A stretch of DNA of 64,000 nucleotides from Salminus brasiliensis. Taxonomy: Eukaryota > Chordata > Actinopteri > Characiformes > Bryconidae. Where the stretch lies: the NCBI RefSeq assembly GCF_030463535.1, contig NC_132893.1:33427691-33491690 (forward strand), in the 5' to 3' direction. Shown piece by piece: positions 1-64,000 of the stretch. A program made the position numbers and the translations under genes. Within the stretch, counting starts at the first letter, position 1; each line of letters begins with the position of its first letter. Below the pieces are notes generated by a model that made no database searches, was not told the origin of the DNA, and saw only the letters and a list, made by a program, of their open reading frames with translations.

Positions 1-450
1 TTAAACTGCAGTTTTGCGGCCTAATAAGTCTCAGTAATTCTGGTGTTTGTTCTCACAATTCTGCTGGCACTGGCAAAGAGGTCATAAATAACATTGCTAA
101 TTACTGAAATTGCCTTTATTAAGATATTTGATTCATCTTTAATTGGGCAGCCGTCTGGGTGCGCCTCAGTTCTTTCATAAAGATGCCCAACCCTGCTCTT
201 AAAGGTCTTCTCTCCTGCTCAGTTTAGTTCAACACATCTGACTGGACTAGTCAGATGCTGTTGACGGCATTGATTCGCTGTATTAGGTGTGTTGGCGTGT
301 AGGCGTGCATGGTGCTAAAACTGAATCTTGACAAACCACACCACTTCATAGGCTTATGTAATTCTCCAAGTAATTATATTTGTGAAAAGGTTACATGCTT
401 GTTGTGTTGCTGTGAGAGTAAACATAAGCCACTTCTGCTTCTGATTTAGA
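1..450. other. Intergenic, no feature seen
   Basis: AT-rich single-copy-looking sequence. No convincing exon, RNA gene or known repeat was recognised on either strand. Confidence 0.5.
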
Positions 451-1350
<900 letters not shown>

Positions 1351-1899
1351 TTGTTGTTAAGTTTGATTTGGTTTACCTAAAATAGTGCATTTTTTTACAT
1401 TTCTTCCAAAAGCCATAGTACCGTGCAAATGATGCTGATACTCTCAAAAAAGTTTTTTGGGGAAACTCATTCACACAAATTCATTTAACTGTTTAGTGAT
1501 TTTTCTAGACATTTTTAAACATCTTTTTGCAATTTTGTTATTTCAACTTCAAAGGCAACTGTCAGCCCCTCGGTATCACGTCCTCCCCAGGGGCGATTCT
1601 GAGCCGCCGCTCACAGGCCCAAATAAGGACTTCCCCCTCGTTTGTGTTCATGTGTTTGGTTCATCGTATCGAGTCATGTTCGTTTTCATTTGGTTCATGT
1701 GTTTGGTTCTTTTCAAGTGTATTGCGTCATGATTCGGTTGTAATCGTTCATTGTTTGGTTCATGTGTTTCACCTGGGACTGGGTGTACTTAAGGAGTGCT
1801 TTTGGAACCTTGAGGTCACTCGAGAGGTTCTCTGTACATTTTTGGTCGTTTTAAAAATCTTTAAGCTATTTATTTAATTACTCAACATATATTTGCATA
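1351..1899. other. Spacer between direct repeats
   Basis: A GC-richer patch (about 1560-1640) is followed by repeated TTCATGTGTTTGGTTC-like phrases (about 1648-1770). No reading frame with family features was recognised. It may be a decayed repeat. Confidence 0.35.
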
Positions 1900-2075
1900 T
1901 TTTTAATTATTTTATCTCATAAATCAGGTTTTAGTTATCATTTTTTGCTTTATTAATTTATATCTTTGTTTATATATTTTCTCCTTCTAATTAAATCTTA
2001 ATTTGTCTTTTTTCAGATGATTTAATCTCAATCCTTTTGAAAATTATCTTGCTAGTTTTCTTTTAAATTTTTAGT
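1900..2075 (+). repeat. Direct repeat copy 2, unoccupied Tc1 target site
   Basis: This is the uninterrupted paralogue of 451-510 joined to 1234-1350. The junction reads AATTTATATC at 1956-1965, with a single TA where the other copy has TA-element-TA. It shows the pre-insertion state of the site. Confidence 0.85.
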
Positions 2076-2291
2076 TTCAGTTAAAACATTTTTTTCTTAT
2101 GCCAATAATTAATGATAATTAATAATAATACATGATAATAATACATTATAATTCTAATGATCAAACAAATGGATGAATAAACAAATAAATAGGCCCCAGC
2201 AAAGTCTGAAGACACTGAAAAAAGGCTTGTGTTGCAGAGAGAGTACTGTGAGTCCAGGAACAAACACTTGAGTTCAAGCTCACCTGGCCTG

Positions 2292-2325
2292 TAACGTCAC
2301 CATTGTCGCAGGTTGCCATGGCAAC
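2292..2325. promoter_or_regulatory. RFX X-box palindrome next to a CRE-like site
   Basis: Bases 2312-2325 read GTTGCCATGGCAAC, a perfect 14-bp palindrome matching the consensus bound by RFX factors. Just upstream, GTAACGTCAC (2291-2300) resembles a CRE (TGACGT on the minus strand). RFX and CREB-type sites are known to sit side by side in several vertebrate enhancers and promoters. No gene is seen next to it in the window, so its target is unknown. Confidence 0.5.
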
Positions 2326-2898
2326 AGGACACTCTGTTTATACCAGAGGGAGAGACTTGCACGGGGAGGGAGTGGAAAAAAGAGCGAGAGAGGGAATTCC
2401 TTTCTCTTTCTCACTCGCCTCCAGGTGTTCAATGTCTGCCTCACATGTCTCCCTCAGAGCAGCACAATGAAAGGGCACACACTGTAATTTCCATGTGCTC
2501 TCTGCGAGCCCGCCTGTACAAATCAACAGTTAGGATATTTAAGCAGCGTGTACCTGCTGTGTGATCTGGTTATTCCTCTGTAGGAATGAAGAGACTCTGC
2601 CTGCTGGCACACAGAAACAATTCACATGGAAGTGTGTTATGAGAAGGCAACGGGAGCTTCACACGGATGTGAACAAAGAAATGCTGCCCCGAGCATTTAC
2701 ATTTCATAAACAACACACCAGCATTCTGTGGTGTCGTACGTACAGTACATACAGTATAACTGTCACTGAAGAACATTGAGCAAAATTCCTGGAAAGGTGA
2801 AAGGCTGAAGATTATTTTTTGGCTGTCATGAAAACATACAGTAAAAATCATGCTTCACACATCACATCATCTGTCAATATAATTATTGCATATAGAAA
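2326..2898. other. Intergenic, no gene seen
   Basis: Short open frames are present but none shows a recognisable domain or splice structure. The region is not obviously repetitive and could hold regulatory DNA linked to the X-box at its left edge. Confidence 0.35.
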
Positions 2899-2900
2899 TA

Positions 2901-3443
2901 CAGCGCCGGAAACAAATGAGACCACCCTACATTCTCAGTTTCTCTGGTTTTACTATTTATAGGCAGTGTGTTTTAGGGAAATTATTATTTGCATTGTATT
3001 TCATAAACCATGGACAACATTTCCTCTAAAATAAAAAAAGAGCAAATTTAGAGCATTTATTTTTTTATTATTTTATTAGCAGAAATGACAACTGCTCAAA
3101 AACAGCTGCTCAAATAATGCAAAGAAATTATGATAATAATTATAATGTAAAGAAGTTATTATTCAGATTTAAACACAGTGCTAATATCTGAACTTTGAGA
3201 GCAGTCAGAAATCACTATGGTGAAATAATAACCTTGACGGCCAATCACAGCTCTCATGTCTCGGCTGGCTCTCCACTAGTCTTTCACATTGCTGTTGGGA
3301 CTTTATGCCGTTCATAGTCTGCAGATTCAGCTAACTCAGCTCTGTTTGATGAAATGCCAGGAATAAAACAGCTGCCGGACACGTAGAGATGCAGATTTAA
3401 GAAAAACACTTAAGTGGTCTCTTAATTTTTTTACAGAGCTCTA
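2901..3443. mobile_element. MITE with degenerate inverted ends, TA-flanked
   Basis: The left end (CAGCGCCGGAAACAAATGAGACC) is roughly inverted at the right end (complement of ...GGTCTCTTAA...ACAGAGCTCTA). The element is flanked by TA (2899-2900 and 3444-3445). No coding capacity is seen. A partial copy in the opposite orientation lies in pla2g1b intron 1 at about 49181-49405. TA targets point to the Tc1/mariner group. Confidence 0.65.
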
Positions 3444-3582
3444 TATAATTTGAGTCAGGTAGGCTACTACCCAAAGTTGCCTAGGACTATAAAAGTTGAC
3501 TATAAATTATAAATTAAATTAAATAATAAATTAAAAGGATATTATAATATTTAATTATAATATATCATTTTATTTTAAAATG

Positions 3583-3587
<5 letters not shown>

Positions 3588-3626
<39 letters not shown>
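3588..3626. repeat. (TA)n microsatellite
   Basis: About 19 uninterrupted TA units within a very AT-rich stretch. Confidence 0.95.
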
Positions 3627-3630
<4 letters not shown>

Positions 3631-5186
3631 TACATTAAATAAAAAATTATAAATTAAAAGGATAATTCCACCATATTTTCAGAATTTCTGCATACTTCAG
3701 TGGTTAACATGTAGACAAAGTCTACATGGGTTTGGTGTTTAGTTACGTCTCGTAATCTTACATTCCGGCTTAGCCAAAGAGGTTGGTTAAAAATAATGTG
3801 GAATTCTCCGGTCATCAGATGTTGCTGGTTTTAATCTTTTCTAGAGTGGGTTTATGGTCAATGGCTGATTGCAGAGAAATGTACAGATCTGCTACCACCA
3901 CCAAGCTTAACAGTTTGTGAGTCTTATCTTTTTCTCCAGAAGGCTTTTTCCTTATTGATGTGGTCAGCTGCAAACTATATGCAGAAAATGTGTCATTAAA
4001 ATATGTAATTATATTATATTATATTATGTTATAGTGTTTTTTATTATATTATAACTTTAGGAAAGTTTACAGGGAGTTCATCTCACTCATCATGAAATAC
4101 ATCATTGGAGTAGCACAGGTTAACTATAAACCCCACCCACAAAGAACACTGATCAAGGTCTACTGATCAATAAGAAAGCCCAATCAGGATGCTTTCTGGG
4201 TCACTCTCTCTCTCTCTATAGTTGTCACTCACTTGTCCTGTCTCACTCGCCCGTTCCCAGAAAGTGTATAAGTGAGCCCGATATACAGAATTCCAATGTC
4301 TGGGATATTAAATGTACTTTGTGGGTGTCTGAGCTGCTATCAATGCGGGACAATCCCTAAAGTTGTGGAAGAGAAGGGATGTCTGCAGCACCTGAAGAAG
4401 ACCCACAAGCCAAAATTAGTTGTTTATAAATAAACTTTTTAAATATTAATATTAATATATGTATATTAATATATTCATATTTTTAAATGTTGTATTTGAT
4501 GGTCTACTTGTCCCCTGAGATAGTTATTCAGTATCCTATGATAAGACATGGTTTATATCCTGATGGCTTTGGCCTTATCCAAGGCACTGCAGGGGTAAGG
4601 GGTCACTCTCCAGACCTCAACGCAATGATAGATTCTGGAATGACGTGTTAGACAGAGCTCCCAATTATCTTTCTATCTATCATTTCATCTCTCTCACTGT
4701 CGCTCTCTGGAAAACCAGCTGTTAAGAGTGTGGGAGAATGACTCCTGGTCTGGCCTATGAGTAAGCAATGTTCAATCAGATAGATACTGCACAGCTCTCC
4801 TATGACTAAGAGCACATTCCACCTGCCACATTCTTCTCTCTTAACGTCTTAGATGCCTGTTCAGAACACTGGCAACAGGAACAGACAGGCACAGGTCTGA
4901 GCAATCACCAGAAATCGCACCACTCTAATTACATTACATCAGTGCTTTAATGAAACAGTGTCTTTATTATAATCTAAAAAGATCCCGGTGGATTTGATAG
5001 GAATGTTATTTTGGACTCAAACTAATGGAAAGTATGTAATATAGGGACAATAGCTGTGAATCAGCACCACTGTTTCATGATGTAACTCTCAAACAATAGA
5101 GGAACTATTATAAGTATCTTCACTGTGTAATGTTAAGCAACTCTGAATTTTCTTTCATTGCTTCTCTCCTGGCTTGTTCTTAGACA
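3627..5186. other. Intergenic, no gene seen
   Basis: AT-rich. A short CT run (about 4202-4219) and scattered homopolymers are present. I found no exon, RNA or clear transposon end. Confidence 0.4.
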
Positions 5187-5362
5187 GTGAACACACATGC
5201 CCGGAGTGGTGGGCAGCAATTGCTGCCGTACCTGGGGAGCAGAGAGGGTGAAGGGCCTTGCTCAAAGGCCCAACAGTGGCAGCTTGCCGAGCCTGGATAT
5301 CAAACCCACAACCCTGTCATTAATAGCCCAGAGTTCTAACCGCTAAGCTACCACTTCCCCCA
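5187..5362 (-). mobile_element. tRNA-like SINE
   Basis: On the minus strand the head reads GGTAGCTTAGCGGTTAGAAC, close to an RNA polymerase III A box. It is followed by GGTTGTGGGTTTGATATCC, a B-box-like motif. A related element lies at 18886-19135, with the same 'AACCCACAACCCTG' and 'GGGGAGCAGAGAGG' blocks. Confidence 0.65.
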
Positions 5363-5387
5363 CTGCCTAGATTCCCTAAGCATTTAC

Positions 5388-5590
5388 ATCTACATTTACA
5401 GCATTTAGCAGACGCTCTTTTCCAGAGCGACTTACTCAAGAAGAACCTCAGTTAATTTAAATAGATTAAAAATATAAAGATCCTCTAATCTTAGACTCTA
5501 CTAAACACAAATCAATACTCTACTCTTCACCCAAGTACTCTCAGAAGAGGAGGGTCTTCAGTCTGGGTTTGAAGACAGCAACTGGATAAG
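5388..5590 (-). mobile_element. L2-type LINE 3' end
   Basis: Begins with an ATTTACATCTACATTTACA tail, then the conserved GCATTTAGCAGACGCTCTT block and AGAGCGACTTAC. It is the reverse complement of the LINE 3' end at 7200-7395, including the 'AGTACTCTC..AGAGGAGGGTCTTCAGTCTGGG' portion that covers the last transposase-unrelated RT codons. 5' truncated, non-coding. Confidence 0.7.
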
Positions 5591-5719
5591 TTGCAGGGGT
5601 CTGATGGTGCTCAAAGGGAGACCAGCCAGAAGGGAGCTGCAGTGGTCAAGTCTTGAAGAGACAAAAGACTGAACGAGCACCTGAGTAGTCTCTCTAGAGA
5701 GCAGGCAAGGACCTACACC

Positions 5720-5822
5720 AAAAGGAGTCCTCGGACATGACTCTTAACCATACATTTGTCCACTTGTGTAACTGTGTAAATCACTGTGGATAAGAATATC
5801 ATCCAAGTGCTGTAAATGTAAA
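5720..5822 (+). mobile_element. SINE 3' fragment
   Basis: Shares the block 'AGTCCTCGG..TGACTCTTAACC.TACATT' and a GCTGTAAATGTAAAT tail with the SINEs at 6497-6660 and 32590-32800. The 5' half was not recognised. Confidence 0.55.
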
Positions 5823-5984
5823 TATCGCTGTGGTCCTAATCTACCATCTCATATTTTGCATTTTTGACCACACTTGAAGAAGGAGGAGAAAAGGAAGACC
5901 AAGGAATCACCTTATGCTTTACTTCTAATACCTAAATAATGTTAGATAGGGACCATCCTCTGCTGTAGTGCATATTTTTTGTAG

Positions 5985-6120
5985 TCTTGTCTTTCGCTCT
6001 GAAGTGAAAGTGGAGCGTAGGTGTGTTATGGTTCAGGAATTCCTAAGTAAACAGTACTGTACTGTAGCTATTCTTCACACAGCAGCACTGTCTAAACATG
6101 GGGCGTGGCCACTTACATAG
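5985..6120 (+). repeat. Direct repeat copy, partner at 7447-7583
   Basis: About 135 bp containing CTCTGAAGTGAAAG, AGCGTAGGTGTG and GCACTGTCTAAACATGGGGC is repeated in the same orientation at 7447-7583. The two copies bracket a MITE, a SINE and a LINE fragment. Function unknown. Confidence 0.75.
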
Positions 6121-6136
6121 TCTTACAAAACATCTA

Positions 6137-6487
6137 CACTATACGTTGAAATGTTTGTGGACACTCCTTCAAATGAATGCATTCAGTTACTTTAAGTTGC
6201 ACCCATAGCTGATGCTCATGAACATATTGACACCATGCCTGGTGCCAGGTGTGGGTTAGAAGGGTGTAAGACCCCCAGCAGTGAAGTGCTGTGGAGCTGT
6301 GGAACTGTGTTCTCTGGTGCTCCATCTGGTGCTTTTGAGATAAGTTGGAGAGTTAGGGATTAGGTGGGCTTGTTATCATCCAACATCCTGGCCCCCATGA
6401 TGCTGTTGTTGCTAAATGCAATCAAATCCTCCCAGCAATTCTTCCCACGGGATGAACAGGTGTCCCAATACTGTTGCCAATATTGTG
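6137..6487. mobile_element. Tc1-type MITE ('TTTGTGGACAC' family)
   Basis: The ends are imperfect inverted repeats (left CACTATACGTTGAAATG..TTTGTGGACAC, right complement of GGTGTCCCAATACTG...ATTGTG). They are flanked by TA at 6135-6136 and 6488-6489. Length 351 bp, no transposase. Relatives lie at 53316, 55708, 57306 and, less clearly, 62666. Confidence 0.75.
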
Positions 6488-6496
6488 TACATCTTA

Positions 6497-6660
6497 TAGT
6501 GGTGGGTGTAGCATTGTGTGTAACAACGCCAGGCTGGAGGTTGATTACCTGGACAGGCATGACCACCAAACCACACCAATAAGAGTTCTCAGGCAAGACT
6601 CCCGACTGTGTATATCACTCTGGAAAAGAGCACCAAACAAATGCTGTAAATGTAAAGACA
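6497..6660 (+). mobile_element. SINE with L2-like tail
   Basis: Contains a B-box-like GGAGGTTGATTACC, then CACACCAATAAGAGTT and AGGCAAGACTCC, and ends in ACTCTGGAAAAGAGCA...TGTAAATGTAAA. The SINE at 32590-32800 has the same order of blocks. Confidence 0.6.
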
Positions 6661-6699
6661 CCAATGAAATGATTATCCTCATGATTAACCTTCAATGCC

Positions 6700-7395
6700 A
6701 AAACGCTGGTCAGGAACCAATCTTAGTCTCTGTTGACAAATTACTACAACTCTCGACTTCTGCAACTCCCTTCTGGATGGTCTTCTTCTGCGCACCATCA
6801 GGCCCCTGCAACTTATCCAGAATGCAGCGGCACGGGTCTGGTCGTCTTCAACGTTCCTAAATTCAGCCATGTCTCCACTGCTGCGTTCTCTCTTCACTGT
6901 AGCTTCCTGTAGCTGCTGCCCTCATCAGATTCAAACCCCTGACGCTGGCCTATAAAGCCAAGACTGGACCAGCCAGCACCTCCGTACTTGATGGCAATGG
7001 TCAAAAGCCGATCCGCACCAAGAGCCCTTCCAGCTTCAAGTACGTCTCGGCTCGACCCGCCATCCTTTAAGATCCACGGAAGACGAGCGTCCAGACTTTT
7101 TTCTGTCCTGCACCGAAGTGGTGGAACGAACTTCCTCTGGGTGTCCGAACAGCAGAGTCCAACGCTCACTGTCCTCAAACCCAGACTGAAGACCCTCCTC
7201 TTCTGAGAGTACCTGGGCGAATAGCAGAGTGGTCTCCATATTGACTTGTGTTTAGTAGAGTCTAAGATTAGAGGATCTTTTAATTATTATTCTATTTAAA
7301 CTTGCTGAGGTTTTTCTTGGGTAAACAGTGCAGCACTTCTGTAAGTCGCTCTGGATAAGAGCATCTGCTAAATGCCTTCAAAGGAAACGTAAACT
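6700..7395 (+). mobile_element. L2/CR1-clade LINE 3' end with RT remnant
   Basis: Conceptual translation gives pieces of the C-terminal part of a non-LTR reverse transcriptase: SRLDFCNSLL, LIQNAAAR and PLLRSLH at about 6750-6890, then APPYLMAMVKSRSAPRAL, RRASRLFSVL and LKTLLF at about 6970-7205. Stops and frame changes interrupt it. The 3' UTR ends in the GTAAGTCGCTCTGGATAAG...GCTAAATGCC block typical of fish L2-like elements. 5' truncated and dead. Confidence 0.8.
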
Positions 7396-7446
7396 GAAAG
7401 GAGCTAATCAAGGGAAAGCAGCTTCTTGTAGTATTTTCTTAGTGTG

Positions 7447-7583
7447 AGAATGAACTCTCTGAAGTGAAAGAGGAGCGTAGGTGTGGTAAGGGTCAGGAAT
7501 TTCAAAGTGAACAATGTAATGTAGCTATTCTTCCCACAGCAGCACTGTCTAAACATGGGGCGTGCCCGGTTACAGTGTTACAT
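7447..7583 (+). repeat. Direct repeat copy, partner at 5985-6120
   Basis: Second copy of the 135-bp repeat described at 5985-6120. The copies differ at scattered bases, so the duplication is not very recent. Confidence 0.75.
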
Positions 7584-7904
7584 AATTCCTTAAAGGACAA
7601 TGCCTCAAATGATCTTATCCCGCTCAGCTGCTTCATTTTCATTTCCTGCAGTTGCCTTTATTTATTTATCTTATATTAAATGAATATAATGTTTTTTATT
7701 CTGTTTGAAAACATGCATTTTAAGCCAGTCTGATTGTACAAATACATCTATTGCTAAACATCAAACATTTTTCATGGAAAAAAAAAATCTAAAAATGGAA
7801 AAATTAAAATTTAAAATCCCTTAAGGAGTTTTCTTTCAAAATTATCTTAATATAAAATGCATTTTGGAGATATGAGGCTTCATTACAATGTAAATGTAAA
7901 TTAC

Positions 7905-8187
7905 ATAATACATTTACATTTACATTGAAGGCATTTAGCAGATGCTCTTATCCAGAGTGACTTACAAAAGTGCTTTGCTATTTACTCAAGAAAAACCTCA
8001 GCTAGTTTAAAAAGGCTAAAATTCAAAGATACGTCCAAGTTAAGACACTACTAGACACAAGTCAATAGGGTGACCACTCTGCTATTCACCCAAGTATTCT
8101 CTGAAGAGGTGTGTCTTCAGTCTGCGTTTAAAGACAGCAAGCGACTCTGCCGTTCGAACACCCAGGGGAAGTTCATTCCACCACTAT
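7905..8187 (-). mobile_element. L2-type LINE 3' end
   Basis: Reverse-complement match to the LINE 3' portion: TTTACATTTACATT tail, GGCATTTAGCAGATGCTCTT block, and further on the complement of the last RT codons (CAGCAAGCGACTCTGCC..GTTCGAACACCC..GGAAGTTCATTCCACC). Truncated. Confidence 0.75.
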
Positions 8188-8189
8188 AC

Positions 8190-9900
8190 ATAACATATTA
8201 TGTCATGTATAGTACACAACCTCAGGGTGGCTCAAAAAGTGTGTAGAGACACACTAAATAGTACAGTTCCACACTCGACTATTGCCTCCCTTTACTAAAC
8301 CAATATCCCCTATGTAAAAGCACCATCCACTGTCTTTCAGTAGTGTTGTTCTTATTGACTGGGGAGTTAAATATGTCTGTAGTGTGTAGAAATATTATTT
8401 ACACTGACAGACTTCTCAGAATAACTGTTAAGACTGTTTGGCCTAAAACGTATCAATGATGTTTGTCTACTTCTAGTTCTAGAGGTAATTATTCTAGTTA
8501 TCTGGTTATTGTTCAAATATCAGTCCTTTTTAATACTGTAATTTGGCAAACAATCTAATACTTTCTACACTTTTTAATACTTTAATTTATGTACTACCTA
8601 GCACCAGGTCAATATAGGTTTTGGCCTGCATTTGTCAACTGCCAACAGTCAGTCCTGAACGTCGCTGCATTTTGGATAGATGCACTGAAAAAAAAAATGT
8701 AGTCTATTTTTGATCCCTGGCCCTTAATATTTTTAATTATTAGTACACTTTGAATCATTTGCTATTGAATATTGTAAAAACTACACTCGATATAAGTATT
8801 GAAACCAAAATTGTAGATACATGACAACCCCAGATGATTTGAGATTTACAGTGAAAAATAAAATAAGGATTATCATAGTAAAAAAGTATGTTTTCAAACT
8901 AGATGAAGCATATCAGGAAATGAAAATGGCTTCTTTCATTCAAAGTTGATTCTTTTAGATTTATTCTTCAATTTTTTTATGAAAATGTGCATGATCTTAT
9001 TTATTAAGTATATACAGGGCACTTAAAATACTTTGTGAGCTTCGTCGTCTTCTGTTTGTTATGAAAATTCAAAAAATCTTATGGTAATTAACCACAGATA
9101 CTGTAGTGAAATAACTGCAGCTACAGTGTTATGAATTTGTTTTGAATGTACAGCTCATTATTACTGCTAGCATATCTATTGACTTTCTTATGATAACAAC
9201 TAAAAGTTATACAAAAAAAATGCAAATAATAGAATATGGGGTCTCAAAACTAACCAATTAACCAATAACCAATTAAATATTATTAAATTACAAAATAAAA
9301 AATTGACCAATATTTCTTTGTATGTAGTTTTCTGTCCTGGCATATGTTTAGCTAGCTGTGCTTTCCTCATTAAAGGGGTACTGGCATAATTTAGGTCCTA
9401 TAGCACCATCTGCTGGCTATAGAGAATGATTAACAATGATTTTATTTTAAAAGAATCTTACTTTTAACATCACCAACACGTTTTAGGAATTCATCAGAAA
9501 ACACATCAATAAAATTGAACAAATTCAGAATTTCTTGGCAAAGGCTAAAACCGTCAAGAAGCCCAACACTAATCTGACTGGTTAAAAAACACTAATGTGA
9601 TGGTTAACTTGAGTATTTTCCATTTACAAAACACAAAAGTGTTAAAAATTGGCAATATTACAGAAAACCCAATCCGCCTCTCAATTCAACATTTATTTTT
9701 TTGTGGTTTTTTTACATTAATAAAACATCACTAACAATTTCTGTGATCAATATTTCTCAAAAGGCACAAACATTAAGCTATTTTGCATATATTGGCTCAT
9801 GGCCGAATCATAGCATTAGACAAACATTCAAGGTGTATAATTTAAAATTATAATTAATATTGGCACAAGACAAGCTTAAAAAATCTACCCATTGAAAAAA
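8190..9900. other. Gene desert upstream of the repeat-protein array
   Basis: AT-rich with no recognisable exon or mobile-element end. It ends at the promoter of the first array gene. Confidence 0.45.
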
Positions 9901-9924
9901 ACTGCCACTTAATGTAATCAGCCT

Positions 9925-9980
9925 CAGCTGAAGGTCATGTGACAGTGGGTCATGTGACCTAAGCTGGTGCCTTTTAAAGG
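9925..9980 (+). promoter_or_regulatory. Promoter of array gene 1: E-box cluster and TATA-like box
   Basis: CAGCTG (9925-9930) is followed by two copies of GTCATGTGAC (9934-9943 and 9949-9958), 15 bp apart, then TTTTAAAG (9972-9979), about 100 bp before the ATG. The same order occurs before every array gene, with TTTATAAAG in most. TCATGTGA is the core read by MITF/TFE/USF-type bHLH factors. Which factor acts here is unknown. This divergent copy has both E-boxes in the full palindromic form. Confidence 0.7.
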
Positions 9981-10079
9981 AGTCACATAGGGCCTGAATG
10001 TATGTCTGCTTAGTGTGTGTTGCATTGGGTGGTGGGTAAAGTGTGTATGCTGTGCTTTTGTTGATACTCAGTTTGAGAC

Positions 10080-12553
10080 ATGGTGTGGTGGAGAAACAGG
10101 TGAGTAGACAAATGTGGGTGACATGGCTGTTTTTAATGGGTGAAGACTGGATTGACATGGTCCTCTTTGTTTTATAGGCTCCATTGCCTCTTCTTGGCAC
10201 TGCTTTTGTGGGACAATGCTAATGGACATGGTGGTAAGACAGTGTGCAAACATTTAGACTGTAACTCAAATCCTTTGGTGTTAAAACCTCTTAACTCATA
10301 CCTCTTTGTTTTCTAGTCTGGCAGAACAGACCTGCTCACCGCTGGAACAGACCTGGTGCCAAAGGCCCTGGAGGTCAGCTGCTCTCTCCTTTCCAGCAGG
10401 ATGTCAGCAGCACTGCAAGTGGACTTGAAACTGCAGCATCTACTTTTGCTGCTACTCAGCCTCTGGCACCAACATCTGGTAGCAGAGGACCTGTAGCAAA
10501 TGTTCCTGGATTCCTAAGGCAGTACACAACATCCAGTGATCAAAATGTGCTAAACCAGTATAATCAGCAGTCTCTGGGAGGCTACATGACTCAATCTTTG
10601 GGGTCTCAGAGCAGTGCAAACCAGCCTGTCCCTGGATTTCAGAGCCAGCTAGTTAATAGACCAGTGTCTCTATCCTTGGGTTTAGCTAGCCAATCTCTTG
10701 CCTCACAGCAGAGCAGCTTGCGGTATGCTTCTCCAAGCCTTGGACTTTCTTCTCCAGTTCAGAGCCTTCCATCTGTGGATGCCCCTAGTATCCAGGCCCA
10801 GCTGTCAAGGCCTGTAAGCTCCTCCTGGAGTTCAGAAAGTGACTCTGCCACAACCTCCCAGCAAGCTGGCTATGGTTCTCAGCCCTCATCTGGTACACTG
10901 TATGGTCAGACTTCTAGCTGGTCTTCCTCTTCACAGGGTCAGAGTGTTCAGACATCAACCCAGTCTGACTCCCTGTACAAGCCTGTGCTCACATCACAGG
11001 GTTCAGCTAGCCAATCTCTTGCCTCACAGCAGAGCAGCTTACGGTATGCTTCTCCAAGCCTTGGACTTTCTTCTCCAGTTCAGAGCCTTCCATCTCGCTA
11101 CAGCCCTGAAACCCTGGCCTCAAGGCCTGCGACTGTGTCCCTGAGTTCAACAAGTCACTCGGCTGCAACATCACCTCAGCAAGATGGCTATGGCACTCAG
11201 GCCTTAGGTAGTACACTGTATGGTCAACCCTCTAGCTGGTCTTCCTCATCACAGGGTCAGGGTGTTCAGACCTCCTCCCAGTATGGGGCCTCCTCAGACA
11301 AGCCTGTGTTTCCCTCACAGGGGCTAAGTTCATACACTGCTCTCCCTCAAACCCCTTCCCAGTCTGTGGATACCCCCTTCAAGCCTGTGTCTCCATTGCA
11401 AGGTACATTGAGCCAGTCTCTTGTCTCGCAGCAGGGCAGCTTGCAGTATTCTTCCAGCTTGGGCACCCCATCTGCTCCTCAGAGCCTTTCCTCTCGCTAT
11501 GTCCCTGGAATCCAGGACCAACTGTCAAGACCTGTGGGCTCCACTTGGAGTTCTACAAGTGACTCTGCCACAACCTCTTGGCAAGATGCCTATGGAGCTC
11601 AGTCCTCAGCTAGTACACTGTATGGTCAACCCTCTAGCTGGTCTTCCTCATCACAGGGTCAGGGTTTTCAGACTTCAACCCAGCCTGATTCCCTGTACAA
11701 GCCTGTGCTCCCATCACTGGGTTTAGTAAGTGCATATACTGCAGGACCTGCTCAATGGTATAGGGTAGATCCCTTTGGCTTCCAGACTGGGCAAGCCAAC
11801 AAGCCCTTGTCTTCATCTCAGGGTTTAGTGAGTCAGGATATCCAGATGGCCTCAGCCAGCTATCCCTCCACATCGCAAGGCCAAAGCACCTCAGGCTCAT
11901 TTGGGTTTGGCTTTCAAAGCCAAAGTGCTCCAGCATCAACGGTAGCCTTGACCCAGAGTGCTGTCCAGCTTTCATCCTTCCAAACATCCAGCAGGTTCCC
12001 CAGTACATCCCTAAATACTGCAGGTCCCTCTGTGTCCCAGCCATTCCAGGTGGCCCAAAGCTCTGTAACCTGGAGATCTCCAAGTGTGTCTTCATCCTTT
12101 AGCCAGACTTCTGGGCCGGTTGCACCTGTAGCTGCCGCCCAACAGTACTCCAGTGATGCGTTGCAAAGCACAGGCTCTTATGCCTCTCTACCAGCTCAAG
12201 CTGCAACCCCCTTGCAGACATCTGCCAACTACCGTCCTGCGTCTCTGAGCAGTACAACCCAGGTGGGAAGCTTTGACCAGTACAGCCCAGCAAGCGGCGT
12301 CTCCTCCAGAGCCTCCACATCTGCTCAAGGCACCCCAACCAACTTTGGACTTGTGCAAAGCTACAGGAGCCAAGCACTTGGTGCCTCTGTCCAGCAGCAA
12401 CCAGCTGTAGACTCCTCCCTCAACCAGCAGACTTCTGAAGCACAAGGTAGCTCCTCAGTTTCTGGTTCTCCAAGCTTGTATAGCTTTGAAAGCTCTAGGT
12501 CTGTCTACAAACCTGCCACCCGGAGAGTCTCAGACAGCTCTGTCAAGCAGTAA
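10080..12553 (+). CDS. Array gene 1: secreted Ser/Gln-rich repeat protein
   Basis: Three coding exons: 10080-10099, 10178-10233 and 10317-12553, joined by GT-AG introns of phase 2 and phase 1, giving 770 residues. Exons 1-2 encode a classic signal peptide (MVWWRNRLHCLFLALLLW, then DNANGHG). The mature part begins with a Trp-rich VWQNRPAHRWNRPG segment, then low-complexity sequence rich in S, Q, A, P, G, T and Y. Internal repeats around SQSLASQQSSLRYASP recur at spacings of 321 and 402 bp (107 and 134 codons). A conserved block AQWYRVDPFGFQ lies near residue 506, and the C-terminus is VYKPATRRVSDSSVKQ. AATAAA follows at 12635-12640. This is the most divergent member of the array. I do not recognise the family. 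The architecture implies export and an extended, disordered or matrix-forming protein; that role is inference. Confidence 0.85.
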
Positions 12554-12851
12554 CCGTTTTAGATAGCCATGCTTTTAAAAATTGGTGACCCTCTGACTTG
12601 CTTACTTGAGGAGTTTTGTCTATGTTCAACTTGTAATAAAATATTTGCCGTATTCTGTTTCTGCATTTTCCTCGTGGATGTTAAAGCTCAACATTTCCAT
12701 ATTTCATGCAGCAGGCATTTCAAAACAGTCAACTAATCTGTTAAACTGCCTCAAGTTTGTGACCATATTTTGGTTTTCAATTAGAAGTAGACTGGGGACA
12801 CATGGTTGTCTATCATAGTTCAGATGTGTCTGAGGAGCTTTAAGTAGCCCT

Positions 12852-13507
12852 AAGGTGTAGGACCATGGCAGGATGTGTTTGTGAGGGAAGAGCACTAAGG
12901 ACCATGTCCCTGAGTTCAACAAGTAACTTGGCTGCAACATCACCTCAGCAAGATGGCTATGGCTCTCAGGCCTCAGCTAGTACACTGTATGGTCAACCCT
13001 CTAGCTGGTATTCCTCATCACAGGGTCTGGGTGTTCAGACATCTTCCCAGTATGGGGCCTCCTCAGACAGGTCTGTGTTTCCCCCTCACAGGGGCTAAGT
13101 TCATACACTGCTCTCCCTCAAACACCTTCCCAGTCTGAGGATACCCTCTTCAAGCCTGTGTCTCCATTGCAAGGTACATTGAGCCAGTCTCTCGTCTCGC
13201 AGCAGGGCAGCTTGCAATATTCTTCAAGCCGGGGCACCCCATCTGCTGCTCAGAGCCTTTCCTCTCGCTATGTCCCTGGAATCCAGGCCCAACTGTCAAG
13301 ACCTGTGGGCTCATCTTGGAGTTCTACAAGTGACTCTGCCACAACCTCTCAGCAAGATGCCTATGGAGCTCAGTCCTCAGCTAGTACACTGTATGGTCAA
13401 CCCTCATCAGAGTCAGTTTTCAGACTTCAACCCAGTCTGATTCCCTGTACAAGCCTGTACTCCTAAAGTGTAGGACCACGGCAGAATGTTTTTGTGGGAA
13501 GGAAGAG
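12852..13507 (+). pseudogene. Internal exon-3 fragment of a gene 1-like copy, flanked by a direct repeat
   Basis: Bases 12904-13463 match gene 1 exon 3 from about 11136 to 11709. The copy has a 1-bp insertion near 13082 and an internal deletion near 13404, so no continuous frame survives. There is no signal-peptide exon, promoter or C-terminus. The fragment is bounded by two copies of a 40-bp sequence (AAGGTGTAGGACCATGGCAG... at 12852-12893 and 13465-13507). The equivalent place after gene 2 (about 19388-19430) has that sequence once and no insert. It is therefore a gene fragment inserted with a target-like duplication. Confidence 0.85.
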
Positions 13508-13589
13508 CCTACATGTTTCTAAAACCATGCAGCTATGTTAACATTGAATCAATAATTATGCTTTTGTACTAAGACTATTAAATAGCCTG

Positions 13590-14776
13590 TATTTTGAAAA
13601 CACCTAATCAGTGTAGATTCTTAAACACTATGTTTTATCCTCTATTTTGTATTAAAATGTGCATTATTTCAAAATGGGTGTGATCTTGGCCATTAATGTG
13701 TATACAGTGTGCTTATAATCTTATCTTAATCTTGTTTGTTGGGAAACTTATTAAGTATTATAATTAATTGGGAAAGTATTATAATGTATTTGCAACACAT
13801 GCTGTAGTGGAACATTACTACAAGCTTTATGAATTTGTGGTAGCAAGATTCATGTACAGCTTTTGTTTTCATTATTATATTATTGAAAAATATCCATTGT
13901 CTTTCTTAGAATACCAATGAAAAATGTATTAAATAAAATTATTCTATAATGCTAATTAAATAATGTGAGGTCTTGAAAATCCTCTTAACCAATTCAAATA
14001 TATTGAATGAGGTCTGTTAGCCACTGGTGTACCAAATACATAAAAAAACACTGATGGGTGTAATTTTAGTTTTTTAATCTAAATTATTGCTGAGGATTGT
14101 TTAGTAGACTGGATGTAGATGGGGATATGTCCCTATAGACCCTACCCAGTCTTCCTATGATTTTACTTCAGTAAAATATTGTACTTAGATATTGCCTAAG
14201 TGGAATAACTGTACTTTCAGTTAGATATGGGACTTGCGTACTTGTGCCAACTCTGGTTGACGTTAATAAAATATACACAATATATATGTTTTACATATCT
14301 TTATAAATTACTTTTATCTTTATTACTTACCTTTATAAGGACATAAAATAATGTTCATAAAAAATAATTGCATAAAAAACAAGACTACTAAATTGTTATT
14401 TTCAGTCACTGCTACACTGTTGTATTGTACCCTGTAAATTTTAGTTCAAGTCCAGATATGATCAAATGTTTTCAGTCATACTGCACAGATTGATTCTTGT
14501 CCAAATCATTATAAGACAAATATTTAATGTGTGTAATATTTAAACACCTGCTTAAGTAAAATCTACCCGTGAAAAGCTGCAATAGTATTAACTTGATCAG
14601 CCGCAGCTGAACATTGTTTCATGAAGTCATGTGACAGTGGGTCATGTGGGCTAACGGGGTGCTTTATAAAGGAGTCTCATAGGGTTTGGGTGTATGTCTA
14701 CTTAGTTTGTGTTCAGTGGTCTTTTGAGGGTAATGGTATAGGTTGTACTCTAGTTGACACACACAGATTTTGAGAC
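13590..14776 (+). repeat. Array unit 5' flank, copy 1
   Basis: About 1.15 kb upstream of gene 2 that recurs, nearly identical, at 19722-20876 before gene 3 and 25785-26832 before gene 4. These copies define a direct tandem unit of about 6.0 kb (ATG to ATG 6100 and 5956 bp). The shared flank shows that whole gene units, not only coding parts, were duplicated. Confidence 0.9.
14604..14671 (+). promoter_or_regulatory. Promoter of array gene 2
   Basis: CAGCTG (14604-14609), GTCATGTGAC (14626-14635), GTCATGTGGG (14641-14650) and TTTATAAAG (14663-14671), about 105 bp before the ATG. The second E-box has lost the full palindrome kept in gene 1. The following 'GGAGTCTCATAGGGTTTGGG' is shared among units and probably includes the start of transcription. 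Confidence 0.75.
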
Positions 14777-17700
14777 ATGGTGTGGTGGAGGAAAGGGTAA
14801 ATATCCCAGAATGTGATTTATATCGTTAGTCTGTTTGGGTGCTGCTGTGGATTTAAATGGTTCTCTTTGTTTTGTAGCCTCCATTGCCTGTTCTTGGCAT
14901 TGCTTCTGTGGGAAACCGCTAATGGACTTGGTGGTAAGAGTGAGAGAAACCTCTAATATGACTGTAACTAGAATTTAATGTTATTAACCTCATAACTTAT
15001 ACCTTTCTGTTCTCTTCCTAGTCTGGCAGGGTAGAACTGCTAACTTTTGGCAAACTGGAGTTGCCAAAGGTCCTGGAGATCAGTCTCTTTCTCCTGTCCA
15101 TCAAGATTTCAGTAGCCCTGGAACTGAAGCTGCAGTGTATGGTCTGGTTTCTGCTCAGCCTCTGAGTGCTTCTGGTAGCAGAGGGTCTGTTGCAAGTGGT
15201 CCTGGACTCCTAAGGCAGTTCACAACTTCCAGTAATCAAAATGTCCTAAGCCAGTACAATCCCCTTCCCCAGTCTCTGGGTGGCTACACAACTCAATCTT
15301 CAGGGATGTCTAACTATGGTGTATCAAGGTTACCTCTGCTAGCACAGAGCAGCACAAGCCAGGCTGTCCCTGGATTTCAGAGCCAGCTAGTAAACAGACC
15401 AATGTCTTCATCCCAGGGATCAGGGCCTGTGACCTCAACCCTCAGCTTAGCAAGTGACCTTGGAACAACCTCTAGGCAAGACGGCTATGGATTTCAGTCC
15501 TCAGCTGGTACCCTGTCACAGGGTCAGGGTGTTGGAATACCTGCCCCATACCAGCTGGTGTCTCCATCCCAGGGTTCATCTAGCCAGTCTCTCTCCTCAC
15601 AGCAGAGCGGCTTACAGTATGCTTCTCCAGGCCTAGGAGTTGCTTCTCTGCCACAGAGCCTTCAATCCCGCTTTGTCCCTGGAACTCAAACCCAGTCTTC
15701 AGGGCCTGTGAGCTCATCTGTGAGTGTAGCAAGTGGTTTTACCACAAGCTCTCAGCAAGATGGCAATGGTATTCAATCAGGAGCAGGTACACTGTATGGC
15801 CAGCCCTCTAGCTCGTATTCCTCTTCCCAGGGTCAGAGGGTTCAGACACCGACCCAGTATGGGGTGTTGCCAGACAAGCCCCCGCAGGGTTTAGTAGGCT
15901 CATATGCATCTCCCCCTCAAACATTGTCCCTGTCTGCACTGTACCAGCCTGTGTCTCCATCACAGGGTCCAGCTAGCCAGCCTCTCTCCTCACAGCAGAG
16001 CGGCTTACAGTATGCTTCTCCAGGCCTAGGAGTTGCTTCACTGCCACAGAGCCTTCAATCCCGCTTTGTCCCTGGAAGCCAAACCCAGTCCTCAGGGCCT
16101 GTGACCCAAAACCTCAGCTTAGCAAGTGACATTGGAGCAACCTCTAGGCAAGACAGCTATGGATTTCAGTCCTCAGCTGGTGCCCTGTCACAGGGTCAGG
16201 GTGTTGGAATACCTGCCCCATACCAACTGGTGTCTCCATCCCAGGGTTCATCTAGCCAGTCTCTCTCCTCACAGCAGAGCAGCTTGCAGAATGCTTCTCC
16301 TGGCCTAGCAGTTGCTTCACTGCCACAGAGCCTTCAATCCCGCTTTGTCCCTGGAAGCCAAACCCAGTCCTCAGGGCCTGTGATGCAAACCCTCAGCTTA
16401 GCAAGTGACCTTAGAACAACCTCTAGGCAAGACAGCTATGGATTTCAGTCCTCAGCTGGTACCCTGTCACAGGGTCAGGGTGTTGGAATACCTGCCCCAT
16501 ACCAAATGGTGTCTCCATCCCAGGGTTCATCTAGCCAGTCTCTCTCCTCACAGCAGAGCGGCTTGCAGTATGCTTCTCCAGGCCTAGGAGTTTCTTCTCT
16601 GCCACAGAGCCTTCAATCCCGCTTTGTCCCAGGAACTCAAACCCAGTCCTCAGGGCCTGTGACCCAAAACCTCAGCATAGCAAGTGACCTTGGAACAACC
16701 TCTAGGCAAGACAGCTATGGATTTCAGTCCTCAGCTGGTACCCTGTCACAGGGTCAGGGTGTTGGAATACCTGCCCCATACCAGCCTGTGTCTCCATCCC
16801 AGGGTTCATCTAGCCAGTCTCTCTCCTCACAGCAGAGCAGCTCGCAGTATGCTTCTCCAGGCCTAGGAGTTTCTTCTCTGCCACAGAGCCTTCAATCCCG
16901 CTTTGTCCCTGGAAGCCAAACCCAGTCTTCAGGGCCTGTGAGCTCATCTGTGAGTGTAGCAAGTGGTTTTACCACAAGCTCTCAGCAAGATGGCATTGGT
17001 ATTCAATCAGGAGCAGGTACACTGTATGGCCAGCCCACTAGCTCGTATTCCTCTTCCCAGGGTCAGAGGGTTCAGACACCGACCCAGTATGGGGTGTTGC
17101 CAGACAAGCCCCCGCAGGGTTTAGTAGGTTCATATGCATCTCCCCCTCAAACACTGTCCCTGTCTGCACTGTACCAGCCTGTGTCTCCATCCCAGGGTCC
17201 AGCTAGCCAGCCTCTTTCCTCACAGCAGAGCAGCTTGCAGTATGCTTCTCCTAGCCTGGGTCTGCCTCAGAGCCTTGGGTCTCGCTATGCCCCCCAGTCC
17301 TCAAGGCCTGTGACTTCATCCCTTAGTTCAACAAGTGACTCTGCCCCAATGTCTCAGCAAGATGGCTATGGCTTTCAGTCCTCAGCTGGTGCACTTTATG
17401 GCCAGCCCTCTAGCTTGTATTCCCCTTCACAAGGTCAACAGAGTGTTCAGATGTCCACCCAGTATGTGGGGTCACCAGACAGGCCTGTGCTCCCCTCACA
17501 GGGTTTAGTGAGTGCATATACTGCAGGACCTGCTCAGTGGTATAGGATAGATCCTTTTGGATTCCAGGCTGGGCAAACCAACCAACCTTTGTTCCCATCC
17601 CAGGGTTCTGTGGGCCAGGCAGCCTCAAGCAGCTATCCCTCTACATCTCCAAGCCAAAGCACCTCAAGCTCTTTTGGGTTTGGCTTTCAAAGCCGAAGTG

Positions 17701-18329
17701 CTCCAGCTTCAACCATAGCCTTGACCCAGAGTGCTGCCCCGCTTCCATCCTTACAAGCATCCAGCCGGTTCCCCAGTACGTCCCTAAATACTGCAGGTCC
17801 CTCTGCCTCTGTGTCCCAGCCATTCCAGGTGGCCCAAAGCTCTGTAACATGGAGCTCCCCAAGTGCGTCATCCTTTAGCCAGACTTCTGGACAGGCTGCC
17901 CCTGTAGCTGCCACCCAACAGTACTCCAGTGATGCATTGCAAAGCACAGGCTTTTATGGCTCTCTACCCTCTCAAGTTGCAACCCCCTTGCAGACATCTG
18001 CCAACTACCGTCCTGCGTCTCTGAGCAGTACAACCCAGGTGGGAAGCTTTGACCAGTACAGTCCAGCAAGCGGTGTCTCCTCCAGAGCCTCCACATCTGC
18101 CCAAGGCACCCCAACCAACTTTGGACTTGTGCAAAGCTACAGGAGCCAAGCACTTGGTGCCTCTGTCCAGCAGCAACCAGCTGTAGACTCCTCCCTCAGC
18201 CAGCAGACTTCTGAAGCACAAGGTAGCTCCTCAGTTTCTGGTCCTCCAAGCTTGTACAACTTTGAAAGCTCTAGGTCTGTCTACAAACCTGCCACCAGGA
18301 GAGTCTCAGACAGCTCGGTCAAGCAGTAA
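14777..18329 (+). CDS. Array gene 2: longest secreted Ser/Gln-rich repeat protein, modules A-B-A-A-A-B-C
   Basis: Coding exons 14777-14796, 14878-14933 and 15022-18329 give 1127 residues. The signal peptide (MVWWRKGLHCLFLALLLW, then ETANGLG) spans exons 1-2. Exon 3 opens with VWQGRTANFWQTGVAKGPGD, then the DFSSPGTEAAVYGLVSAQ block. It then has four 93-residue A modules (SRQDGYGFQSSAGTLSQGQG type; A-module marks at 15454, 16126, 16405, 16684) and two 131-residue B modules (VQTPTQYGVLPDKPPQG type). Next comes the C block with AQWYRIDPFGFQ, ending in VYKPATRRVSDSSVKQ. No cysteine is seen in the mature part. AATAAA lies at 18403-18408. The 5' flank, N-terminus and modules match genes 3 and 4, but the last 110 residues and 3' UTR match gene 1, so the gene looks chimeric. 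Function unknown. Confidence 0.87.
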
Positions 18330-18885
18330 CAGTTTTAGGTAGCCATGTTTTTAAAAATTGGTGACCCTCTGACTTATTGTTTTGTCTGTATGTTTGACTT
18401 GTAATAAAAGAATATTTGCTTTATTCTGTTTCTGAATTTTCACTTGCTTGTGTGCTTTCTCCCCCCACCCCTTGGGTGCATCGGTCAAGAGCTAAAAGCT
18501 AGTGAATTTGGTACTTTTAGAAATGGGCTTTGCTGTAAGTGCAGGTGTGTCCAGGTTAAATCTTGTAACAAAAGGTTACTGTAAGTTGAGGAAAAGCCAT
18601 TTTGCAGCAAATATTGGCAAGCTCTTGACTATCAGGAGAAACTTGGTGGTTTTGTGTTCCAGATTAGTGCCCAGTTTCTGTGTCCAGGTAAATGGTGGCC
18701 TTCCATTCTGCGTCTCTACATTGGAATCCTTTTCCTCCATTTATGGGCTTCCTCTATTCCTTATTTCAATGGTATGGAGTTCCCCAGTGCACTCTTTATA
18801 GTGTTGATCACCAAATGAACTGGTCAATGGATTGGTTGTAAAACCACAGTCTGGGAACCAAAGCTTTAAAAATGCCCTGCAACTT

Positions 18886-19135
18886 AAAGGTAAAGGTGCA
18901 AGTATTTGTCACTACTATGTACAGCAAAATGTGTCCTCTGCATTTGACCCATCTGTAGTAGTGAACACACACTAGTGAACTAGGGGCAGTGAGTACACAT
19001 ACACTCAGAAAGGTGGGCAGCCAACTCCAGCACCTGGGGAGCAGAGAGGTGAAGGGCCTTGCTCAAGGGCCTTGCCTAGCCTGGGAATCAAACCCACAAC
19101 CCTGTTATCAATAGCCTGGAGCTCCCACCACTTTT
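18886..19135 (-). mobile_element. tRNA-like SINE
   Basis: On the minus strand, GGGTTGTGGGTTTGATTCCC gives a good B box. The rest shares blocks with the SINE at 5187-5362 (GGGGAGCAGAGAGG, AAGGGCCTTGCTCAA). It is inserted in the 3' flank of gene 2. Confidence 0.65.
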
Positions 19136-19346
19136 GTTCAGGATCATAATTTTGAAAAACTAGTCTTAAACTGCTGAGATTGAAAAACTAAGTGCTTTTG
19201 GGTAAAGGGAAGTCATTCAACATTTCCTTTCCCTATTTTTTTAAAAATGCAGGCTGCATGAAATCAACTCATCTGTTAAACTGCCGGAAGTTTGGGTGAC
19301 CATATTTGGTTTTCAATTATGAGTATACTGGGGTTACACAGGTGTC

Positions 19347-19718
19347 TATCATAGTTCAGATGTGTCTGAGGAGCTTCAAGTATCTCTAAGGTGTAGGACC
19401 ATGGCAGGGTGTGTTTGTGAGGGAAGGAAGGGCCTACATGTCTCTAAAACCATGCAGCTGTGTTAACATTAATACATCAATATTTATGCTTTTGTACCAA
19501 GACTATTAAATAGCCTTAATAGCCTGTATTTTGAAATCACCTTTTCAGGCTCTTAAGGCTATTTAATAGTCTTAGTATAAAAAACAAAAATATTGTGTGT
19601 AACATAGCTGCATGGATTTAGAGACATGTAGGCCCTTCCTTCCTTCACAAACACATCCTGCCATGGTCCTACACCTTAGAGCTACTTAAAGCTCCTCAGA
19701 CACATCTGAACTATGATA
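19347..19718. repeat. Large near-perfect palindrome (about 170-bp arms)
   Basis: The left arm (19347-19517, from TATCATAGTTCAGATGTG to GACTATTAAATAGCCTT) is repeated in reverse complement at 19555-19718, with a spacer of about 37 bp. Gene 1's 3' flank has only a left-arm version (about 12810-13580, split by the gene fragment). The region before gene 4 has only a right-arm version (about 25617-25788). Confidence 0.88.
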
Positions 19719-19721
19719 TTT

Positions 19722-20876
19722 TATCCTCTATTTTGTATTAAAATGTGCATTATTTCAAAATGGGTGTGATCTTAGCCATTAATGTGTATACAATGTGCTT
19801 ATAATCTTATCTTAATCTTGTGTTTGTTGGGAAATTTATTAAGTATTATAAGTAAGTAATTGGGAAAGTATTATAATGTATTTGCCACACATGCTGTAGT
19901 GGAACATCACTTCAAGCTTTATGAATTTGTGGTAGCAAGATTCATGTACAGCTCACACTGTTTTCATTATTATATTATTGGAAAAATATCCATTGTCTTT
20001 CTTAGAATACCTACGAAAAATGTATTACATAAACATGCTAATTATAGAATGTGAGGTCTTGAAAATCCTCTTAACCAATACAAATATATTGAATGAGGTC
20101 TGTTAGCCACCGGTGTACCAAATATATAAAAAAAAAACACTGATGGGTGTAATTTTAGTTTTTTAATCTAAATTATTGCTGAGGATTGTTTAGTAGACTG
20201 GATGTTGATGGGGACATATCCTTATAGACCCTACCCAGTCTGATCCCATGATTTTACTTCGGTAAAATGTTGAACTTAGATATTGCCTAAGTGGAATAAC
20301 TGTACTTTCAGTTAGATATTGGACTTGTGTACTTGTGCCACCTCTGGTTGACGTTAATAAAATATACAAAATATATATGTTTTACATATCTTTATAAATT
20401 ACTTTTATCTTTATTACTTACCTTTATCAGGACATAAAATAATGTTCATAAAAAAATTAATTGCATAAAAAACAAAACTACTAAATTGCTATTTTCAGTC
20501 ACTGCTACACTGTTGTATTGTACCCTGTAAATTTTAGTTCAAGTCCAGATATGATCAAATGTTTTCAGTCATACACAGATTGATTCTTGTCCAAATCATT
20601 ATAAGACAAATATTTAATGTGTGTAATATTTAAACACCTGCTTAAGTAAAATCTACCCGTGAAAAGCTGCAATAGTATTAACTTGATCAGCCGCAGCTGA
20701 ACATTGTTTCATTAAGTCATGTGACAGTGGGTCATGTGGGCTAACGGGGTGCTTTATAAAGGAGTCTCATAGGGTTTGGGTGTATGTCTACTTAGTTTGT
20801 GTTCAGTGGTCTTTTGAGGGTAATGGTATAGGTTGTACTCTAGTTGACACACACAGATTTTGAGACATGGTGTGGT
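19722..20876 (+). repeat. Array unit 5' flank, copy 2
   Basis: Nearly identical to 13590-14776 and 25785-26832; see the first copy. Confidence 0.9.
20694..20760 (+). promoter_or_regulatory. Promoter of array gene 3
   Basis: CAGCTG (20694-20699), GTCATGTGAC (20716-20725), GTCATGTGGG (20731-20740), TATAAA (20755-20760). Spacing is identical to gene 2. Confidence 0.75.
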
Positions 20877-23800
20877 GGAGGAAAGGGTAAATATCCCAGA
20901 AGTTGATTTATATAGTCAGTCTGTTTGGGTGCTGCTGTGGATTTAAATGGTTCTCTTTGTTTTGTAGCCTCCATTGCCTGTTCTTGGCATTGCTTCTGTG
21001 GGAAACTGCTAATGGACTTGGTGGTAAGAGTGAGAGAAACCTCTAATATGACTGTAACTAGAATTTAATGTTATTAACCTCATAACTTATACCTTTCTGT
21101 TCTCTTCCTAGTCTGGCAGGGTAGAACTGCTAACTTTTGGCAAACTGGAGTTGCCAAAGGTCCTGGAGATCAGTCTGTTTCTCCTGTCCAGCAAGATTTC
21201 AGTAGCCCTGGAACTGAAGCTGCAGTGTATGGTCTGGTTTCTGCTCAGCCTCTGAGTGCTTCTGGTAGCAGAGGGTCTGTTGCAAGTGGTCCTGGACTCC
21301 TAAGGCAGTTCACAACCTCCAGTGATCAAAATGTCCTAAGCCAGTACAATCCCCTTCCCCAGTCTCTGGTTGGCTACACAACTCAATCTTCAGGGATGTC
21401 TAACTATGGTGTATCAAGGTTACCTCTGCTAGCACAGAGCAGCACAAGCCAGGCTGTCCCTGGATTTCAGAGCCAGCTAGTAAACAGACCAATGTCTTCA
21501 TCCCAGGGATCAGGGCCTGTGACCTCAACCCTCAGCTTAGCAAGTGACCTTGGAACAACCTCTAGGCAAGATGGCTATGGATTTCAGTCCTCAGCTGGTA
21601 CCCTGTCACAGGGTCAGGGTGTTGGAATACCTGCCCCATACCAGCCGGTGTCTCCATCCCAGGGTTCACCTAGCCAGTCTCTCTCCTCACAGCAGAGCGG
21701 CTTGCAGTATGCTTCTCCAGGCCTAGGAGTTTCTTCTCTGCCACAGAGCCTTCAATCCCGCTTTGTCCCTGGAACTCAAACCCAGTCTTCAGGGCCTGTG
21801 AGCTCATCTGTGAGTGTAGCAAGTGGTTTTACCACAAGCTCTCAGCAAGATGGCATTGGTATTCAATCAGGAGCAGGTACACTGTATGGCCAGCCCTCTA
21901 GCTCGTATTCCTCTTCCCAGGGTCAGAGGGTTCAGACACCGACCCAGTATGGGGTGTTGCCAGACAAGCCCCCGCAGGGTTTAGTAGGTTCATATGCATC
22001 TCCCCCTCAAACACTGTCCCTGTCTGCACTGTACCAGCCTGTGTCTCCATCACAGGGTCCAGCTAGCCAGCCTCTCTCCTCACAGCAGAGCAGCTTGCAG
22101 TATGCTTCTCCAGGCCAAGGAGTTGCTTCATTGCCACAGAGCCTTCAATCCCGCTTTGTCCCTGGAAGCCAAACCCAGTCCTCAGGGCCTGTGACCCAAA
22201 ACCTCACCTTAGCAAGTGACATTGGAACAACCTCTAGGCAAGACGGCTATGGATTTCAGTCCTCAGCTGGTACCCTGTCACAGGGTCAGGGTGTTGGAAT
22301 ACCTGCCCCATACCAGCCTGTGTCTCCATCCCAGGGTTCATCTAGCCAGTCTCTCTCCTCACAGCAGAGCGGCTTACAGTATGCTCCTCCAGGCCAAGGA
22401 GTTGCTTCATTGCCACAGAGCCTTCAATCCCGCTTTGTCCCTGGAAGCCAAACCCAGTCCTCAGGGCCTGTGACGCAAACCCTCAGCTTAGCAAGTGACC
22501 TTAGAACAACCTCTAGGCAAGACGGCTATGGATTTCAGTCCTCAGCTGGTGCCCTGTCACAGGGTCAGGGTGTTGGAATACCTGCCCCATACCAACTGGT
22601 GTCTCCATCCCAGGGTTCATCTAGCCAGTCTCTCTCCTCACAGCAGAGCGGCTTGCAGTATGCTTCTCCAGGCCTAGCAGTTGCTTCACTGCCACAGAGC
22701 CTTCAATCCCGCTTTGTCCCTGGAAGCCAAACCCAGTCTTCAGGGCCTGTGAGCTCATCTGTGAGTGTAGCAAGTGGTTTTACCACAAGCTCTCAGCAAG
22801 GTGGCATTGGTATTCAATCAGGAGCAGGTACACTGTATGGCCAGCCCTCTAGCTCGTATTCCTCTTCCCAGGGTCAGAGGGTTCAGACGCCGACCCAGTA
22901 TGGGGTGTTGCCAGACAAGCCCCCGCAGGGTTTAGTAGGTTCATATGCATCTCCCCCTCAAACACTGTCCCTGTCTGCACTGTACCAGCCTGTGTCTCCA
23001 TCCCAGGGTCCAGCTAGCCAGCCTCTTTCCTCACAGCAGAGCAGCTTGCAGTATGCTTCTCCTAGCCTGGGTCTGCCTCAGAGCCTTGGGTCTCGCTATG
23101 TCCCCCAGTTCTCAAGGCCGGTGACCTCATCCCTAAGTTCAACAAGTGGTGACTCCCCAACGTCTCAGCAAGACGGTTATGGATTTCAACCCTCAGCAGG
23201 TACACTGTATAGCCAGTCCTCTAGCTTGTATTCCCCTTCACAAGGTCAACAGAGTGTTCAGATGTCCAGCCAGTATGTGGGGTCACAAGACAGGCCTGTG
23301 CTCCCCTCACAGGGTTTAGTGAGTGCATATACTGCAGGACCTGCTCAGTGGTATAGGGTAGATCCTTCTGGATTCCAGGCTGGGCAAACCAACCAGCCTT
23401 TGTTCCCGTCCCAGGGTTCTGTGGGCCAGGCAGCCTCAAGCAGCTATCCCTCTACATCTCAAAGCCAAAGCACCTCAAGCTCTTTTGGGTTTGGCTTTCA
23501 AAGCCAAAGTGCTCCAGCTTCAACCGTAGCCTTGACCCAGAGTGCTGCCCAGCTTCCAACCTTCCAAACAGCCAGCCAGTTTCCCAGTACATCCCTAAAT
23601 ACTGCAGGTCCTTCTGCCTCTGTGTCCCAGCCATTCCAGGTGGCCCAAAGCTCTGTAACCTGGAGATCCCCAAGTGCATCTTCATCCTCTAGCCAGAGTT
23701 CTTCTGGACAGGCTGCCCCTGTAGCTGCCACCCAACAGTACTCCAGTGATTCATTGCAAAGCACAGGCTTTTATGGCTCTCTACCCTCTCAAGTTGCAAC

Positions 23801-24182
23801 CCCCTTGCAGATGTCTGCCAACTACCGCCCTGTGTCTCTGAGCAGTACAACCCAGATGGGAAGCTTTGACCAGTACAGTCCAGTAAGCTCTGTCCCATCC
23901 AGAGCATCTACTTCAGCTCAGAGCACACCAACAAACTTTGGACTTCTGCAGAGTTACAGCAACCAAGCACTCGGGGCCTCTATCCAGCAGCAACCTGCTG
24001 TAGACTCCTCCTTCAGCCAGCAGACGTCTGAAGCACAAGGTAGCTCCTCAGTTTCTGGTTCTCCAGGCTTGTATAGCTTTGAGGGGTCTAGAGCGACCAG
24101 CTACAGCTTTGCCCAGAACCTGAATGAGCCTGTCTACAAACCTGCCACCCGGAGAGGCCAAGACAGCTCTGTCAAGCAGTAA
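20877..24182 (+). CDS. Array gene 3: secreted Ser/Gln-rich repeat protein, modules A-B-A-A-B-C
   Basis: Coding exons 20877-20896, 20968-21023 and 21112-24182 give 1048 residues. The signal peptide matches that of gene 2. Three A modules (marks at 21544, 22216, 22495) and two B modules precede the C block (AQWYRVDPSGFQ, SSFGFGFQSQSAPAST, FDQYSPVSSVPSRAST). The C-terminus, SYSFAQNLNEPVYKPATRRG then QDSSVKQ, carries an insertion of about 13 residues relative to genes 1 and 2. Intron phases are 2 and 1, as in all members. AATAAA is at 24274-24279. Against gene 4 the length difference is exactly 93 residues, one A module. No enzyme or binding domain is recognised. Confidence 0.87.
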
Positions 24183-24823
24183 TTGTTTTGCATAGCTGTG
24201 CTTTTACAGGATGGCAGCCCTACAGTTCTTGTATGTTTGACTGGTTAATGACTTGTTTGTATGTTCAAGCTTTAATAAATTCAGCTTATATGCTTAATTC
24301 TGTTTCTGCATTTCAATTTATTGTTTGACACTGTCTTGGTTCCAGTCACTTTGGTTCAACAATGCCACATTCAACTCGGTGGATGGGTTTTATTTCTGAA
24401 ATTTGTGCCTCCATGTTTATGGTGTATCAGCTAGCTGTCTTGAAGCAATTTGTTTAACTACAGTCTTGACCTGTATTTCCAGTTTTAGGAGTAAACCTTC
24501 TGCAGCAGGTGCTGGCAAGTTTGTCAGTATAGGAGGCACGTTTGATGCTGTTTCCATTTTAGAGCTCATGAGCTCAGCTTTTATTCTGTTTTTATTTTAT
24601 TCTTGTGTGGGCACTGCCTTTCAATATTCAGGTGTATTCTGGGCCCTGGTTAAGGCTGAATACTGGTAAGGCTGCCTGTATCTCTTATTACCATTTTTAT
24701 TTTAATGGCTTCAATGTGATTTAAGTGCAGAAGACCTCCCTGCCGTAGCTGGCCAATCAAAAGTTAGAATACACTGGAATTAGTGTTAATTTAAACTATT
24801 ACCCAGATTACATTTGTAACTCC

Positions 24824-24918
24824 ACTGCACTTTTAGCATTTTAAAAAGATTGTGCTCATTAATCATTGGATTTTTCTCCAGTGATTAGCACAATCTTTTT
24901 AGAATGCTAAAAGTGCAG

Positions 24919-24919
<1 letters not shown>
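24824..24919. repeat. 96-bp hairpin-forming inverted repeat
   Basis: ACTGCACTTTTAGCATT..AAAAAGATTGTGCT is repeated in reverse complement after a spacer of about 25 bp. The second copy is at 30511-30606. It looks like a small foldback MITE carried along with the duplicated flank. Confidence 0.85.

Positions 24920-24920
<1 letters not shown>

Positions 24921-24960
<40 letters not shown>
24921..24960. repeat. Poly-T run of 40
   Basis: Forty uninterrupted T residues after the foldback element. The equivalent site after gene 4 (30611-30620) has about ten, so the run expanded or was mis-assembled after duplication. Confidence 0.95.
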
Positions 24961-25439
24961 CCTATAAAGATGTTTGGAAACATGTAAACATTTTCCAAAA
25001 TGAACCAAATCTCAGCTTAGTTTTTCACACAAACAAACTTTATTGAATTTATATTTACAAGATTCAACATGTGATTAACCCCTGTGATTAGAAACTGCCT
25101 GATTAAAAAACATTTAGGGTGGGTTTTCAAGACAGGCATTAAACAGTCTCAGAAAACAGAGCATTATGAAAGGATGTTCTCCATTTAAAGCATAAAGTAC
25201 AGATTTTCTTGTGAACTGAAAGTAGAATTAAGAAGTATTGACAAAATGACAAGTACAGATATTTTAACTTTTTTGAAGAACCTCCATTTTAAGTATTTGT
25301 CAGTAAATACTTATATTAATAAATCTACATAAGTGACATAAGGATGAAGGGCAGCAACACTTTCTCAAATTAGCAGATAAAGGTTATTGCTACTACTACT
25401 GCAACAACTTTACAAAATAAAGTTGTTGGTAGTGAGGGT

Positions 25440-25790
25440 GAGAAATTAGATCTTCAGGTTGTAGTGGGAAAAAAACCCAACTGCAAGTGTGCATGCAAAA
25501 GTAGATTTTCAATGGATGGAGTAAAACACAAATGAGGGGTTCTCCTGGCTGAAGGACCCACACTGGGCAGAGGTGTAACAAAACAGATAGCCCATCAATA
25601 GATCCGAGCCTTTTCAGGCTCTTAAGGCTATTTAATAGTCTTAGTATAAAAAACAAAAATATTGTGTGTAACATAGCTGCATGGATTTAGAGACGTGTAG
25701 GCCCTTCCTTCCTTCACAAACACATCCTGCCATGGTCCTACACCTTAGAGCTACTTAAAGCTCCTCAGACACATCTGAACTATGATATTT
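25440..25790. repeat. Mosaic of inverted flank pieces between genes 3 and 4
   Basis: Bases 25440-25610 match the 3' flanks of the reverse-strand genes (33290-33450 and 37185-37335) in the same absolute direction, so they are inverted relative to the forward genes here. Bases 25617-25788 equal the right arm of the 19347-19718 palindrome. The two pieces meet at about 25610, a clear rearrangement junction. Confidence 0.75.
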
Positions 25791-26832
25791 TACCCTCTAT
25801 TTTGTATTAAAATGTGCATTATTTCAAAATGGGTGTGATCTTAGCCATTAATGTGTAGTGGAACATCACTACAAGCTTTATGAATTTGTGGTAGCAAGAT
25901 TCATGTACAGCTCACACTGTTTTCATTATTATATTATTGGAAAAATATCCATTGTCTTTCTTAGAATACCTACGAAAAATGTATTACATAATGCATGCTA
26001 ATTATAGAATGTGAGGTCTTAAAAAAAATCCTCTTAACCAATACAAATATATTGAATGAGGTCTGTTAGCCACCGGTGTACCAAATATATTTAAAAAAAA
26101 CACTGATGGGTGTAATTTTAGTTTTTTAATCTAGATTATTGCTGAGGATTGTTTAGTAGACTGGATGTTGATGGGGACATATCCTTATAGACCCTACCCA
26201 GTCTGATCCCATGATTTTACTTCAGTAAAATGTTGAACTTAGATATTGCCTAAGTGGAATAACTGTACTTTCAGTTAGATATTGGACTTGCGTACTTGTG
26301 CCACCTCTGGTTGATGTTAATAAAATATACAAAATATATATGTTTTACATATCTTTATAAATTACTTTTATCTTTATTACTTACCTTTATAAGGACATAA
26401 AATAATGTTCATAAAAAAATTAATTGCATAAAAAACAAGACTACTAAATTGCTATTTTCAGTCACTGCTACACTGTTGTATTGTACCCTGTAAATTTTAG
26501 TTCAAGTCCAGATATGATCAAATGTTTTCAGTCAAACTGCACAGATTGATTCTTGTCCAAATCATTATAAGACAAATATTTAATGTGTGTAATATTTAAA
26601 CACCTGCTTAAGTAAAATCTACCCGTGAAAAGCTGCAATAGTATTAACTTGATCAGCCGCAGCTGAACATTGTTTCATGAAGTCATGTGACAGTGGGTCA
26701 TGTGGGCTAACGGGGTGCTTTATAAAGGAGTCTCATAGGGTTTGGGTGTATGTCTACTTAGTTTGTGTTCAGTGGTCTTTTGAGGGTAATGGTATAGGTT
26801 GTACTCTAGTTGACACACACAGATTTTGAGAC
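25785..26832 (+). repeat. Array unit 5' flank, copy 3
   Basis: Matches 13590-14776 and 19722-20876, with a deletion of about 105 bp just after 25855 relative to the other copies. Confidence 0.88.
26660..26726 (+). promoter_or_regulatory. Promoter of array gene 4
   Basis: CAGCTG (26660-26665), GTCATGTGAC (26682-26691), GTCATGTGGG (26697-26706), TATAAA (26721-26726). Confidence 0.75.
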
Positions 26833-29800
26833 ATGGTGTGGTGGAGGAAAGGGTAAATATCCCAGAATGTGATTTATATAGTCAGTCTGTTTGGGTGCTG
26901 CTGTGGATTTAAATGGTTCTCTTTGTTTTGTAGCCTCCATTGCCTGTTCTTGGCATTGCTTCTGTGGGAAACTGCTAATGGACTCGGTGGTAAGAGTGAG
27001 AGAAACCTCTAATATGACTGTAACTAGAATTTTATGTTATTAACCTCATAACTTATACCTTTCTGTTCTCTTCCTAGTCTGGCAGGGTAGAACTGCTAAC
27101 TTTTGGCAAACTGGAGTTGCCAAAGGTCCTGGAGATCAGTCTGTTTCTCCTGTCCAGCAAGATTTCAGTAGCCCTGGAACTGAAGCTGCAGTGTATGGTC
27201 TGGTTTCTGCTCAGCCCCTGAGTGCTTCTGGTAGCAGAGGGTCTGTTGCAAGTGGTCCTGGACTCCTAAGGCAGTTCACAACCTCCAGTGATCAAAATGT
27301 CCTAAGCCAGTACAATCCCCTTCCCCAGTCTCTGGGTGGCTACACAACTCAATCTTCAGGGATGTCTAACTATGGTGTATCAAGGTTACCTCTGCTAGCA
27401 CAGAGCAGCACAAGCCAGGCTGTCCCTGAATTTCAGAGCCAGCTAGTAAACAGACCAATGTCTTCATCTCAGGGATCAGGGCCTGTGACCTCAACCCTCA
27501 GCTTAGCAAGTGACCTTGGAACAACCTCTAGGCAAGACGGCTATGGATTTCAGTCCTCAGCTGGTACCCTGTCACAGGGTCAGGGTGTTGGAATACCTGC
27601 CCCATACCAACTGGTGTCTCCATCCCAGGGTTCATCTAGCCAGTCTCTCTTCTCACAGCAGAGCAGCTTGCCGTATGCTTCTCCAGGCCTAGGAGTTTCT
27701 TCTCTGCCACAGAGCCTTCAATCCCGCTTTGTCCCTGGAACTCAAACCCAGTCTTCAGGGCCTGTGAGCTCATCTGTGAGTGTAGCAAGTGGTTTTACCA
27801 CAAGCTCTCAGCAAGATGGCATTGGTATTCAATCAGGAGCAGGTACACTGTATGGCCAGCCCTCTAGCTCGTATTCCTCTTCCCAGGGTCAGAGGGTTCA
27901 GACACCGACCCAGTATGGGGTGTTGCCAGACAAGCCCCCGCAGGGTTTAGTAGGTTCATATGCATCTCCCCCTCAAACACTGTCCCTGTCTGCACTGTAC
28001 CAGCCTGTGTCTCCATCACAGGGTCCAGCTAGCCAGCCTCTTTCCTCACAGCAGAGCAGCTTGCAGTATGCTTCTCCAGGCCTAGGAGTTGCTTCACTGC
28101 CACAGAGCCTTCAATCCCGCTTTGTCCCTGGAAGCCAAACCCAGTCCTCAGGGCCTGTGACCCAAAACCTCAGCTTAGCAAGTGACATTGGAACAACCTC
28201 TAGGCAAGATGGCTATGGATTTCAGTCCTCAGCTGGTACCCTGTCACAGGGTCAGGGTGTTGGAATACCTGCCCCATACCAGCCTGTGTCTCCATCCCAG
28301 GGTTCATCTAGCCAGTCTCTCTCCTCACAGCAGAGCAGCTCGCAGTATGCTTCTCCAGGCCTAGGAGTTTCTTCTCTGCCACAGAGCCTTCAATCCCGCT
28401 TTGTCCCTGGAACTCAAACCCAGTCTTCAGGGCCTGTGAGCTCATCTGTGAGTGTAGCAAGTGGTTTTACCACAAGCTCTCAGCAAGGTGGCATTGGTAT
28501 TCAATCAGGAGCAGGTACACTGTATGGCCAGCCCTCTAGCTCGTATTCCTCTTCCCAGGGTCAGAGGGTTCAGACACCGACCCAGTATGGGGTGTTGCCA
28601 GACAAGCCCCCGCAGGGTTTAGTAGGTTCATATGCATCTCCCCCTCAAACACTGTCCCTGTCTGCACTGTACCAGCCTGTGTCTCCATCACAGGGTCCAG
28701 CTAGCCAGCCTCTTTCCTCACAGCAGAGCAGCTTGCAGTATGCTTCTCCTAGCGTGGGTCTGACTCAGAGCCTTGGGTCTCGCTATGTCCCCCAGTTCTC
28801 AAGGCCGGTGACCTCATCCCTAAGTTCAACAAGTGGTGACGCCCCAACGTCTCAGCAAGACGGTTATGGATTTCAACCCTCAGCAGGTACACTGTATAGC
28901 CAGTCCTCTAGCTTGTATTCCCCTTCACAAGGTCAACAGAGTGTTCAGATGTCCAGCCAGTATGTGGGGTCACCAGACAGGCCTGTGCTCCCCTCACAGG
29001 GTTTAGTGAGTGCATATACTGCAGGACCTGCTCAGTGGTATAGGGTAGATCCTTCTGGATTCCAGGCTGGGCAAACCAACCAGCCTTTGTTCTCGTCCCA
29101 GGGTTCTGTGGGCCAGGCAGCCTCAAGTAGCTATCCCTCTACATCTCAAAGCCAAAGCACCCCAGGTTCTTTTGGGTTTGGCTTTCAAAGCCAAAGTGCT
29201 CCAGCTTCAACCGTAGCCTTGACCCGGAGTGCTGCCCAGCTTCCAACCTTCCAAACATCCAGACGGTTTTCCAGTACATCCCTAAATACTGCAGGTCCTT
29301 CTGCCTCTGTGTCCCAGCCATTCCATGTGGCCCAAAGCTCTGTAACCTGGAGATCCCCAAGTGCATCTTCATCCTCTAGCCAGAGTTCTTCTGGACAGGC
29401 TGCCCCTGTAGCTGCCACCCAACAGTACTCCAGTGATTCATTGCAAAGCACAGGCTTTTATGGCTCTCTACCCTCTCAAGTTGCAACCCCCTTGCAGATG
29501 TCTGCCAACTACCGTCCTGTGTCTCTGAGCAGTACAACCCAGATGGGAAGCTTTGACCAGTACAGTCCAGTAAGCTCTGTCCCATCCAGAGCGTCTACTT
29601 CAGCTCAGAGCACACCAACAAACTTTGGACTTCTGCAGAGTTACAGCAACCAAGCACTCGGGGCCTCTATCCAGCAGCAACCTGCTGTAGACTCCTCCTT
29701 CAGCCAGCAGACTTCTGAAGCACAAGGTAGCTCCTCAGTTTCTGGTTCTCCAGGCTTGTATAGCTTTGTGGGGTCTAGAGCGACCAGCTACAGCTTTGCC

Positions 29801-29869
29801 CAGAACCTGAATGAGCCTGTCTACAAACCTGCCACCCGGAGAGGCCAAGACAGCTCTGTCAAGCAGTAA
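26833..29869 (+). CDS. Array gene 4: secreted Ser/Gln-rich repeat protein, modules A-B-A-B-C
   Basis: Coding exons 26833-26852, 26934-26989 and 27078-29869 give 955 residues. The signal peptide and N-terminal block match genes 2 and 3. Two A modules (marks at 27510 and 28182) alternate with two B modules before the C block (AQWYRVDPSGFQ). It ends like gene 3 (LNEPVYKPATRRGQDSSVKQ). AATAAA is at 29961-29966. Nucleotide identity to gene 3 is very high across exons, introns and both flanks, so duplication or gene conversion is recent. Function unknown; the protein is predicted to be exported and largely disordered. Confidence 0.87.
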
Positions 29870-31083
29870 TTGTTTTGCATAGCTGTGCTTTTACAGGATG
29901 GCAGCCCTACAGTTCTTGTATGTTTGACTGGTTAATGACTTGTTTGTATGTTCAAGCTTTAATAAATGCAGCTTATGCTTAATTCTGTTTCTGCGTTTCA
30001 ATTTATTGTTTGACACTCTGTCTTGGTTCCAGTCACTTTGGTTCAACAATGCCACATTCAACTCGGTGGATGGGTTTTATTTCTGAAATTTGTGCCTCCA
30101 TGTTTATGGTGTATCAGCTAGCTGTCTTGAAGCAATTTGTTTAACTACAGTCTTGACCTGTATTTCCAGTTTTAGGAGTAAACCTTCTGCAGCAGGTGCT
30201 GGCAAGTTTGTCAGTATAGGAGGCACGTTTGATGCTGTTTCCATTTTAGAGCTCATGAGCTCAGCTTTTATTCTGCTTTTATTTTATTCTTGTGTGGGCA
30301 CTGCCTTTCAATATTCAGGAGTATTCTGGGCCCTGGTTAAGGCTGAATACTGGTAAGGCTGCCTGTATCTCTTATTACCATTTTTATTTTAATGGCTTCA
30401 ATGTGATTTAAGTGCAGAAGACCTCCCTGCCGTAGCTGGCCAATCAAAAGTTAGAATACACTGGAATTAGTGTTAATTTAAACTATTACCCAGATTACAT
30501 TTGTAACTCCACTGCACTTTTAGCATTTTAAAAAGATTGTGCTCATTAATCATTGGATTTTTCTCCAGTGATTAGCACAATCTTTTTAGAATGCTAAAAG
30601 TGCAGTCTTATTTTTTTTTTCCTATAAAGATGTTTGGAAACATGTAAACATTTTCCAAAATGAAACAAATCTCAGCTTAGTTTTTCACACAAACAAACTT
30701 TATTGAATTTATATTTACAAGATTCAACATGTGATTAACCCCTGTGATTAGAAACTGCCTGATTAAAAAAGATGAACATTTAGGGTGGGTTTTCAAGACA
30801 GGCATTAAACAGTCTCAGAAAACAGCATTATGAAAGGATGTTCTCCATTTAAAGCATAAAGTACAGATTTTCTTGTGAAATGAAAGTAGAATTAAGAAGT
30901 ATTGACAAAATGACAAGTACAGATATTTTAACTTTTTTGAAGAACCCCCATTTTAAGTATTTGTCAGTAAATACTTATATTAATAAATCTACATAAGTGA
31001 CATAAGGATGAAGGGCAGCAACACTTTCTGAAATTAGCAGATAAAGGTTATTGCTACTATTACTGCAACAACTTTACAAAATA
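29870..31083 (+). repeat. Array unit 3' flank, copy 2, ending at an inversion junction
   Basis: Matches 24183-25420 up to ACTTTACAAAATAAA at 31083, then abruptly becomes reverse-strand gene 5 sequence. Confidence 0.85.
30511..30606. repeat. 96-bp hairpin-forming inverted repeat, second copy
   Basis: Same foldback element as 24824-24919, at the equivalent position after gene 4. Confidence 0.85.
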
Positions 31084-32586
31084 AACTGTACTGTAGCGTA
31101 TAAAACTACAAAAAATACAAGAACTTGACCCCTCAAAGCTGAACAAGGTTGGAGAACCAGACACTGAGGAGCTGTCTTGTGCTTCAGAAGTCTGCTGGCT
31201 AAAGGAGGAGTCTACAGCAGGTTGCTGCTGGACAGAGGCTCCAAGTGCTTGGTTGCTGTAACTCTGCAGAAGTCCAAAGTTTGTTGGTGTGCTCTGAGCT
31301 GAAGTAGACGCTCTGGATGGGACAGAGCTTACTGGACTGTACTGGTCAAAGGTTCCCACCTGGGTTGTACTCCTCGGAGACACAGGGCGGTAGTTGGCAG
31401 ATGTCTGTGAGGTAGTTGCAACTTGAGACGGCAGAGGAGCATAAGAGCCTGTGCTTTGCAATGAATCACTGGAGTACTGTTGGGTGGCAGCTACAGGGAT
31501 AGTCTGCCCAGAAGAGCTCTGGCTAAAGGATGAAGACACACTTGGGGATCTCCAGGTTACAGAGCTTTGAGCCACTTGGAATTGCTGGGAAACAGAGGCA
31601 CCTGCAGTACTTAGGAATGTACTGGGGAACCGGCTGGATGTTTGGAAGGATGGAAGCTGGGCAGCACTCTGAGTCAAGGCTACAGTTGAAGCTGGAGCAC
31701 TTTGGCTTTGAAAGCCAAACCCAAATGAGCCTTGAGGCTGCCTGGCCCACAGAACCCTGGGATGGGAACCAAGGTTGGTTGGTTTGCCCAGCCTGGAATC
31801 CAAAAGGATCTACCCTATACCACTGAGCAGGGCCTGCAGTATATGCACTCACTAAACCCTGTGAGGGGAGCACAGGCCTGTCTGGTGACCCCACATACTG
31901 GGTGGACATCTGAACACCCTGTGTAGAAGAATCCAAGGTAGAGGGTTGGCTATACATTGTACCTGCTGAGGACTGAAATCCATAGCTGTCTTGCTGAGAC
32001 GTTGGGGCAGAGCCACCTGTTGAACTCACAAATGAGCTCACAGGCCCTGAGGACTGGGTTTGGGTTTCAGGGACATAGCGGGATGGAAAGCTCTGTGGCA
32101 GAGAAGAAACTCCTAGGCCTGGAGAAGCATGCTGCAAGCTGCTCTGCTGTGAGGAGAGAGACTGGCTAGATGAATCCAGAGACGGCTGGTATTGGGTAGG
32201 CATTCCAACACCCTGACCCTGAAATCCATAGATGTCTTGCCTAGAGGTTGTTCCAAGGTCACTTGCTAAGCTAGGGGTTGAGGTCACAGGCCCTGATCCC
32301 TGGGATGAAGACACTGGTCTGTTTACTAGCTGGCTCTGAAATCCAGGGACAGCCTGGCTTGTGCCGCTCTGTGCTAGCAGAGGTAACCTTGATACACCAT
32401 AGTTAGACGTCCCTGAAGATTGAGCCATGTAGCCACCCTGAGACTGGGGAAGGGGATTGTACTGGCTTAGGACATTTTGATCACTGGAGGTTGTGAACTG
32501 CCTTAGGAGTCCAGGACCACTTGCAACAGACCCTCTGCTACCAGAAGCACTCAGAGGCTGAGCAGAAACCAGACCATACACTGCAC
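31084..32586 (-). pseudogene. Array gene 5: truncated, frameshifted repeat-protein relic
   Basis: Only exon 3 survives, read on the minus strand from VYGLVSAQ at about 32586. Exons 1-2, both introns, the TATA box and the E-boxes are missing. The exon start abuts a SINE (32590-32800), beyond which far-upstream flank resumes. A deletion of about 38 bp near 31730, relative to gene 6 (34575-34613), shifts the frame inside the SYPSTSQSQ segment; two overlapping frames cover the rest. The C-terminus is also lost: after FSFEG the sequence jumps into 3' UTR-like AGTTCTTGTATTTTT and ends in unrelated residues, so the conserved VYKPATRRG tail is absent. The residual A module is short. A secreted product is not expected. 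Confidence 0.9.
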
Positions 32587-32589
32587 AAT

Positions 32590-32800
32590 AACAGATAACA
32601 CCTCTACCTGCCATTGAGTTACAACACCACCATGTGGGAGACCAGGGTTTGATTCCGAGTCTGGTATGCTGCGCTACACCAATAAGAGTCCTTGGGTAAG
32701 ACTCCTAACACTACATTGGCCCTCCTCTGTAATACGAGTAACCTTGTAAGTCGCTCTGGATAAGAGCGTCAGCTAAATGCCATAAATGTAAATGTAAATG
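32590..32800 (+). mobile_element. tRNA-like SINE with L2-like tail, at the broken 5' end of gene 5
   Basis: Contains a B-box-like GACCAGGGTTTGATTCCG, the CACCAATAAGAGTCCTTGGG and GTAAGACTCCTAAC blocks, and a 3' end GTAAGTCGCTCTGGATAAG...AAATGTAAATGTAAATG. It occupies the place where the promoter, exon 1 and exon 2 of gene 5 should be. Confidence 0.75.
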
Positions 32801-33189
32801 CACAAGCAAGTGTAGCTTTTCTGTGGGTAGATTTTACATAAGCAGGTGTTTAAATATTATTTGCATATTCCACACATTAAATATTTGTCTGATAATGATT
32901 TGGACAAGAATCAATCTGATCATATCTGCACTAAAATGACAATACAATACAACAGTGCAGCAGTGACTGAAAAGAGCACGGATGAGAAAGGTCTACTGAA
33001 TTGTTCTCACTAATCGTTTTATTTCTATTTTTTTATTAAAATGTAACCATCTGTCAGTGTCTTAATGCATTTAATACACAGGCAGCGAACAGACCTCTTT
33101 CTCTACTACGAGTCCTGCCTCCCTAACCCACATCTCTAACAGGATTGGCTGGTCAGAACAAACTAAAGTTTCAAAATACATTATAACAA

Positions 33190-33880
33190 CATGTAGATTT
33201 CTCACACAGCATTCAGAGTCACCAAAACTAAAAGAAACATCATTTGGTTGTCTCTTATATTCAAGTATAATGTGGGTTTATTATTCTGGCTGTAGTGGAG
33301 GGGAGAGAGATACACCCAACTGCAAGGGTGCATGCAAAAATAGATGTTCAATGGACGGAGTAAAACACAAATGAAGGGTTCTCCCAGCTGAAGGACCCAC
33401 ACTGGGCAGAGGTGTAACACAGATAGCCCATCAATAGATCAGAGTGTACACTACACAACTCTGGAAATAGAAGCTTTTTGAGAGATCCATTGAGAGAACT
33501 AAAGGGAAAAGTGCATCAAGTGTTTTTCATGTCCTGACTCCAAGCCTAGCCAGTACCTGCTGCAAGAAAAGGTTACTCCTAAGAACTGGAGATGCCAATC
33601 AGAATAGTAAGCACACTGAAATTGCTACAAGACAACTACACCATTAAGATGAAAGCACCTAAAGACCAGTAATGAAACCCTACATTCCACTCAGTGCATG
33701 TGGGTTTGGGGGAAAACCAAAGTGACTTTTCCTGAACAAAAGACAAATGTGGCAGTTATACAAGAAAACCACAATAAATTGAAATGCAGAGACAGAATTA
33801 AACAAATAAGCTGCATTTATTAAAGGTTGAACATACAAACAAGTCATTAACCAGTCAAACAGTCACAGCTACCCAAAACA
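33190..33880 (-). repeat. 3' flank of gene 6, duplicated at 37180-37780
   Basis: Holds the 3' UTR of gene 6 with AATAAA on the minus strand (TTTATT at 33816-33821). The flank is shared with gene 7 (same blocks at 37180-37780), so genes 6 and 7 also arose by duplication of a whole unit of about 4.2 kb. Confidence 0.8.
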
Positions 33881-33881
33881 A

Positions 33882-36238
33882 TTACTGCTTGACTGAGCTG
33901 TCTTGGCCTCTCCGGGTGGCAGGTTTGTAGACAGGCTCATTCAGGTTCCGAGTGAAGCTGTAGCTGGTTGACCTAGACCCTTCAAAGCTATACAAGCCTG
34001 GAGAACCAGAAACTGAGGAGCTACCTTGTGCTTCAGATGTCTGCTGGCTGAAGGAGTCTACAGCAGGTTGCTGCTGGACAGAGCCTCCAAGTGCTTGGCT
34101 GCTGTAGCTTTGCACAAGTCCAAAGTTAACTGGGGCACCTTGGGCAGATGTGGAGGCTCTGGATGGGACATAGCTTACTGGACTGTACTGGTCAAAGCCT
34201 CCCACCTGGGTTGTACTGCTTGGAGACACAGGGGGGTAGTTGGCAGACATCTGCGAGGGGGTTGCAACTTGAGATGACAGAGGGGCATAAGAGCCTGTGC
34301 TTTGCAATGAATCACTGGAGTACTGTTGGGTGGCAGCTACAGGAGCAACAGGCCCAGAAGAACTCTGGCTGAAGGATGAAGATACACTTGGAGATCTCCA
34401 GGTTACAGAGCTTTGGGCCACTTGGAATGGCTGGGACACAGAGGCACCTACAGTACTTAGGGACGTACTAGGGATCCGGCTGGATGTTTGGAAGGATGGA
34501 GGCTGGGCAGCACTCTGGGTCAAGGCTACGGTTGAAGCTGGAGCACTTTGGCTTTGAAAGCCAAACCCAAAAGAACCTGGGGTGCTTTGGCTTTGAGATG
34601 TAGAGGGATAGCTGCTTGAGGCTGCCTGGCCCATAGAACCCTGGAATGGGAACAAAGGTTGGTTGGTTTGCCCAGCCTGGAATCCAAAAGGATCTACCCT
34701 ATACCACTGAGCAGGGCCTGCAGTATATGCACTCACTAAACCCTGTGAGGGGAGCACAGGCCTGTCTGGTGACCCCACATACTGGGTGGACATCTGAACA
34801 CTCTGTTGACCCTGTGAAGGGGAATACAAGCTAGAGGGCTGGCTATACAGTGCACCAGCTGAGGACTGAAATCCATAGCCGTCTTGCTGAGATGTTGGGG
34901 CAGCATCACTTGTTGAACTAAGGGATGAGGTCACAGGCCTTGAGGACTGGGGGGCATAGCGAGACCCAAGGCTCTGAGTTAGACCCAGGCTAGGAGAAGT
35001 ATACTGCAGGCTGCTCTGCTGTGAAGAAAGAGGCTGGCTAGCTGATCCCTGGGATGGAGACACAGGCTGGTACAGTGCAGACAGGGACTGTGTTTGAGGG
35101 GGAGACGCATATGAACCTATTAAACCCTGTGGGGGCTTGTCTGGCAACACCCCATACTGGGTCGGTGTCTGAACCCTCTGACCCTGGGAAGAGGAATACG
35201 AGCTAGAGGGCTGGCCATACAGTGTACCTGCTGCTGATTGAATACCAATGCCATCTTGCTGAGAGCTTGTGGTAGAATCATGCACTATAATCATAGATGA
35301 GCTCACCAGCCCTGAGGACTGGGTTTGGGTTCCAGGGACATAGCGGGATGAAAGGCTCTGTGGCAGAGAAGAAACTCCTAGGCCTGGAGAAGCATACTGC
35401 AAGCTGCTCTGCTGTGAGGAAAGAGACTGGCTAGATGAACCCTGGGATGGAGACACAGGCTGGTATGGGGCAGGTATTCCAACACCCTGACCCTGTGACA
35501 GGGTACCAGCTGAGGACTGAAATCCATAGCTGTCTTGCCTAGAGGTTATTCCAAGGTCACTTGCTAAACTAGGGGTTGAGGTCACAGGCCCTGTTCCCCA
35601 GGATGAAGACACTGGTCTGTTTACTAGCTGGCTCTGAAATCCAGGGACAGCCTGGCTTGTGCCGCTCTGCGCTAGCAGAGGTAGCCTTGATACACCATAG
35701 TTAGAAGTCCCAGAAGATTGAGCAGTGTAGCCACCCTGAGACTGGGGAAGGGGATTGTACTGGTTTAGGACATTTTGATCACTGGAGGTTGTGAACTGCC
35801 TTAGGAATCCAGGAACACTTGCAACAGACCCTCTGCTACCAGAAGCACTCAGAGGCTGAGCAGAAACCAGACCATACACTGCAGCTTCAGTTCCAGGGCT
35901 ACTGAAATCTTGCTGGACAGGAGAAACAGACTGATCTCCAGGACCTTTGGCAACACCACTTTGCCAAAGGTTAGCAGTTATACCCTGCCAGACTAGGAAG
36001 AGAACAGAAAGGTCTAAAGTTATGAGGTAAATAACATTAAATTCTAGTTACAGTCATATTAGAGGTTTCTCTCACTCTTACCACCAAGTCCATTAGCAGT
36101 TTCCCACAGAAGCAATGCCAAGAACAGGCAATGGAGGCTACAAAACAAAGAGAACCATTTAAATCCACAGCAGCTCCCAAACAGACTGACTATATAAATC
36201 ACATTCTGGGATATTTACCCTTTCCTCCACCACACCAT
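33882..36238 (-). CDS. Array gene 6: secreted Ser/Gln-rich repeat protein, modules A-B-C
   Basis: Coding exons on the minus strand: 36219-36238, 36082-36137 and 33882-35992, giving 728 residues. The signal peptide is the family form (MVWWRKGLHCLFLALLLW). The mature start reads VWQGITANLWQSGVAKGPGD, with Ile where gene 2 has Arg. One A module, one B module (with a distinctive SSMIIVHDSTTSSQQ entry) and the C block (AQWYRVDPFGFQ) follow. The tail is NLNEPVYKPATRRGQDSSVKQ. This is the minimal full architecture in the array. Its TATA box carries a substitution (TATAAT for TATAAA), so expression may be weaker; that is inference. Confidence 0.86.
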
Positions 36239-36342
36239 GTCTCAAAATCTGTGTATCAACTAAAGCACAACCTATACCATTACCCTCAAAGTACCACTGA
36301 ACACAAACTAAGTTGACATACACCCAAACCCTATGAGATTCC

Positions 36343-36409
36343 ATTATAAAGCACCCCGTTAGCCCACATGACCCACTGTCACATGACTTCATGAAACAAT
36401 GTTCAGCTG
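36343..36409 (-). promoter_or_regulatory. Promoter of array gene 6 (variant TATA)
   Basis: Read on the minus strand: CAGCTG (36404-36409), GTCATGTGAC (36378-36387), GTCATGTGGG (about 36363-36372), then TTTATAATGG. Other copies have TTTATAAAGG at this place. Confidence 0.72.
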
Positions 36410-36419
36410 CGGCTGATTA

Positions 36420-37180
36420 ACTTAATGCAAGTGCAGCTTTTCACGGGTAGATTTTACTTAAGCAGGTGTTTAAATATTACACACATTAAATATTTGTCTT
36501 ATAATGATTTAGACAAGAATCAATCTGTGCAGTATGACTGAAAACATTTGATCATATCTGTACTTGAACTAAAAATGACAGGTTTCAATACAACAGTGTA
36601 GCAGCGACTGAAAAGAGCACTGAGGAGACACTCAAGCAAAATAGTAGCCTTGGTATTTATCTCTTCAAACAGTTATTAACTGTAATTAATAGACGCAGTG
36701 TTGTCAACATAACTTCCCACATGCTGGGAAGGAGATAAAAACAGCTGGTTACTTTCATAATTATATATGTGGTACGAAAAGGCGTCCACTTTGGGCTTAA
36801 TTTGGACCAAATCAGAAAGACTACACACAGATTACTTTTTAACACTAAATAAAGTCCATGAAAAAAAAACTGATTTATACCAAAAACAATGTCCATATGA
36901 CATCTGGTGCTGGGTGGGATGTGTTTATCACATTAATAGCATGTAATTATTTAAAAGGGACCATGAAATGAAACCCTACTGGTTAAAAACAGGACAGGGC
37001 AAAAATAATTTTAATAACTGCTGTTAACATAACACTTAAATTTATCACATTAAATAGTTAAGATTACAGAAATGACTTTTAATTTCTATCAGATAAAATA
37101 ACCAAAGATTATCTCTGCTCATTTTTCTGCATAAACTCTAGAGGGTTCATTCTAAAAAATAATAAAAAATAATAATAATT
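36420..37180. other. Spacer between genes 6 and 7
   Basis: 36420-36620 is upstream flank shared with other units. 36620-37140 is AT-rich sequence not seen elsewhere in the array, with no gene recognised. Confidence 0.5.
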
Positions 37181-37781
37181 CTGGCTGTAGTAGGGGGGGC
37201 ATCTAACCAACTGCAAGTGTGCATGCAAAAGTAGATGTTCAATAGATGGAGTAAAACACAAGTGAGGGGTTCTCCCAGCTGAAGGACCCACACTTGGCAG
37301 AGGTGTAACACTGATAGCCCATCAATAGACCAGAGTGTACACTACACAACTCTGGAAATAGAAGCTTTGAGAGATCCATTTAAAGAACTAAAGGGAAAAA
37401 GGCATCAAGTGTTTCTCTGGTCCTGACTCCAAGCCTAGCCAGTACCTGCAGCAAAAAAAGGTTACTCCTAAGAACTGGAGATGCCAATCAGAATAGTAAG
37501 CACATTGAAATTGCAACAAGACAACTAGTTACTAGACCATTAAGATGAATGTACCTAAAGACCAGAAATAAATAAAACCCTGCATTCCACCCAGTGCATG
37601 TGGGTTTGGGGGGAAAGCCAAAGTGACTTTTCCTGAACAAAGACAAATGTGGCAGTTATACAAGAAAACCACAATAAACTGAAATGCAGAGACAGAATTA
37701 AACCAATAAGCTGTATTTATTAAAGGTTGAACATACAAACAAGTCATTAACCAGTCAAACAGTCACCACTACCCAAAACGA

Positions 37782-40426
37782 TTACTGCTTGACAGAGCTG
37801 TCTTGGCCTCTCCGGGTGGCAGGTTTGTAGACAGGCTCATTCAGGTTCCAATCAAAACTGTAGCTGGTTGACCCAGACCTTTCAAAGCTATACAAGCCTG
37901 GAGAACCAGAAACTGAGGAGCTGCCTTGTGCTTCAGAAGTCTGCTGGCTGAAGGAGGAGTCTACAGCAGGTTGCTGCTGGACAGAGCCTCCAAGTGCTTG
38001 GCTGCTGTAGCTTTGCACAAGTCCAAAGTTAACTGGGGCGCCTTGGGCAGATGTGGAGGCTCTGGATGGGACAGAGCTTACTGGACTGTACTGGTCAAAG
38101 CTTCCCACCTGGGTTGTACTGCTCAGAGAAACAGGGCGGTAGTTGGCAGACATCTGCGAGAGGGTTGCAACTTGAGATGGTAGAGGGGCATAAGAGCCTG
38201 TGCTTTGCAATGCATCACTGGAGTACGGTTGGGTGGCAGCTACAGGAGCAACAGGCCCAGAAGAACTCTGGCTAAAGGATGAAGATACACTTGGAGATCT
38301 CCAGGTCACAGAGCTTTGGGCCACTTGGAATGGCTGGGACACAGAGGCAGCGGGACCTACAGTATTTAGGGATGTACTGGGGAACCGGCTGGATGTTTGG
38401 AAGGATGGAGGCTGGGCAGCACTCTGGGTCAAGGCTACGGTTGAAGCTGGAGCACTTTGGCTTTGAAAGCCAAACCCAAAAGAACCTGGGGTGCTTTGGC
38501 TTTGAGATGTAGAGGGATAGCTGCTTGAGGCTGCCTGGCCCATAGAACCCTGGAATGGGAACAAAGGTTGGTTGGTTTGCCCAGCCTGGAATCCAAAAGG
38601 ATCTACCCTATACCACTGAGCAGGTCCTGCAGTATATGCACTCACTAAACCCTGTGAGGGGAGCACAGGCCTGTCTGGTGACCCCACATACTGGGTGGAC
38701 ATCTGAACACTCTGTCGACCCTGTGAAGGGGAATACAAGCTAGAGGGCTGGCTATACAGTGCACCAGCTGAGGACTGAAATCCATGGCCGTCTTGCTGAG
38801 ATGTTGGGGCAGCATCACTTGTTGAACTCAGGGATAAGGTCACAGGCCTTGAGGACTGGGGGGCATAGCGAGACCCAAGGCTCTGAGTCAGACCCAGGCT
38901 AGGAGAAGCATACTGCAAGCTGCTCTGCTGTGAGGAAAGAGGCTGGCTAGCTGATCCCTGGGATGGAGACACAGGCTGGTACAGTGCAGACAGGGACTGT
39001 GTTTGAGGGGGAGACGCATATGAACCTATTAAACCCTGTGGGGGCTTGTCTGGCAACACCCCATACTGGGTCGGTGTCTGAACCCTCTGACCCTGGGAAG
39101 AGGAATACGAGCTAGAGGGCTGGCCATACAGTGTACCTGCTGCTGATTGAATACCAATGCCATCTTGCTGAGAGCTTGTGGTAGAATCACGCACTATAAT
39201 CATAGATGAGCTCACCAGCCCTGAGGACTGGGTTTGGGTTCCAGGGACATAGCGGGATGAAAGGCTCTGTGGCACAGAAGAAACTCCAAGGCCTGGAGAA
39301 GCATACTGCAAGCTGCTCTGCTGTGAGGAGAGAGACTGGCTAGATGAACCCTGGGATGGAGACACAGGCTGGTATGGGGCAGGTATTCCAACACCCTGAC
39401 CCTGTGACAGGGTACCAGCTGAGGACTGAAATCCATAGCTGTCTTGCCTAGAGGTTGTTCCAAGGTCACTTGCTAAGCTGAGGGTTTGGGTCACAGGGCC
39501 TGAGGACTGGGTTTGGCTTCCAGGGACATACCGGGATTGAAGGCTCTGTGGCACAGAAGAAACTCCTAGACCTGGAGAAGCATACTGCAAGCTGCTCTGC
39601 TGTGAGGAGAGAGACTGGCTAGATGAACCCTGGGATGGAGACACTGGCTGGTATGGGGCAGGTATTCCAACACCCTGACCCTGTGACAGGGTACCAGCTG
39701 AGGACTGAAATCCATAGCCATCTTGCCTAGAGGTTGTTCCAAGGTCACTTGCTAAGCTAGGGGTTGAGGTCACAGGCCCTGATCCCTGGGATGAAGACAC
39801 TGGTCTGTTTACTAGCTGGCTCTGAAATCCAGGGACAGCCTGGCTTGTGCTGCTCTGCGCTAGCAGAGGTAGCCTTGATACACCATAGTTAGAAGTCCCA
39901 GAAGATTGAGCAGTGTAGCCATCCTGAGACTGGGGAAGGGGATTGTACTGGTTTAGGACATTTTGATCACTGGAGGTTGTGAACTGCCTTAGGAATCCAG
40001 GAACACTTGCAACAGACCCTCTGCTACCAGAAGCACTCAGAGGCTGAGCAGAAACCAGACCATACACTACAGCTTCAGTTCCAGGGCTACTGAAATCTTG
40101 CTGGACAGGAGAAACAGACTGATCTCCAGGACCTTTGGCAACACCACTTTGCCAAAGGTTAGCAGCTCTACCCTGCCAGACTAAGAAGAGAACAGAAAGG
40201 TATAAAGTTATGAGGTTAATAACATTAAATTCTAGTTACAGTCATATTAGAGGTTTCTCTCACTCTTACCACCAAGTCCATTAGCAGTTTCCCACAGAAG
40301 CAATGCCAAGAACAGGCAATGGAGGCTACAAAACAAAGAGAACCATTTAAATCCACAGCAGCTCCCAAACAGACTGACTATATAAATCACATTCTGGGAT
40401 ATTTACCCTTTCCTCCACCACACCAT
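37782..40426 (-). CDS. Array gene 7: secreted Ser/Gln-rich repeat protein, modules A-A-B-C
   Basis: Minus-strand coding exons 40407-40426, 40270-40325 and 37782-40180 give 824 residues. Signal peptide and intron phases are as in the family. Two A modules (marks at 39748 and 39469), one B module with the SSMIIVRDSTTSSQQ entry shared with gene 6, and the C block (AQWYRVDPFGFQ) precede the NEPVYKPATRRGQDSSVKQ tail. It exceeds gene 6 by 96 residues, one A module plus small indels. AATAAA is at 37716-37721 on the minus strand. It is divergently arranged with gene 8. Function unknown. Confidence 0.87.
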
Positions 40427-40532
40427 GTCTCAAAATCTGTGTGTGTCAACTAGAGTACAACCTATACCATTACCCTCAAATAACCACTGAACACAAACTA
40501 AGTAGACATACACCCAAACCCTATGAGACTCC

Positions 40533-40599
40533 TTTATAAAGCACCCCGTTAGCCCACATGACGCACTGTCACATGACTTCATGAAACAATGTTCAGCTG
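40533..40599 (-). promoter_or_regulatory. Promoter of array gene 7
   Basis: Minus strand: CAGCTG (40594-40599), GTCATGTGAC (40568-40577) and TATAAA (40533-40538). The second E-box survives as GTCATGTGGG. Confidence 0.74.
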
Positions 40600-40859
40600 C
40601 GGCTGATTAACTTAATGCAAGTGTAGCTTTTTCATGGGTAGATTTTACTTAAGCAGGTGTTTAAATGTTGTTTGTATATTACACACATTAAATATTTATC
40701 TGATAATGATTTGGATGAGAACCAATCTGTGCAGAATTACTGAAAAATCTGATCATATCTGCACTTGCACTACGAATTACAGGGTATATATGTAATATGT
40801 AGCACTGATAGAAAATTGCCCTGATGAGAAAGGTCTACACATTTGACCCCAACAATAAT

Positions 40860-42100
40860 TTAAATCTGGCAGGATTGGCTTTGCCATTTCTTGCTAACCT
40901 TTGAAAGAGCTGTAGTTGTAAGAAGCATTAAAGTGCTGTCAACTAGATGTACATGTGGGCAGAGTAAGAGGCAACTCCCAACCACCGCGTTCACAATGAT
41001 CAAATCTGGTATGGATTCAGGAAGAAAATAATGATAATGTTAATAATAAAATTCAACAAAGCCATGGATGTTTTTGCTCTCTGTTCATATGAATGCATCA
41101 CCGCCATATGTTTTCAGGCGACAGAACCAACCCGACCCTGCAGTAGCTCAGATAGAGGAGAGGCAGGTGGAGAAGCAGGGTCACAAGCAAAGTTGAACAA
41201 TGGCTAAATTCAATAAATAATAATAAAAAAAAATTTAAAATCCTGAAATTCAATTCATTTTTTTCATGAATGTTTCCTTGTTTAGATGTTTTGTTATGAA
41301 CCCAAATAAATACAATTGTGCAGACCGTCACATTATATTGATGTGTAATATGAAATATATAAATTAACCATCTTTTGCCATTTGCTGTGACCATATTCTG
41401 TATTTAACCGTAACCAAGGCATTCACAACAGAAAAGGGCTGCGCGGGTCCAAGCCATATGTTTTGGGGGGATTTTAGACTACGTTAGGAAGGATGTAACT
41501 ATAAGAACGTCATATTTGCGAGGGCTTTCCTATTCTCTGACATCAGAAAAGAGTTTTAAGTAGTTTTTGTTGACTTCGCCTCTGTATCTGAGATGGAGGG
41601 TCACTGAAGCACCTAACTGAACCACCGATTTACATACATTATCTAATAATTAAACCACACAAATATCACCAGGCAAGAATTATTGCAAAAACTAATAACA
41701 AATAAGTATTTTTAATGACTGATTAAAGTTGGTTTGTCTGTCAGTGCAGTTCATCAAATTAAATATTTAATTAGTTTTAAGAAGATAATTTCCATTTCCA
41801 TCAGATAACAGAACCGAAGCTCAGCTCAGTTTGTTTTAGCAACTGATTAAAAAACAGTCAAACACTTAGGGTCAGTTTCCTGGACAGGGATTAAGCGTAG
41901 CCTCTGATAACAGATCATTCTGAATGAATATTCTTAATATCCATTTAATAAAAAATGAATAAAAATTAGGAAAAGATTTTGGGTTTTTAAAAAGATGCAC
42001 TGATTTTCTTTCTTACTGAATTCATACCAGATTGGGTGCTGTCTCTCACTCTGCCTACATGCACATCTAGTTGACCGAGATTTGGTGCTTCTTACAACCA
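40860..42100. repeat. Head-to-head inverted upstream regions of genes 7 and 8
   Basis: The reverse complement of about 40865-40985 (ACATCTAGTTGAC, GCTTCTTACAAC.ACAG, GTTAGCAAGAA) matches about 42050-42150 with moderate divergence. The promoters and exons 1-2 beyond them (40407-40860 and 42150-42680) also pair as inverted copies. The loop, about 41000-42040, holds AT-rich sequence without a recognised gene. Confidence 0.75.
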
Positions 42101-42473
42101 CAGCCTCTCACACGTTAGCAAGAAGCGGCAAACCCAGTCCTGTTAGTGCTGTCTTTGGGGTTAGGGAGGCAGGACTCATAGTAAAGATTGAGGCCTGTTC
42201 ACCGCCTGTGTGCCAAATACATGAAGACACTGACGGGCGGTTGTATTGTAATTAACATCTTTGCTGAGAACAATTCAATAGACCTTTCTCATCAGTGCTC
42301 TTTTCAGTCACTGCTGCACTGTTGTATTGTATTGTCATTTTAGTGCAGATATGATCAGATTGATTCTTGTCCAAATCATTATAAGACAAATATTTAATGT
42401 GTGTAATATTTAAACACCTGCTTAAGTAAAATCTACCCGTGAAAAGCTGCAATAGTATTAACTTGATCAGCCG

Positions 42474-42540
42474 CAGCTGAACATTGTTTCATGAAGTCAT
42501 GTGACAGTGGGTCATGTGGGCTAACGGGGTGCTTTATAAA
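42474..42540 (+). promoter_or_regulatory. Promoter of array gene 8
   Basis: CAGCTG (42474-42479), GTCATGTGAC (42496-42505), GTCATGTGGG (42511-42520), TATAAA (42535-42540). It is intact although the gene it drives is broken. Confidence 0.74.
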
Positions 42541-42656
42541 GGAGTCTCATAGGGTTTGGGTGTATGTCTACTTAGTTTGTGTTCAGTGGTCCTTTGAGGG
42601 TAATGGTATAGGTTGTGCTCTAGTTGACACACACAGATTTTGAGACATGGTGTGGT

Positions 42657-45277
42657 GGAGGAAAGGGTAAATATCCCAGAATGTGATTTATATAGTCAGT
42701 CTGTTTGGGTGCTGCTGTGGATTTAAATGGTTCTCTTTGTTTTGTAGCCTCCATTGCCTGTGTTTGGCATTGCTTCTATGGGAAACCGCTAATGGACTTG
42801 GTGGTAAGAGTGAGAGAAACCTCTAATATGACTGTAACTAGAATTTAATGTTATTAACCTCATAACTTATACCTTTCTGTTCTCTTCCTAGTCTGGCAGG
42901 GTAGAACTGCTAACTTTTGGCAAACTGGAGTTGCCAAAGGTCCTGGAGATCAGGCGGGTGATTCACGCTTAAAGACATTTGCGTTACTAAAACTATACAT
43001 CAGCATGACAAGTGAGGCCACTCCATGTGTCTGAAGTCACTGTCATGGACCATCGTGTTGGCCCCAATTGGGACTGGTGTACTTTGTTTGAACTGAAGTG
43101 ATATGGAGGGGATGCTGATAGGGTCGGACGGAGCGGCCTTCTCTCTGTGTGGGTAGAGGGGATGCTGATAGGGTCGGACAAAGCGGCCTTCTCTCTGTGT
43201 GGGTAACTCCCTAACCTGCAGCTGCCTCGCACACACATAGAGAACGCTACACTGTCCAGCTTTGAGAAAATACAGAACATAGTCAAGGTCAAGCATGATG
43301 GTGGAGTCAGACACGTACTAACATGTGCCATCTTGCATATTCACATAGACTAATCTGTAGAAACGCCTCATCGGCAGGTTTCACGTCATTTGGGGTATAA
43401 ACGTGGAGTCAGATGAGAACGGGGTCAGAACTTTGCTTTGGGATGGTTGATACACTGTCTTTAATGCATTTGTTCTCCTGGATCCAGCATTCTTAAATAA
43501 ATACTTTGGTTTGCTTCTAACTTCACTCCACTCGTCTGCGACTCTTTCCACAAAACGAACACGCAAGGTGTTGCGCCCCGGAAGAGGGGTGGGGTACGGG
43601 CAACACTATGTAGACATTTTTCTACACCAGCAAGATTTCAGTAGCCCTGGAACTGAAGCTGCAGTGTATGGTCTGGTTTCTGCTCAGCCTCTGAGTGCTT
43701 CTGGTAGCAGAGGGTCTGTTGCAAGTGTTCCTGGATTCCTAAGGCAGTTCACAACCTCCAGTGATCAAAATGTCCTAAACCAGTACAATCCCCTTCCCCA
43801 GTCTCAGGGTGGCTACATGGTTCAAACTTCAGGGATGTCTAACTATGGTGTATCAAGGTTACCTCTGCTAGCACAGAACGGCACAAGCCAGGCTGTCCCT
43901 GGATTTCAGAGCCAGCTAGTAAACAGACCAGTGTCTTCATCCTGGGGATCAGGGCCTGTGACCTCAACCCCTAGCTTAGCAAGTGACCTTGGAACAACCT
44001 CTAGGCAAGATGGCTATGGATTTCAGTCCTCAGCTGGTTCCCTGTCACAGGGTCAGGGTGTTGGAATACCTGCCCCATACCAGCCTGTGTCTCCATCCCA
44101 GGGTTCATCTAGCCAGTCTCTCTCCTCACAGCAGAGCAGCTTGCAGTATGCTTCTCCAGGCCTAGGAGTTTCTTCTGTGCCACAGAGCTTTCCATCCCGC
44201 TATGTCCCTGGAACCCAAACCCAGTCCTTGGGGCCTGTGAGCTCATTTGTGAGTTCAACAGGTGTGACTGCCCCAACGTCTCAGCAAGACAGCTATGGAT
44301 TTCAGTCCTCAGCAGGTGCACTGTATAGCCAGCCCTCTAGCTTGTATTCCCCTTCACAGGGTCAACAGAGTGTTCAGACGTCCACCCAGTATGTGGGGTC
44401 ACCAGACAGGCCTGTGTTACCCTCACAGGGTTTAGTGAGTGCATATACTGCAGGACCTGCTCAGTGGTATAGGGTAGATCCTTTTGGATTCCAGGCTGGG
44501 CAAACCAACCAGCCTTTGTTCCCATCCCAGGGTTCTGTGGGCCAGGCAGCCTCAAGCAACTATCCCTCTACTTCTCAAAGCCAAAGCACCCCAGGCTCTT
44601 TTGGGTTTGGCTTTCAAAGCCAAAGTGCTCCAGCTTCAAATGTAGCCTTGACCCAGAGTGCTGCCCAGCTTCCGTCCTTCCAAACATCCAGCCGGTTTCC
44701 CAGTACATCCCTAAATACTGCAGGTCCCTCTGTGTCCCAGCCATTCCAGGTGGCTCAAAGCTCTGTAACCTGGAGATCCCCAAGTGTGTCTTCATCCTTT
44801 AGCCAGAGTTCTTCTGGGCAGGCTGCCGCCCAGCCGTACTCTAGTGATGCATTGCAAAGCACAGGCTCTTATGCCCCTCTGCTGTCTCAAGTTGCAAGCC
44901 CCTCACAGACGTCTGCCAACTACCGCCCTGTGTCTCCAAGCAGTACAACCCAGGTGGGAGGCTTTGACCAGTACAGTCCAGTAAGCTCTGTGCCATCCAG
45001 AACCTCCACATCTGCCCAAGGCGCCCCAGTTAACTTTGGACTTGTGCAAAGCTACAGCAGCCAAGCCCTTGGAGCCTCTTCCCAGCAGCAACCTGCTGTA
45101 GACTCCTTCAGCCAGCAGACGTCTGAAGCACAAGGTAGCTCCTCTGTTTCTGGTTCTCCAGGCTTGTATAGCTTTGAGGGGTCTAGAGCGACCAGCTACA
45201 GCTTTGCCTGGAATGTGAATGAGCCTGTCTACAAACCTGCCACCCGGAGAGGCCAAGACAGCTCTGTCAAGCAGTAA
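42657..45277 (+). pseudogene. Array gene 8: repeat-protein gene (A-C) split by a solo LTR in exon 3
   Basis: Exons 1 (42657-42676) and 2 (42748-42803) and the start of exon 3 (42892-42953) are normal. At 42954 a 673-bp LTR-type insert replaces about 14 bp, and the family frame resumes at 43627 (CCAGCAAGATTTCAG). From the native ATG the frame ends at TGA 43032-43034, giving 72 residues: the signal peptide plus a short tail. Downstream an open frame runs from an ATG inside the insert (43511) through one A module and the C block, with no B module, to VYKPATRRGQDSSVKQ at 45277. That 588-residue frame lacks a signal peptide. The 3' UTR lacks a clear AATAAA and has a T-run at 45347-45363. It is either a pseudogene or an LTR-driven cytosolic variant. 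Confidence 0.85.
42954..43626 (+). mobile_element. Solo LTR-like retroviral/LTR-retrotransposon insertion
   Basis: Non-family sequence inside exon 3 of gene 8 with LTR organisation: a tandem duplication of about 50 bp in the U3-like part (about 43105-43205, GATGCTGATAGGGTCGGAC twice), TATAAA at 43396-43401 and AATAAA at 43496-43501 exactly 100 bp further, then a GT/CT-rich U5-like part. No internal gag/pol/env sequence is present. Exact ends and target duplication could not be fixed; about 14 bp of exon were lost. Confidence 0.72.
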
Positions 45278-45482
45278 TTGTTTTGGGTAGCTGTGCTTTT
45301 ACAGGATGGCAGCCCTACAGTTCTTGTATTTTTGACTGGTTAAATGTTTTTTTTTTTTTTTTTATGACCAATTTGTAATATATGAAGCACATTGGCCTTA
45401 TTCTGTTTTCTGCTTTCACTCATTTTACTTGGATGCTGCTTTGTTGTGAAAATTGTTCTTCCTTTTTGTCTTGTCTGTGACC

Positions 45483-45855
45483 TGACATTGGGCAAAAGTC
45501 AATCTGCACCAAGAGCCCTTCGAGCTTCAAGTACGGCTCAGCTCAACATGCCATCCCTCAAACTTGACAGAAGACAAGCGTCCAGACTTTTTTTCTGTCC
45601 TGCACTGAAGTGGTGGAACGAACTTCCCCTGGGAGTCCAACGCTCGCTGTCTTCAAACCTCCTCTTCTGAGAGTACTTGGGTGAATAGCAGAGTGGTCTC
45701 CTTACTGACTTGTGTTTAGTAGAGTCTAAACTTAGAGGATCTTTTAATTATTAGTTTATTTAAACTAGCTGAGGTTTTTCTTGGGTAAATAGCAAAGCAC
45801 TTTTGTAAGTTGCTCTGGCTAAGAGTGTCTGCTAAATGCCTTAAATGTAGGTGAT
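45483..45855 (+). mobile_element. L2/CR1-clade LINE 3' end
   Basis: Carries RT C-terminal remnants (KSQSAPRALRASSTAQL, RRQASRLFFCPALKWWNELP, then NLLF) and the 3' block GTAAGTTGCTCTGG...GTCTGCTAAATGCC. It is closely related to 6970-7395 and lies just beyond gene 8, at the array's right edge. Confidence 0.78.
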
Positions 45856-46315
45856 TGGCATAAACCAGGTATTATCAGCTCCACTCCTGGCAGGTGTCCC
45901 CATCATTATGGTCCTACCCTCATACACCTCCTTTCTATCTCTTCAAACCCAATTTATTTCAGTGAAAAATCTGAAATGAGTAAGGATTTGATGTCCTAGC
46001 TCTCAATCTTAAAGGAAATGCTGCAATGATTGAGTATAATCAGTCAAGCTATGGATGTTCTGTCTAGAAGGAAACCATCACAGAAGAAAATGGTTCCTTA
46101 CGGTCTTTTAGAAGTTTTCCCTTCTAGCTACGATGGAATCCTTTCTTGGTGCAGAAAAGAACAAGAGAGACACAATGTATAAAGTGAGATCTAGACATCA
46201 GAGTGTGTCTCATGCCAGTAGCTTGTTCATGCTAAGTTTATTTTTTTTTTTATGCAAAAACAAAGGATTTTCATATCTGTTCAGTCTGGGGTTTATTGTG
46301 TTGCATTTTCTGGGT

Positions 46316-50042
<3,727 letters not shown>

Positions 50043-50084
50043 GGTGTCCAGTGGAGAGTTCGACTCAACCCATCCCTCTGCCGG

Positions 50085-50098
50085 GTCTACTTATGTAG
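50085..50098 (-). promoter_or_regulatory. Possible TATA-like box of pla2g1b
   Basis: On the minus strand CTACATAAGTAGAC lies about 45-55 bp before the ATG, a plausible TATA-like position for a short 5' UTR. Weak evidence from one motif. Confidence 0.35.
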
Positions 50099-50109
50099 CC
50101 ACAAAACAA

Positions 50110-51230
50110 CCTTGAAATGTTTAACTCAACATAGATAACAAAGAGAGCTGCAGGTAAATTTCAGGGCACATGTGGATCCATGCCTGGAAACTCTCACGTT
50201 CTGACAGGCATTGCCTTATCTACCATCACGACTGCCTGACACTATATGAACTTATAAATCTAGCTATTTTTAAAATAATCTGTGCTGTGCAGAGATGCAG
50301 AGTAATCGAAGTGTGGAGGACCATAGCGCTCAAGGTCTGGATGCAGATACTGTGGCTCAGAAAACCTTCTTTAAAGGAATTTAAAGAAATAGAAATGGAT
50401 ACAAAGAAAATGCAAGTGAAATATATCATCACCGCCATGCAAATACCTTACATATCCAGAATGGCAGCTTTAAAGAAGAAGAAGAAAAAGCCTTTTTTAA
50501 AGAAAAAACCTTCTTAACTTTTAATTTAATATTTCATTTCAAGCCATTTTGGAGCATTTCTATTGGATTCACATGATGCCAACAAGTAAAATACAGCAAA
50601 AATTAAATCTATGATTTTTTTTGCATGACTGCAACCTGCAAAATAAACTGTTTAGATAAATTGGATAAGATAAATTAGGTCTTTCTAGGTCTCTCCATCA
50701 GTTACAACATGCAGTGTAACAGACCAGAATGTTAAGAAAATCATGCAACCCTGCATTTGCAGCTTTATGGAACAGTATACAGACACTACGCAAATTATGG
50801 AAAGGAACTGGACTACTATTATCTTTCCACGGTCGCTCTGACCTTTTCAACTTACAGAATAAACAGAGGAAACCGCATATAAGGGTTTTAAAAATAGATG
50901 CTTTATTTATATCTGGTTTCCATCCTTTTACATTCAGAAGTGTACAATAAACTAAGAAGTAAAGTCCTAATTATGCAGAAAATATTATCTAAATATTAGA
51001 CCACTCTATTCCAAATAATTAATCAGATAGTACTAGAGAAACATACACAAACACAAAATCACTGTAACTACGTCCTATAACAGCTGGCACTTGGAAGAGG
51101 AAGAGCACTGGCATTACATATGTGATATAATCCACTCGCCTCGACTCGTCCAGTACTGCACAGACGTTTCATGCACCTAATCAGACTATTTATAGTAATT
51201 TCTATAGTTATTATAGTTTTTACTGTAGAA
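50110..51230. other. Intergenic between pla2g1b and prkab1
   Basis: No exon found. A 115-codon open frame at 50170-50517 ends in a lysine run and has no family features, so it is treated as chance. Confidence 0.4.
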
Positions 51231-51431
51231 GCTCCAGTTCTGATCAGAACAGATAAAGCAGGTGAACATAAATCCAGTAAAAAGGAGAATCAAGAGCTTC
51301 TCATTCTGAAGAAAGAAAGTAGTGAGATCTTGTCGGTGAGCTAGTCTGAAGAACAGAGCTCGGTTCCTCCAGGTTTCTCCTGGACACCCCCCAGTCCAGC
51401 CAGCACAGCGTGGAGGATGTGTTCAACTCCA

Positions 51432-51432
51432 T

Positions 51433-51469
<37 letters not shown>

Positions 51470-51470
51470 T
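51432..51470. repeat. (AGC)n trinucleotide repeat
   Basis: About 13 uninterrupted AGC units, not in a recognised reading frame. It lies within the transposon-like sequence that ends at 51719. Confidence 0.93.
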
Positions 51471-51529
51471 CACCTGATTTACCATCATTAAGCCCTGATT
51501 TACCACCAAACCAGGTGTTGATCTGAGGA

Positions 51530-51719
51530 GAACTCTAAATAATACTAGACTCCATGAGAGAGGAGAACTTTGGAGATGTTCTAATGATGAACACAGTGAT
51601 GGAGAACAACCACCACTTTCTGTAGGAGTGTTATTATCAGTGTTTATTCTAATATCAGTGTTTTTAAGTTGCTTTTTCAATCTGATTTCCGAGGTGCCTA
51701 AACATTTTGCGCAGTACTG
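51530..51719. mobile_element. End of a Tc1-type MITE ('CAGTACTGTGC' family)
   Basis: Ends in AGGTGCCTAAACATTTTGCG then CAGTACTG, followed by TA. Its complement matches the left end of the element at 61221 (CAGTACTGTGCAAAAGTTTT, then the GTGGTGGTTCTCCATCACTG and AACATCTCCAAAGTTCTCC blocks). The other terminus was not identified. Confidence 0.65.
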
Positions 51720-51739
51720 TACTTCACACGTTAAACATT

Positions 51740-52535
51740 GTCTATTCTCTGACTGAAAACACACAAGAAAAGATTAAAGTCAAAGTTAAATATTTAAATA
51801 AATTATGTTGCTATTAACTAGAAACTACAAATGATCACAGAAAACAAATCTTCATAAATAGCAGTTTATGAATGCCCTTCTTTAGGAACTCTATTTGTAA
51901 CTCAACCAGATTTCTGGTCCACTCATAGAAAGTACTCAATGATTTCAGTCCCATTTAAACAGATGAAGCAACCATCCCTGACCAACTTCTGGACGCACCC
52001 CTATCTCTTATCAAATGTTTATATGTTAGGATCTGATATGACCTTCCCGATCCCTCTGTGACTCATGGTGTTCCAACTCTTGTTGCCAACGGTCGTCTAT
52101 TGGCTCTCAGACACAAGGTGGGTGGGGTAAACGTTCTTTTTATGTTTGGGTTTTCTAAGCGCAAATAAGTGACAAACAAATCCTCTCCACAGGAAAATAA
52201 ACTTAATACAAGTTTATCTTAAGTTTGTTAAATTAATTTAAAACATTTTTTAGGATTTCCAGAATTTACTGCACAGTTTCTAATTATTTGCAAAATTTAA
52301 CATCTTGAAATGAAACATAGAATCTAGAATATGCCATAACTTTTGTACATACCATATCTAAGGTTTAACATTTTTCCAAAAATGTTAAATTTGGCAAATA
52401 AACAGTAATTGTTAATGGAAATGTGCAGAAGTGTCTTGTCTGTACTTGTTTATACTCAGAATCACCAAAATATGGAATTTACCAAAACTCTTGCATTCAA
52501 TAGTATGAAGAAGACTACCAAATACCAAGTTAAGG
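51740..52535. other. Intergenic, nothing recognised
   Basis: AT-rich, with no exon or clear repeat end. Confidence 0.4.
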
Positions 52536-52543
52536 GTTCTTCC

Positions 52544-52861
52544 CAGAGCTGGGCAATATGACAATATTATCACAATATCGTATTGTGATAAATTTGGTTA
52601 TCGTGGTATACAATATGCTTTTATGAGTGTATTGTGAATATTCAGTGCTTACAGAGCACTGATTAACTGCACGTTTCATTACAAAGAGTGTAATCAGTCT
52701 TATTTAATCGAATGGAGTGAAGCATATTTTGGCAGTTGTTTTTTTTTTTACGCTGTAGGTGCATTTTGTCTACATGGCGTAATATTGCGCTAAATATCGT
52801 ATATCGTAAAAAATGTCGGTAAATATCGTGATACAAATCTTTCCCATATCGCACAGCTCTA
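52544..52861. mobile_element. hAT-type MITE ('GAGCTGGGCAATATG' family)
   Basis: Short terminal inverted repeats (CAGAGCTGGGCAATATG left, complement of CATATCGCACAGCTCTA right) bound by an 8-bp near-perfect duplication, GTTCTTCC (52536-52543) and GTTCTTAC (52862-52869). Internally rich in ATATCGTGATA-like phrases. The 8-bp duplication is the hAT signature. A second copy is at 59989-60315. Confidence 0.85.
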
Positions 52862-53169
52862 GTTCTTACTACAATCGTGTTTCTATTATGTGGATTCTGT
52901 GATCTACTTTAAAAAGGTTATTCACACATCTTTACATTTCATTTACAAGAACAGTTCTCTAAAGAACTATCCACTGAAAGGTTCTTAAGGGAACCAAAAG
53001 GGGTTCTTGTAGGTCTTTAGTTTACTGTAAGAGTGTGGTACCAAACCCACATAGATATTAACAGAAAATAAAGGCAGAGGAATACACCTACACACCTACA
53101 CTACACAGCAGGTCTTAAGGGAGGAATATGCAGATACGCTGCAGGTGCAGTAAACCTCATTAGCTGGTG

Positions 53170-56100
53170 TCAGATTGGTTTGTACAGCAGAGTGGTGACG
53201 TACTTCTTCTTATAACGATGTGTGGCACTGAGAACCATCACCCCGTCCTGTGAAAGAAACCACAAGGGAAACTTCCTAATCAGTAATTGCGTGATTAAAA
53301 GCCTTATAAGCAATACACTACCTGTCCAAATGTTTGTGGACAACCCTTCTAATTAATGCACCCAGCTACTTTAAGTTGCACCGATTGCTGTCTAGTCTCT
53401 GTAGAGAAGTACTGCCAATAGAATAGGACTCCATGGAGCAGATAAATTAACATGAACCTATTGGCTTCATGCTGCCTAATGCCAGGCGTGGGCTAGAGGG
53501 GTTTAAAGGCCCCCCGGCATTGAGCTGTGGAGCAGTGGAAGAACTGTGCTCTCTGGAATGATGGTGTTGGAGCTCCATCTAATGTTTTTGGGAGGAGTTG
53601 GGAATGATGAGGTGGGGATCATGCAACATCCTGACCTTACTAACGCTCTAGTCACTCAATGCAATCAAATCCTCACAGCAATGCTCCTCCAACATCTAGT
53701 AGAAAGCCTCTAGAAGGTGCAAGGATGAGGGTTAGAATTAGGTTTTGGGATGAGGTTTGGGTTAAGAGGAGAGTTAGGATAAGGGCCAGGATGGTGGTTA
53801 GGATTTGGTTTTGGGTTGAGGTTAAGGTTAGGATAAGGGCCAAGATGTGGGTTAGGATTAGGGCCAGGATGGTGGTTAGGATTGGGTTTTGGGTTAAGGT
53901 TAGGGTTAGGATGAGAAGTAGGACTAGGGCCAGGATGGTGGTTAGGATTAGGGGTTCAGGTTGAGGTTAGGGGCCAGTATGAGGGTTAGGATTAAGTTTT
54001 GGGTTGAGATTAAGGTTAGGATTAGAGCCAGAATGAGGGTTAGGATTAGGTTTTGGGTTGAGGTTAGGGGCTAGTATGAGAGTTAGGATTAGGTTTTGGA
54101 TTGAGGTTAAGTTTAGGATTAGGGACGGGAAGACGGTAAGGGTTAGGTTTTGGGTGGAGGTTAATGTTAGGGTTAGGGCCAGGATGTGGGTTAGGATTAG
54201 AGCCAGGATGAGGGTTACAATTAGGTTTTGGATTGAGGTCAAGGTTGGGATTAGGGCCAGGATGTGGGTTAGGATTAGGTTTTGGGTTAAAGTTAGGGTT
54301 AAGATGAGAGTTAGGATAAGGGCCAGGATGGTGGTTAGGATTAGGATGTTGAGTTGAGGTTAGGGGCAAGTATGAGATTTAGGATTAGGTTTTGGATTGA
54401 GGTTAAGGTTGGGATTATGGCCAGGAAGAGGGTAAGAGGTAAATCTTGGGTTGAGATTAAGGGCCAGGAAGAGGGTAAGAATGACGTTTTGGGTTGAGGT
54501 TAAGGTTAAGGTTAAGATTAAGGTCAGGATTAGGGTTCGGTTCTGCTAAATGGAAGTAAGTCTACTTGATGGAACAGATGAACCGTAAATCTACTGAATG
54601 CCAGTAAAGCATCAACATAAACTCTTGACAGAGTAGCAGTATCACAGGTAAATATGAAGATGTTATTAAACAACAATTTACAAACGACCAATCAAAATTA
54701 AGTGTTACCAAAACAACACACACAAAAAAAAACAACCAAACGACTATCCATAATACAGGACTCAAGAGACAGCAACACCCCAACCACCAATCACATTATT
54801 AAAAGAGAAAAGTGGATAAAAAAAATGCAGAATCAGCCGCTTATCTGCATCAGCCTGAAAGAGATAAAGGCTTTACGTAGTTCGCCCTTTTCTGATCCGA
54901 CCTACATAAAAGACCTACTTTAATAAGCACATGTACATTTTCAGACCTTTTTCAGTCCATAAAACTCATGCTCTGTGAAAAAGCCTTGACGTCAACCATT
55001 AGAGGCCTTTGAATAAATGAGTGAATGAATCAGTGAATACATGAATCATGTACCAGACTCTAAATGAGAAATGAACAAACACGCTTTTCAAATCCTTCAC
55101 ACGTCAGCACCTGGGTCTGGGTCCAAAATCAGAGACAGCTCGTTCAGACTGTAACTGAAAGAGTACAAAGGGTCCAGTTCCTTAAAAGCAGCCGTCAAAA
55201 TCATCTGTTAGGAGAGGCTATGCGAAATGATGCACACTCCACATCTTCTGAAGATCTTTGTGTGCTCTCTAGCTCATAACTCCCACCCCACATTCTGTCT
55301 CTTACCTTGATAGACAAAGCGTAGAGGTGATTCAGCATGACGTGATTTGGCTCAGGAAGTAAGGCAGGGTCACACTGGCAACAAAAGAGATGAGGTTTTT
55401 AAGCATTTTGTATAGAGTGATGTATACTTCATGAAGAAGGACAGCAAAGTTTAGCAATTCTGGACTCAAAAGACACAATTTGGACAATATAGCTATTCCT
55501 AAATGACAGATTCCTGTTTTTCAATGTATATAAGTTTCCTTCTGCTGTAAAAGAGCATCACTAACTATGCAAAGTCTGGCGGCAATCGATCCAACTGTTC
55601 ATGAATTATAGCTGTTAAGCCATACCTTTTAACTCTACTATCTGATATACTATGCAATTAAATCTACCAGACACCGGCAAATTGTCTAGAGCTTGTTTGG
55701 AAAGGTACACTGCATGTCCAAGAGTTTGTGGACACCCCTTCTAATGAGTGCATTCAGAGTTCCACTCATTGCTAATACAGATGACTAGTGAGAGAAGTAT
55801 TACCAATAGAATTGGACTCTCCGGAGCAGATAAACATTAACCTATAGGCACCATGCCAATTGGCGTGGGCTAGAAGGGTATAAAGCCCCTCCAGCATTGA
55901 GCTGTGGAGCAGTTGAGGATGAGGATGAGGTGGGGTGGTAATCATCCAACATCCAGACCACGCGAACGCTCTTTTTACTGAATGCAATCAAATCCTCACA
56001 GCAATGCTCCTCCAAAATCTAGCAGAAGGCATTCTTTCCTGGATCGCAGAGACAGTTACTCCAACAAAAGCAGGAGGAACTCTTTAAAAAAGTACCTTTA

Positions 56101-59100
56101 ATACCCTTGATTTTGGAAGAAACATTAAATGAGCAGGTGTCCCAATACTTTTGTCCATATAGTGTAGGTCAATATGCATACAATATTCATTGTTTGTTTG
56201 TCCTCATCCAGTAAAGAGGTTGAAGCTCATCAAGAAAATGGATTAATAAATACAAACTAAATAATTTAAACAACAATATTTGCTGAGAGGTGCTACCAGG
56301 GGTTCTTTTAGCGATGCCATATTAGAACCATACTTTTAAATTGGTAAAGAACCTTTAAAGGGTTTCTTACACATCTTTTTTTATAAACAGGGTTATTTAT
56401 GGAATCATAAGCAGTTCTTCTATGATTCTTCTTTAGAGTGTACCAAAGAAAAATAATAATACAACCCAATACAATCACAATTCCAATAAGAATCCAATAC
56501 AAGCAGGATTTTTACTTGCAGTAATATCTCAAAATGCATAATTCATGTAGTATCTTTCTTAAAAAAAGTCCTTTATCTTTAAAATAAATCATTTTACACT
56601 AATAAAAAAAAACAAAGCTTCAATGAATATTTAATTTTGATGGATAAAGCACACAAATGTGGTAAAAAGGAGAGAGACTTTACATATTCAATAAAACTGG
56701 ACAAATAATATAACTTAAATAATATAATAATATAAGTTAACTAAATATAGCAAAGATAGAAATAAAAAAATGAAGGAAAAATGGAAAAAATAGCAAAGCA
56801 GCAGTCTAATTACACATTTTTAAAGTTCTGATAAACCTAATAAGAGTGTACTTCAACTTCTCATTAGGTTGAATAGAATATTCGCTAATATTCTAATTAT
56901 AATAATAATAATAATAATAATAATAATTTGCTAATATAGCAAAGCTTACCCAACATCACAGCAGCTGCTTCATCAGAATACATTTGTGGATGGAGCGTGG
57001 ATAAACCATAAACCTATATCACTGAAATTCTATCTAGAACCCACTAGAGATTGTGGAGACAGTTCTTGGCACTTACCGATATGCCTGTGTCCTTGTTGAG
57101 AATGACCTGTAGTAGGTGAGGAGGTAGGATGGGGGGAGACTTGAACTTCTCATCCAGTTTGGGTACATACGCATCCTGATGATATGGACCAGGAGGAGAG
57201 CTGGAAAGATCTACAAATTAAGAGTCAATGTCAGATACCGCTTAGTGGAACATACTGGGATATTTAACTATATATATACATATATATATATGCAATTTAT
57301 TCATACAATACATGGACAAAAGTATTGGGACACCTGCTCATTCACTGTTTCTTTGGAATTAAAAAGAGCTGATCCTGCTTTTGCTGGAGTAACTGTCCCT
57401 ACTGTCCTGGGAAGAAGGCTTTCTACTAGATTTTAGAGGAGCATTTCTGCAAGGATTTGATTGCATTCAGAGGTCAGGATGTTGGATGATCATGACCCCA
57501 CCTCATCCCCACCTCCCTAACTCCTCCCAAAAGTTTTGGATGGAGCACCACCATCATTCCACAGAACACAGCTCAATGCTGGGGGGTTTTATACCCCTCT
57601 AGGCCATGCCTGGCATTAGGCTATTAGCATGGTGCCAGTAGGTTCATGTTTAGTCCTATTCTATTGGCAGTACTTCTCAGCAATGGGTCCTGCATTCACT
57701 AGAAGGGGTGTCCACAAACTTTTTTTGAGTGACTGCAATGTTCTAGGACTTCTAGGAAGGTCACTGCGCTTCACTTTGAGAACTGAAAACAAAAATCCAT
57801 ACCTGACATGTCTGAGCATTTCTGTGAATCCACCATGAGGGCGTCAAAAACCTCAAAGTCTGTCTTCTTCACCTGGATGATGTTATTGACTGTGCCCAGC
57901 TGATTGGTCACTACAGGCTGAAAGAAACCAGTTATGCAGAGTCAGACAGCATGTTGCAGCAGGGCATCAGCAATGTCTGAAGAGAGTTCATCATATTTTA
58001 CTTATTGACCATTATAATGGCCTTCCCTGTACTGACTCTGATTGCCTTCCAATAAGTTCTGCTTTTGGACTTCCTCAGAACATTAGTCCAAAGGCATGTG
58101 AGACGAGCCTTTATGTTCCTTTATGTTCTAAAAATGATCTAAACTAAATTTGGTTAATCAAGGGACTAAGGGCCAAAAATACCCAAAACGTTCGCATCCA
58201 GGACTGGTTTTGGGCTCGTTTGGGGAAGAGGTTTTTGAAATTATTCAGGTTAGCTTGCACATAGAAGAATTTAAAATAGTAGGGCCTGAGTCCATCCGTT
58301 TATTGAAGAGCAGTGGTCATGGCATTTCACCGTGGCAATAAGTCAAAGCGGTCACCACACTCTTTTTTTTTACCTTCTCCGAGTAAATGGCCACCCAGCC
58401 CGACCTGATGGAAGACTGCCCGCTGAGGTCCCCTCTACCTGCGTCAGACCAGCTGCCACCCACCAGTCCGACCATTACATTTGGACCATCAGGCCCCCCA
58501 CCCACCACCACCCATACCAGACCAGCTGCACACCCTCCTACCACTGCTACCTGTTTAATGACCATGTTCAAACCTAAAAGGACTCTTAACTATCTGCCCC
58601 TATTAATATCACCACTATTAACTATCTGCACCATGATTATTATATTATGATTATGATCAGAGCAGTTCAACAGTATAGATGGTTTGGTCATTTTTATCAA
58701 AAATCTTTAAATAGTTCTGATCAGAGGAGGACGGGCCGAGTCCCCCTAGTGAGTCTTGGTTCCTCCCAAGGTTTCTTCATCCAGCTCTGAGGGAGGTTTT
58801 CTGGCCACTGTGCCGTTGGCTGCTCACTGGGGGTCTTTGATCCTTCATGTCTTCTTATGTTATTTCTTTTTGTCTGTCTTTTAATAATTACTAATTATGT
58901 AAAGCTGCTTTGTGACGACAATAAAATGAAATTTGACTTGACTTGACTTGACTTGACACTCTGCGCCGGGAGTGCAGCGGACCCCACCACAGCCTGCTAG
59001 ACGTGAACCTCAGACCACTCCCAGGCTTGAAAACTGCTTTCACACTTGACCAAATGTACCGAACTCACGGCACATGGACAGTGTAACATTTTTTTCATAC

Positions 59101-61063
59101 AGGGTCTTATTCAAATCAAATAAATGAATAGAACTACTAAATTGACTTTGTGTGATGGCGCCATATATCCCAGAGGTGGCTGTGGCTTCATACGCCATAA
59201 AGATCTTCTAGCACAATCACCAATAGCCCCTTATAGTCACCAAGATCAGTGAGGGAAGTAAACGTGTGATGTGTATGTTGGTCACCTCTGTTGGGTCATG
59301 GGTCCACTGTCCATCCACATAGAATTTATACTGGTGTTCACCCTCGGGTAAGTCCACAATCGCCACAAAATTGTTCTGGCTGATAGAGAAAAAGAGGGAG
59401 CGAGAGGTTTTGAGTCAAATCTCATACGAGAGCCAGAGATAGAAGGATAATACAGGCAGAAAATGAAAGGCAGACTGCAGCTGCAAAGATCCTTCAGGAG
59501 TTCTTCACTCTTGCAGGAGAGACGTCTGCTACGCATTTACCTTCCCTATTAAGCATGCATGATGTGAGACACTCCAGCAGGAGGACTCCATATTCCTGTT
59601 CTAAGCATTCGCTAATATCTGTCTGAACTGCATTATGGATATAACCAAGCTACTGGGAGAGGGGGTAGAGGGAATCCATGCCTGCCTTCATACCTCCTGG
59701 TGAGAGGAATCTTATTTGTCCAGTTGTTAAAGGTTCCAGAGATATAGACCTCTCTCCCAGCGCCGGTCCAGCGAAACACAGTCGGACGTGCCAAGGGACC
59801 TTTATCACTGCCTTCTAAGTCCTGCCTCCAGTCAAGAAACTCTTCTTTCCCTAAGGGAGCCTGTCAGGAAAGGAGGAAGGAGGATCACAGAGTCACACAA
59901 ACAAGACGTCCCACCCCAGAAACCTGTTGTAGAGCACAGTCATAAATTACAACACCTAATTCAGCACAATCGCTGCATTTATGGACACTAGAGCTGGGCA
60001 ATGTGATGATATTTTATCGTATTGTGATAAATTTTGTTATGGTGATAATAATAAGCTTTTCTAATCATATGGAGGACACTGTTAGTGCTTAATAAACACT
60101 GATCAGCTGCAGGATTCATTACTAACAGTGTAATTAGGTGCTAACTGGGTTAATTAGATGAAGAGCAGCAGATGTTCAGTAGAAATCACTGTATTCAGTA
60201 CAGGAGAGGATCTGATAGTAGTTTTTAAGAATCTGACACTACTGATGTATCGTGATAAATATTGTTTATCGCGAAATATCGTGATATAGTATTTTTACCA
60301 TATCGCCCAGCCCTAATGGACACCAATGGCTCAATACTCGCCTAAAGCCCTATTCCCTATACTTCTCAGGAGGATGCCTGTAAAAAATATCTCTTGTCTC
60401 ATCATTGATAAAACTCTCACATTTAAAAGCCAATGAAATCACCAGAGGAGTGATTTCTGCTAAGTCACATGATCACATGGCATCTACACCAATCAGCCGT
60501 AACATTAGCACCACAGACAGACGGCGTGAATAGCAGTGATTATCTTCATCTGCAGTGGCATCAATCTGTCAAAGGTCAGTTTTTGAAGGTGATGGAGGTG
60601 TTGAAGCAGGAAAAATGACCCTAAGAACCAAACTGTGATGTTCTACACAACTGGGTCAGAGCATCTCCAAACCAGCCAACACCTTCCAAAGGTCTTGTGG
60701 AGTCCATGCCTTGAATGGCCAGATCCGTTGTGGTGGCACAAGGGGGACCTTCTCAGCATTAGGCAGGTGGTATTAATGTTATGGCTGATCAGTGTAATAA
60801 AAAATGGCATTGCCCACTCATTAGACTGGAGCTGGGGGGCAGGAGGTGGCATTAGACAGGATAGTTAATAGATAGCCTATTCTAAGGTTGTAGCCCTACT
60901 ACTAAGACAGTACCTTAATATCGTCCCCATGAAAGATATCAGCGTCTTCAGGGCTGTCCATTAAGATTTTTGGACGGTCCCCCTCTTTAGCTCCACGGCT
61001 GTCTCTGCGATGGGCTTTCTCACCCTGCCCAACAGCTGCCCTTTCACTGCTTGTATTCCCCAT
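53170..61063 (-). CDS. prkab1: AMP-activated protein kinase beta-1 subunit
   Basis: Seven coding exons on the minus strand: 60914-61063, 59694-59860, 59286-59379, 57803-57917, 57077-57210, 55306-55374 and 53170-53247. All have GT-AG borders and compatible phases, giving 268 residues. The start MGNTSSER, with Gly2 for N-myristoylation, is in good Kozak context (ACAATGG). The glycogen-binding module (about 72-155) contains PTVFRWTGAGREVYISG, FNNW (W97) and GQWTHDP. S106 in LTRSQNNF matches the regulatory serine of the mammalian protein (S108). The C-terminal AMPKBI region (about 190-268), including PPHLLQVILNKD and HLYALSIKDGVMVLS and ending YVTTLLYKPI, binds the alpha and gamma subunits. It is the scaffold of the AMPK energy sensor. 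Introns are packed with MITEs. Whether it is the a or b fish paralogue cannot be decided here. Confidence 0.97.
53316..53710. mobile_element. Tc1-type MITE ('TTTGTGGACA' family), right end lost
   Basis: TA at 53314-53315, then CACTACCTGTCCAAATGTTT and the internal body shared with 55708-56164 (AATAGAATAGGACTCC, CATTGAGCTGTGGAGCAG, CAATCAAATCCTCACAGCAA). The right inverted repeat is missing where the minisatellite begins. It lies in prkab1 intron 6. Confidence 0.75.
53721..54540. repeat. Degenerate TTAGGG-like minisatellite
   Basis: About 820 bp of strand-biased (G/T on the plus strand) repeats built on GGTTAGG, GGATTAGG, GGTTTTGGGTTGAGGTTA and GGGCCAGGATG phrases, with higher-order units of roughly 60 bp. 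The core resembles the vertebrate telomere hexamer but is heavily degenerate. It lies in prkab1 intron 6. Long open frames on both strands here come from the repeat's lack of stop codons, not from a gene. Confidence 0.88.
55708..56164. mobile_element. Tc1-type MITE, complete
   Basis: Left end CACTGCATGTCCAAGAGTTT and right-end complement CACTATATGGACAAAAGTAT are inverted, with TA on both sides (55706-55707 and 56165-56166). Length 457 bp, no transposase. It lies in prkab1 intron 5. This is the best-preserved member of the family in the window. Confidence 0.85.
56899..56929. repeat. (AAT)n microsatellite
   Basis: About ten AAT units in prkab1 intron 5. Confidence 0.85.
57306..57735. mobile_element. 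Tc1-type MITE, opposite orientation
   Basis: Starts TA-CAATACATGGACAAAAGTAT and ends near GGGGTGTCCACAAACTTTT. The body is the reverse complement of the 55708-56164 element. It lies in prkab1 intron 4, about 70 bp from exon 4. Confidence 0.8.
58370..58957 (+). mobile_element. Non-LTR retrotransposon 3' end with (TTGAC)n tail
   Basis: The 3' part reads GTAAAGCTGCTTTGTGACGA, then CAATAAAATGAAATTTGAC followed by five TTGAC-type repeats (58932-58957), the simple-repeat tail typical of some fish LINEs. The C-rich part upstream (58390-58560) probably belongs to the same insertion. No RT codons were recognised. Confidence 0.55.
59989..60315. mobile_element. hAT-type MITE with perfect 8-bp target duplication
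   Basis: TAGAGCTGGGCAATGTGATG at the left and the complement of CATATCGCCCAGCCCTA at the right, flanked by ATGGACAC at 59981-59988 and 60316-60323. Same family as 52544-52861. It lies in prkab1 intron 1. Confidence 0.9.
60487..60794. mobile_element. Tc1-type MITE ('CTGATCAGCCATAACATTA' family)
   Basis: Left CACCAATCAGCCGTAACATT and right complement CACTGATCAGCCATAACATT are inverted. TA lies at 60485-60486 and 60795-60796. Length 308 bp. It lies in prkab1 intron 1, about 120 bp from coding exon 1. Confidence 0.85.
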
Positions 61064-61124
61064 TGTGTCTTCAGAAGTGCCGCGGAAAGCTCACACGGGG
61101 AACGTGGCCAAGGCTTTGATTACT
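61064..61124 (-). other. prkab1: 5' UTR part of prkab1 coding exon 1
   Basis: On the minus strand a good acceptor (TTTGCCCACAG, 61125 upward) precedes 61 bases of non-coding sequence, then the ATG. No upstream ATG is seen in this part, so translation should start at 61063. Confidence 0.7.
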
Positions 61125-61220
61125 CTGTGGGCAAACAGATAAAACATAGGCCACTGCAGTGCAAAACATACGGCATGTGCAAGCGATAGCCTGGAACCTG
61201 CACTACTGTACATTGAAATA

Positions 61221-61390
61221 CAGTACTGTGCAAAAGTTTTAGCACCCTGTGAAAATTATAATGTAAAGCTGCTTATCTGGTCAGTAATATTCAGTCTGAT
61301 ATTAGTGTTCCTACAGAAAGTGGTGGTGGTGGTTCTCCATCACTGTGTTCATCATTAGAACATCTCCAAAGTTCTCCTACCGCCAGTGGC
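61221..61390. mobile_element. Tc1-type MITE ('CAGTACTGTGC' family), left part
   Basis: TA at 61219-61220, then CAGTACTGTGCAAAAGTTTT. The following 150 bp match 51530-51719 in reverse complement. The right terminus was not identified. It lies in the first, non-coding intron of prkab1. Confidence 0.65.
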
Positions 61391-62660
61391 GGTAAATAGA
61401 ACCATTATTTGATCAGTTTAAAGCCTCTAAAAGCTCCCTCACAGAAGTTACTACACCAAATAGTTATAAATACACTGCCTGCTGTCTGGATTTACAACAG
61501 TTTTAAGAAGGTTTGGGCTTTAAACATACATAATTGGGTGGAGGGATTCACACAGGGCACTGTGAGGGAAAAATAGTCCCCTCAATAAACGTAATATTAC
61601 CTCTACTTTACACTTATTATTTATTTATTTATTTATTTTACTAGGGGTGCACTGATACCATGCTTGGGGAACTGCACATTTTTTAAAAATCCCAGCTTTG
61701 AAAAAATAAAAACTGCAGGTAGGGAAGCGTAATCTTGCTCAGCTTCACCAAACCGCTTTTAACAGGAGCTTAAAATTCAGTTAAAAATTTCTGGGCAGTG
61801 AAAAAACGCCAGTTTTGAAAAGTTTAGATCAGTCATTTTACATTCAGATCCTCGTCTCTGCGTGAAAAAGGTACTAAACTTCAGTGTGTTTCCTTTAAAA
61901 CCCAGCTTTTAATTTCAGAACCAAAAAACACCAAATGGAAGGAAAAAGTACTAATATAAAAGTTCCAGTAAAAGTTTAATAGTAATAACTGTTTATGATT
62001 GGCTTTTACTTTTTGTTTAAACATGTGGTTTTATAACTATGTACGCAACAACAACAACAAAAAAAAATAAATAATAATAATTAATAATAATAATAATAAT
62101 AATGTAGGGCTTCATTAAGCTTCATGGGATTGGTGCTAGCTATTGCCGATACCGATACTAAGTGCCAGTATCGGCGCAACACTATATTTTACTACTACAC
62201 ACAAAGCCCAGGGGGCTCGTCTGGGTTCACTGGTGGGTCTGGACAGTAAATAAAATGGCCATATTTGTGCTGATTCCAGTCAGCGCCACTGAAAAGACAC
62301 CAGAGTTGATAAGTTTCTCTGCAATGGACCCTGACTGAGTACATATCAGCGATTAGGCTGATATTCAGAAAGAAACGTAAAATTCCACTTACATATCCTA
62401 TATGATACTGCAAAACTGAAATTCTGAGTTTGTTTAATTCATTAAATAATTCATAATTTAAATAATGAATTCTGCCAAGTACTAAAATGTATTTGTGGAG
62501 AAAACAGGTCACTGTTTGCAATCGGATTCGTACAAATATTTAGCACATATTTAGATATTAGATATATTAATTCCTACCAGTTACTCGATACCCCTGAAGT
62601 TGAACAGGTCTAATGATATTACCTGCCTCAACAAAACCAAATAATCAGATCAGCCTACCG
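61391..62660. other. prkab1 5' intron, AT-rich
   Basis: Contains (TTAT)n near 61617-61640 and (AAT)n near 62077-62103. No coding exon recognised. Confidence 0.45.
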
Positions 62661-62665
62661 AGTTA

Positions 62666-63010
62666 CACTCTACATCCACAAAAAGTTTGTGGACACCAGA
62701 CTTTCTTCTAAAATCATAGGTAGGAAGGCTCAGGGAGCTTGTCTACTTTTCTGGCTAGGCCCGCAGACTGCTGTACACATTACTCTCAGGAGGATCAATA
62801 AGTCTAATGGTCTGATGCTGAGATGATTAGCTCCGGCACTCCAACTCAGCCCAAAGGCACTGGGCAGAGCTCCACCACTCCAAAGAGTTCAGTGCTGGGA
62901 GTGGGGGGCTTCACACCCCTCTTGCCCACACTTGAGGACTGGGCATGGTGTCCTCGGACAGCTGCTCCAGAGTGAGCCTCCAGTGCTTTTGGGCTAGAAG
63001 CATCATGTCA
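62666..63010. mobile_element. Possible Tc1-type MITE relic
   Basis: TA followed by CACTCTACATCCACAAAAAG then TTTGTGGACACC resembles the inverted end of the 55708 family. The body is only loosely similar and no right end was found. Confidence 0.4.
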
Positions 63011-63784
63011 AAGTGGCCCATAATCAAGTGTGCAGTTAGGCACATTCAGAGAAGCAGGGCTGGTACCTGGAAACACAAAAGGAACCCCAGGAAGGCTATT
63101 ATTGCACTTTTCCCACCACAATCACATCCCAATGACTGGCTATTTCGGTGCAAGGTCAAATAGACCGAGCAGCACACCAGCAGAGCAAACACAGTCTGCA
63201 GCATTTCAAGGACGAATGCTTACAGTAGCACGCGGCTGAAATGTACAGTGATGCAGAGGGGTGCACAGGACCTGCCTGGCTGGCTGTGCATGGCTGTGCA
63301 TGGCTAGTGCTGGTGCATTGCACTGCCCCGTGCATGCAATCACAAGCCAAGCCACAAGTTAGCCGGCCAGCTAAATGTAAACAGTATCATTGGTAGCTGG
63401 TAACTAGCTGCTTGCAAAACGCGTGGATCAGTTTAACTAACAGTTTTAAGCCTGGCAATGCAGACGGGGTGCTTCTCGTGCTGCAAATAATCAATACATT
63501 CATGCATTTGGAGGTAATAACAGTGAAACCTGCAAAAACCTGCCCTGACCAACCATGCATTCATGCATGCATGCACTTCATAACACGCAACATCGTGGTA
63601 GCTCGTGCATACTTATGCAAAGCATGTTAATATCAATAATGCTACTAAAAAAGGTAGCTTAGCAGAATAGATTGTATTTATTAAGCTTTATAACGCCAGC
63701 TTTTCTCAAACTCGTGCACCCAAGATCCATAACGTTGCAATTTCGTCACGACTCGCGTGAACGCCAGTCAAATGCATCACTTAC

Positions 63785-63940
63785 CTTACTCTGACTTATT
63801 TAAACAACGTAAATCCAGCTGTTATATAACTCAAAATATCATCGTTTTCTTTTACTTCATATTTTAATCCACGCTGTTTTTGTCGCTACATCACCATTCC
63901 GCCCCCTACAGAGCCTGTAGTCCCAGTGCGCATGCGCGGT
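63785..63940 (-). promoter_or_regulatory. prkab1: Non-coding exon 1 and CpG/NRF1 promoter of prkab1
   Basis: A strong donor on the minus strand (AGTAAG then GTAAGTGATG, boundary 63785/63784) ends a CpG-containing exon. Just upstream TGCGCATGCGCG (63927-63938) is a perfect match to the NRF1 recognition sequence. NRF1 drives nuclear genes of energy metabolism, which suits an AMPK subunit. The exact start of transcription is not determined; it probably lies at about 63880-63930. Confidence 0.7.
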
Positions 63941-64000
63941 TATGACCAGCGCTGGCCACTAGATGGAGACAAACGACAGAGGAAATAAAGCTGAAGACGA

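Follow-up and report, generated by a model that had tools for sequence, protein, structure and literature searches.

A tandem array of genes for predicted secreted Ser/Gln-rich repeat proteins in Salminus brasiliensis belongs to a larger family with relatives in other characiform fishes

Lineage-restricted secreted repeat proteins are, as a general kind, already known. Teleost choriogenins and other zona pellucida (ZP) proteins of the egg envelope carry Gln-rich N-terminal repeats and serve in the egg coat, while SCPP genes, which encode P/Q-rich mineral-matrix proteins, have introns that are all in phase 0. Semenogelin genes are built differently again, with the signal peptide in exon 1, the body in exon 2 and an untranslated exon 3. 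In carp, a "fibroin-like substance" of the fertilisation envelope is, by the title of the report, a component of the adhesive coat (Chang and Huang 2002; cited in PMC9513835, PMC4944945 and PMC12383683), and it is by this title that we liken it to the family described here. Zebrafish neuromasts are reported to express a different secreted protein named Mucin-5AC (PMC11765562). A literature search on the family, its automatic names, egg coats and MITF boxes returned nothing in which we could identify this family or its tissue, a weak negative for a family that is nameless. As far as that search reaches, the family is undescribed in print.

The window, that is the whole stretch of 64,000 nucleotides analysed here, corresponds to C16:33427691-33491690 of the 1.07 Gb S. 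brasiliensis genome. Eight related units lie at 9.9-45.3 kb of it, with A to D and H on the plus strand and E to G on the minus strand; six are intact (A, B, C, D, F and G), two are broken, and there is one additional fragment. All six intact units comprise a 20-nt exon, a 56-nt exon and a long exon of 2111-3308 nt, separated by introns of 78-81 and 83-89 nt with GT/AG borders, in phase 2 and then phase 1, and each holds a single uninterrupted frame. On the plus strand, unit A (10080..12553; exons 10080-10099, 10178-10233 and 10317-12553), the most divergent of the six, encodes a precursor of 770 aa, followed by unit B, a mosaic (14777..18329; exons 14777-14796, 14878-14933 and 15022-18329; 1127 aa), unit C (20867..24182; exons 20867-20886, 20968-21023 and 21112-24182; 1048 aa) and unit D (26833..29869; exons 26833-26852, 26934-26989 and 27078-29869; 955 aa). 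On the minus strand are units F (33882..36238; exons 36238-36219, 36137-36082 and 35992-33882; 728 aa) and G (37782..40426; exons 40426-40407, 40325-40270 and 40180-37782; 824 aa). Exon 1 of B, C and D recurs at a spacing of ~6 kb, and the DNA of B and C is 96-97% identical to that of D across ~2.5 kb. Together with frames of 728-1127 codons, this identity argues that the frames are not due to chance.

The precursors of the intact units begin with MVWWR..LHCLFLALLLW..ANG followed by (L/H)GVWQ, VWQ falling at residue 26 in all six, and all six also carry AQWYR[VI]DP and a terminal YKPATRR..DSSVKQ. We infer secretion of these proteins from a predicted signal peptide, called by eye from a hydrophobic core and small residues ahead of the presumed cut; inside it lies the sole Cys of each precursor. 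After residue 25, the six proteins contain 23.8-25.1% Ser, 12.6-14.6% Gln, 7.7-10.6% Gly, 7.9-9.1% Pro, 3.8-4.4% Tyr, 0.5-1.1% Lys and no Cys; Ser plus Thr amount to 30-33%, and N-glycosylation motifs number 0-3 per protein. An enrichment of FUS-like [GS]Y[GS] triplets, considered for unit G, was rejected (5 against a shuffle mean of 3.7). We counted six module starts in B, five in C, four in D, three in G and two in F, at steps of 93 or 131 aa, which indicates that length varies by entire modules; the two module starts of unit A are 107 aa apart.

The two broken units differ in what they have lost. Unit E (31060..32704, minus strand) is a pseudogene from which the core promoter and exons 1 and 2 are absent; the start of exon 3 also has no counterpart and the frame-shifted body is split between two frames, so that the unit has no signal peptide. 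A sequence that we take to be SINE-like is found at ~32586-32810, where the core promoter and exons 1-2 of unit E would be expected. Unit H (42647..45277, plus strand), a probable pseudogene, keeps exons 42647-42666 and 42748-42803, and its promoter is retained with an exact match to the twin E-box module. Its exon 3, starting at 42892, is disrupted: 673 bp of unrelated sequence (42954-43626) replace 14 nt early in the exon, the spliced frame reaches a stop after 72 codons, and the body past the insertion is open to 45277. A further degraded copy, present as an exon-3 fragment, lies at ~12907..13405 on the plus strand. The initial annotation had described eight units that share one exon plan and all encode a signal peptide. 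The plan (20 nt, 56 nt and a giant exon 3, phases 2 then 1) and the predicted signal peptide are indeed seen in the six intact units, but not in the broken ones, since E has no signal peptide and the spliced frame of H ends prematurely. Its other descriptions agree with our results in every intact unit, namely the conserved ends (VWQ, AQWYR[VI]DP and YKPATRR..DSSVKQ) and a body without cysteine, and the rapid length change that it proposed matches the differing module numbers.

The family extends beyond the array, which forms one of its branches. A whole-genome protein search returned the array and one match on C5, and using the C5 protein as query added C28. The single C5 gene encodes 1115 aa, with an exon 2 of 56 nt and an exon 1 that measures 14 nt when translation is taken to start at the first of two in-frame ATGs; two tandem genes (C28a and C28b) at C28:26657457-26666755 (L031/L032) encode 1383 and 1042 aa, with an exon 1 of 8 nt and an exon 2 of 56 nt. 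Thus, the length of exon 2 and the intron phases are the same at the three loci and the length of exon 1 varies. The split signal-peptide region (exon 1 plus the 56-nt exon 2) followed by VW[QN] is found in the six intact units, C5, C28a and C28b. A QWYR-type motif and the C block are common to the six intact units and C5; the motif reads HWYR in C28a and is lost in C28b. In addition, C5, C28a and C28b do not have the conserved C-terminal tail and carry one mature Cys each, which together with the loss of QWYR in C28b indicates that these features are not essential everywhere. The C5-protein search of the genome left weak residual matches on C8 (a simple repeat) and C1 (E 0.02, seven stops). 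Finally, a 32-place exon-2 pattern (up to three mismatches) searched genome-wide matched nine places, all belonging to the family (six on C16, two on C28 and one on C5), compared to none for the reversed control; unit A, with four mismatches by inspection, was missed.

Each intact gene has a compact promoter made of E-boxes (CAGCTGAA; GTCAYRTG) and a TATA-like box, the latter being different in unit F from that of the other units. The twin E-box modules are located at 9936..9956 (A), 14628..14648 (B), 20718..20738 (C), 26684..26704 (D) and 42498..42518 (H) on the plus strand, and at 36365..36385 (F) and 40555..40575 (G) on the minus strand. The array units have twin boxes near the TATA-like box and C5 and C28 have one clear box. 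The core promoters of C16, C5 and C28 align over CAGCTGAA, the GTCAYRTG box and the TATA-like box, even though C5 has diverged from the array by 0.89-1.04 at synonymous sites of the C block. Searching the genome for the promoter module gave 15 matches, against six for the reversed control; seven were exact and were all array promoters (A, B, C, D, F, G and H), and the other eight lay elsewhere with two mismatches. A looser pattern, which fails to pick up A, F, C5 and C28, gave six matches in the whole genome, five in the array (B, C, D, G and H) and one on C2, and none for the control; in the ~0.9 kb read at the C2 match, we saw no family gene. We also rejected, on a weak negative, a promoter module common to ZP genes, as the regular expression, which misses one of eight family promoters (unit F), had no match at 30 ZP loci scanned to ~1.5 kb either side of the ZP exons (shuffle mean 1.0), beyond which ZP promoters may lie.

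Protein searches revealed ten distinct relatives: five in Astyanax mexicanus, two in Prochilodus magdalenae, one in Metynnis hypsauchen and two in unlabelled ENA entries. The three named species, which account for eight of the ten, are all Characiformes. The searches require common 5-residue words and cover a share of fish proteomes, so that relatives in other fishes may have escaped them; they returned at least two (8000 candidates scored), four (319 candidates) and ten matches (1622 candidates), the last with a composite query and E up to 10 allowed, its weakest match being 1.7e-7. The Astyanax relatives (P0001, P0003, P0004, P0005 and P0008) bear the automatic names mucin-5AC-like, mucin-19-like, chitinase-like PB1E7.04c and nuclear pore complex DDB_G0274915, which we read as low-complexity artefacts. 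As in the intact array units, a homologous signal peptide followed by GVWQ is present in all five Astyanax models, which, predictions though they are, independently supports the join of exons 1, 2 and 3. These proteins also share QWYR[VIF]DP and the C block with the array; the tail is shorter and diverged in P0001 and P0003-P0005 and of the window type in P0008.

The proteins of Prochilodus (P0002 and P0006) and Metynnis (P0009) belong instead with C5 and C28 in a dispersed subfamily, their C block being 38-50% identical to C5/C28 and 58-60% identical between the two genera. No array-type member for either genus was among the matches of the three protein searches, which does not imply a real absence. 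In a tree of 17 C-block rows, which omits P0003 and P0004 because they nearly duplicate P0001, support of 100/100 separates the array type (the six window units plus P0001, P0005 and P0008) from the dispersed type (C5, C28a, C28b, Prochilodus, Metynnis and two unlabelled proteins, the latter grouped by similarity with Prochilodus/Metynnis). C5 and C28b are flagged for long branches, C28b for its composition too, and the six window units cluster at just 76/75 support. Since the two types are separated across genera, the duplication behind them is probably older than the divergence of these fish lineages. In the window species the array subfamily has been amplified; Astyanax, too, has several forms of it.

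The dN/dS values, which are point estimates without a significance test, lie at 0.32-0.70 for the C block in all 21 pairs. For the N block they were computed in 15 of 21 pairs (unit B dropped out): the nine pairs with A or C5 gave 0.52-0.68, and of the six close pairs three gave 0-0.63, C-F and C-G gave 1.61 and 1.93 on very few changes, and F-G was undefined. On these estimates, the family proteins look constrained and fast-evolving. Unit B has a promoter 99.6% identical to that of C and, over columns 1-600 of the C-block alignment, is 90-98% identical to C and 80-93% to A. Near the 3' end the order is reversed: approximately the final 350 bp of its coding sequence, together with the start of the 3' flank, match A at 95-99% and C at 77-88%, and farther downstream its likeness to both drops. 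With a C/D-like 5' part and an A-like end, unit B is an A/C-type mosaic from recombination between neighbours. Units duplicate, recombine and vary in module number, the C-D and F-G pairs being almost identical, and the frame and the C block are retained.

We compared 14 sequences with Pfam (exon 3 of A, B, C and F, the C5 protein and nine of the P proteins, a set that excluded D, G, C28 and P0004), and found no credible match to family proteins in Pfam, NCBIfam or PDB. We took the remaining weak hits as low-complexity chance: UL141 in one of 14 (E 0.0004, below its own cut-off, no stretch passing alone), Bag6_BAGS in one of 14 (E 0.073), and two PDB matches to a hypothetical membrane protein (E 0.012 and 0.014). 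With no VWD, CysD or cystine-knot Pfam domain in any of the 14 and no mature Cys in the six intact units, the array proteins are not gel-forming mucins (MUC5AC, MUC19) by descent. The zebrafish lateral-line Mucin-5AC is reported to be defined by CysD domains (PMC11765562), which were found in none of our 14 scanned proteins. The ZP domain (PF00100) was likewise absent from all 14, and none of 82 ZP matches in the genome fell at the array, C5 or C28 loci; the Gln-rich repeats and egg-coat role of choriogenins are to be taken as analogy only. The same genome holds tandem arrays of ZP-domain genes at C9:37.92-37.94 Mb, C9:38.62-38.64 Mb and C1:70.78-70.84 Mb. Membership of the SCPP genes was rejected too, because the intron phases of the six intact units, 2 then 1, depart from the all-phase-0 rule. 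The absence of a known domain, as initially annotated, stands, and profile searches found no match to a well-described family. Calling the family unrecognised was right in this respect, but public databases already list relatives whose automatic names mislead. Similarly, the description as a tandem array is correct for the clustered units and incomplete for the family, three more genes of which are at C5 and C28.

The flanks were scanned through 92 of 102 listed right and left window frames and all 95 listed frames of L013 and L010. To the right of the array we found a phospholipase A2 exon (46793-47029, minus strand) and AMPK beta-subunit exons (55204-55398 and 59636-59863, minus strand), as well as a Tc1/mariner transposase frame (Sleeping Beauty-type HTH and DDE_3) of 378 codons stop to stop (47768-48904, plus strand). 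To the left, outside the window, lies a CBM21-domain frame, presumably PPP1R3-like (L010:5110-6075). The phospholipase A2, AMPK beta and CBM21 neighbours are useful synteny anchors. The window also contains a long degenerate GGTTAG-like tandem repeat tract at 53714-54524.

Our best guess for the family product is a component of the extracellular matrix, which may belong to the egg surface. More fully, we think it probable that the array represents the expanded branch of a family of secreted proteins of low complexity, so far found in Characiformes only, that would form an extracellular gel or coat, with the egg surface as the first-ranked site. The proteins would be exported in large amounts from one cell type and would act as flexible, largely disordered polymers, being free of mature Cys, poor in Lys and rich in Ser and Gln with about 4% Tyr; disorder is proposed because of composition only, and a flexible polymer or gel because of composition and repeats. 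Such polymers may self-associate through their repeats and the conserved W/Y motif, while their glutamines may be available for crosslinks to lysines in partner proteins, and they would form the gel or coat. Placing it at the egg surface, as adhesive or outer-envelope material, is a guess by analogy with fish coat and adhesive proteins; the lack of the promoter module at the 30 ZP loci speaks against it, but weakly. A bolder version, in which a structural family specific to characiforms, and without detected relatives in other groups, makes a silk-like coat, the strength or stickiness of which is tuned by copy and module number, is offered tentatively and seems to us rather doubtful.

An epithelial or sensory gel would also be extracellular and differs from our preferred explanation in site and chemistry: skin or gut mucus, or a cupula-like matrix, would be built from S/T-rich O-glycosylated mucin-like polymers and not be an egg coat. 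The Ser plus Thr content of the intact units, the NCBI names "mucin-5AC-like" and "mucin-19-like" and the neuromast expression of the different zebrafish protein are consistent with such a gel, but the proteins have neither mature Cys nor, in the 14 scanned, any of the mucin domains, including the CysD domains by which the zebrafish protein is defined, and we consider it unlikely. The boxes GTCATGTGAC / GTCACATGAC resemble the E-box of MITF/TFE factors, which bind E-boxes of this type, and this likeness, with paired boxes close to the TATA-like box of the array units and a single clear box at each of C5 and C28, keeps among the candidates a role in which MiT/TFE factors drive genes for a matrix in the lumen of a pigment-cell or lysosome-related organelle. 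That role is improbable, as widespread factors such as USF bind such E-boxes as well and no organelle-targeting region stood out. Equally improbable is that these are coagulum proteins of the seminal fluid or reproductive tract, functionally like the Gln-rich, repeated and crosslinked mammalian semenogelins: a Gln-rich, Cys-free mature protein, repeated modules and fast evolution would fit, but the semenogelin gene plan is unlike that of the array. Very improbable, lastly, is a decaying non-functional repeat array in which long frames persist since the units are young. Of the eight units two are indeed broken, as is the additional fragment, and C-D and F-G are almost identical; however, C-block dN/dS is below 1 between old copies and between loci, E-boxes and splice sites are retained in the six intact units, C5 and C28, and homologous models exist in three other genera.

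In addition to the locus itself, these data illustrate how low complexity leads to borrowed names, by which fast-evolving structural proteins can be lost in annotation. The signature described here, namely the 56-nt signal exon, VW[QN], the QWYR motif, the C block and the E-box/TATA promoter, lets the family be found in other fish genomes. If these proteins do belong to the egg coat, the family would make it possible to approach egg adhesiveness, which varies among fish species, at the level of genes.
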